Of a stretch of DNA of 35,451 bases, positions 1 through 35,451 are shown in pieces (within the stretch, counting starts at the first letter, position 1; each line of letters starts with the position of its first letter). This DNA comes from Bdellovibrio sp. Lineage in GTDB: Bacteria; UBA10199; 2-02-FULL-44-16; DYJF01. Under the pieces are notes generated by a model. That model worked only from the letters and a program-made list of their open reading frames with translations. It searched no databases and was not told the DNA's origin. The position numbers and the translations under genes were made by a program. Where the stretch lies: contig DYJF01000016.1 of the NCBI GenBank assembly GCA_020723205.1, positions 1 through 35,451 of the forward strand. The letters run 5' to 3'.

Positions 1-1
1 C

Positions 2-1435
<1,434 letters not shown>

Positions 1436-1476
1436 GAACAGGCCCAAGGTTAAGGGCCAAAGGTTAAATGTAGATG

Positions 1477-1511
1477 AAAGGGCCCGTCGGAATTCCGACG
1501 GGCCCTTTATT
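1477..1511 (+). terminator. Rho-independent terminator after groEL
   Basis: A perfect 32-base palindrome (1477-1508, AAAGGGCCCGTCGG on the left arm, centred on AATT) is followed by a short T/A stretch. It lies 42 bases after the groEL stop and just before the promoter of the next gene. Confidence 0.85.
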
Positions 1512-1523
1512 TGCCCGAAATGG

Positions 1524-1553
1524 TTGACGCCTGTAAAATCAACATGTTACTAT
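1524..1553 (+). promoter_or_regulatory. Sigma-70-type promoter of the outer-membrane barrel gene
   Basis: TTGACG at 1524-1529 and TACTAT at 1548-1553 are separated by 18 bases. The predicted start of transcription (about 1560) lies downstream of the first in-frame ATG (1552) and upstream of the ATG at 1576. This supports 1576 as the translation start. Confidence 0.6.
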
Positions 1554-1575
1554 GCCCCCGACCTTTAGGGGGGCC

Positions 1576-3336
1576 ATGTCTAGACCCAAGTTTTCGAGCT
1601 TTGTCTTTTGGTGTGCCGGACTTTTTCTGCTCTCGAGTTCGACCGCTTTCGCCGTTGATTTCTCGACACACGGTTATTACCGCACGCGGGTCGTGGGCCT
1701 GGAGGACATGGACCTGCAGACCCCGAACAGCGCGATAGCCAACCCGAACGATCTTGCGGGATTCGTGACATACAATCAGATGCGACTGCGCCTCGAACCG
1801 ACGCTCAAGCTGAACGATCATCTCTCCATTCAGGCGCAGTTCGATATCCTTGATAACGTCCTCTATGGAACGGAGAACACGAAGGAGCTGAACGTCCTAT
1901 CGCCCCTTGTCGGAACGCTCACGATGCCGGCAGGCGCGGGCTCGTTTTGGATGACCGGTGCGGAGGCCGGCGACCAGAAATCGATAAACATAAGACGGGT
2001 ATGGGCCGATATCTTGACCCCCATAGGAAAGTTTCGGCTCGGCAGGCAACCTTCCCACTGGGGGCTTGGTATATTCCAGAACGATGGAAGAGACCGTCAG
2101 GCGGATTTTGGCGATACGGTCGACCGGATTCTCTACCTGCTCCAGTACGACATCAACAATATCGGCGCGTTCACAGCCGGCCTCGCATGGGACATCCCGT
2201 ATCAAGAGCAGGGTGACGAAAGGATCGGCTACGGCGATTCCGTACAGAGGGCCGCCGTGCCCGGCGCCTCCCGCAATCTTCAGCAGTATTCGCTCATATT
2301 GATGCTAGACCGGCCCGAATTCACGGTAGGCATGTTCAGCGGGCTAAGAAGACGCAATGGGAGCGACGGTGCCGTTACGATGCAGGTGGGGGACGCGTTG
2401 TGCAATCCGGCTGACCCTACAAGCGCGAACTGTAACGTGTGGGCCGGCATCGACGGCGACACGCTCCTTTATTTCATGGATCTTTACCTTCGCTATCAAT
2501 ACGAAAACTACAAGTTCCAGCTTGAAGGAATTTATATAGGTGGGAAAGTCTCGACCGGCCTAGCCGTGGACGCCATCCCATTCCGTGGGCTCGGCGCCGC
2601 GGACCCCGCCAATCCCTGCGGCACCGGCGGCATCATATGTCTTCCGCCCGAACAGCCGATCCAGGTCCTGATGGCCGCTTTTGAGGCCGAGGGGTCATAC
2701 AAATGGGGCGGCGAGTGGAAGTTCCAGGCGGGATACGCGGAAGGAGACGGCGATCCGCTGTCGGGAAAGATAACTCAATTAGGTTTCCGCCCCGATTATC
2801 AGATCGCTCTTCTGATGTTCGACCGTCCGATGGGCACCTCACCTTCTTATTACGGCGAACCGGCGTATGCCCCCGGCACGACCGCGCAGCTCGGAGGCGG
2901 TCAGTGGATAACCGGGAATTTTGTCAACAACGCTCTCTTTTTGACGGCGGGTTATAAGCATAAGTTCGATTTTGGGGGCTCATCTGCGGCGTGCGACTGG
3001 GTGAAGGTGGGCGGAAAGGTCATTACCGCGTGGGCCCCGAAGAAGAACGTCAATATTGATTTCTCGCAGGTTGTCGGGACTCCGAACCTGCCCACTATTT
3101 CGGAGACGGCGGACAGCTTTTTCAGCCGCTGGTACGGAGTCGAATTCGACGTTGTCGCCGAGGCAAAATTTTTCGATTATCTCTATACGGCGTTCGAAGC
3201 AGGCGTCCTCTTCCCCGGACGCGAATACAACGTAGAGGTCGGCGTGATAGATCCGGGCGCTTTGATCGAACCGATACCGTATGACAGGGCAAGCATCGGC
3301 TGGGGCGGCCGGCTGACCGCGAGCATTGAATTTTAA
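1576..3336 (+). CDS. Outer-membrane beta-barrel protein, 586 aa
   Basis: The protein has a clear Sec signal peptide (about 26 residues, hydrophobic core then SSSTAFA before the cut). The remainder is rich in alternating hydrophobic/aromatic strands typical of a large outer-membrane barrel, and it ends in Phe (SIEF), as expected for BAM-dependent insertion. I chose the ATG at 1576 because AGGGGGG sits 2 bases upstream and the promoter places the transcript start near 1560; the ATG at 1552 would lie in the promoter. It resembles the large porin-like barrels of deltaproteobacteria, but I cannot assign a substrate. Four cysteines in two loops (around CNPADPTSANC and CGTGGIIC) could form disulfides. 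It is a single-gene unit or is co-transcribed with the following RRM gene 20 bases on. Confidence 0.8.
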   Translation: MSRPKFSSFVFWCAGLFLLSSSTAFAVDFSTHGYYRTRVVGLEDMDLQTPNSAIANPNDLAGFVTYNQMRLRLEPTLKLNDHLSIQAQFDILDNVLYGTENTKELNVLSPLVGTLTMPAGAGSFWMTGAEAGDQKSINIRRVWADILTPIGKFRLGRQPSHWGLGIFQNDGRDRQADFGDTVDRILYLLQYDINNIGAFTAGLAWDIPYQEQGDERIGYGDSVQRAAVPGASRNLQQYSLILMLDRPEFTVGMFSGLRRRNGSDGAVTMQVGDALCNPADPTSANCNVWAGIDGDTLLYFMDLYLRYQYENYKFQLEGIYIGGKVSTGLAVDAIPFRGLGAADPANPCGTGGIICLPPEQPIQVLMAAFEAEGSYKWGGEWKFQAGYAEGDGDPLSGKITQLGFRPDYQIALLMFDRPMGTSPSYYGEPAYAPGTTAQLGGGQWITGNFVNNALFLTAGYKHKFDFGGSSAACDWVKVGGKVITAWAPKKNVNIDFSQVVGTPNLPTISETADSFFSRWYGVEFDVVAEAKFFDYLYTAFEAGVLFPGREYNVEVGVIDPGALIEPIPYDRASIGWGGRLTASIEF

Positions 3337-3356
3337 CCTACATTCGGGAGAGGGTT

Positions 3357-3611
3357 ATGGGAAAAAAACTGTTTGTTGGGAATCTTGACTGGTCGGTCAA
3401 GGACGAGGACCTGCAGCAGGCGTTCGCCTCTTTCGGCGATTTGACATCCGCCAAGGTGGTCATGGACAGGATGTCGGGACGCTCCAGAGGGTTCGGCTTC
3501 GTCGAGTACGCAACGGATGAAGCGGCGGAGACGGCCAAGAAAGAGATGGACGGCAAGGACATGAAGGGCCGCGCGATTCGCGTGGACATGGCGCAAGAAA
3601 CAAAACGCTAA
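3357..3611 (+). CDS. RRM-type RNA-binding protein, 84 aa
   Basis: This is a single RNA recognition motif filling the whole protein. RNP2 is LFVGNL (residues 5-10) and RNP1 is RSRGFGFVEY (about 42-51). The C-terminal tail is short and basic. Such stand-alone RRM proteins occur in cyanobacteria and several proteobacterial and deltaproteobacterial groups and bind single-stranded RNA; the target here is unknown. A GGGAGAGG ribosome-binding site precedes the ATG. A strong terminator follows immediately after the stop. Cyanobacterial relatives are cold-inducible; nothing in this sequence shows the regulation here. Confidence 0.93.
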   Translation: MGKKLFVGNLDWSVKDEDLQQAFASFGDLTSAKVVMDRMSGRSRGFGFVEYATDEAAETAKKEMDGKDMKGRAIRVDMAQETKR

Positions 3612-3626
3612 TGCCGAAAAAAAAAC

Positions 3627-3654
3627 AAAAACCCCGGCCGAGGCCGGGGTTTTT
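3627..3654. terminator. Bidirectional Rho-independent terminator
   Basis: ACCCCGGCC and GGCCGGGGT arms flank a 2-base centre (stem in 3631-3650). The hairpin has an A-tract on its left and a T-tract on its right, so it can stop the RRM gene on the plus strand and the small membrane protein gene on the minus strand. Confidence 0.9.
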
Positions 3655-3669
3655 AGTTCCAAAAGAGCG

Positions 3670-3852
3670 CTATGATTGCGCACAGCGCTTAACCAACATC
3701 ACGATACCCAAGAGGACCGATACCACACCGACGAGTATCTGGATGATCGGTGTGCCGCCGAACACCTGCGACAGGCCGGTGTTGAGCTGCGGCACCGTGT
3801 GAACGAGACCTCCCACGAGAAGAAGCACGGCGCCTATCTTGATTATATCCAT
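3670..3852 (-). CDS. Small two-helix membrane protein, 60 aa
   Basis: This short protein is predicted to have two transmembrane helices (about residues 4-20 and 35-54) joined by a polar loop containing QLNTGLSQVFGG. It ends in KRCAQS. A good ribosome-binding site (AAGGAGG) lies 6 bases upstream of the ATG. It faces the RRM gene and shares the bidirectional terminator. I do not recognise the family. The codon pattern and the ribosome-binding site support a real gene. It could be a small stress or envelope protein, but nothing shows this. Confidence 0.7.
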   Translation of the reverse strand: MDIIKIGAVLLLVGGLVHTVPQLNTGLSQVFGGTPIIQILVGVVSVLLGIVMLVKRCAQS

Positions 3853-4029
3853 TTTTTCCTCCTTGTCCGCCGACGCTTTAGTGGCGGGCTTTTATTTAAC
3901 CAAATCATTTATTCGACGGCCGCGCGAACCGGCGAACAAGTTTGGTTATGATGCGCGATAATAAGTTCAGGGTAAGCGCATCACAAGGCGTCGCGCGTCA
4001 TCGGCCCTGACAATTCGCGTCAGAAAGCT

Positions 4030-4635
4030 TTACGCGTTGCGAAGGGGTTTTGTGCTTAAGCTTACGACGAGATCGAAATCATCCGGTTGAATATCCTTGC
4101 CGGGAATTACTTTAGAACGCATGATCTCTTTGCACTCCAAACACCGGTGGATGATTATGTAACTGTCTCGGCCGGAGATCACGACGCCGACAGGTTTCAT
4201 GAGTCCGCGGCAGGGATTTGCGCGATCTCCGACGTGGACGTCCACGTGTTTGGAATAGAGACAAAAGGGACAATGGTTTCTCGGAGTGCCGCATGTTGTG
4301 GGTGGAACGTCGGCGCTGCAATTGCCGCATACGAACCCTTCGTTAATGACCCTGAAGAGCTTTGTAGGAAGCTCTCTTGCCTTGCCCTTAAAGTTCTTTG
4401 CCAGTGAAAGTTTTTCTTTCTTTGTGAGCTTTTTTAATCTCGCCTCCTCCTTGAGGGCGGCGGAACGCGACTCGCACTCTTTTGAATAAATGAACTTTGC
4501 CGGGGATCTGCCCCGCGTATATTTTGCGCCCACGCCCCTGTTGTGTTCTTCAAGGCGTCTGCCCATGTCATTCGTTATCCCTGTATAGAGCGTCTTATCG
4601 GCGCAGCGTAAGATATAGACAAACCACGGTCTCAT
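4030..4635 (-). CDS. GIY-YIG nuclease domain fused to RNHCP domain, 201 aa
   Basis: The N-terminal part (about residues 1-85) is a UPF0213/YhbQ-like GIY-YIG domain: FVYILR, then LYTGITNDMGRRLEEHN, then the YTRGR-P and AALKEEARLKKL segments. GIY-YIG domains cut nucleic acids with a catalytic Arg and Glu. The C-terminal part (about 98-195) is an RNHCP domain, named after its motif, seen here as PRNHCPFC at residues 118-125. It also has CGNC and CLEC cysteine pairs that may bind zinc. The function of RNHCP is unknown. The ATG at 4635 is chosen because it starts exactly at the GIY-YIG domain; the open frame runs on to 4728 but would overlap the divergent gene. It lies head to head with the carbonic-anhydrase-like gene, 28 bases away. 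Confidence 0.87.
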   Translation of the reverse strand: MRPWFVYILRCADKTLYTGITNDMGRRLEEHNRGVGAKYTRGRSPAKFIYSKECESRSAALKEEARLKKLTKKEKLSLAKNFKGKARELPTKLFRVINEGFVCGNCSADVPPTTCGTPRNHCPFCLYSKHVDVHVGDRANPCRGLMKPVGVVISGRDSYIIIHRCLECKEIMRSKVIPGKDIQPDDFDLVVSLSTKPLRNA

Positions 4636-4663
4636 TGTTAAGGAGTATAGCAGGAGGTGCATT

Positions 4664-5035
4664 ATGAGCGAAGGGAAATTTGCGACGGCCATCAACTGCA
4701 TGGACGGCAGGACACAGTTGCCCGTCAACGAATGGATAAGGCGGGAATATCATGTCGACTATGTGGATACGATAACCGAACCGGGGCCTATAAAGATCCT
4801 CTCGGACAATAAGGACGTGGGATCCATAAAAAAGCGCGTATTGATATCTGTGGGCAAGCACGGTTCCAGCAACATAGCGATCGTTGGACATCACGATTGC
4901 GCGGGGAACCCCGTGGACAAGGCGACGCAGCTTGCCCATATAGCGGGTGCGATCAAGACGATTGTCTCATGGGACCTAAACGTGAACGTCGTTGGTCTTT
5001 GGGTGGACGAGAACTGGCGGGTAAATAAGGTTTGA
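4664..5035 (+). CDS. Small beta-carbonic-anhydrase-like protein, 123 aa
   Basis: The protein resembles the short carbonic-anhydrase-like proteins rather than full-length beta-carbonic anhydrases (usually about 200 aa). The zinc-site pattern is recognisable: C12-x-D14-R16 (NCMDGRTQLP) near the N-terminus, and GHHDCAGN with H77 and C79 further on. In the beta class, Cys-Asp-Arg and His-x2-Cys form the metal and proton-transfer site; here the spacing is HxC (HDC). Whether it hydrates CO2 is uncertain. AGGAGG lies 6 bases upstream of the ATG. It is divergent from the GIY-YIG/RNHCP gene. Confidence 0.75.
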   Translation: MSEGKFATAINCMDGRTQLPVNEWIRREYHVDYVDTITEPGPIKILSDNKDVGSIKKRVLISVGKHGSSNIAIVGHHDCAGNPVDKATQLAHIAGAIKTIVSWDLNVNVVGLWVDENWRVNKV

Positions 5036-5105
5036 TATAGTATCAGCTGATAGAAAAGCCGCCATTGTCAGGGCTGTAAAGAAAAGGAGGAAGAAGGTCC
5101 GTGAT

Positions 5106-5348
5106 ATGGCGATCTCCCACAAGGGCGGAAAGCGCCAGCTTTGTGGTTTTAATAAATGTATGGAATCACTGGAATTTCATCATATAATCAAAGGCAAGAA
5201 GGATTTTGGTATATCAGAAAAAGGTTATACTAGGTCCTGGGCGGCCATTAAGTCGGAACTGGACAAATGCATTCTGTTATGTGCAGATTGCCACCGCGAA
5301 TGGCATGCCGGTTTGATAAATGAGAGTTTTTTCGCTCTTTGTAAATGA
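5106..5348 (+). CDS. HNH endonuclease-like protein, possibly 5'-truncated or degenerate
   Basis: The C-terminal half carries an HNH fold signature: LEFHHI, then DKCILLCADCHREWHAG, with the paired Cys of a zinc site. In the many stand-alone relatives I know, the N-terminal zinc knuckle reads GGKCxxCGxxKC. Here it reads GGKRQLCGFNKC, so one cysteine is replaced by Arg. The open frame runs upstream to about 5025, and its translation (ADRKAAIVRAVKKRRKKVRD) resembles the family N-terminus, but that part contains no ATG, GTG or TTG. The true start may therefore be lost, or a rare codon may be used. The ATG at 5106 has AAGG 8 bases upstream. The gene ends 12 bases before the intron-containing tRNA-Asn. 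It may be a former homing nuclease or an unrelated HNH protein. Confidence 0.65.
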   Translation: MAISHKGGKRQLCGFNKCMESLEFHHIIKGKKDFGISEKGYTRSWAAIKSELDKCILLCADCHREWHAGLINESFFALCK

Positions 5349-5360
5349 TCGGTAAAATAT

Positions 5361-5697
5361 TCCGCAGTAGCTCAGTCGGTCAGAGCAGGTGACTGTCAAA
5401 AGGCAGCCCTCATTGGAAACGGTGAGGTGTAAAGCGGGTGAATTCAGGGGAACCTGTCCCGAGAATTTAAAAACTCGGCAAGGCAATCCTGAGCCAAGTT
5501 CCCTGATGTCAAAGGCAGGGAAAAGGTGCAGAGACTAGGGGGTGACGAAAGAATAATCCTCCATATAGCGCCCGCCACCTAAATTTCCCACGCGATAGAC
5601 GCCATGGGAAATATGGCGAAGAGATAGTCCGCGCCGGCCGGAAACGGTCGGGTATCGTGTAATCACCGGGTCGGGGGTTCGAATCCCTCCTGCGGAG
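5361..5697 (+). tRNA. tRNA-Asn(GTT) interrupted by a group I intron
   Basis: Exon 1 is 5361-5396 and exon 2 is 5660-5697, giving a 74-nt mature tRNA. The acceptor arms TCCGCAG (5361-5367) and CTGCGGA (5690-5696) pair perfectly, with G as discriminator base. The D arm is GCTC/GAGC. The anticodon stem is GGTGA (5388-5392) with TCACC (5663-5667). The T arm is GGGGG-TTCGAAT-CCCTC. Only after removal of 5397-5659 does the anticodon loop become the canonical seven bases CTGTTAA with anticodon GTT (G5395, T5396, T5660), the loop found in other bacterial tRNA-Asn. The unspliced sequence superficially suggests a GTC anticodon. CCA is not encoded. Confidence 0.9.
5397..5659 (+). ncRNA. Group I self-splicing intron in tRNA-Asn
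   Basis: This 263-nt intron lies between anticodon positions 35 and 36. P1 is exon CTGT plus intron C (5393-5397) paired with the guide GGCAG (5402-5406) across an AAAA loop, with the diagnostic U-G pair at the 5' splice site. The intron ends in G (5659), the expected terminal guanosine. P2 is CCTCATTG-GAAA-CGGTGAGG (5408-5427). P4 pairs TCAGG (5444-5448) with CCTGA (5488-5492) inside GGCAATCCTGAGCC. The R element is GTGCAGAGACTAG (5526-5538) and the S element is AAGAGATAGTCC (5619-5630); GACTA and TAGTC form P7. P9 is CCGGCCG-GAAA-CGGTCGG (5634-5651). GAAA loops on P2 and P9 and the overall size fit subgroup IC3, the type found in cyanobacterial tRNA-Leu and Azoarcus tRNA-Ile. It contains no ORF of its own. 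Confidence 0.92.
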
Positions 5698-5699
5698 CA

Positions 5700-5737
5700 A
5701 GAGAAGCCCAATCCCTTCCGGGGTTGGGCTTCTCTTT
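5700..5737 (+). terminator. Rho-independent terminator after tRNA-Asn
   Basis: Long arms AGAGAAGCCCAATCCC and GGGGTTGGGCTTCTCT enclose a TTCC loop and run into TTTATT. The hairpin follows directly after the tRNA 3' end. Confidence 0.88.
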
Positions 5738-5814
5738 ATTCGTTGGGAGAGGTCGATTTATTCTTAACAGGATCCCGTTTTCCCCTAAAAATCCCGCCGT
5801 GATTGAATATGCCG

Positions 5815-5844
5815 TTGACGGCCCACTTCAAATGTTGATAAACA
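5815..5844 (+). promoter_or_regulatory. Possible promoter of the 461-aa gene
   Basis: TTGACG at 5815-5820 is followed 18 bases later by TAAACA (5839-5844), a weak -10. It is placed just upstream of a strong ribosome-binding site and after the tRNA terminator, so a new promoter is needed in this gap. Confidence 0.35.
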
Positions 5845-5865
5845 CTGCGAAATCGAGGAGGCGAA

Positions 5866-7251
5866 ATGGTCCAAACCAACGTCGAGCAGGTCAGTTCGGA
5901 GAATTTCGGTTATCTCCCATGGGCCACACTGGACCCCCAAACGCTGGCGCCTCCCACGGTACCGCCCGTAAGATATTTTAATGAATTGTACGCCGTCTAT
6001 GATGATGTGTGCGGCGGCGCGACAGGACCTTCGGATCCCGCATTCATATCGACATATGCTAACTATGCCGGTTCATTCGCCAGCGGGGCGCTTAAGCGCA
6101 GGTTCTTTTACGGGATCAGCTTGGACAGAAGCGCATGGGCCGGCAGCGATTTCGGCAGGTGGCTTGACGGCGGGAAGATGTGTGCGGAAGGGTCACCGGG
6201 TTTCGAGAGCCATATGCCGCTTCGCACGGCGGTCAATGAGGGCATCTATGAGCGATTGAGGGGTGCTGCGAAGGCGATGCTGCCCGTCGATTTTTTTGGT
6301 TTTGAGCAGGGAAAGGAACGCCCCGTTTTTTATGCGAGCATTGCAAATATCGATTATACATCGCCCGGCAAAAGGAGAACGTTCGCGGGAACGTCAGGTT
6401 TTGCCGAAGTGTATCCTTCAGAATCCACCGGAGTTTACCGGAATGGCTCGGGCGATTTTCTCGTCATGGGCACGGAAGAGATCTCATGGACTCCGAAAGA
6501 CAGGATGGCCCATTTCGGGGGCCGCCTTGTGGTCGGAAAAGATGGATGGGTGGTCGGCAGCGAAGATGTATTCGTGGTAAGAAAGGGAACGGGCGCTGTA
6601 CATCCGTTATTTGAACATGCGGAAGAGGCCGTCAGATTCATAGACGGTCTTGAGGGAGACAGCGTGCCGAGAAGGAGTCGTCCGTTACCGGTCGGGGAGT
6701 TCCTCGAGGCGTTTGGATATAGGTATGTCGGCAACGGTTCGGCCGCCGCCGCATCCGGATATTTCAAGAATATCGCTCTGGATTATGAGGCGGCGTCGAG
6801 AAAATGGTTCACCATGAAGGGCGGAGCATATGGAGAGGTAGTGGTGGGGGAGATGCTGTACAATTCTTCGGAGCAGTATTTTCTTGCGGCGGCCGCGTAT
6901 CTTGCCAACGGCGAATACACTACCGCTATGAGCATGATCGAACAGATGAGATCGCAGATGCTGAACGCAGGCATCAAATATGATGATAAGATGGTAAAGG
7001 GACTGGAAGGGGCGATCGATCGCTTAATGGATCGTTCATACAGGAGCCGCTCGGGACCTCCCAAGAACGGCGGCGTGCCGGTCGGGGGTTTGATGGACAG
7101 CGGAGAGATGATTTCGTCTGCGGGTCCGTCGGCTGCAAACGTCAGCGGGATGAGCACTATCAGAACGCCAAACGCCGTCGCCGGTTTTTTAAATTCCCTT
7201 CGGCTTTATCTGTCCTGGCAGATACCCTCTGCACAGGCCAGAGTGTTCTAG
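5866..7251 (+). CDS. Unknown 461-aa protein with shared C-terminal VGGLMDSGE module
   Basis: I do not recognise a known family. The start is firm (GAGGAGG, 5 bases before the ATG). There is no N-terminal signal peptide. The central part (about residues 130-260) is rich in Gly, aromatic and beta-strand-like stretches. Residues about 335-390 form an amphipathic helical pair around EQYFLAAAAYLANGEYTTA, reminiscent of a TPR-like hairpin. The C-terminus has a Gly/Pro linker, then VGGLMDSGE at 406-414 followed by 47 residues, including a hydrophobic stretch (GFLNSLRLYLSWQIP) and a final Phe. This matches the ends of three minus-strand proteins at 24-35 kb (VSGLLPADE, VGGLLPSGE, VSALLPSGE), and NGGVPVGGL compares closely with NGGGVKVSGL. 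It is therefore likely a member of the same envelope or sorting system; that role is inference. Confidence 0.75.
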   Translation: MVQTNVEQVSSENFGYLPWATLDPQTLAPPTVPPVRYFNELYAVYDDVCGGATGPSDPAFISTYANYAGSFASGALKRRFFYGISLDRSAWAGSDFGRWLDGGKMCAEGSPGFESHMPLRTAVNEGIYERLRGAAKAMLPVDFFGFEQGKERPVFYASIANIDYTSPGKRRTFAGTSGFAEVYPSESTGVYRNGSGDFLVMGTEEISWTPKDRMAHFGGRLVVGKDGWVVGSEDVFVVRKGTGAVHPLFEHAEEAVRFIDGLEGDSVPRRSRPLPVGEFLEAFGYRYVGNGSAAAASGYFKNIALDYEAASRKWFTMKGGAYGEVVVGEMLYNSSEQYFLAAAAYLANGEYTTAMSMIEQMRSQMLNAGIKYDDKMVKGLEGAIDRLMDRSYRSRSGPPKNGGVPVGGLMDSGEMISSAGPSAANVSGMSTIRTPNAVAGFLNSLRLYLSWQIPSAQARVF

Positions 7252-7302
7252 ACGAACCCTATAAAAGTGGTATATTGGGTCCATAGAAGGGGAGGTGCGC
7301 CT

Positions 7303-7476
7303 ATGTATAACGTATTGGGATTTTTCAGGCCCGGGCTTAGCGAATTGCTGATCATTTTGCTCGTTGTCCTTGTCATTTTCGGCGCCGGCCGCCTGCCGAA
7401 GATAGGCGAGGCGTTAGGCGAAGCGATAAAGGGATTCAGAAGATCGTCAAAAGAGGAAGATAAGGAAAATGTTTGA
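7303..7476 (+). CDS. tatA: Twin-arginine translocase subunit TatA, 57 aa
   Basis: TatA forms the membrane-thinning component of the Tat pathway, which exports folded proteins. The protein has a short periplasmic N-terminus, one transmembrane helix (LSELLIILLVVLVIF), the FGAGRLPKIGEALGEAIKGFRR hinge and amphipathic helix in the expected order, and a charged C-terminal tail. The start at 7303 is preferred over the upstream ATG at 7267 because GGGGAGGTG lies just before it and the family begins there. The stop overlaps the tatB-like start by 8 bases, and tatC follows, so this is a compact tatABC operon. Confidence 0.95.
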   Translation: MYNVLGFFRPGLSELLIILLVVLVIFGAGRLPKIGEALGEAIKGFRRSSKEEDKENV

Positions 7477-7624
7477 CATCGGGCTTGGCGAACTTTTCGT
7501 TGTTCTGATCCTCGCCACGGTGCTCTTGGGCCCCGAGAAGTGCCTCAAGTTTGCCAGAGAGCTCGGGGCATGGATAAGAAAGATCGAGGCCCGCTGGAAT
7601 GAGACCAGAGAATCCTTCAAATGA
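7469..7624 (+). CDS. tatB: TatB-like subunit, 51 aa
   Basis: This short gene sits between tatA and tatC. Its translation begins MFDIGLGELFVVLILATVLL and continues with GPEKCLKFARELG, the TatB pattern of a membrane helix, then L-GPE/K and an amphipathic helix. The Glu at position 8 in the helix is typical of TatB. It is much shorter than typical TatB (over 100 aa), so it could be a second TatA-like copy, but its place and its MFDIG start favour TatB. It overlaps the tatA stop by 8 bases and stops 4 bases before the preferred tatC start, suggesting translational coupling. Confidence 0.85.
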   Translation: MFDIGLGELFVVLILATVLLGPEKCLKFARELGAWIRKIEARWNETRESFK

Positions 7625-7628
7625 GGCG

Positions 7629-8369
7629 ATGCCAGTCGACCGGCATCTTGCCGAACTCAAAAGCCGTCTTATAAAGATACTGCTCATCGTTCTTTCCGGG
7701 ACCGTTTTGGCCGGCATCTATTCAAAAGAGATATTCGGGGTCTTGGCTGGGCCGCTCGTTCAAAATATGCCGGCTGGCACAGGATTGCTCGCGCTCTCGC
7801 CTATCGAAGGATGGATGGTTTATCTCAAGGTTTCACTTGTGGCCGCGCTCTTCGCGACGGCGCCGCTGTGGTTCTATCAGGTCTGGGCGTTCCTGCAGCC
7901 GGCCCTTCATAAGAAGGAGCGAAGAACCGTTGCGGCGATCGTGTTGCTTTCGTCTTTATTTTTCGTGTCGGGCGGCGTGTTCTGTTATCTCGTGGTCCTT
8001 CCGGCAGGTTTTAAATACCTGATGGATATCTATTCCGATACGAACATTATGATGCTGCCGCATATGCAGTGGTATTTCTCATTTTTGTTGCGCGCACTGT
8101 TGGCGTTCGGCGCCGCGTTTGAAACGCCGCTGTTCATGATCTTGCTGTCACGGCTGGGGATCGTTTCATCCGATAAGATGAGAAGAACGAGAAAATATGC
8201 GATTGTCGGTATCTTCATATTCGCGGCGATCATGACGCCCGGGCCGGACGTATTTTCGCAGATCGCGCTGGCGCTCCCCCTGGCGCTCTTCTATGAGGCG
8301 GGGGTCGTTGGATCGAGACTGGCGGAAGGGAAAAGAAATCGGACTGTTGTCACAGAGCGGGCTATTTGA
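7629..8369 (+). CDS. tatC: Sec-independent translocase TatC, 246 aa
   Basis: TatC is the multi-spanning receptor that recognises twin-arginine signal peptides together with TatB. The protein starts with the family N-terminus (VDRHLAELKSRL), has six predicted helices, and contains SPIEGWMVYLKV, PLWFYQVWAFLQPAL and the conserved cytoplasmic loop FGAAFETPLFMILLSRLGIV. The ATG at 7629 is chosen over an in-frame ATG at 7599 because it fits the family start and lies 4 bases after tatB; the longer form would add ten residues and overlap tatB. It is followed 12 bases later by the nucleoside kinase gene, probably in the same transcript. Confidence 0.96.
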   Translation: MPVDRHLAELKSRLIKILLIVLSGTVLAGIYSKEIFGVLAGPLVQNMPAGTGLLALSPIEGWMVYLKVSLVAALFATAPLWFYQVWAFLQPALHKKERRTVAAIVLLSSLFFVSGGVFCYLVVLPAGFKYLMDIYSDTNIMMLPHMQWYFSFLLRALLAFGAAFETPLFMILLSRLGIVSSDKMRRTRKYAIVGIFIFAAIMTPGPDVFSQIALALPLALFYEAGVVGSRLAEGKRNRTVVTERAI

Positions 8370-8381
8370 TAAGGAACGAAT

Positions 8382-10037
8382 ATGACAAAGAACATCTCGC
8401 TTGTGCTGAACGGCAAGGAACTGACCGCTGCGATCGGAACGCGGATAGCCGATATCCTCGGCCAGAGTCCGCACAGGGGGCCGTTCGCTCCGATAGGGGC
8501 GATCATCAACGGCCGTCTTGACGGTCTGTATTACGAACTGAAGTCGGACGCGGCGATCGAAACCATAGATCTTTCACAACGCGAGGGTATGGATATTTAT
8601 CGAAGGACCGCCATAGTGATCCTCTGCTCGGCGATGAAGGACATAGATCCGCACGCCCGGCTTACGGTCGGGCAGTCCGTTTCAGACAGCTATTTTTTCG
8701 AGATCCACAACCATCCCGTTTCGAACGAGCTCATCTCCAATCTTGAAAAAAAGATGCACGAAATAGTGAGCGCAGACATCCCGCTCAAGAGGGACTGGAC
8801 GATAATCGAGGAGGCGATACAGACGTTCGAGCAGGAGGGACAGAACGACAAGGTGATGCTCCTGAACCAGTATCGCAGGTCGGAGGTCCCGCTCATAAAG
8901 ATCGAAAAGCATCACGGGATAGCATACGGCCCGATCGCGCACAGAACAGCGACGATAAATGTGTTCCGGCTTGTGCCGTACGAGCACGGAATGGTGCTCG
9001 TGTTCCCCGATTCGAACGGAAAGATGCCGGATGCAATACCTCCGCAGCCGAAGCTCTTCGCAACTTACGTGGAGACAAAGAGGTGGTACGAGCTGGTGGG
9101 GGCGTCGAACATCGCGCAGCTCAACGAACACTGCGTCAAGGGAACGATATCGGACCTCGTAAAGGTGGCGGAGGCGCTTCACGAAAAAAAGATATCTGCG
9201 ATCGCCGACGAGATCGCATCGCGAAAGAACGTCCGCCTCGTTCTTATCGCCGGGCCCTCCGGCTCCGGCAAGACCACGTTCACAAAGCGGCTGGCGATAC
9301 AGCTAAAACTTCACGGAATATCGCCGGTCTCTCTCTCGTTGGACAATTACTATGTCGACCGTGAAAAAACGCCCAAACATCCGGACGGATCGTATAATTT
9401 CGAATGCCTCGAGGCGCTCGATGTGAAGCTTCTGAACGATCATCTTAAGCGGCTTTTGAACGGCGAGGAAGTTCAGACTCCGATATATAATTTTCCGCTG
9501 GGACGCAGGGAGCCGGCCAGGGTGAACAAGAGGAAGCTCGGCAGACACGAGATCCTGATCACAGAGGGTATACACGGCCTCAACGATTCGCTCTCAAGGG
9601 CGGTCAACAGGGAGAATAAGTTCAAGATATATGTCTCTGCGCTCACGCAGCTTTCGCTTGACGATCACAACCGCATTTTCACGACGGACGTCCGTCTCGT
9701 AAGAAGGATAGTCCGCGACCGTCTTTTTAGGGGCTCAAACGCCGCCGACACGATAAGGATATGGCCGAGCGTGCGGAAGGGCGAGGCGGAGTATATCTTT
9801 CCGTATCAGGAGGACGCCGACGTCATGTTCAACTCGGCGCTTGTCTACGAACCCGCGCTTTTGAAGCCGTTCGTGGAAAGGTATTTGGCGGAGGTCCCGA
9901 GGGGACATCCTTCGTTCATGGAGGCGGGGCGCATATTGAGGTTCATCAACTTTGTAATACCTATTTTGCCCGGAGAGGCGCCCCACACTTCGATACTTAG
10001 GGAATTCATAGGCGGCAGCGCCTTCAGATACACGTGA
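8382..10037 (+). CDS. TGS-type uridine/nucleoside kinase, 551 aa
   Basis: The N-terminus (about residues 1-70) is a TGS-like domain. Residues about 70-230 resemble the second additional domain of threonyl- and alanyl-tRNA synthetases, with a HNHPV motif at 109-113. The C-terminal half is a P-loop uridine-kinase-family domain: GPSGSGKTT at 291-299, SLDNYYVD, and EALDVKLLNDHL. This architecture is known from nucleoside kinases of several bacteria, which phosphorylate uridine or other nucleosides in salvage; the substrate cannot be read from the sequence. It is the last gene of the tat operon. Its TGA stop directly abuts the stop of the minus-strand gene, forming TGATCA with no spacer. Confidence 0.88.
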   Translation: MTKNISLVLNGKELTAAIGTRIADILGQSPHRGPFAPIGAIINGRLDGLYYELKSDAAIETIDLSQREGMDIYRRTAIVILCSAMKDIDPHARLTVGQSVSDSYFFEIHNHPVSNELISNLEKKMHEIVSADIPLKRDWTIIEEAIQTFEQEGQNDKVMLLNQYRRSEVPLIKIEKHHGIAYGPIAHRTATINVFRLVPYEHGMVLVFPDSNGKMPDAIPPQPKLFATYVETKRWYELVGASNIAQLNEHCVKGTISDLVKVAEALHEKKISAIADEIASRKNVRLVLIAGPSGSGKTTFTKRLAIQLKLHGISPVSLSLDNYYVDREKTPKHPDGSYNFECLEALDVKLLNDHLKRLLNGEEVQTPIYNFPLGRREPARVNKRKLGRHEILITEGIHGLNDSLSRAVNRENKFKIYVSALTQLSLDDHNRIFTTDVRLVRRIVRDRLFRGSNAADTIRIWPSVRKGEAEYIFPYQEDADVMFNSALVYEPALLKPFVERYLAEVPRGHPSFMEAGRILRFINFVIPILPGEAPHTSILREFIGGSAFRYT

Positions 10038-11294
10038 TCAATTCTGCGCAATGGTCTCTTTGAGAACGTCCAAATAGGGGATCCCTGCGGCGCCTCCCGA
10101 CTGGGAGAACTGGACCGGATCGTAGGACCTGATCTTTTCCACGAACCTCTTGATCACGTTTTCCCACTTTGTCTCGGGGACCTTCAGGAGCTTCAGATAG
10201 AGCTTCAGCTCCTCATAGAAATGTTCGTCGAAGACGACGTATCTTTCCCTGTATAGGTCCTCCATCTGCCATCTGTTCTTCCGCGGATCGTACGCTTGCG
10301 TCATTACGTCGTACTGCCAGCTCAAGCTTTCAAGTTCGAGGTACTGCTCCGAGATAACATCGTCCATGGCGAGGAGAGAATCCATGATGCCTATGTTGTC
10401 TATGCGGTCTCTGAAGTCGCCCAGGACCCGCCACATATTCTCTATCGTCAGGAGCTGGATCCTCTTCTCCTTGAAATGGGACCAAGTGTAATTCGAGATA
10501 TCGCCCAGTCGCTTGCTGTAATATTCGAAGAGGGGCAGGAACCATTCGCGGTCGCGGATGGTGGAAGACGTATGTCGCTCGAGCGGAGCGCTCCTTTTAT
10601 CGTAACAGACAAAGTCGTAGTCCGCGGGATTCAAGCCGGAAGACTGGGGACCTCCGAAGCGGTCCTCTGGCGCCGGCCGCCAGTGGGAGTCGAGCGCCTG
10701 CATTGCGCCGTCTATGGTCGCTATCTCGTAAGGATAGTAGTTCTGCCAGCCGCCCTTCTGGAAGATGAGCGACCCCAGAAGGTGAAAGGCGGCGTGATCG
10801 CCCGCGTCGTAAGGTATTATGTATGTATCGTAGACGACGATCGAACCGAACGACGCCTTGGGACAATAGACCTGCGTAAAGTCGCGTTTGAGATAGTATC
10901 TGAACTCGTCCGTATGGACGTATCGTCCGGCGAGCTCATTGTAGCCGGCGGCAGTCAGCGACGTCTGATAGCAGTTGGGCCCCACCACATCGTCCCTCGT
11001 TCCGTTCCGTGTGCTGACTATTTTAGGGATGAAGCCGGTTACGTCATACACACGCGCGTTGTTGTAAGGGCCCACGCCCGCCGGAGGGTTCTCAACAAGC
11101 TGCGGGGTCAGCGGCTGGTTCCCGAACCATGATATGATACGGGAGACGTCGTTCTGAACCGGCTGGTTTTCAGGGATCGCCACGTAATAACCGCCCTGCG
11201 TCTGCGGGGCGCAGAACGTGTACTGGCTTGTCGAACTGCAGATGAACGGAGACTGGGACTGTTTTGCGGGAGAGGATACGACGGGGATTGTCAT
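10038..11294 (-). CDS. Unknown 418-aa protein with cysteine-peptidase-like core
   Basis: There is a strong ribosome-binding site (AAGGAGGG, 5 bases before the ATG), and the frame is intact. Residues about 95-200 carry a pattern that looks like a papain/NlpC-like cysteine peptidase: GPNCYQTSLTAAG with Cys108 at a helix start, FGSIVVYD as a strand, then DHAAFHLLGSLIFQKGG with His167, and a PYEIATI strand. Similar GPNC...HAxxxL...FxKxG arrangements occur in uncharacterised proteins of predatory and deltaproteobacteria. There is no classical signal peptide, but the N-terminus contains three Cys/Ser-rich stretches. The C-terminal half is helical and charged. Function is not assigned; the catalytic residues are a prediction. 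Confidence 0.6.
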   Translation of the reverse strand: MTIPVVSSPAKQSQSPFICSSTSQYTFCAPQTQGGYYVAIPENQPVQNDVSRIISWFGNQPLTPQLVENPPAGVGPYNNARVYDVTGFIPKIVSTRNGTRDDVVGPNCYQTSLTAAGYNELAGRYVHTDEFRYYLKRDFTQVYCPKASFGSIVVYDTYIIPYDAGDHAAFHLLGSLIFQKGGWQNYYPYEIATIDGAMQALDSHWRPAPEDRFGGPQSSGLNPADYDFVCYDKRSAPLERHTSSTIRDREWFLPLFEYYSKRLGDISNYTWSHFKEKRIQLLTIENMWRVLGDFRDRIDNIGIMDSLLAMDDVISEQYLELESLSWQYDVMTQAYDPRKNRWQMEDLYRERYVVFDEHFYEELKLYLKLLKVPETKWENVIKRFVEKIRSYDPVQFSQSGGAAGIPYLDVLKETIAQN

Positions 11295-11343
11295 AACGCC
11301 CTCCTTAACCCCCGCAAAAGCTTATCTGATGCGGCCTAGAAAG

Positions 11344-11823
11344 TCAACCACCCTTGCGTCCCTTGGGACGCGGTGCCTCCACCATTCTGATCTTGGAGCG
11401 CACGCCGTAGTCGAACGGCCTTAGGAGGGGTATATCTATGGCCAGGATCTTCTGTGTCGCAATGTCGTCGGGGAACTCCGATTTGATCTCCTGCGCCCAT
11501 TCGAAGCACGTGAGTATCTCGCCTATCACATAGTCGAAATACTTCCTGTCCGCTTCCAGTACGTTGGGCAGCTTAGTACAACGTTCCGCGAGGAGCGTCG
11601 CAAGTATCGAGCAGAAACGCACCTCGTCTTCCGGAGACAGGGCCAGAAAATGATCTATCAGGAGCCGCTGGACTATTATCCTAAGGTCGCGGACCGCATC
11701 GCCCAGCACGCCGATCGGTTTTCTAAGCTGTCTTTCCGTCAGATAGAACTCGAACATCTCCAAGAGGTTCTTCACCTCTCCGTTGAGTGCGGCGCCGAGC
11801 TCTGTGGTCATAATATTCTTCAT
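11344..11823 (-). CDS. Unknown 159-aa helical protein
   Basis: The predicted structure is nearly all alpha-helical (NLLEMFEFYLTERQL, RDLRIIVQRLLIDHFLAL, FCSILATLLAERCTKL), with a basic, Pro/Gly-rich tail (PRPKGRKGG). There is no signal peptide or membrane segment. No strong ribosome-binding site is visible; ATGs at 11823 and 11811 are both possible. It lies 49 bases upstream of the cysteine-peptidase-like gene on the same strand and may be co-transcribed. I do not recognise the family. Confidence 0.6.
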   Translation of the reverse strand: MKNIMTTELGAALNGEVKNLLEMFEFYLTERQLRKPIGVLGDAVRDLRIIVQRLLIDHFLALSPEDEVRFCSILATLLAERCTKLPNVLEADRKYFDYVIGEILTCFEWAQEIKSEFPDDIATQKILAIDIPLLRPFDYGVRSKIRMVEAPRPKGRKGG

Positions 11824-11868
11824 AAGGCCATAATATCAGATATCGATAGCTCCGCAAGAGGAAGCAGA

Positions 11869-11895
11869 CGGCCCGGTCATATTATGACCGGGCCG
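11869..11895 (-). terminator. Hairpin, likely terminator of the comEA-like gene
   Basis: Perfect 12-base arms (CGGCCCGGTCAT and its complement) enclose a 3-base loop, 27 bases after the comEA-like stop. The following minus-strand bases are only moderately T-rich, so termination may be partial. Confidence 0.6.
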
Positions 11896-11922
11896 AATGC
11901 CGTACAGGTCAAGGCCTGTCCG

Positions 11923-12303
11923 CTAGAAGGTCTTGCCTGTCGTTCCGGGAGATGCTTTGACTGGGAGTTGGGGGGTGCCGGAGGCGGGGGCGGCGACAGC
12001 CGTTGCGGTCGACTGGCCGGAAACGGCGATGTGCGGCTCTATCGAAGCATAGAGCTTGTCGCCGATACCTTTTACGTCCTTCAACTCATCGGGCCTCTGG
12101 AACGGACGGTCCTTGCGGTAGTCGATGATCGACTGCGCCTTTGAGGGTCCGATGCCGGGAAGCATGGTCAGCTCCGCGATGCTCGCGGTGTTGATGTTCA
12201 CGGTGCCCGTGATCGTCTTCTTGCCCTTGGCCTGGGCCAGGCCCGCCGCCATTGTCAGGCAAGCGACGGCCACGATAGCTGCGAATACCTTTGTTCGTTT
12301 CAT
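11923..12303 (-). CDS. ComEA-like secreted helix-hairpin-helix DNA-binding protein, 126 aa
   Basis: A signal peptide (about 25 residues, ending AQA) precedes a ComEA-type double HhH domain: VNINTASIAELTMLPGIG, KAQSIIDYRKDR-PFQ, DELKDVKGIGDKLY. The tail after about residue 95 is Ala/Pro/Thr-rich and low in complexity. ComEA proteins bind double-stranded DNA in the periplasm during uptake, but short soluble relatives like this one are widespread and not all serve competence. GAGGAGG lies upstream of the ATG, inside the end of the preceding 62-aa gene, with only one base between that stop and this start, so the two genes form an operon. Confidence 0.9.
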   Translation of the reverse strand: MKRTKVFAAIVAVACLTMAAGLAQAKGKKTITGTVNINTASIAELTMLPGIGPSKAQSIIDYRKDRPFQRPDELKDVKGIGDKLYASIEPHIAVSGQSTATAVAAPASGTPQLPVKASPGTTGKTF

Positions 12304-12304
12304 T

Positions 12305-12493
12305 TCAATCCTCCTCTTGGTTTTTAAGTTTTCTATCGCGGATCTGGATCTTGCCGTCGATCGGGAGGGCGTTCAAAAAAACATTGATCGAACCGTCCTT
12401 GTTGACAAACGCCTTTCCAATCTTTGTCCAGTGCGATTTTCCATCCTTGCCTTCCGAGATCTGGAAGGCGTCTCTTGGTGTGTTCTCACCCAT
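12305..12493 (-). CDS. Conserved 62-aa protein of unknown function
   Basis: The small soluble protein has the pattern [20 protein letters not shown] followed by [13 protein letters not shown], which I associate with short conserved hypothetical proteins having an OB- or SH3-like beta core. A GGAGGAAG ribosome-binding site precedes the ATG. It is the first gene of the operon with the comEA-like gene. A DNA- or RNA-related role is possible given this neighbour, but it is not shown. Confidence 0.72.
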
Positions 12494-12651
12494 TTTCTTC
12501 CTCCTTGTGTGACACGATCGATCGTAGCGTCTTGTTCATAAGCAAGCGACGTGCCATCGAAAAAATGCGCAAAACGGCTTTTAGGACTGTATTTCAGGAC
12601 AGGGGGAGATCGATTTTCGTGCAGTGTGACCGGAAATGCTGCAGTCGGGGA

Positions 12652-13623
12652 CTACTCGTGACGGCCGACCGCATAGTTGGCGATGCCCATGAGGGCCTCG
12701 CGTTCGATCGACGGCTTGAAGATGGCGAGACACGCCTTTGCTTTTTCAGCAAAGTGGCGGGCCAGCGCCTCCGTTTCGGAGATGCCGTTTCGGCCGTGGA
12801 CTATCTGGGCCATTTCTTTGAACTGCGCCTCGGAGATCTGTTCGGTGATGAACGCGTCGCGGATGAGCTCTTTTTCCTCATTGGAGCACCTTTTAAGGGA
12901 TATGATGACCGGAAGAGTGAGCTTGCCCTCTCTTGCATCGGCGCCCGAATCCTTGCCGAGGCGTGCCACGCTGGAAGTGTAATCAAGAACGTCGTCCGTT
13001 AGCTGGAACGCTATGCCGACGTTGAACGCATATTTCTCAAGCGCGTTCTCAAAGCGTTCTGAGAGATTCTGTATGATAGCGGCACCCTGACCGCATATGC
13101 CGAAAAGTGCCGCTGTCTTTCCTTCGATTATTTTTTGGTACGTTGCCTCGTCCATGGTTATGTCGTTGAGGCGGGTTATCTCGAGGATCTCCCCTTCCGT
13201 GATGGCGGTGATCGCCTTCGTTACGACCTTTGACAGCCGATCGCAACCGTGGTTGATGAAGAACTCGGAGGCCTTGCACCAGAGAAAATCTCCCACAAGA
13301 ATGCTCACCTGATTGCCCCACTTGACCTTTGCGGAGGGCTTTCCGCGCCGGAGCGCCGCGTTATCTACCACATCGTCGTGCAGAAGACTTGCTGTATGGA
13401 CGAGTTCGATCGCCGCCGCGAGATATGGAAGGTCGTCGCTCTTTTGTCCGGCCAGCCGCGCGGCCAGAAGGAATATCGCCGGCCTGATCCGCTTCCCCCC
13501 GTTCCGCGTGACATATTTCGCGGCCTGCGTAACAAGCGCGACTTCGGAAGCAAGGTCGGAATCGAATATGTTCTCAACCTTCGCCATTTCAGAGGCGACC
13601 GGAATGGTGAGCTGATCGAGCAT
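12652..13623 (-). CDS. Trans-polyprenyl diphosphate synthase, 323 aa
   Basis: This enzyme condenses isopentenyl diphosphate onto an allylic diphosphate to make long-chain polyprenyl diphosphate, used for quinone side chains (IspB/HepT type). The two Asp-rich motifs are present: LLHDDVVD (DDxxD at 83-87) and QLTDDVLD (210-214). GGKRIRPAIFLLAARL (43-58), GNQVSILVGDFLW and GKTAALFG are also family motifs. The start is set at the ATG at 13623, where homology begins; the open frame extends a little further to a TTG. It is divergent from the hydrolase gene, with 64 bases between. Chain length cannot be deduced with certainty; the small residues before the first motif fit a medium-to-long product. 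Confidence 0.92.
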   Translation of the reverse strand: MLDQLTIPVASEMAKVENIFDSDLASEVALVTQAAKYVTRNGGKRIRPAIFLLAARLAGQKSDDLPYLAAAIELVHTASLLHDDVVDNAALRRGKPSAKVKWGNQVSILVGDFLWCKASEFFINHGCDRLSKVVTKAITAITEGEILEITRLNDITMDEATYQKIIEGKTAALFGICGQGAAIIQNLSERFENALEKYAFNVGIAFQLTDDVLDYTSSVARLGKDSGADAREGKLTLPVIISLKRCSNEEKELIRDAFITEQISEAQFKEMAQIVHGRNGISETEALARHFAEKAKACLAIFKPSIEREALMGIANYAVGRHE

Positions 13624-13687
13624 GTGGATATGTCTATGGGGCGCCCACTTCCTTGTCAACTGCGATAAGCTGTGTTATCCAGAGGAC

Positions 13688-14416
13688 ATGCGCGGATGCG
13701 TCGTTGTTCACGGCTTTACGGGAACGCCGCCGACGGTCTCGTCGGTGAAGGACCGGCTCATTAACGGCGGCTACACGGTGGCAGCCCCTTGCCTTGCGGG
13801 CCATGGCGGGTCGCTTAACGACCTTGCCGGCGCCACGTGGCGCGACTGGTACGAAACGGTCAGGATCGCCTATACGGAGCTTAGAAGGTCGTCGGAAAAG
13901 GTCTATTACTGCGGGATTTCGCTCGGAGCGCTCTTAGGTCTCAAACTGGCGCTTGACGAGGGATGGGGAGTTCGCGCGCTGGCCCTCATGGGAACGCCGA
14001 TCGTCCTGACAAGGTTCGAACGCCTTGCCATACCGCTTGTCAGATACACGCCGCTAAGATTCGCGCTCCATTCAGTGCCGAAGGACTACTCGAAAACGGT
14101 GGCCGATCCGAAGGGTCTTGAGCTTTACAAGGGCATGAGCAACGACCGCATACCGGTCTCGGCCGTTTACCAGATCGTTGAACTTCAAAAGGAGATCGCC
14201 AGGGACCTGAAAAAGGTGACGAGCCCCCTCCTTCTCATTCATGCGAGAAATGACAAGGTGGCCCCTGTGAGGAACGTGGACATCGTCAGAAGGGGCGTTT
14301 CATCCGATATCGTGGAATCGGCGTATCTGGAAAGATCGGAACATGTGATCACGATGGACATGGAAAAGGACGTGGCCGCGCAAAAGGTTGTGGAGTTTTT
14401 CGACAAGTTCGGTTAA
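13688..14416 (+). CDS. Alpha/beta hydrolase, carboxylesterase-like, 242 aa
   Basis: This is a serine hydrolase of the Est30/monoacylglycerol-lipase type. VVVHGFTGTP carries the oxyanion loop. The nucleophile is Ser78 in YCGISLGA, the acid is probably Asp189 in HARNDKVAP, and the base is His219 in ERSEHVITMD. A small cap lies between. There is no signal peptide, so it acts in the cytoplasm on an unknown ester. The start at 13688 is chosen because the family begins there and AGAGGA lies just upstream; the longer frame to 13622 would overlap the divergent gene. Confidence 0.9.
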   Translation: MRGCVVVHGFTGTPPTVSSVKDRLINGGYTVAAPCLAGHGGSLNDLAGATWRDWYETVRIAYTELRRSSEKVYYCGISLGALLGLKLALDEGWGVRALALMGTPIVLTRFERLAIPLVRYTPLRFALHSVPKDYSKTVADPKGLELYKGMSNDRIPVSAVYQIVELQKEIARDLKKVTSPLLLIHARNDKVAPVRNVDIVRRGVSSDIVESAYLERSEHVITMDMEKDVAAQKVVEFFDKFG

Positions 14417-14445
14417 AAAAGGAACAACAAAGGGAGAGGATGCAC

Positions 14446-14967
14446 ATGAAAAAGATAATTTTAGCGGCAGTGATGATCGTCGTTGTGGGAGGGCTCTGTT
14501 CCCCGGCGACCTCTTACGCATGGGAAAGGAAGGGGACGTTCAATGTCGGTCTTTATGCCCCCGGCATTTTCGTCGGCAACAAGAACATCGATGCAATGAT
14601 ATCCTTCGGCGCGGATGGAGAGTATTATTTTCTCGAGAATCTCTCCGCCAACTTTCGCATCGAAGAGGCGACCGATTTCATGGCTGGCGGGGCGCCGCAC
14701 TCCGTGCTGACCTTCGTCGCGCGCGCGAGGTACGTCTTTGATATCGGCAGCTCCGGCAGGTGGGCCGCGTACGTTCAGGGCGGCGGCGGCGGGGCGCTCA
14801 TCGGTTCCGGCACCGGCGCAGGCGACATCACCATTCCAGGCGGCGGTTTTTGGTATCAGTGGACGGAACACTGGTCCGTCGGAGCCGATGCCAATATGCA
14901 CATTCTCATAAGGGACGAGACGGCGTTCGCATTCGATCTGACGCCCGTCGTCCGTTACCGCTTTTAA
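14446..14967 (+). CDS. Small outer-membrane beta-barrel protein, 173 aa
   Basis: A signal peptide (MKKIILAAVMIVVVGG, cut near SYA) is followed by about 145 residues of alternating strands ending VVRYRF, a typical 8-strand barrel of the OmpW/OmpX kind with a terminal Phe. The second ATG (14446) is preferred because AGGGAGAGG ends 6 bases before it; the ATG at 14440 has no spacing. It lies 3 bases before adenine deaminase on the same strand, so the pair is probably co-transcribed, although no functional link is known. Confidence 0.8.
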   Translation: MKKIILAAVMIVVVGGLCSPATSYAWERKGTFNVGLYAPGIFVGNKNIDAMISFGADGEYYFLENLSANFRIEEATDFMAGGAPHSVLTFVARARYVFDIGSSGRWAAYVQGGGGGALIGSGTGAGDITIPGGGFWYQWTEHWSVGADANMHILIRDETAFAFDLTPVVRYRF

Positions 14968-14970
14968 GGC

Positions 14971-16680
14971 ATGGACCTGAAACGCCGGATCGAAGTCGCC
15001 ATCGGCAGGAGGCCGGCGGACGTCCTCCTATCGAACGGGCGCGTCGTTTCCGTGTTCTCCGACGAGATAGTCGGGACGAACGTAGCGATAGCCGACGGAG
15101 TTATCGTAGGTTTCGGCGACTATCGCGCGAAGAAGAGAATAGACCTTAAGGGCGGGTTCGTATCTTCTGGCCTCATCGACGGCCACCTTCATATAGAGAG
15201 CACGCTGTTGTCCCCCGCCGAGTTCGCGCGCGCGGTGGTGCCCCACGGCACGACGTCGGTCGTCGCGGATCCTCATGAGATAGCCAACGTATTGGGGTCC
15301 GCCGGCATTCGCTACATGCTGGAGGCGAGCCGCGGCCTTCCGCTCGACGTCTATCTTTCACTTCCGTCTTGCGTGCCTGCGACGCATCTGGAAACGTCCG
15401 GCGCGAGTTTGAGCGCGGCAAAGCTTAAAAAATTCACGACCCATCCGCGCGTTGTTGGAATAGGCGAGGTCATGGACTATCCGGGCGTCCTTGCGGCAAG
15501 GCCGTCGCTTCTCGCAAAGACGAAGCTCATGCCGGGCATGAGGGTGGACGGCCACGCGCCGGGGCTTACGGGCAAGGAGCTTTTCGCGTACATCACGGCC
15601 AATATAAGTTCCGACCATGAAAGCACCAAGGCGAAAGAGGCGCGCGAAAAACTTATGGCCGGTCTTCACATCATGATGCGCGAAGGGACTACCGAAAAGA
15701 ATCTCAAAGAGCTTGCAAAGATAGTAACTCCGGCCAATTCCCACAGGTGTTTTTTCTGCTCCGACGACAGGAGCCCCGAGGACCTTCTGAACAGCGGACA
15801 TATCGACGATATCCTTCGCAAGGCGGTGCGTTTCGGCATACCGCCGGTCACGGCGCTTCAGATGGCGACCAACAACGCGCCGTATTATTTCCGGCTTCAC
15901 GCGAAAAAGGGGGCGATCGCCGTGGGATATGAGGCGGATATAGTCGTCTTCGACGACCTTAGGAATTTTCGTGCACGGATGGTCTTCAAAAGGGGCGAGC
16001 TCGTCGCGAAGAACGGCGAGATGGTGACCCCGTGCGTTTCGAGGCGGGAGCCCCGCCTGACGAACACCGTTAGAACGGGTAGGGTCCCGCGCGAAGCGCT
16101 GGAACTGTGGACGAAAAAGCGTGCTGCGCGCGTCATTGACATCGTTCCGAACCAGATTACGACAAGGGCGGCGAGACTTGCCGTAAAGAACGACCGGGGG
16201 CTCGTATCGTCCGACACCGCCCGCGACATCCTGAAACTGGCGGTCTTTGAGCGCCATCACGCCTCGGGCCGCGTCGGTGTCGGGCTCGTGCGCGGTTTCG
16301 GCCTGAAGAGAGGGGCGCTTGCCTCGACCGTCGCGCACGATTCCCACAATGTTATAGTCGTCGGAACGAATGATAGGGATATGTTCGCCGCGGTCGAAGC
16401 GCTCAAAGAAACCGGAGGAGGTTTCGTGGCCGTCAGCGGAGAGAAGGTGCGAGCCATTCTCGAGCTTCCGGTCGCCGGCCTTATGAGCAAAGAGCCGATA
16501 GAAAAGGTCGTGGCCAAGTACGAAAAGGTGCAGCGTGCAGCTATCGAGATGGGCTCGAAGGTCGAAAATCCGTTTCTGCAGCTCTCGTTCCTGGCGCTTC
16601 CGGTCATCCCGGAGCTCAAGCTCACCGACAAGGGACTCGTCGATGTGGGGTTATTCAGGATAATCCCGCTCTTCGTCTGA
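14971..16680 (+). CDS. ade: Adenine deaminase, 569 aa
   Basis: The enzyme converts adenine to hypoxanthine plus ammonia in purine salvage. It belongs to the amidohydrolase superfamily and needs metal. Visible are the metal-binding GLIDGHLHIES, then PHGTTSVVADPHEIANV, DGHAPGLTG, the SDDRSPEDLL region and the C-terminal adenine-deaminase domain (GLVRGFGLKRGALASTVAHD, SHNVIVVG). Its length matches bacterial Ade (near 590 aa). It ends one base from the stop of the convergent membrane-anchored protein of the hpnH-hpnG operon. Because HpnG should release adenine, the neighbourhood may be functional (see findings). Confidence 0.96.
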   Translation: MDLKRRIEVAIGRRPADVLLSNGRVVSVFSDEIVGTNVAIADGVIVGFGDYRAKKRIDLKGGFVSSGLIDGHLHIESTLLSPAEFARAVVPHGTTSVVADPHEIANVLGSAGIRYMLEASRGLPLDVYLSLPSCVPATHLETSGASLSAAKLKKFTTHPRVVGIGEVMDYPGVLAARPSLLAKTKLMPGMRVDGHAPGLTGKELFAYITANISSDHESTKAKEAREKLMAGLHIMMREGTTEKNLKELAKIVTPANSHRCFFCSDDRSPEDLLNSGHIDDILRKAVRFGIPPVTALQMATNNAPYYFRLHAKKGAIAVGYEADIVVFDDLRNFRARMVFKRGELVAKNGEMVTPCVSRREPRLTNTVRTGRVPREALELWTKKRAARVIDIVPNQITTRAARLAVKNDRGLVSSDTARDILKLAVFERHHASGRVGVGLVRGFGLKRGALASTVAHDSHNVIVVGTNDRDMFAAVEALKETGGGFVAVSGEKVRAILELPVAGLMSKEPIEKVVAKYEKVQRAAIEMGSKVENPFLQLSFLALPVIPELKLTDKGLVDVGLFRIIPLFV

Positions 16681-16681
16681 A

Positions 16682-17626
16682 CTATTTCGTCTGCATGATC
16701 ACCGGAAGTGAATCAAGAGGAGCGCCGATCCTGACCGCCTGCCCCTCGCCGTCGATAGCGATCGAACCAAGCGCTTCCACTGCCTCTTTGTTCGATTCGT
16801 TCTGCAGCATCGAAAGCGCCTTCATTCCGGAGAAGAACATCTTAAGGCCGGCGGCCTGTTCCTGCGTGGAACACATGACCGATATCTGAAGCGAGTTGTT
16901 CTCATCCGCCCAGAAAAGCGCCTGCGTCAACGACGCGAATTGAGGCGGCAGGGCTTTTTGGATGCGTTCCGATGAGTTTAAGAACCCGAAGAACGGGGAA
17001 TCAAGCGTTGTTAACGGGAACTCCCTTTTATCTTTTCGCTCACTGATGAGCGTTTTCATGATCTCCTTCGTGCCGACTATGAGATGGCTGGGATCGGGTA
17101 TCGCGAAGGCGAACGGGGAGTCGGTCCCCGCCTGCGTATATAATGATACGCCGCCCTCGCGGCTTGAGGAGAGCGACAGGTTTTCAAGGGAGAGCTGTTG
17201 TTTCACCGACTCGACGAAATCGAGCTCGCGGAAATCCCCCTGCGCTACGACGACGAACGAAACGGGCGTCCCCGCATCGCCGAACGCGGCGCTCATCACG
17301 ATCATGCCTATCTTGGTCTCCGCCCCGAGAAGCGCTCCTATCGTCTTGATCGATGTGTCGTCCCCTTTGAAGAGCCCCTGTTCGAGCAGGTTCTTAAGGA
17401 CCGGTATGGATGAGAGCCGGTAGATGTCGGCGACAACGACAAGGTTGGAATTCTTGGGTATCCAGTTCTTCAGCATCGAATATTTTCGAGCGGTAAGCAT
17501 AGCCGGATCGTACGGGACCTCTTTGCGCGTATCGCTCGATGTCTTGAGAAGTATTCCGAACGCCGCAAGCAGCACGACGATTATCGCGGCTTTTATAACG
17601 ATCTTTTTAGTGCCCTTTTTCGTCAT
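16682..17626 (-). CDS. Membrane-anchored unknown protein downstream of hpnG, 314 aa
   Basis: A basic N-terminus (TKKGTKK) and one transmembrane helix (about residues 9-24, IKAAIIVVLLAAFGILL) anchor a large periplasmic domain of mixed strands and helices (NSNLVVVADIYRL, GMIVMSAAFGDAG, FVVVAQGDF). This resembles DUF3352-type proteins of unknown function, but the match is only impressionistic. ATG 17626 overlaps the hpnG stop (ATGA), with GGAGG 10 bases upstream inside hpnG; the in-frame ATG at 17635 is less likely. It is translationally coupled to hpnG, so it may be involved in envelope lipid handling. Confidence 0.7.
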   Translation of the reverse strand: MTKKGTKKIVIKAAIIVVLLAAFGILLKTSSDTRKEVPYDPAMLTARKYSMLKNWIPKNSNLVVVADIYRLSSIPVLKNLLEQGLFKGDDTSIKTIGALLGAETKIGMIVMSAAFGDAGTPVSFVVVAQGDFRELDFVESVKQQLSLENLSLSSSREGGVSLYTQAGTDSPFAFAIPDPSHLIVGTKEIMKTLISERKDKREFPLTTLDSPFFGFLNSSERIQKALPPQFASLTQALFWADENNSLQISVMCSTQEQAAGLKMFFSGMKALSMLQNESNKEAVEALGSIAIDGEGQAVRIGAPLDSLPVIMQTK

Positions 17627-18360
17627 GATGTCCACGCCTCCACAAATTCGGTTATCGCCTCCCGCGCCTTTATCGCGCAGTATTCGATCTTGTGCAGCGC
17701 TAACGTATCCTTTGGGTGATGGAACAGATGTCCGGCTACGCGTCCAAAAGACATCTTTCCATCCGCTCCTATCACGTCATCCATATTCGGAAGGACGACA
17801 TCAAGCGGATCCAGGATAGCGCGCACGACCACGCAAGGCGTCCCGGCGGCGGCGCAGCGTTCCATGAACGCGGAGCTCTCCATGTCTATCGCGAACGCAT
17901 CATGTTCGGTGCCCACGAACGCCTTTTCGTGGGGCGAAGAAACGACCTTGCCGACGGTGACCAGTCCTCCCCGCATGGCCTTAAGGCCCTTTTGCGCGCA
18001 TAGATTACCGGCCGTGTCCGAAAGCCCTTCGTTCGCAGGGAATTTCTTTCCGCTTTCGGCATCGACGACCGAAGTCGCTATAATGAGGTCTCCGGCGCTC
18101 ATGTGCGGAGTGGTGCCTCCGGCATATCCCACATTTAGGCATGAGTCGGGCTTGAAATTCTCAAGGCACCAGTCGACCGTGCGCTCCATAGCCGGTTTGC
18201 CGATGCCGCTTCTCACCAAAAGTATCTCGCGCTTGTTGAATTGTCCCCGCAGCAGCAGCGACGGTTTGAGGTGTATCTGCTCGTCAACGGCCATTTTGGA
18301 ACGGATAATGCGGATTTCATCATCGAGCGCCCCAAAAATGGCTATCAACCCTTCATTCAT
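17623..18360 (-). CDS. hpnG: Hopanoid-associated nucleoside phosphorylase HpnG, 245 aa
   Basis: It belongs to the purine nucleoside phosphorylase (PNP/UDP) superfamily: LLVRSGIGKPAMERT, NVGYAGGTTPHMSAGDLIIA, and the conserved FAIDMESSAFMERC near the active site. In hopanoid synthesis HpnG removes adenine from adenosylhopane to give phosphoribohopane/ribosylhopane. The assignment rests on the family plus strict linkage to hpnH: the stop and start overlap as ATGA at 18357-18360. As a stand-alone sequence it could be an MTA/SAH-type nucleosidase. Confidence 0.85.
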   Translation of the reverse strand: MNEGLIAIFGALDDEIRIIRSKMAVDEQIHLKPSLLLRGQFNKREILLVRSGIGKPAMERTVDWCLENFKPDSCLNVGYAGGTTPHMSAGDLIIATSVVDAESGKKFPANEGLSDTAGNLCAQKGLKAMRGGLVTVGKVVSSPHEKAFVGTEHDAFAIDMESSAFMERCAAAGTPCVVVRAILDPLDVVLPNMDDVIGADGKMSFGRVAGHLFHHPKDTLALHKIEYCAIKAREAITEFVEAWTS

Positions 18361-19358
18361 AAAAGTGTCCAGCGCGCCATGCGAAGCGCGTCCTTGAGCG
18401 AATCGCCCGTTGTAAGCGCTACGGTCGCCTCGAAGCCGGAATGGACCATACAGTTCTCACAGCGCCTGTCCTTCTTCGGGCCGTAGCGTTCCCACTCGAC
18501 GTTCTTCATCAACTCGCCGAACGTCCGGTAGTGTCCGTCTGTGATGAGGTAACAGGGCGCCTTCCATCCCTTGATGTTGTATGTGACGTTGCCCCACGGC
18601 GTGCAATCGTATTCACGGAGCCCCGAAAGGAAATCGAGATAGAGCGGCGTCGACCATATTCTTTTTCCGTTCCCCGTTTCGCGGATGGCCCTGAATTTTT
18701 CGAATATCTCTTCGCGCGTCAGAAAGACCGATTGGTCGTCAACGTCCTCGTAGCAATAACCGGGTGAAAGGAGGATGCCGTTGACGCCGATCCTTGTGAG
18801 TTCGCCTATGAGCTGACGGACCTCCGAGGGGGACGTCTGCTTGTAGACCGTGGTGTTGGTGCAAACCGTGAACCCTTTCGCCAGAGCCGCCTTTACGCCG
18901 CCGATCGCCTTCGCGAACGCTCCCTCCTTTTCGACGATGATGTCGTGCGTTCTTTGCAGGCCGTCTATGTGGACGTTGAAATTGAAAAAAGGATGCGGTT
19001 TGAACAGCGATAATTTTTTTTCAAGCACCTGTCCGTTCGTGCAAAGATAGACGACGCGCCCGCGGTTCAATATTTCCGATGTCAACTTTTCAATCTCCGG
19101 ATACAGGAGCGGTTCCCCCCCGCAGATCGAAACGACCGGCGCGCCGCACTCGTCAACGGCCTTGAGGCAGTCGGCAAGCAGGACCATCTTCGACATACTG
19201 TCGCTATACTCACGGATACGCCCGCACCCCGAACATGTGAGGTTGCAGGCGTGCAGCGGCTCCAGCATCAGGACGAGCGGAAAACGCGCCTTTTTGGCCC
19301 TTTTCTGCCGCGAAATGTATCTCGCGATGGAGATGGTCTGTCTGAACGGGAACCGCAT
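18357..19358 (-). CDS. hpnH: Adenosyl-hopene transferase HpnH, radical SAM protein
   Basis: HpnH uses S-adenosylmethionine and an iron-sulfur cluster to join the 5'-deoxyadenosyl group to diploptene, the first step of hopanoid side-chain synthesis. The radical SAM motif is CNLTCSGC in [17 protein letters not shown], followed by [27 protein letters not shown] and the C-terminal [20 protein letters not shown] and [12 protein letters not shown] cysteines. All are typical of the HpnH family. The start at 19358 aligns exactly with the usual HpnH N-terminus; upstream in-frame starts at 19379 (ATG) and 19388 (GTG, with GGAG upstream) are possible. It is the first gene of the operon hpnH-hpnG-unknown. 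No squalene-hopene cyclase is in this window. Confidence 0.93.
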
Positions 19359-19417
19359 AAGCGGGCGTTTTGCTATCATGGAAGCCACATAAAAGCAAGC
19401 TCCGCCGGAAGTCGTTC

Positions 19418-19446
19418 TTTACCTTTGGAGCGTAATTTTCTATATC
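19418..19446 (+). promoter_or_regulatory. Weak promoter candidate for hemL
   Basis: TTTACC (19418-19423) and TATATC (19441-19446), 17 bases apart, lie in the divergent gap between hpnH and hemL. Each box matches consensus at only four of six positions. Confidence 0.25.
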
Positions 19447-19466
19447 GTCCCGAAGGGAACGAATCT

Positions 19467-20744
19467 ATGAAGAGGGAAAGGTCAGCGGGCCATTTCGAGA
19501 GGGCCAAGCTCGTCATGCCGGGCGGGGTTTCATCGCCCGTCCGAGCGTTCAACGGCGTCGGCGGTATTCCCCCTTTTATAGCAAAGGCGAAGGGCTCGCA
19601 CATCTGGGACGTCGACGGGAACGAGTATATAGATTACGTCGGAAGCTGGGGACCGGCGATTTTGGGCCACGCGCATCCCGAAGTAGTGGACGCCCTGAAC
19701 GAAGCCATAGAGAACGGAACAAGCTTCGGCGCACCGACCGAACTCGAGACGCGTCTCGCGTCGGTGATATGCGACGCGGTCCCTTCGATCGAAATGGTCA
19801 GGTTCGTAAATTCCGGAACTGAAGCCGCCATGAGCGCTATACGTCTTGCGCGCGGCGTTACAAAGAGGCCCATGATCGTGAAGTTCGAGGGCTGTTATCA
19901 CGGACACGCCGATCCTCTTCTGGTGAAGGCCGGTTCCGGCGCCGCGACTTGCGGGGAGCCGACCTCGGCGGGCGTGACGGCGAGGCATACGATAGTCTGC
20001 AGATATAACGATATTGACGGCGTAGATCGGGCCATGAAAGCGCACGGCAAAGAAGTGGCGTGTGTCATCGTGGAACCGGTCGCCGGTAACATGGGCTGCG
20101 TTTTGCCCAAAGACGGATTTTTGGAGGGGCTCCGCGACGCAACGAAAAGATACGGCTCGCTTCTGATATTCGACGAAGTGATGACCGGTTTCCGGGTCGC
20201 GTTCGGCGGCGCGCAGGAGAGATATAAGATAAGGCCGGATCTCACGTGTCTGGGAAAGATAATCGGGGGCGGCTTGCCGGTGGGGGCGTACGGAGGCGCA
20301 AGAGAATATATGCGGCAGGTCTCGCCGCTCGGCGCCGTATATCAGGCGGGGACGCTTTCAGGCAACCCCTTGGCGATGACGGCCGGCATCAAAACGATAG
20401 AGCTTCTCTCCGTCCCCGGCGTTTATGAAAAGCTCGAACAAATATCGGCGGAGCTTACAGAGGGCATAGAAAGGGTTTTGAAAGATAAACGCATCCCGCA
20501 TAGGATCAACCGCGTGGGTGCGATGTGGTCCGTCTTTTTTGCGGATAAGCCGGTGGTTGATTTTGTCTCCGCAGCGGAAAGCGACGGAGCAAAGTTCAGG
20601 GATTTCTTTCACTTCCTTCTTGATGGAGGCATTTATCTTGCCCCGTCCTCTTTTGAATCGGCGTTCGTATCTCTTGCGCACACAAGCGAGGATATAAAGA
20701 GGACGATAGAGGTGATCGGTGAATGGGCAAAACGGCAAAAATAG
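19467..20744 (+). CDS. hemL: Glutamate-1-semialdehyde 2,1-aminomutase, 425 aa
   Basis: HemL is the PLP enzyme that converts glutamate-1-semialdehyde to 5-aminolevulinate in the C5 heme pathway. The N-terminus [17 protein letters not shown], the PLP-phosphate contacts [10 protein letters not shown] and [17 protein letters not shown] with the cofactor Asp, and the Schiff-base Lys264 in [17 protein letters not shown] are all present. [11 protein letters not shown] follows. The ATG at 19467 is the family start, with AAGGGA 8 bases upstream; the frame is open much further up, but that part is the shadow of hpnH. The 3' end overlaps the start of atpZ by 26 bases. Confidence 0.97.
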
Positions 20745-20958
20745 CTGGTATCTCGCGTATGCGGTCTACGGCGTGGCCGGCGTGCAGGTCGCGGTCTCCG
20801 TGTTAGCCGGCCTTTTCTTCGGGAACTACGTGGACAAAAAAATAGGGACGTCGCCGTGGCTCACGATAATATGTCTCATCCTTGGCGCTACGGGCGGCTT
20901 TTATAATCTCGTCCGAATAATGAACTGGCACAGGGACCGCGGGGATATTTCAAAATGA
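20719..20958 (+). CDS. atpZ: F0F1-ATPase accessory subunit AtpZ-like, 79 aa
   Basis: This small protein with two transmembrane helices (about residues 11-34 and 44-65) carries the AtpZ signature [20 protein letters not shown], followed by [12 protein letters not shown]. AtpZ proteins precede or sit within ATP-synthase operons and have been linked to assembly or to Mg/Ca transport. The start is a GTG at 20719 with AGAGGTG upstream, inside the end of hemL. The stop overlaps the atpI start (ATGA). Confidence 0.88.
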
Positions 20959-21317
20959 ACAGCATCAGGGTCACGGCGCTCATCATTATGGCCGTTCTTG
21001 CGGCGGCTTCTCTCCCGCTGCATTCATTTATCATCACCTCATCTGTTTGTCTCGGCGCAGCGCTTGTTATCGCGAGCTATGAGTTGATGTTGATATTGAT
21101 CGGAGCGATGTTCGGCGAAAGGAAAAGACCGCTCATTGTTTTTATATTGATAGCGCTCCTGAAATTTCTCCTGATAGGCGCGTTCCTTTGGTATGTCTTA
21201 TCCCGCTTATCCATCAACGTACTTGCATTTATGGCGGGGTTATCAACAATGGTCTTGGCGATCACGGCACAAGGAATCTTGTGTCTAATTAAGGGCCAGA
21301 CAGCATGCAAAGAATAG
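20955..21317 (+). CDS. atpI: ATP synthase subunit I-like protein, 120 aa
   Basis: It has four predicted membrane helices and the length typical of ATP-synthase subunit I, which helps assemble the c-ring. Its place between atpZ and atpB is the main evidence; the sequence itself is poorly conserved, as usual for this subunit (a helix with LIGAMFGERKRPLIVFILIA). It overlaps atpZ by 4 bases and atpB by 13 bases. Confidence 0.8.
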   Translation: MNSIRVTALIIMAVLAAASLPLHSFIITSSVCLGAALVIASYELMLILIGAMFGERKRPLIVFILIALLKFLLIGAFLWYVLSRLSINVLAFMAGLSTMVLAITAQGILCLIKGQTACKE

Positions 21318-22021
21318 AGATAATTCCGTGGCTGGCAAAAGAGCTCTCCATTCCCGTGCACATAGACGCGGCCAATCTTCACGTAGCCACGTCCGCGTTC
21401 ATCGGCCTGGCGTTGACGCTGGCCTCCGTCCTTGCGTGGAGGAGGTTGAGGAGAACGGATGACAACGTGATCCCTTCCAGAAAGTTCGCTTTCGCCACGA
21501 TCTTTGAGATAACCGTCGAAGCGCTTCTGCGCCTGATGGAGGACATAATCGGCCCCAAGGCGAGGCGTTATCTGCCGCTCATCGGCTCACTGTTCATCTA
21601 TATACTCTGCTGCGATCTTATCGGCGTCGTGCCGGGGTTTGTCCCGCCCACGTCCAACATCAACACGAACGTCGCCTGCGCCGTATGCGTCTTTCTTTAC
21701 TACAATTATGTCGGGATAAAAGAGCAGGGGTTCGTTGATTATCTGAAGCACATGTCGGGCCCTATCATCTGGCTCGCTCCCCTGATGCTGACGATCGAGC
21801 TGACGAGCCATCTCGTCAGGCCGATATCCCTTTCTGTGCGTCTGTTCGGCAACATGGTGGGAGACCATGTGGTCCTCGAAATATTTTCCGGGCTCGTTCC
21901 GCTTTTCGTTCCGATCGCCTTCATGGGGCTCACGATTTTTGTGGCATTTATTCAGGCTTTTGTGTTTAGTCTGCTCTCCATAGTTTATATCGGGCTTGCG
22001 ACGCAAAAAGAGGGACATTGA
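21305..22021 (+). CDS. atpB: ATP synthase F0 subunit a, 238 aa
   Basis: Subunit a provides the half channels for ions in the F0 motor. The essential Arg is R179 in PISLSVRLFGNMVGDHVV. LIGVVPGFVPPTSNINTN and FIQAFVFSLLSIVYIGLA are the other conserved segments. The start overlaps the end of atpI by 13 bases. The ribosome-binding site must lie within atpI. Subunit c follows 30 bases later. Confidence 0.97.
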   Translation: MQRIEIIPWLAKELSIPVHIDAANLHVATSAFIGLALTLASVLAWRRLRRTDDNVIPSRKFAFATIFEITVEALLRLMEDIIGPKARRYLPLIGSLFIYILCCDLIGVVPGFVPPTSNINTNVACAVCVFLYYNYVGIKEQGFVDYLKHMSGPIIWLAPLMLTIELTSHLVRPISLSVRLFGNMVGDHVVLEIFSGLVPLFVPIAFMGLTIFVAFIQAFVFSLLSIVYIGLATQKEGH

Positions 22022-22051
22022 GCTCGCCAAGCGGGCGGGCAGGAGGGGGTC

Positions 22052-22381
22052 ATGAGGAGGATCTTCATAAAATTATTCAGTATTATCGGCATGTTAGCTG
22101 TTTCGGTAACGGCCTATGCGCAGGAAGGGGCCGAGGCCGTTTCCAAGGGTTCCACCTTTGCGTGGGCGCTTGCAATCGGGTCGGGTATTGGTATAGGGAT
22201 TGCCGCGTTCGGCGGTGCCTTGGGACAGGGAAGGGCCGCTGCGGCAGCGCTGGAGGGTATCGCACGGAATCCGGAGGCCTCTTCCAAGATCCAGACGCCG
22301 ATGATCATTGCGTTGGCGTTGATCGAGTCCTTGGTGATCTACGCCCTTGTCATCGCGTTCTTGTTGCAGGGAAAGATATAG
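22052..22381 (+). CDS. atpE: ATP synthase F0 subunit c with N-terminal signal-like segment, 109 aa
   Basis: The two c-ring helices start near residue 33: the polar loop AALEGIARNPEASSK is conserved and the ion-carrying Glu is E92 in ALIESLVIYAL. The first about 23 residues (FIKLFSIIGMLAVSVTAYAQ) look like a cleavable signal peptide, making the protein about 30 residues longer than the usual 70-80 aa. Q59, E92, S93 and Y97 match four positions of sodium-binding c-rings, but the Thr after ES is Leu here, so ion choice is unclear. A GGAGG site precedes the ATG. F1 genes and subunit b are not in this window. Confidence 0.95.
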   Translation: MRRIFIKLFSIIGMLAVSVTAYAQEGAEAVSKGSTFAWALAIGSGIGIGIAAFGGALGQGRAAAAALEGIARNPEASSKIQTPMIIALALIESLVIYALVIAFLLQGKI

Positions 22382-22395
22382 GTTCCAAGAAATTC

Positions 22396-22469
22396 GCGCC
22401 CGTAGCTCAGCGGATTAGAGTATCTGGCTACGGACCAGAGGGTCGCAGGTTCGAATCCTGCCGGGCGCG
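22396..22469 (+). tRNA. tRNA-Arg(ACG)
   Basis: The acceptor arms GCGCCCG (22396-22402) and CGGGCGC pair perfectly. The anticodon stem TCTGG/CCAGA encloses CTACGGA with anticodon ACG. The T arm is GCAGG-TTCGAAT-CCTGC. The discriminator is G and CCA is not encoded. It begins 14 bases after atpE and may be co-transcribed. Confidence 0.96.
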
Positions 22470-22490
22470 CAAAAACGAAGAGAGGGCATG

Positions 22491-22940
22491 CTACCCCAAA
22501 ATGCTCTTGCATCCCTCGATCGCGCTTTTAGTACTTGCAACTGTCGTGACACCGGCCACTTCCCAGCTTCTTATCCCGAAGACCGTCTTTCCAAGTTTTC
22601 TGGCGACAGCTATTTCGGATAATGTTCCCTCGCCGCCGCCGACGGCTATCAGGACATCCGCAGTGTGAGCGATTATCACGTTTCTTGCGTGGCCCATGTT
22701 GGTCGCGATAGGTACAGTCACATAAGGGTTGGCGGCCTCCGTCGTCGGTGTCGGAAGGATCCCCACCACGACCCCGCCCTCCTCTCTCGCGCCTCTTGAG
22801 GACGCTTCCATTATTCCTTCAAGCCCACCGTTGACGAGTATCCAGCCGTTCCTGGCGACGAGCCGGCCTATTTCCTCGGCAGTGGCTTTCTCGTCGGCCG
22901 TGGCCCTCGATGTTCCAATGACAGCTACAATTTTTTTCAT
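22491..22940 (-). CDS. LOG-like/SLOG Rossmann protein, 149 aa
   Basis: It belongs to the lysine-decarboxylase-like (SLOG) superfamily, of the small form close to the TIGR00725 type. The N-terminal strand is KKIVAVIGTSRAT and the nucleotide loop is NGGLEGIMEASSRGA. The characteristic GGGEGTLSEIAVARKLGK corresponds to the PGGxGTxxE motif. Such proteins bind or hydrolyse nucleotides; LOG enzymes release cytokinin bases, but this subgroup has no proven role. The start at 22940 has AGGTTG upstream; the longer frame to 22985 overlaps the DUF362 gene. The start lies 7 bases past the DUF362 stop, so the two genes are likely co-transcribed. Confidence 0.85.
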   Translation of the reverse strand: MKKIVAVIGTSRATADEKATAEEIGRLVARNGWILVNGGLEGIMEASSRGAREEGGVVVGILPTPTTEAANPYVTVPIATNMGHARNVIIAHTADVLIAVGGGEGTLSEIAVARKLGKTVFGIRSWEVAGVTTVASTKSAIEGCKSILG

Positions 22941-22947
22941 TACAACC

Positions 22948-24177
22948 TCACTTGCATCCGTTGAGTTTTCTGATCCTTCTTTCACCCAAAAATCTCCCTA
23001 TGCGCACGCCCAAGCTCTCGTTTAAGTCTATCGCCTGATAGGGGCAGATCTCATGGCAGCAGTAGCATTGAACGCAGTTTTTAATCAGAACGTGCGGTGC
23101 GCGAGCAAGCGTTTGCCCTGAGCATGTCGAAGGGTGAACGGCTTGTGCTTCGACAAGCTCAGCATGAACGGAGGCGGCTTTTTCAGTGATTATCGCATCG
23201 ACGGGGCAGGCCTTCACGCACAGTCCGCATCTTTGACACTTCTTTTCATTGACTTTGGGTTTTATCGAGATCCCGCCCCATATCCTGTTGATGACGAATA
23301 GAGATATCCACCAGTCGCGCATTCCCTTCGTGAAGGTCGCTGGAAGGTCGAAGGTCGCAGGCCTTACGTCTTCAGGCGTTTTGCCTGCGACGGCGATCTT
23401 CGTTTCAGGGTCCCACAGGCCCAGAGACACGGCCGCCTCTATCGTATCAACATGTTTGGGATCGAGACAGATGATCTTGGCGCAGACAGTGTCCACGGCA
23501 TGGTGATTTGTCCCGGAGACGACCGCATTCAGGGGCACGAGCCGTCCCGCTGAAGGTCCGTTGCCTTCCATCGCAAGGATTCCGTCGACCAAGTTCAATG
23601 CGGGCTTGGCGATCTCGGCTATTCGCACTACGAGCTTTGCAAACTCAAGCCGGTCGGTTGCCTTTTGATGATAGCGAGTCTTTTGCAGGCCGGGCACACA
23701 GCCGTAAAGGTTCTTTGCGGCGATGGTAAGGACCGTAAGTCCGTGAGTCTTGAAGCGCGGCAGGTTTACGACAACGTCCGCTTCAAGGACCGGTCTTGCG
23801 ATGAGGAGCCCGTCAACGATCTGGCTCCCCTCGCGTTCGAACACCTTTTCTTCGACACCGTGGCGCTTGCAGACGCCGCGGATGCCAGTCCTCTCCCAGA
23901 CGGAATCTATCTCGAAAATACCGTTGGCGCTGTCTCCCACGCAGACCTTAGCGCCGAGACCCTTGAAAAGGATTATGGCCGCCTCGACGAAATTAGGATG
24001 AGAGGTTATCCCCATCTCCGGCGGATAGGCGCCAAGCATGTTCGGCTTTAAAAGCAGGGTCTTTCCACGAATGGAACCGGTGTTAAAGCCGACGGCGGTC
24101 GCAGCGTCTTTCAAAATGCCCACGAGCGGCTCAACATCGTAATTTTCGCAGCGGAATATCCCGACCGTTTCTGACAT
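22948..24177 (-). CDS. DUF362 protein with two 4Fe-4S clusters, 409 aa, carrying a repeat insertion
   Basis: Residues about 1-290 are a DUF362 domain (LLLKPNMLGAYPPEMGITSHP, DVVVNLPRFKTHGLTVLTIA, KNLYGCVPGLQK). The C-terminus holds a ferredoxin pair: CQRCGLCVKACP (314-324) and CVQCYCCHEICP (368-378). DUF362 proteins are thought to be redox enzymes or activators; no substrate is known. Between the two clusters lies a segment of about 25 residues (around SVHAELVEAQAVHPS and TCSGQT, 336-356) encoded by a palindromic repeat and absent from normal 2x4Fe-4S spacing (see 23111-23175). The frame is kept, so the protein may still fold. Confidence 0.88.
   Translation of the reverse strand: MSETVGIFRCENYDVEPLVGILKDAATAVGFNTGSIRGKTLLLKPNMLGAYPPEMGITSHPNFVEAAIILFKGLGAKVCVGDSANGIFEIDSVWERTGIRGVCKRHGVEEKVFEREGSQIVDGLLIARPVLEADVVVNLPRFKTHGLTVLTIAAKNLYGCVPGLQKTRYHQKATDRLEFAKLVVRIAEIAKPALNLVDGILAMEGNGPSAGRLVPLNAVVSGTNHHAVDTVCAKIICLDPKHVDTIEAAVSLGLWDPETKIAVAGKTPEDVRPATFDLPATFTKGMRDWWISLFVINRIWGGISIKPKVNEKKCQRCGLCVKACPVDAIITEKAASVHAELVEAQAVHPSTCSGQTLARAPHVLIKNCVQCYCCHEICPYQAIDLNESLGVRIGRFLGERRIRKLNGCK
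23111..23175. repeat. Palindromic dispersed repeat inserted in frame in the DUF362 gene
   Basis: Arms CTGAGCATGTCGAAG (23118-23132) and CTTCGACAAGCTCAG (23148-23162) are inverted copies with one mismatch. The CCCTGAGC...GTCGAAGGG type of sequence is a known dispersed palindrome in many bacterial genomes. When read through in this frame it gives peptides like VHAELVEA and HPSTSSGQ, here HAELVEAQAVHPSTCSGQ. Confidence 0.8.
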
Positions 24178-24264
24178 GGGCGCAAAGTTACCCTATTGCC
24201 CCGGGCGGGTCAATTGCGCTATGAAAAGTCAAGGTTGCAGATTTGGACCGCATCAGAGAGCTTT

Positions 24265-26661
24265 TCAAAACGCGTTCGCAAAAGACAAAGGCAACATCCT
24301 GAACATTGTGGGCGGCCTGAAAACGACCGGTTGCGGACGTACCGCGCGCATCATCGTTGCACCTGTGACAACCGTGTTCCTGACGGGCGCCGTCGAACGC
24401 TCGCTGGACGAAGAGAAGGGCCCGGAACTCTCGTCAGCGGGCAAAAGCCCCGACACCTTAACGCCGCCGCCGTTGCCGTTTGTACCTCCGTTACCGTTCG
24501 GAGTGACAGGGTTCCTGTCATTGACCCCTATTCCGCCGTTTAAGCGTTGCCACAACTTCATATATAGAACGGAGACCTCGGTGTCGCCGTTGCCGTTGCC
24601 CATCTTGGCGTCGTGATCGAGAAAGGCGCGCTTGATGTTGTCGGGCAGGTTCTTCCAGTCGTCAACGAGCGCCTGCGCCCTTACGGTGAGGACCGTCGGA
24701 TAGGAAGCCAGTTCGTCGTTCTCCTGAACGAGCAACTTCATTACGAGCGAAAGATCGTAACCTTCGTACTCGATGGAGCTGTCTTCTGCATCGTATCTCC
24801 ACGGTTCGCGCGACGGCTCGATGCGGCCACGCTGCATCGTGCCCACGCGGAGAGACGTGCGCATCAGCTCGACGAACGACGTCGGTATGACTGCTCTCTG
24901 GTCCGCCTCCCCGAACTGCGCCTTGATTCCAGCGGGCAGCTCCCTCCACGCCTCGTACAGCACGGTTACTCGAGCGTTGATTATCGAGAAACTGTAGCGC
25001 TTCAGCTCCGGCCTGATCGTTACCAATCGTTCATAGACCACGGCGAGTTTTCCCGCATCGCGCAGGTTCGCATCCTTTTTGAAGCGTCTCATGAAAAGCA
25101 TAGGCAGCTCGCCGCCCAGGAGCGTGCGGCCGGGTTCCACAAAATTGGCGCGGCTTGTCTCGTCGAGTTCCAGCCATTTTTCTATGACCATTCGCGCCAG
25201 ATATTGCGAGGTGGGAACGCTTAGCCGCGTATCCTTCACGAGCTGTTCCGTCACGCTGTCGAGCCGCGGCCTGATGTGAAAGGAGATGCTCTGCGCAAGC
25301 CGCCTCATGTCAATCTTCTGCGGAAGCGCCGCTATGAACTTGGCCGGCAGGTCGCCGCCGTTCGGCGGTCTTGTCACGTCCACCAGCATCGCCTGCGCGG
25401 TTCTATCCGTCTTTCTCCAGATATCTATCGCCATCTCCGCGGCGTGCTGCGCGGTTTGCTCGCCCGTTCCGAAGAACTTCGCCGCGAGTATCTGGTTCTG
25501 CACGTTGTAAACCATGGGAACGACCCCGGCCGCTATCTCTTTTGATATCTCTTTGGCCCATTCCTTTGAGGAGGTGTGGACCTGCGCTATCACTTCTTCA
25601 CGGACGTATTTCATAGCGAACCACCTTATGAACTCGTTGGGGAGCGCGCCCCGCAGCGGCAGCGTGTCGTTCTTAAGATATTCGCCGCGAGCTTCCGGCG
25701 TTAAGGCGTGCCACCTGTTGATGGCAAGCTCGGAGAGATAGAGCTGCACGTATTCTTTTTGCACGTCGAACAATTGCCCGGCTTGCCCGTACGCGGCGTC
25801 GTCCTTCAAGCTTTCAAGCTGCGTCAGGACGACGGATCTAAGCGGCTTTCCGCGGATCGGGTCCGCATCCGGAACGACCGGTCTTAGGTCGGGACTTGTC
25901 TGACGCGGGTTCTCCGCTTTTGCCTCGCCGGCCCCGGCCGCTTGAGTTTGAACGGGCCCTTCGTCCTGTTTCGGCGTCCTCGGTTTCTTGTTCTTGTCCG
26001 TTATCCATTTAAGCGTGAAGATATATTTCAGCGTCTTTCCGAATTCATAGACCGGTCCGCTGAAGAAGTTTCGGACCTCTTTCAAGAACGCCTTCGATTC
26101 CCTGTTGAGGGCGCGCAGCGCCTTTGTGGCAAGGCCGATGTTCTCATTGGCGGCCTCCGCCTCCTTGCCGATCTCGCCTATTATCCTTATGAACCTCTTT
26201 ATGTATAGGATAAGTGTCGCGGCGCCCGTTGCGATGGCTCCGCCGCCCAACCAGCCGATCCCGCTTGAATCGCCGGGCGGCGGAGGAGGCGGAGTTCCCT
26301 GTCCCGTCTGAACGCCGCGGCAGAAGGTTGATATCTCTTCAGTATCGCCGGCGCTCATTCCCATGCAGCGCTCGCGCAAGGAGACGCCTTTGCTTTTTTC
26401 GTACTCGCTGACCGCCCGTTCGCATTCTTCGGAGAAAATCCTGCATTGCGGGGCGGCAGCCATGAACCGCTTTATGTCGCGCGCGAGCGTTGAACAGCCG
26501 GCGCTTTCGAACCAGCTGCAGAACTGGACGGCGCTCTGGAAGCTAAAATTTCGCGGGGTCTGCTTAAGCGTTTCGCAGAAACGGCTCTCCTCGCAGCCGG
26601 CATCGTTTACGGGACAGCATACGATGGAAGCAAGGGTTGAAACAAATTCTTGATCGCTCAT
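24265..26661 (-). CDS. Membrane-anchored repeat protein, 798 aa, with shared C-terminal module
   Basis: This is an unrecognised protein. The N-terminus (1-118) is cysteine-rich with about 11 Cys, many as CC, C-x-C-like pairs. A Pro-rich hinge and one transmembrane helix (about 135-156, ending LYIKRF) follow. Residues about 310-705 contain five copies of a helical motif at about 311-350, 410-445, 491-526, 567-600 and 663-703: Trp, a few residues, then R-x-x-F, then a loop with G-x-L-P and F (GALPNEFIRWF at 338-348 is the clearest). The same motif appears in the 2137-aa protein (GELPPAFIRWF). The Asn/Gly-rich tail ends with VSGLLPADE at 736-744 and 54 further residues. The start has GAGGAGGG upstream. 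It probably sits at the cell envelope; function is unknown. Confidence 0.8.
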   Translation of the reverse strand: MSDQEFVSTLASIVCCPVNDAGCEESRFCETLKQTPRNFSFQSAVQFCSWFESAGCSTLARDIKRFMAAAPQCRIFSEECERAVSEYEKSKGVSLRERCMGMSAGDTEEISTFCRGVQTGQGTPPPPPPGDSSGIGWLGGGAIATGAATLILYIKRFIRIIGEIGKEAEAANENIGLATKALRALNRESKAFLKEVRNFFSGPVYEFGKTLKYIFTLKWITDKNKKPRTPKQDEGPVQTQAAGAGEAKAENPRQTSPDLRPVVPDADPIRGKPLRSVVLTQLESLKDDAAYGQAGQLFDVQKEYVQLYLSELAINRWHALTPEARGEYLKNDTLPLRGALPNEFIRWFAMKYVREEVIAQVHTSSKEWAKEISKEIAAGVVPMVYNVQNQILAAKFFGTGEQTAQHAAEMAIDIWRKTDRTAQAMLVDVTRPPNGGDLPAKFIAALPQKIDMRRLAQSISFHIRPRLDSVTEQLVKDTRLSVPTSQYLARMVIEKWLELDETSRANFVEPGRTLLGGELPMLFMRRFKKDANLRDAGKLAVVYERLVTIRPELKRYSFSIINARVTVLYEAWRELPAGIKAQFGEADQRAVIPTSFVELMRTSLRVGTMQRGRIEPSREPWRYDAEDSSIEYEGYDLSLVMKLLVQENDELASYPTVLTVRAQALVDDWKNLPDNIKRAFLDHDAKMGNGNGDTEVSVLYMKLWQRLNGGIGVNDRNPVTPNGNGGTNGNGGGVKVSGLLPADESSGPFSSSSERSTAPVRNTVVTGATMMRAVRPQPVVFRPPTMFRMLPLSFANAF

Positions 26662-26713
26662 ATACCCTCCTCTCCATTCCGGTCCGGCCGCCCGCTAACG
26701 GCGGACTGCGGGC

Positions 26714-26742
26714 AAAAATAAGGCCCTCCGTGAAAGAGGGCC
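26714..26742 (-). terminator. Minus-strand terminator or attenuator before the 798-aa gene
   Basis: GGCCCTC and GAGGGCC arms (26722-26728 and 26736-26742) are followed on the minus strand by TTATTTTTG. It lies only about 52 bases upstream of the 798-aa start codon, so it would stop most transcripts entering that gene from upstream. Confidence 0.7.
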
Positions 26743-26905
26743 CCCAATGACCGCCATATGCGAACTTGCCACCGTAGTCAATTCCCAATCCATACGGCGC
26801 CTCCCATTTCTAAAACGAGGTCTGCGCCAGCAATCAGGATAGGCAGCAAAACGTTTTCAATTACTTGCAAATTGTCCCGCTTAGGACACGTGTAATTCAA
26901 GCTCT

Positions 26906-26932
26906 AAAAAATGGGTATGTACTTTCATACCC
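26906..26932 (-). terminator. Minus-strand terminator of the 2137-aa gene operon
   Basis: GGGTATG/CATACCC arms with a 6-base loop are followed on the minus strand by A and six T. It lies about 130 bases after the last gene of the operon (120-aa secreted protein). Confidence 0.75.
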
Positions 26933-27061
26933 TTTCACATAAAATATGCTGGGGATCGGGATCTGGCGCCGTGGTGATTTTAACCCGCCGTAATGTAAAG
27001 GTTATGGAAGCAGGTGTATACCGGCTTTTTGTCGAGGAAGGAGGCGGGCGCCGGCCGGTTT

Positions 27062-27424
27062 TTAGGGAGCGATCTTTCTCAAGGTGATGGTCAAAGGGGC
27101 GCCCTGCTTGATCTTTTTTGGCGACTCCACCGAGAAGCGGTCCTGTGCCAGACCTGCGACCTCTTCTATGACCGCCTCCGGCGCGCCGCGATATCTTCCC
27201 GAAAATTCGTAGAGTTCGCGGCTGGAAAGGGTGGTGGAAAGATCCGCTATGAGAGAGGAGCGTTTAAGATTCTTCTGTATGAGGTTGATGTCTGTGTAGT
27301 TTGTGGTTCCCACGACGGCGATCTTGAGGGGGAGTTCCTCTGCGCCGACAGACGCGTCCTGCGCGTGTAAGGCAACGGGCAGGATGACGGAAAGGGCCGC
27401 TATCAGAACATTAGGTATCTTCAT
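27062..27424 (-). CDS. Secreted unknown protein, 120 aa
   Basis: A Sec signal peptide (KIPNVLIAALSVILPVALHAQ) is followed by about 98 residues with an alpha/beta pattern: LKIAVVGTTNYTDINLIQKNL, then a helix around EAVIEEVAGLAQDRF, and a last strand LTITLRKI. It is likely periplasmic. I do not recognise the family. The start overlaps the stop of the Sm-like gene as ATGA, so it is translationally coupled as the last gene of the operon that starts with the 2137-aa gene. Confidence 0.75.
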   Translation of the reverse strand: MKIPNVLIAALSVILPVALHAQDASVGAEELPLKIAVVGTTNYTDINLIQKNLKRSSLIADLSTTLSSRELYEFSGRYRGAPEAVIEEVAGLAQDRFSVESPKKIKQGAPLTITLRKIAP

Positions 27425-27642
27425 TGTGTCACCAAACTGAAGGATTCGACCCGTTCTATCTCGATCATCGCCTGATCCTCGTTGCTCGCGATGATGATGG
27501 TTCCGTTCTCAACGTCAACGCGCTTGAGGGTTCCCGTGTACATGATGCCGAAAGCGATTATCTCGACGTTTTTTCCCTTCGCGTCGATGAGCGCGGCAAT
27601 GAGCGGATCGTCCTCTATTGTTTCGTCCTTCCGTTTCGCCAT
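27421..27642 (-). CDS. Small Sm/SH3-like barrel protein, 73 aa
   Basis: After a charged N-terminal stretch, residues about 22-73 show the five-strand pattern of an Sm- or SH3-like barrel: KNVEIIAFGIMYTGTLKRVD, NGTIIIASN, AMIEIERVESFSLV. Glycine at the strand-2 turn and the V-x-x-G-x-L order fit LSm-like folds, but the Hfq signatures are missing, so RNA binding is only a possibility. It sits between the 283-aa membrane protein (13 bases upstream) and the secreted protein (4-base overlap). Confidence 0.7.
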   Translation of the reverse strand: MAKRKDETIEDDPLIAALIDAKGKNVEIIAFGIMYTGTLKRVDVENGTIIIASNEDQAMIEIERVESFSLVTQ

Positions 27643-27655
27643 GGCATCTTCTAGC

Positions 27656-28507
27656 TCATCGAAAACGCAAGGTCAAGAAAGGCATGGCCGCCGTGCTGAA
27701 CGATGAGACCCTCGGCGGCAAGGGGAGGCCCAGCGCCGTGCGCGATCCTAAGACCATCGCCCGCAGCGGATGCCGCAGGAATGTCCGGCTTGCACCCGTC
27801 GGTCTTGCGTTCCCTTCGCCTGACGGAAGAAGACCGCCCACCGTAACGGTCGGCGGCGGATCGTCGTTATCGGTTGTGCCGCGCTTGTCAGCGACGCCCT
27901 TGTTCGCCTCCACGACCGGTTGCGGCGGAGGGGTCTCTTGGGGTTGTGCGGTCGCCTGTTTCTTTCTCCTGAAATAGATGAAACTTGCGACGTTGGCCGC
28001 TACAAGCACGCCGAGCGCCACCCACTTCCATACGCCGTCATCGGACGATCCGCCGTATGTGCTGTCGGCATGCAGAAGGCCCACGCCACCGGAGATGAGT
28101 CCGTAGAGCGGAGCGGGTTCGGTCTCCATTGAGCTGAAGACGTCCGGTATGGCCGGCTCGGATGGAGGCATGTTGCCGCCGTTCGGCAGCGGCTTATCCT
28201 TGCCGCCTGCGCCGCCTGAACCATCCGGACCGTCTGGCGGACCTTTCTTCCGCGACCTGAAGAACGGCAAAAGCATCAGCGCTACCATCGCGACGACGGC
28301 GGCGATCTCTTTCCAATCCCTTTCTTTGCGGCTTTCGTCTTTTCCCTTAAGCGCGGCCGCATCCGGACACCGGCAATACGTGTCCCGCGGTTCGCAGGGA
28401 CAGTCGTCCGCATCGTCAATGGCGGAGATCGTCGGTCCGTCATAGAGATAACCGCGCGGGGCCCCTACGATCTTGGCCGCTTGGCAATAACTATCTGACA
28501 CATCCAT
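27656..28507 (-). CDS. Two-helix membrane protein with shared C-terminal module, 283 aa
   Basis: This is an unrecognised protein. The N-terminus (1-50) has a Cys cluster (DDCPCEPRDTYCRCPD). Transmembrane helix 1 is about 67-84 and helix 2 about 160-179, each followed by basic residues (RSRKKG, FRRKKQ). Between them is a Gly/Pro-rich loop, PPDGPDGSGGAGG, that echoes GGPGDGPGGGTSGNG after the membrane helix of the 2137-aa protein. The end carries VGGLLPSGE at 223-231 followed by 52 residues ending in a hydrophobic, aromatic stretch (MPFLTLRFR). A GGAGG site precedes the ATG. It starts 16 bases after the 2137-aa gene. Confidence 0.78.
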   Translation of the reverse strand: MDVSDSYCQAAKIVGAPRGYLYDGPTISAIDDADDCPCEPRDTYCRCPDAAALKGKDESRKERDWKEIAAVVAMVALMLLPFFRSRKKGPPDGPDGSGGAGGKDKPLPNGGNMPPSEPAIPDVFSSMETEPAPLYGLISGGVGLLHADSTYGGSSDDGVWKWVALGVLVAANVASFIYFRRKKQATAQPQETPPPQPVVEANKGVADKRGTTDNDDPPPTVTVGGLLPSGEGNARPTGASRTFLRHPLRAMVLGSRTALGLPLPPRVSSFSTAAMPFLTLRFR

Positions 28508-28523
28508 TTTTAAACCTCCGGTT

Positions 28524-31500
28524 TTAATGCAATGACTGACAATTCATTCTCAATGGTTGAGTGAATCTTAAAAAACTTGCGACGAACGGCTGCATCGTGC
28601 GGGCCGGCATTGAAATTGCGCGGCCGGATATCGGGTTCCACGCATGAGGTGCGGCGCCGCCCTGTGAGATCGGCGCCTCGCCGGAGGGCAGAAGCGCACT
28701 TACGGCGCGGCCTACTTCGCTCCCGTTATGAGGCGCCGGCGCAGCCCCGCCACCCGCGCCCTGTCCGCCTTGGGCAGCGGGTGTTGCGCCGCCGCTGGGT
28801 GCATTGCCCTTCAAAAGCTCCGGTGCGATATGCCTTGAGAACCACCTTATGAATGCAGGTGGAAGTTCGCCGCGTCTTGCAATGAGTTCGGGTATCGCCT
28901 GCGAAACGAACCATGATTTCTGGACGGGTTCAAGAATCTCCCACGCGCTGATTGCTGCGGCGGCGAGATTTGAAATCGTGCCGCGCTGGCGATCAGGTAC
29001 AACGACACCCCCTGCGATCTGATCGATGACCGCCTTCTGTACTCCAAAGATGTTTGCAATCACTTTGTCCTGTTTCTGGAACCTGAACTTGGCCGCCTGT
29101 TGTTCGAATTCTTTGATATCAGTCATGCGATGTCTGTGCCTGAATATTTGTTCAATAAAATTAGCGAACCATATGGGTGGTCTGCTCTCGTCAAACGCCG
29201 CTTGTACCTCGTGCGCATATTCCTCTATCGCAAGATGAATGTAATAGTGCCTGGCATGACCGGATAATTTGAGAAAGTTCCGCCCGTCTTCAAAGAGCTG
29301 GTGTGATTTTGAACGAGCGGCATCGTTCATGATGCCGTTTACCAGCTCAAAGTCGGCGATGAGCCCGCCGACCTTATCGGCAAACTTTTTAATGCCACTT
29401 AGGACGAGTTCTTTTAATTTTTGGGCGTCACGAGTTGTTTGTGCATCCGCGCCGGCCAGGAGCCCTGTGACTTGCGCCTCGTCGGTAGCACGCTGGGTCG
29501 GCTTGATCTCCACTCCGTCGACAAATAGAGAACCGGTCGAGCGAGGTGCGGAAGGGGTGGCGTGTTCCAGAGGGCGGGGCGGGGTCGTTGTCGCTGCTGG
29601 ACTCTTTTCCGCCTCTCTGCGCTCGTATGCCAGATAACGTGCCAACTCTGAAAAGAGTTCGTGGTAATACATAAGTCCCGGATTTGATTTGGCGAGCTCG
29701 TTTTCCACTTGGACTCTTGTTCTGAAGCCAACATCATTGACATCACCTCCGGGCGCGCTGGCGGCATCCATGGTTGCAAGTGTGATCGGTTCGTCATGCC
29801 TTCTGAAATAAAAGGCGAGATTACCCCCATGCCTTATCGAAAGTATGAAATCGATGAACGCTTGCGGATAAGTGTCGCCCGGACGCGGCTGCCCGAATGC
29901 GGCGCGGAGATCATCGGACATTTTATCCCAAACGCTGACAAGTTCTTTTATTTTGAATTTGGCAAAGTCATGGGCAAACAGTTTTGTCAACACTGGCGGC
30001 ACATCCATCTTCTTAGAGACCGAGTTGTAGAGCGATTTTTTAACTCCATCCGATGCCAATCTTATTAGATAGCTGCGAATTTGAGAAACATAGCTGTATG
30101 ATCTCAAGGCCATGTCCATTTCTTCAGAAAATTCGGCGAGGTCCATTGTTTTTGCGGGCTTGGTGACGAGCGACCAGCGTGCAAGATTTTTCGCCTCTTG
30201 GGCGACGAACTCGTAGGTGGGAGCAAGTTCGTAGTCCTTTAGATGGGATAGTTTTATATTGTATCTCGACTGCACAAGACGCAAGTTCCAGAGAAAAAGA
30301 ATGGCCTGTGCTATGGAAATGAGATTATCCGAATCCGACATGCCGTCCAACTTGTCGGCTACAGGTTCGTCTCTCAATTTTGTTATCACGGAACGAATGA
30401 AGCGTGAATCCGGATTCAAATGGTCGAACACTTCCAGATCGATGACGTAATGGCCCTCTCCTACCGGAGGCGATTGAGTGGTGGCCGCAGAAACAGTAGC
30501 AGCAGGTGTTGCAGAGGCAGCTATGGGCGATGTGGCAGATGGTGTGGTCTGCCGTGCTTGCGTCCGATAGAAATACTTTTCCGCCAAGCGCGCCACTTTG
30601 GCGTAGTCGGTCTCATTCGGAACAGTTGAGAGAAAATCGCTGAACCAACGAGGAAGCGGGCTAGGCAGATGCGATCCTCCGAATTGATCGACAATTTCCT
30701 CAGGCATGGACACCCAGACAGACTTGAGAAATACTGTCCCTTGTAAGCGCGGCGCGGCAAAAGCCTCCGATTGCGCCGCGGGCGTGGCAGGAGCAACGGG
30801 CGCGGATGGTACTTGCGGAGCCGCAGGTCTGGCAGACGTCGGTAAACTTGACGAGACCAGCGCCGGGCCGAAGCCGGGAACCTGTACGCGTACGGACTCC
30901 GGCAAAGCACTGGGAGCAACCGGTGCGGAAGGCGCGGCTGCGGGCGACACGGGGGCGGGTGCCGATTGCGTAGCGACTGATGATGCCTCTGTGGCCAAAC
31001 GCCGGCGTATGAGTGCGTGCAGAACACTTGGGTATTGCGCAAGGCCCGGATGCTCCTTCAGCAATTGGCCCTCAAATCTCTTCATATCCTCTGCAATCGC
31101 GGGGGAATAATAGTAATCAACATTTTCCGGTATCCCCGCTTTGAAATAGTGGCCTATATCACCACCCTGTTCGGCCAAGGTCAGCAGGAATTCGATGAAG
31201 AGCGAAGGATAAATGCGGCCGCGCATAGGACCGAATGCATCCTGGAGCTGTTTGGGCATTCTCTCCCAAGTCTCGGCCAATTCTTTGAGCTTCAATGGGG
31301 CGAATTCCGTCACGAACAGATCCATATACATGAGCGGTATTTCGATGAGACCGCTGTCTTTGCGGAAAAAAAGTTCCCGGAACGCTAGAACAACAAGGGC
31401 GTCGAGGTAATCGTTTTCCTGTTTGGTGATCCCGGCCAAAGAAGGATCGACTCCGCGGCCGGACATGAAACCGACTCTGTTTTGAACACTGCTCCAATCT

Positions 31501-34500
31501 AAGTTCTGCTCGTAAAGTTTCTCGTAATTAAAACCGCCCCTTCTGTATTGGCTTCGAAGAGAATTGTCCTTCGTTAGTGAGGCAGCTTGTTGAAAAATGA
31601 AATCACGGTTGTAGAGAGGAGTTGTTCCCCCGCTCATCAACCATCTGAATTCTATGATGACTGCCATTTCGTGTATGAAGTTTTCATACACGTCTTTTTC
31701 CCCCCGCAGAACTTCCCGCACATACTGCAATGAAAAATGTTGCATTGAAATGCTTTGGAGGTTTTCGAACACGCGAGTGCCTTGAATTTGATACGGTTCT
31801 TGGGCCGCAGGCGCAGCGGGAGCGGAAGGTGCGGCCTGAGTAGACGGGCGCAGAGGGGGAAACTCTGCTTCAAGCACGTCTTCATCTAACCCCATCGCGT
31901 CTGCGATATCGCGCACGATCGCCCTTTCCACCGCTCTTTCCATAGATACTGACGGCTCAGCAGGCGCAGCTACGGCGGCTGGCGCAGGTGGTGCGGCGGT
32001 TTTTGCCGGTTGGGCGGCTATCTTCTCGGCCAAGTGCCACGTGAGAGTTCTCAAGACCAACGGATAATTTCCAAGACCCGGGTAGTCAGAAAGCAACACC
32101 TTCCCGGCCTGCCGACGTTCTTCGGTCGTCCAATCCACGTCCTCCTGCCTGCCGGTTATATAATAGATGCTTATCTCATCGCCTTTCTTAGCGACGGCCA
32201 GCATGAAATCCAGGAAGAGCTGGGGATATGGTTGACCGCCCGTGGGCTTGCCGAACGCCTGATGCAGTCCCTTCGGCATATTCTCCCACACATGAGAGAG
32301 CTCCTTCAATTTCAGGCCGGCATATTCTCTTGCGAACAGATCCAGGTAGATATCTGAAAGTCCGAAATATCCGACGTCTTCGGAAGAGAAATATTTCTTG
32401 AACGCCAGGACCGCAAGCTCCTGCAGGTAGCCGATCTCCTGCGCCGAGGCGGGAGTGCCGATGGAACCAAATTTATTTATCACGGAAAAATAGTAACCCT
32501 GGACCAACTTCTTGAGATATTCATCATCGTGATGCCCGACCCTGTTCTCGGCGCCGCGGTAGGCGGCAAGCGAGGTTTTATTTTCCAAAAGCTTCCAGGC
32601 CTGTTCCTTTATGAATTCAGTCGTGGGTGAGTGATCCATTTCTCCCTTCAAAAGCCACCTGAACTCTATGATGTATGCCATCGCCGTCAGGTCCGCTTCA
32701 TCAGCGCCCGGCTCTGCGCGGAGATGAGCTCTTATGTTCGTCATCACATAGCGCTCGTTCTGTGTAACGGCGTAGAGCTTGCCGATAGTGCGAGAGCTCA
32801 AGACCCAGTATTGCGGTGGCATCTGTTGGGCCGGGGCCCCACTTCTGGTGGCTGCTACGCGCGTTGCAGGACGGGCAGGCGAGGTCCTTGCCGGCGCGCG
32901 GGGTGCAACGGCCGGAGCGGTTGCCTTCGGCTGCGGGTTGCGTTCGGCCGCCTCTTGGCGCTGCCATGAGCGTCTGTGCTCGATCCGTTCAAAGACATGT
33001 CCGTAATGGAGAAGGCCGGGAAATCTTGCGGCGAGCTCTTCGTGGACCTGTCTTGAAATGGTCCCGCTGTCGTCCCGATCCAGACCGTAGTGAGCTTTGT
33101 ACGGTCTTTCGTTCCTTTCCAGCGCGTAGCTGATGTCCAGACCGCCGCTTGCCGCGAGCATGAACTCGATGAAAAGGGCGGGATATCCTTCGCCCGGCGC
33201 TCTTCTTCCGAATGCTTCGCGGAGTTCGTCAGGCATATCGCCCCAGATACGTGCAACCTCATTAACCTTCCACAGGGCAAACCGCTTGACGAATAATTGT
33301 ATGAAGATGTCATCCAGATTGAAGCGCCCAGTTTTCTTATCGAAAAAAGAGCTTTCGAAAGCCGACACTGCAATTTCTGAAACGTAATCGGCCATTTGCC
33401 TGTCGGGTTCGTAAAAAAGCATGTAATCATTGCGAACTCGACGACGCAGGCCCTCGGCAACTTTGCTTATGGGCTCGCTCTGTGGAAACAGATGAATCAG
33501 CTCTATCGCTTGCTCTTCGATGAACCGGCGCGTCGGCGTGCGATCAGTATGGTTCATTTGCCTCAACGAAGAGTTCGGCCGAGCCCTCATCAGTGCCAGA
33601 TTCCACAGGAAGAGAACGGCTTGAGCGATCGTCTTTGCATAGCCATCGTCTGTTCTGCTGCGAAGTTCACCCATTGTGAGAAGCTGGTTGAGCAGTGGAT
33701 CGTTGTCGAAAATTATGGGGAGTTCAAAGGCCGCCAGATTCATTATATAACTTGGCACGTCGGGCGAAGCAGTCCCTGCTTGCGCCTCAAGTCGCAAGTC
33801 GGAGAAGGCCTCAAGGGGCTGCGGGGCGGTTGACGCTTGCGGCCGGCTCATTGCTTCGGCCGGAGCGATTGCGGGAGCGGTCACAGGTGCCTGGGGCGCC
33901 GAATTTGGGACCTCCGCCTTGAGTGCGACGGGAACGAGGAGAAGATCACCTCCCATCCCCGCCCTGTGATTTACGTATTCAATGAACGATTCGGGGATCG
34001 GGCCGCCGTGATAATTGAATCTGGCCCTTTTCACTTTGTGATCTGTGTCCTTCCAGACCTGTATGATGTCGGCGGCGCGTCCGTCGATTTCGATAAAAGA
34101 ACGCTTTCCGGCGTAACTCTCACCGTTTTTTGAGACCCATGCGAAGACGCGCGCGCGGGTCAAGAGCCGTTCGATCTGCTGGCGCGAGAAGGTCTCTCTG
34201 TTCGAATCCGGCTCGATCCTCAAAATGAGGTTCACCTCCGTCGATTCGATGACTTTCTTCGGAAGCCCGCCCGTCATCGTCAGGTGGTCCCTTCGGGATT
34301 CGGAAAGCATCGACCAGTCATCGATTCCCCACTTCGCAAAGTATGAAAGAAGTACCTCTTGATCCTCTTTCTTTTTGACGCCCAGTTTCGCAAGTTGTTC
34401 CGAGTATGCGGCCTTGTATTGTTCGATGACCGCTTCAAGATTTGGCTCCTTCGGCGCAGGGGGAGGGGGAGTTGCAGGCGCCTCGTCTGCACTTGTCGTC

Positions 34501-34937
34501 GCGTCCTTCCCGCTTTTTCCCCTGCCGAACCAGTTGCTGAAAATTCCAAGCGGGCCTACGGAGACGAAAGGCATCGCAACCGTCTCTCTTAGCGCGCCCC
34601 ACGGAGAGCCGGTGTTCGGGCGGCCGTGATCATCCGGTTTTTCGGTGCCGTTTCCGCTGGTGCCGCCTCCGGGTCCGTCTCCCGGACCGCCTTTTCTTTT
34701 GATGATGGCCAGAACGAGCACGAGAATCGCGAGTGGAAAAGTGATGAGCGGACCTATCCATCTATATTCGCCCGGATCCTCTTCTTTTTTTTCAGGCGCT
34801 GCACCATTCGTCCGGACGGCATCGGCTCGTGCTCCGCGCTGATCCAAGACGGGAAATTCGCCCGTCTCCGAAACTGCGGCGAGATAATAAGGCGGTTGCT
34901 GTGATGATGCAGGACCTGCGACACCGGGGGCGCTCAT
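28524..34937 (-). CDS. Giant membrane-anchored repeat protein, 2137 aa
   Basis: This is an unrecognised protein and the largest gene in the window. One transmembrane helix lies at about 60-80 (WIGPLITFPLAILVLVLAII) followed by KRK and a Gly-rich hinge. Four divergent helical domains of about 265-280 residues lie at about 398-660, 709-972, 1048-1314 and 1497-1774, separated by Pro/Ala-rich linkers. Each contains W-x-x-M-P/S-x-x-L-x-x-AFG, then YPxxFIxF, and ends with an NPGL/HPGL...YP-like block. Domains 1 and 4 share QA(V/I)LFLWNL; 2 and 3 share IIEFRWL. Shorter versions of the motif lie at about 287-324, 1405-1438 and 1990-2034. It ends with SALLPSGE (2080-2087) and 50 residues. An AGGGAG site and a promoter at 34991-35019 precede it. 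The role may be structural at the envelope; this is inference. Confidence 0.85.
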   Translation of the reverse strand: MSAPGVAGPASSQQPPYYLAAVSETGEFPVLDQRGARADAVRTNGAAPEKKEEDPGEYRWIGPLITFPLAILVLVLAIIKRKGGPGDGPGGGTSGNGTEKPDDHGRPNTGSPWGALRETVAMPFVSVGPLGIFSNWFGRGKSGKDATTSADEAPATPPPPAPKEPNLEAVIEQYKAAYSEQLAKLGVKKKEDQEVLLSYFAKWGIDDWSMLSESRRDHLTMTGGLPKKVIESTEVNLILRIEPDSNRETFSRQQIERLLTRARVFAWVSKNGESYAGKRSFIEIDGRAADIIQVWKDTDHKVKRARFNYHGGPIPESFIEYVNHRAGMGGDLLLVPVALKAEVPNSAPQAPVTAPAIAPAEAMSRPQASTAPQPLEAFSDLRLEAQAGTASPDVPSYIMNLAAFELPIIFDNDPLLNQLLTMGELRSRTDDGYAKTIAQAVLFLWNLALMRARPNSSLRQMNHTDRTPTRRFIEEQAIELIHLFPQSEPISKVAEGLRRRVRNDYMLFYEPDRQMADYVSEIAVSAFESSFFDKKTGRFNLDDIFIQLFVKRFALWKVNEVARIWGDMPDELREAFGRRAPGEGYPALFIEFMLAASGGLDISYALERNERPYKAHYGLDRDDSGTISRQVHEELAARFPGLLHYGHVFERIEHRRSWQRQEAAERNPQPKATAPAVAPRAPARTSPARPATRVAATRSGAPAQQMPPQYWVLSSRTIGKLYAVTQNERYVMTNIRAHLRAEPGADEADLTAMAYIIEFRWLLKGEMDHSPTTEFIKEQAWKLLENKTSLAAYRGAENRVGHHDDEYLKKLVQGYYFSVINKFGSIGTPASAQEIGYLQELAVLAFKKYFSSEDVGYFGLSDIYLDLFAREYAGLKLKELSHVWENMPKGLHQAFGKPTGGQPYPQLFLDFMLAVAKKGDEISIYYITGRQEDVDWTTEERRQAGKVLLSDYPGLGNYPLVLRTLTWHLAEKIAAQPAKTAAPPAPAAVAAPAEPSVSMERAVERAIVRDIADAMGLDEDVLEAEFPPLRPSTQAAPSAPAAPAAQEPYQIQGTRVFENLQSISMQHFSLQYVREVLRGEKDVYENFIHEMAVIIEFRWLMSGGTTPLYNRDFIFQQAASLTKDNSLRSQYRRGGFNYEKLYEQNLDWSSVQNRVGFMSGRGVDPSLAGITKQENDYLDALVVLAFRELFFRKDSGLIEIPLMYMDLFVTEFAPLKLKELAETWERMPKQLQDAFGPMRGRIYPSLFIEFLLTLAEQGGDIGHYFKAGIPENVDYYYSPAIAEDMKRFEGQLLKEHPGLAQYPSVLHALIRRRLATEASSVATQSAPAPVSPAAAPSAPVAPSALPESVRVQVPGFGPALVSSSLPTSARPAAPQVPSAPVAPATPAAQSEAFAAPRLQGTVFLKSVWVSMPEEIVDQFGGSHLPSPLPRWFSDFLSTVPNETDYAKVARLAEKYFYRTQARQTTPSATSPIAASATPAATVSAATTQSPPVGEGHYVIDLEVFDHLNPDSRFIRSVITKLRDEPVADKLDGMSDSDNLISIAQAILFLWNLRLVQSRYNIKLSHLKDYELAPTYEFVAQEAKNLARWSLVTKPAKTMDLAEFSEEMDMALRSYSYVSQIRSYLIRLASDGVKKSLYNSVSKKMDVPPVLTKLFAHDFAKFKIKELVSVWDKMSDDLRAAFGQPRPGDTYPQAFIDFILSIRHGGNLAFYFRRHDEPITLATMDAASAPGGDVNDVGFRTRVQVENELAKSNPGLMYYHELFSELARYLAYERREAEKSPAATTTPPRPLEHATPSAPRSTGSLFVDGVEIKPTQRATDEAQVTGLLAGADAQTTRDAQKLKELVLSGIKKFADKVGGLIADFELVNGIMNDAARSKSHQLFEDGRNFLKLSGHARHYYIHLAIEEYAHEVQAAFDESRPPIWFANFIEQIFRHRHRMTDIKEFEQQAAKFRFQKQDKVIANIFGVQKAVIDQIAGGVVVPDRQRGTISNLAAAAISAWEILEPVQKSWFVSQAIPELIARRGELPPAFIRWFSRHIAPELLKGNAPSGGATPAAQGGQGAGGGAAPAPHNGSEVGRAVSALLPSGEAPISQGGAAPHAWNPISGRAISMPARTMQPFVASFLRFTQPLRMNCQSLH

Positions 34938-34990
34938 ATATTTTTGCTCCCTTATATAACAACACCCCCAGAGATGTAGATAGGGCGCGG

Positions 34991-35019
34991 TCTATATAGG
35001 ATTTCGCCGCCATCCGCAA
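34991..35019 (-). promoter_or_regulatory. Promoter of the 2137-aa gene operon
   Basis: On the minus strand TTGCGG (35014-35019) and TATAGA (34991-34996) are 17 bases apart. This is in the 96-base gap between gpsA and the 2137-aa gene and would give a leader of about 45 bases. Confidence 0.5.
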
Positions 35020-35033
35020 GTACATTGTATCTA

Positions 35034-35451
35034 TTACTTAATTATCGAACGGAGCTCGTCCTTTAAGGGCAGGGAGCACAGCCAAGCGACGGCCTCTTTG
35101 GGTTTTAAGTCGTGATGCAACATCCGGTACACGGCTTCGCATATGGGCGCGTTAATATTATGTTTTTTGGCCAAGTGATAGACCGCCTCCGCCGTGGGGA
35201 TGCCCTCCGCCACCATCTTCATCTCCTTGAGGATCGAGTCCAGAGACAGCCCCTCGCCCAGCTTCTTGCCGACGGTGTGGTTCCTCGAGAGGTCCGCGGT
35301 GCAGGTCAGCACGAGGTCGCCTATCCCGGAAAGCCCTATGAATGTCAGGGGATTGGCGCCGAGCGCGCGGCCTATCTTCACCATTTCATAGAGGCCGCGC
35401 GTGATGATGGCGGCGCGCGCGTTGTGGCCGAACCCGAGTCCGTCTCCCATT
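35034..35451 (-). CDS. gpsA: Glycerol-3-phosphate dehydrogenase GpsA, N-terminal part outside window
   Basis: The C-terminal about 139 residues of NAD(P)-dependent glycerol-3-phosphate dehydrogenase are present. The enzyme makes sn-glycerol-3-phosphate for phospholipids. The substrate-domain motifs GLGFGHNARAAIITRGLYEM, TFIGLSGIGDLVLTC and SRNHTVGKKLGEGLSLDSI are intact. MVAEGIPTAEAVYHLAKK and an ordinary C-terminus follow. The gene runs off the right edge on the minus strand, so the coenzyme-binding N-terminal half cannot be checked. The ATG at 35450 is internal. Confidence 0.97.
   Translation of the reverse strand, partial: MGDGLGFGHNARAAIITRGLYEMVKIGRALGANPLTFIGLSGIGDLVLTCTADLSRNHTVGKKLGEGLSLDSILKEMKMVAEGIPTAEAVYHLAKKHNINAPICEAVYRMLHHDLKPKEAVAWLCSLPLKDELRSIIK

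Follow-up and report, generated by a model that had tools for sequence, protein, structure and literature searches.

The window, by which we mean the whole 35,451-nt stretch of Bdellovibrio sp. DNA analysed here (contig DYJF01000016.1), carries on its forward strand a tRNA-Asn gene whose anticodon is split by a group I intron that is very probably catalytic. The reading we favour, to which we assign a probability of about 0.9, is that the intron would be spliced out to give tRNA-Asn(GUU), that it would owe its spread to an HNH endonuclease, and that the copy described here would still be competent for splicing and no longer mobile by means of its neighbour.

The split tRNA-Asn gene and its intron

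The 5′ exon (5361–5396, + strand) supplies tRNA positions 1–35 and ends in U, and the 3′ exon (5660–5697, + strand) supplies positions 36–73 with the discriminator G73, CCA not being encoded; an intrinsic terminator-like hairpin of 17 pairs (5699–5736, + strand) lies immediately past the tRNA. Joined directly from the raw sequence, the two exons give a 74-nt tRNA with a complete cloverleaf and a U1–A72 pair, in which the acceptor stem (TCCGCAG/CTGCGGA) and the anticodon stem (GGTGA/TCACC) are perfect and the anticodon loop reads CTGTTAA, with anticodon GUU. The sequence-only reading had proposed that the two halves fold once 5397–5659 is removed, and the joined molecule bears this out. The excised insert is 263 nt long, ends in G, and sits between tRNA positions 35 and 36.

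The insert (5397–5659, + strand, terminal G5659) has relatives in other genomes and is recognised by the Rfam group I intron model RF00028, the covariance check that had been suggested for it: the match runs from 5387 to 5651 over model positions 1–253 of 253 and scores 74.3 bits (E = 3e-17; curated threshold 50 bits), and no second RF00028 match was found in its own genome. The intron sequence alone folds better than its shuffles (z = −3.5). An alignment of 38 introns, each with 8 nt of both exons, yielded a consensus fold of 46 pairs with both-side changes in 36; with P7 added by hand, the resulting 51-pair structure is paired in 95.0% of cells across the 38 introns, as against 71.7% with partners shuffled and at most 44% in slid controls. 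Both-side changes occur in 37 of the 51 pairs and the covariation score is 0.611 against 0.173 shuffled; kinship among the sequences raises counts of this kind, yet the excess over the shuffles is large and every helix holds.

All helices lie on the + strand. P1 (5393–5397 with 5402–5406) sets U5396 opposite G5403 at the 5′ splice site, a U·G pair that is kept in 38/38 introns, and the terminal G is present in 93/93 complete loci listed. P2 (5410–5425) and P9 (5635–5650), closed by GAAA loops at 5416–5419 and 5641–5644, each show both-side changes in 6/6 pairs, and P3 (5434–5438 with 5571–5575) in 4/5. P4 (5445–5449/5487–5491) and P5 (5453–5454/5482–5483), P6 (5493–5495/5525–5527) and P6a (5499–5504/5517–5522), as well as P8 (5576–5579 with 5615–5618), are drawn from the shared alignment of introns. 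Across the 38 introns P3, P4, P6 and P8 covary; P7, the guanosine-binding helix formed by GACTA (5533–5537) with TAGTC (5625–5629), is nearly invariant, with 98.4% of cells paired. The P10 pairing is weak in the window copy (loop AAAA), and many relatives among the loci compared by eye carry UUA beside the guide sequence, opposite the UAA of the 3′ exon. The GAAA loops on P2 and P9 are, we presume, reminiscent of Azoarcus-type tRNA introns. Every element picked out by the sequence-only reading (P1 with its U–G pair, the terminal G, GAAA-capped P2 and P9, P4, and P7) was recovered in this fold common to 38 introns. The conservation of this anatomy is the basis of the splicing route that we propose: the precursor tRNA-Asn would fold with its anticodon loop split by the intron, a guanosine bound at P7 would attack the bond after U5396 and so release the 5′ exon, which would in turn attack the bond after G5659 and join the halves into the 74-nt tRNA-Asn(GUU).

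Distribution and descent

In the open-access literature searched, no description of a group I intron in tRNA-Asn was found, in keeping with the sequence-only reading, in which this tRNA is not known as a described host; the arrangement is nevertheless not rare, and tRNA-Asn may provisionally be regarded as a new group I intron host. A search pattern that combined the 5′ half of tRNA-Asn with the P1 guide was run over 84,980 species genomes and matched at least 118 stretches. At least 82 of these contain a complete split tRNA-Asn gene, in which the acceptor stem has 7 bp, the anticodon stem 5 or 4 bp, and the discriminator is G73; some of them repeat class genomes. These complete named loci span at least 10 phyla, among which single records may be misbinned. 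Hosts among the matches listed include Omnitrophota, Elusimicrobiota, Nitrospirota, Betaproteobacteria, several delta-type lineages and Clostridia, together with many Patescibacteria (Saccharibacteria among them), Cyanobacteria, Bacteroidetes, Bipolaricaulota and Neomarinimicrobiota. Six archaeal matches (L073, L101, L111, L121, L140 and L167), from which no group I-split tRNA-Asn was recovered, were dropped.

The same pattern was matched on viral contigs (46 matched, 37 with a complete split tRNA-Asn), and the viral introns that were tested and passed the Rfam threshold score 59.5–92.8 bits. Several of these viral genes stand in tRNA arrays on contigs of up to 470 kb, and at one locus (L205) phage-type genes flank the array; the window locus itself, searched as DNA in annotated phages, gave no match. 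From these contigs we infer that phages carry the intron.

In the trees, from which a cyanobacterial intron (L120) was left out on account of poor alignment, the introns of tRNA-Asn, tRNA-Lys and tRNA-Leu separate with 2 label changes. Among the Asn introns, in a quick tree from a short alignment, phylum labels cluster imperfectly (25 changes versus 71.7 when shuffled), and the class's own Asn introns fall in several places, of which the starred branches force at least two. This we read as inheritance mainly within lineages, together with some transfers. As judged from sequence, the intron lineage is widespread and fixed at the single tRNA-Asn site 35/36.

The adjacent HNH endonuclease gene

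Upstream of the tRNA, with 12 nt between its stop codon and the tRNA start, lies an HNH endonuclease gene (5106–5348, + strand; 80 aa from the ATG at 5106) that matches Pfam HNH_2 (2.9e-5) and a PHROG HNH endonuclease (7e-21). The sequence-only reading makes no mention of this gene. Homology to relatives runs in frame upstream of 5106, where there is no ATG, GTG or TTG start. Measured against the CxxC...HH...CxxCH pattern, the protein is above the Pfam HNH_2 cut-off, and Arg replaces the near-invariant Cys10, the first Cys of CxxC, which all 14 other proteins in the alignment retain; the copy of one relative (L037) is frameshifted. The window HNH is probably a decaying homing endonuclease, and decay of such genes after fixation is expected (PMC3984707). 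With its neighbour apparently decayed in this way, the intron here is probably splicing-competent and no longer mobile through it. Further upstream in the window, a single ORF (4030–4728, − strand) joins a GIY-YIG domain to an RNHCP domain, and a related ORF lies upstream of the HNH gene and tRNA-Asn in L037.

By tblastn, all 20 of the 20 bacterial loci with HNH matches are intron-bearing tRNA-Asn loci, as against 0/14 intronless and 0/30 other-tRNA loci. As it was their tRNA-Asn that brought most of these loci into the comparison, a profile search across the whole class gives a fairer test. In it, 5/5 genomes with close HNH homologs have them at an intron-bearing tRNA-Asn; G010 and G036 have weaker paralogs at other places. 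The gene occupies the inside of the intron (L034, L039, L040 and L132), the upstream side on the same strand (the window, L037, L088, L142, L164 and L165) or on the opposite strand (L118 and L122), or the downstream side (L076, L095, L100, L139, L144 and L168). It also adjoins, from outside, the intron-bearing tRNA-Asn of L205, and lies 11 nt upstream of one intron-bearing viral tRNA-Asn. These gene neighbourhoods fit a homing endonuclease aimed at tRNA-Asn, with an intron that rides on it and has engulfed it in some genomes; most likely, the HNH enzyme encoded beside the tRNA or within the intron would cut an intronless tRNA-Asn, and repair would copy the intron in.

It is rather unlikely, although worth weighing, that the HNH gene instead encodes an ordinary free-standing endonuclease, unconnected with the intron, whose own spread would be served by targeting tRNA-Asn or tRNA arrays. 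Cronobacter phage CR3 and Klebsiella phage RCIP0023, in which the gene lies 18 nt and 69 nt, respectively, downstream of an intronless tRNA-Asn, favour such an element. The HNH family also extends beyond a role at the intron: paralogs lie elsewhere in G010 and G036, and in known phages the gene also occurs away from tRNA genes (six HNH neighbourhoods in annotated phages: two beside intronless tRNA-Asn, two in tRNA arrays and two in neither). Independence from the intron is, however, at odds with the residence of the gene within it in four bacterial genomes and with the finding that close homologs in the class stand at intron-bearing copies only, and a shared target would itself permit collaborative homing. 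Retaining HNH-driven homing as the preferred reading, we give even odds to the broader proposal of an undescribed mobile intron lineage at tRNA-Asn 35/36, present in at least 10 phyla and in phage arrays, that would home through an HNH endonuclease encoded mostly outside the intron, and that phages may carry from phylum to phylum.

At a Nitrospira locus (L065), an HNH gene within an apparent 1858-nt intron was rejected, an orphan 5′ half having been wrongly joined to a complete gene further on. In this region (5026–6955, reverse complement) the 5′ half of a tRNA-Asn stands alone, with an HNH gene after it, 1.6 kb ahead of the complete split tRNA-Asn, an arrangement that looks like a partial duplication and is perhaps a repair footprint.

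Other introns and reading frames were seen in the class and the window. In four class relatives (L032, L036, L058 and L059) group I introns interrupt tRNA-Lys(CTT) at 33/34, and directly upstream of the tRNA lies a conserved ORF of about 220 aa, with an HTH-like start and the ending ..ILGWIEG, that matched no Pfam family above cut-off and is possibly another endonuclease. An intron-bearing tRNA-Leu(TAA) (L056) has a LAGLIDADG_3 endonuclease ORF directly upstream (Pfam 5.6e-13), which, going by gene order, represents the same layout of an endonuclease outside and next door, with another endonuclease family. A same-order genome (L053, G007) has a group I intron-like match apparently in the T-loop region of tmRNA (3′ flank CCCTCCGCCTCCACCA), a site at which introns are already known (PMC11915505). 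Further class introns lie in apparent initiator tRNA genes (L052 and L060) and apparent 23S rRNA genes (L038, L049, L051 and L054). The window also contains very large ORFs of 798 and 2137 aa (24265–34937, − strand), with Ala/Pro-rich linkers and repeated segments.

Other tRNA-Asn copies in the genome and the class

The assembly to which the window belongs (1.75 Mb, 83% complete) holds 33 other tRNAs; 30 of these were read out and include no Asn, and the other three are 82–89 nt long, a length that suits a tRNA with an extended variable arm and not tRNA-Asn. A second, intact tRNA-Asn, which the sequence-only reading had named as a point to check, was not found: a search of this 83% complete assembly with the spliced tRNA returned the two exons only. 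With no other copy found, splicing is probably needed for translation, and the spliced tRNA-Asn would be charged with asparagine and used there.

A complete tRNA-Asn split by the intron is present in 13 of 46 class genomes (this one included), and full-length tRNA-Asn is absent from these 13, the best partial matches checked being Lys, Phe, Thr, Met and Arg. An intact tRNA-Asn with CTGTTAA was found by pattern in 14 class genomes, same-order G001 and G005 among them, and additionally in G034 and G040. Within about 1.5 kb, the genes flanking intronless G001 and G005 are not syntenic with those of the window; these two are empty sites of the gene only, and the flank-matched pair is supplied by G042. 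This genome holds both alleles: an intact tRNA-Asn lies on C9, and C131 carries the 3′ part of an intron-bearing one. Compared from the 3′ junction onward and into the flank downstream, the two agree in 66 of 68 bases. Most simply, G042 would represent a population with and without the intron, as mixed strains in one bin.

That the gene is dead, with a degraded intron, a tRNA pseudogene and the functional tRNA-Asn in the unassembled 17%, is very improbable. The assembly is indeed just 83% complete and the adjoining HNH copy looks decayed, but all core helices are intact, both exons are perfect, and near-complete relatives as a rule have a single intron-bearing copy.

Identity of the host tRNA

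In the window copy the splice junction can slide by 2 nt, and for this reason ARAGORN, when introns are allowed, calls it tRNA-Thr(UGU); several relatives' copies are called tRNA-Asp. Without introns, ARAGORN yields only a tRNA-Arg from the window and misses the split tRNA-Asn. It had been predicted that a scanner would miss the gene or miscall it as Asp: the miss was confirmed, and the Asp call was obtained for several relatives and not for the window copy. The intron-aware scan that had been suggested finds the gene, but under the name of Thr. All 93 complete loci listed have the junction CTGT/TAA and G73, and the intronless class relatives all read CTGTTAA. The tRNA body matches the intronless tRNA-Asn of same-order L179 and L180 at 62–63 of 74 bases, and its own genome's tRNA-Thr at 53 of 77 columns. 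A tRNA-Thr(UGU) host with splice sites 2 nt upstream, after U5394 and G5657, is reported by ARAGORN with introns and satisfies the rule of a U before and a G at the end of the intron as well, but it has hardly any likelihood, because U5394 would face A5405 rather than G (the Asn-register U·G is kept in 38/38), 61 of the 93 homologous introns listed permit the Asn register alone, and G73, U1–A72 and the tRNA body fit intronless tRNA-Asn, not the genome's own Thr. On these comparisons tRNA-Asn, not tRNA-Thr, is the right register; the intron class, the host, the 35/36 site and the splice sites first proposed are upheld by the Rfam model, by covariation, by the intronless same-order relatives, by the empty site in G042 and by the lack of a second tRNA-Asn in the 83% complete assembly.

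Significance and comparison with known systems

Many uncultivated bacteria would depend on a ribozyme for a tRNA that appears to be essential and is mostly present as a single copy. As standard tRNA callers miss or misname the split tRNA-Asn, tRNA counts, genome-quality scores and codon analyses of such genomes can be wrong; with tRNAscan-SE 2.0, the missing fMet or Ile2 of 36 genomes was traced to group I introns, and tRNA introns have been noted, with isotypes unnamed, in circularised bacterial genomes (PMC8172020). Alleles with and without the intron, HNH genes inside, upstream and downstream of it, and phage copies make intron gain, intron loss and endonuclease capture testable at one site.

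Bacterial tRNA group I introns are known in tRNA-Leu(UAA), tRNA-Ile(CAU), tRNA-Arg(CCU) and initiator tRNA. Like them, the present intron is a small (about 200–300 nt) anticodon-loop ribozyme that forms P1 with the 5′ exon and whose exons are held by the anticodon stem; unlike them, it has tRNA-Asn(GUU) as host and 35/36 as site, and the tree separates it from the tRNA-Lys and tRNA-Leu introns of the class. The tmRNA introns of bacteria, described from 21 phyla as mostly endonuclease-free, at a T-loop site and with rare LAGLIDADG genes inside (PMC11915505), resemble it in their structural-RNA host gene and in their boundary rules, whereas host and site differ and an endonuclease beside the tmRNA intron is not known to be described there. 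The HNH proteins of this kind share their domain and Cys/His pattern with the phrog_2255, phrog_3106 and PF01844 endonucleases; the subset studied differs in being tied to tRNA-Asn, and the window copy is without one conserved Cys. A parallel in layout is collaborative or trans homing, as of F-CphI with the psbA intron in cyanophages and of T4 mobE (PMC3984707), in which an endonuclease gene likewise lies outside the intron and near the intron-bearing gene. That mode has been described for protein-coding phage genes, in which all phage introns known at the time of that review lay (PMC3984707), whereas here, judging from gene position, its target would be a gene for a tRNA, both in the genomes of cells and in the tRNA arrays of phages.

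What the first reader, a model, noticed from the sequence alone, without database searches (positions are those of the whole stretch)
5866..34937. Common C-terminal module (V-x-G-L-L-P-S-G-E plus about 50 residues) in four proteins
Four otherwise different proteins end the same way: VGGLMDSGE (461-aa protein, 47 residues from the end), VSGLLPADE (798 aa, 54), VGGLLPSGE (283 aa, 52) and VSALLPSGE (2137 aa, 50). The motif follows a flexible Gly/Pro/Asn-rich linker (NGGVPVGGL and NGGGVKVSGL are close). The tails are Arg-containing, rich in Ser/Thr/Pro and end in hydrophobic or aromatic stretches. A conserved end module behind a linker, in proteins that mostly have a membrane helix, looks like a sorting, secretion or assembly tag. 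I know no described tag with this motif.
Basis: partly seen in the sequence, partly recalled or inferred. Interest (0 to 1): 0.82.

Follow-up and report, generated by a model that had tools for sequence, protein, structure and literature searches.

The report
Genome-wide C-terminal export-like protein tag
At least 27 otherwise different proteins of one uncultured bacterium end in the same short motif followed by about 50 residues almost free of acidic amino acids, which looks like a private address label for export, perhaps through the bacterium's type III secretion machine.

Summary
A profile of the four window tails finds further carriers on 12 other contigs of the same genome. In all, 27 proteins (210 to 2,137 aa) carry [VI]-x-[GAS]-L-[LM]-x-[ST]-[GN]-E, 53-67 residues from the end in 26 of 27 (99 in one). 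The tail after the motif is 44-58 residues in those 26: D+E 1.7% (bodies 13.7%), K 1.1%, rich in A, P, R, M and F, with no membrane helix. The motif is nearly absent elsewhere. In two unrelated families, homologues from related genomes stop exactly where linker and tail begin, so the tail is an added module; those homologues tend to have an acid-poor N-terminus instead. Carriers have no obvious Sec signal peptide (one has a hydrophobic N-terminus) and five- to eight-fold less cysteine than other genes. The genome encodes a type III secretion apparatus, as does nearly all its phylum, and no VirD4. A genome of another family has an analogous private tag (MNSGPLxTGxELY plus tail). Best explanation: a lineage-private C-terminal export tag on leaderless substrates, probably of the type III system (confidence about 0.45; export of some kind about 0.65). 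Export and receptor are inferred, not shown.

The parts
5866..7251 (+). Carrier 1, 461 aa; two cysteines (49, 106) at the positions typical of the C81/C9 paralogue family
7081..7107 (+). Motif VGGLMDSGE of carrier 1
7108..7248 (+). 47-residue acid-free tail of carrier 1
24265..26661 (-). Carrier 2, 798 aa (a shorter 699-aa start is also possible)
24430..24456 (-). Motif VSGLLPADE of carrier 2
24268..24429 (-). 54-residue tail of carrier 2 (one acidic residue)
27656..28507 (-). Carrier 3, 283 aa, two predicted membrane helices in the body
27815..27841 (-). Motif VGGLLPSGE of carrier 3
27659..27814 (-). 52-residue acid-free tail of carrier 3
28524..34937 (-). Carrier 4, 2137 aa, one predicted helix near the N-terminus
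28677..28703 (-). Motif VSALLPSGE of carrier 4
28527..28676 (-). 50-residue acid-free tail of carrier 4

Best explanation
The module is a lineage-private C-terminal export tag. A flexible Gly/Pro-rich linker presents the short motif (probably the docking site for one receptor or chaperone) and a disordered, acid-free, Arg/Met/Phe/Pro/Ala-rich tail of about 50 residues. The tag routes large proteins without Sec leaders to the genome's type III export apparatus, taking over or supplementing the role that acid-poor N-terminal leaders seem to play in relatives. Shown: the tag, its position and composition, its add-on nature in two families, the low cysteine of the bodies, the type III gene cluster, and an analogous tag in another lineage. 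Inferred: that carriers leave the cytoplasm, that type III is the route, and that the motif is the docking element.
For: 27 carriers share motif, spacing and tail composition. Tail-like C-termini occur in 27/27 carriers and 2/122 other genes, and both exceptions lie in carrier arrays. DUF7790 homologues in G005 end where the tail starts; ABC1 giant homologues in G005 and G021 end at the same boundary. Relatives' DUF7790 homologues have 0-3 acidic residues in the first 30, against 4-8 in the tagged ones (n = 10 and 3, partly related sequences). Bodies hold 0.13% Cys against 1.09%, or about 0.22% if the longer starts of two window proteins are used. A cysteine pair of one paralogue family is absent together from one member, as expected of a disulphide. 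Type III genes: SctR, SctN, SctS and SctL over curated cut-offs, plus SctV (cut by a contig end), SctJ, SctT, SctQ, YscO-like and a SycD-like chaperone. No VirD4 in G000. A truncated gene on the type III contig has a tail-like end. Genome G035 has an analogous tag. C-terminal targeting signals exist in flagellar type III substrates (PMC10936197).
Against: No experiment and no receptor found. Nearly the whole phylum has the type III apparatus, but this tag version was found only in this genome, so its receptor would have to be lineage-specific. Known type III signals are mainly N-terminal, and carriers' N-termini are not acid-poor. One or two other G000 proteins do have acid-free N-termini, so an N-terminal route may coexist. 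Type I and type VI systems were not searched for. Low cysteine points to export generally, not to type III. In one search the ATPase and SctS score about as well against flagellar models.
Confidence: 0.45

Rival explanations
1. The tail is a C-terminal signal for another leaderless route, for example a type I ABC exporter with a roughly 50-residue uncleaved C-terminal signal, a type VI or contractile injection system, or an undescribed exporter.
For: Tail length and C-terminal place match type I signals (own knowledge); carriers are large and cysteine-poor; VirD4 absent.
Against: Carriers are scattered among housekeeping genes in gene lists in which I recognised no exporter operon, though these lists were not systematically annotated. 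The acid-free, Arg-rich tail is not the usual type I pattern (own knowledge).
Confidence: 0.2
2. The module acts after export or inside a target cell: retention on the surface, assembly with partners, or targeting within a protist or prey cell.
For: Type III apparatus; effector-like kinase and ATPase domains; acid-free, Arg-rich, Lys-poor tails resemble organelle transit peptides in composition.
Against: No host is known; a nine-residue motif at fixed spacing suits a docking site better than a transit peptide.
Confidence: 0.13
3. The tag recruits proteins to an intracellular structure: a protein compartment, a polar scaffold or a condensate.
For: Linker plus short motif resembles cargo-loading peptides; Arg/Phe/Met-rich disordered tails can drive assembly (own knowledge); histidine-kinase-like and ABC1 domains are normally cytoplasmic.
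Against: Cysteine depletion and the cysteine pair absent together from one paralogue point to an oxidising place; carriers reach 2,137 aa.
Confidence: 0.13
4. The tail is a degron or regulatory tail: a hydrophobic, acid-free end read by a protease.
For: Non-polar disordered C-termini can act as degrons (own knowledge).
Against: The upstream motif and 44-58-residue spacing are unnecessary for this, and the bodies look like exported proteins.
Confidence: 0.05
5. The tail spread by recombination or duplication as a neutral 3' end cassette.
For: Carriers often lie in paralogue arrays.
Against: Tails have diverged to about 25% identity while motif and composition stayed; bodies belong to unrelated families.
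Confidence: 0.03

Closest known systems
C-terminal export signal of early flagellar subunits FlgC, FlgE, FlgG (PMC10936197)
   Same: A C-terminal segment that targets a substrate to a type III export machine; an Ile, an Arg and a Tyr are critical in FlgE.
   Different: No shared motif known; flagellar subunits also need N-terminal signals; not a genome-wide tag on unrelated proteins.
C-terminal chaperone-binding ends of flagellin, FlgK, FlgL and FliD (FliS, FlgN, FliT docking on FlhA; PMC5932034)
   Same: Substrates delivered with a chaperone to FlhA, the SctV counterpart.
   Different: The chaperones are substrate-specific; here one tag would serve 27 or more proteins.
PEP-CTERM, GlyGly-CTERM, MYXO-CTERM and LPXTG sorting tags
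   Same: Short signature motif near the C-terminus, behind a linker, on many unrelated proteins in one genome.
   Different: Those have a membrane helix and a basic cluster after the motif, and carriers have Sec leaders; here neither was seen.
C-terminal translocation signals of type IV effectors (Dot/Icm, VirB/D4)
   Same: C-terminal and leaderless; many unrelated effectors.
   Different: No VirD4 coupling protein in this genome; a conserved motif 50 residues upstream is not typical (own knowledge).
Encapsulin cargo-loading peptides
   Same: Gly/Pro linker followed by a short motif at the C-terminus.
   Different: Motif at the very end, few cargoes, smaller proteins (own knowledge); encapsulin not searched for.

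Membership tests
Type III secretion substrate | Non-flagellar type III export apparatus in the genome | tested here: met
   SctR, SctN, SctS, SctL over curated cut-offs; SctV, SctJ, SctT, SctQ below theirs or truncated; ATPase and SctS score similarly on flagellar models
Type III secretion substrate | N-terminal acid-poor, unstructured signal | tested here: not met
   D+E about 15% in the first 30 residues of carriers, not below controls
Type III secretion substrate | Secretion lost when the apparatus is removed | not testable with these tools
   needs an experiment
CTERM/LPXTG sorting tags | Membrane helix plus basic cluster after the motif | tested here: not met
   no 19-residue window of the last 45 residues reaches 1.7 in any of 27 carriers
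CTERM/LPXTG sorting tags | N-terminal Sec signal peptide on carriers | tested here: not met
   26 of 27 carriers below the 2.2 hydrophobicity limit; one (C20, 450 aa) reaches 2.35; a dedicated predictor was not available
Type IV effector signal | VirD4-type coupling protein present | tested here: not met
   genome 83% complete
Type IX C-terminal domain | Sec leader plus 70-100-residue conserved C-terminal domain | tested here: not met
   no clear Sec leader; tail 44-58 residues and divergent
Type I signal | ABC exporter, HlyD and TolC set | not tested
Encapsulin cargo | Encapsulin shell gene | not tested
   not searched

The most novel reading that the evidence does not exclude
In this uncultured phylum the type III export signal can switch ends. 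Homologous leaderless proteins carry an acid-poor segment at the N-terminus in most lineages but at the C-terminus, behind a lineage-private docking motif, in others, so each such lineage has its own C-terminal password for a type III machine.
Probability: 0.3. Interest if true: 0.9.

Novelty: new variant of a known kind. Interest (0 to 1): 0.75.

Why it matters
A tag that marks its substrates by sequence reveals a whole set of candidate secreted proteins (kinase-like, ATPase-like and giant repeat proteins) in a phylum with no characterised secreted proteins that I know of. If it feeds a type III machine, it would show that such machines can read a C-terminal address on unrelated non-flagellar proteins, and the end-switch between relatives offers a natural experiment on how export signals evolve.

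Tried and rejected
Relatives of a whole window protein in named genomes: none. Tag profile in 39 relatives and the 46 phylum genomes held: outside the own genome only one spurious internal match. Seven genomes reached through GroEL: weak hits; those inspected were internal or unrelated. VirD4 route: absent from this genome. Known structures resembling the tail: none. Single-sequence structure prediction of the 461-aa protein: mean pLDDT 35, useless, so no fold search. Pfam on the four window proteins: nothing over cut-off, including a sub-threshold LPXTG-anchor match to a body helix. G030 as a third lineage with a C-terminal tag: one giant has an Arg-rich acid-poor end, but no shared motif appeared in 302 kb sampled.

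Full report
The motif lies with 47, 54, 52 and 50 residues after its glutamate in the 461-, 798-, 283- and 2137-aa proteins, and 20,000 shuffles never reproduced it in all four. The four bodies have no Pfam family over cut-off.

A profile of those four tails alone, run on the window's own genome (1.75 Mb, 85 contigs, 83% complete), found about ten further ORFs ending the same way. Rebuilt profiles raised the count to 27 carriers on 13 contigs. The consensus is [VI]-x-[GAS]-L-[LM]-[PD]-[ST]-[GN]-E, often followed by AP. Variants include VTNLMGSGE, ISALLGTNE, IGSLDETAE, ITGLDESGE, ISGLYDTRE, VNRLIDTGE and VGGLLEEE; a few carriers have two motifs in tandem (C33, C59, C70). In 26 of 27 the tail after the E is 44-58 residues; in the 1977-aa protein it is 90. 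A strict motif is found 24 times in 16,783 residues of carriers, 21 of them 53-63 from the end, and twice in 50,180 residues of other genes.

The tail is a compositional class of its own: D+E 1.7% against 13.7% in the bodies, K 1.1% against 4.0%, R 9.3%, A 16.5%, P 11.0%, M 5.1%, F 6.4%. A rule of few acids, few lysines, some arginine and no membrane helix holds for 27 of 27 carriers and 2 of 122 other genes, and both exceptions sit in the C9 and C75 carrier arrays. Fourteen of 27 tails end in Arg or Lys (read). Tails are otherwise divergent.

Carriers are diverse. Two on C20 have a histidine-kinase ATPase domain, three on C2 are DUF7790 proteins, and the C74 protein has an ABC1 kinase domain. 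C81/C9 hold a paralogue array whose members share an N-terminal segment with a VCG...GxxC cysteine pair; both cysteines are absent from one member. That array appears to run across the gap between C81 and C9 (inferred from matching partial genes). Carriers show no obvious Sec signal peptide; only the 450-aa C20 protein has a hydrophobic N-terminus above the limit used. Cysteine in the bodies is 0.13% against 1.09% in 133 other genes (Mann-Whitney p = 7e-12). Start codons are uncertain: with the longer starts of the 798- and 283-aa proteins the figure is about 0.22% (my count).

The tail is an add-on. DUF7790 homologues in G005, a genome of the same order but another family, align with the three tagged proteins over the body and stop where the tail begins. 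The ABC1 giants of G005 (2019 aa) and G021 (1942 aa) also stop at the boundary where the G000 protein continues into linker, motif and tail. The same homologues tend to have acid-poor N-termini: 0-3 acidic residues in the first 30 for ten DUF7790 homologues, against 4, 5 and 8 in the tagged ones. The sample is small and start sites are assumed.

In G000 the ABC1 giant is interrupted by an in-frame TAG within the ABC1 domain, so it is read here as two pieces and was not joined. Its N-terminal piece begins MSGATGKVISGLLPAAE, the only tight motif outside the C-terminal class. The aligned part of G005, just after an acid-free leader, reads GKLIPSVLAD. The motif may therefore not be strictly C-terminal in origin.

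The phylum set (46 genomes held, one class) has a type III export apparatus almost throughout. SctV and SctR matches were each over the curated cut-off in 38 of 46 genomes, while four control genomes matched only below it. G000 has SctR, SctS, SctT, SctQ, SctN, SctL, SctJ, YscO-like, FliM/FliG-like and SycD-like genes on C61, and a SctV cut by a contig end on C60 beside SecA, as in relatives. The ATPase and SctS score about as well against flagellar models, so the apparatus may be early-branching (inference). A truncated gene at the start of C61 ends in a tail-like sequence without the motif. VirD4 was not found in G000. Type I and type VI were not tested.

Private tags recur. In G035, of another family in the class, proteins on C34 and C7 share MNSGPLxTGxELY 57-67 residues from the end followed by an acid-poor tail, and a third protein on C80 has a tail-like end without the motif. 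SGPLxTG resembles SGLLPSG, but homology is not shown. No other genome searched gave a credible match to the G000 profile.

Interpretation. A fixed-spacing motif behind a flexible linker, on unrelated leaderless cysteine-poor proteins, is best read as an address tag. I favour the type III route because the apparatus is present, relatives of the same proteins have acid-poor N-termini, and C-terminal targeting signals are known for flagellar substrates (PMC10936197; chaperone docking on FlhA, PMC5932034). Against it, the apparatus is phylum-wide while the tag is private, and one or two G000 proteins keep acid-free N-termini.

GroEL is nearest to MAGs labelled Deltaproteobacteria (79% identity). 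My guess of GTDB phylum UBA10199 was not tested.

Limits: gene calls are my own, from a simple codon model on sampled stretches enriched for carriers, and the control genes come from the same stretches. The 27 count is a minimum for an 83% complete genome.

Noticed in passing
window 10041-11294 (-): 418-aa protein whose first 40 residues are free of acidic residues (MTIPVVSSPAKQSQSPFICSSTSQYTF...), a possible N-terminal type III signal in the same genome.
   Followed up: partly
L025 1972-8028 (G000 C74): Giant ABC1-kinase protein interrupted by an in-frame TAG inside the kinase domain; homologues of about 2,000 aa in G005 and G021 are uninterrupted. Its N-terminus also bears the motif (ISGLLPAAE).
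   Followed up: partly
L268 and L272 (G035 C34, C7): Analogous private C-terminal tag MNSGPLxTGxELY plus acid-poor tail in another family.
   Followed up: partly
L020 and L022 (G000 C9, C81): Array of about nine paralogous genes, most of them tagged and histidine-kinase-like, with an N-terminal cysteine pair that is absent together from one member.
   Followed up: partly
L222, L223 (G000 C61): Type III cluster that mixes injectisome-type and flagellum-type parts (FliG- and FliM-like, SctJ, TPR chaperones), possibly an early-branching system present across the phylum.
   Followed up: partly
L207, L208-L211: SctV lies next to SecA, an M23-peptidase-like protein and a PP2C-phosphatase-like protein in several genomes of the order (recognised by eye, not by profile).
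   Followed up: no
L208 6580-9742 (G003 C18): Two HEAT-repeat-like proteins beside SctV share the N-terminus MSSVNxxxGxxGxPLNTAGLEEG, possibly an N-terminal tag of that lineage.
   Followed up: no
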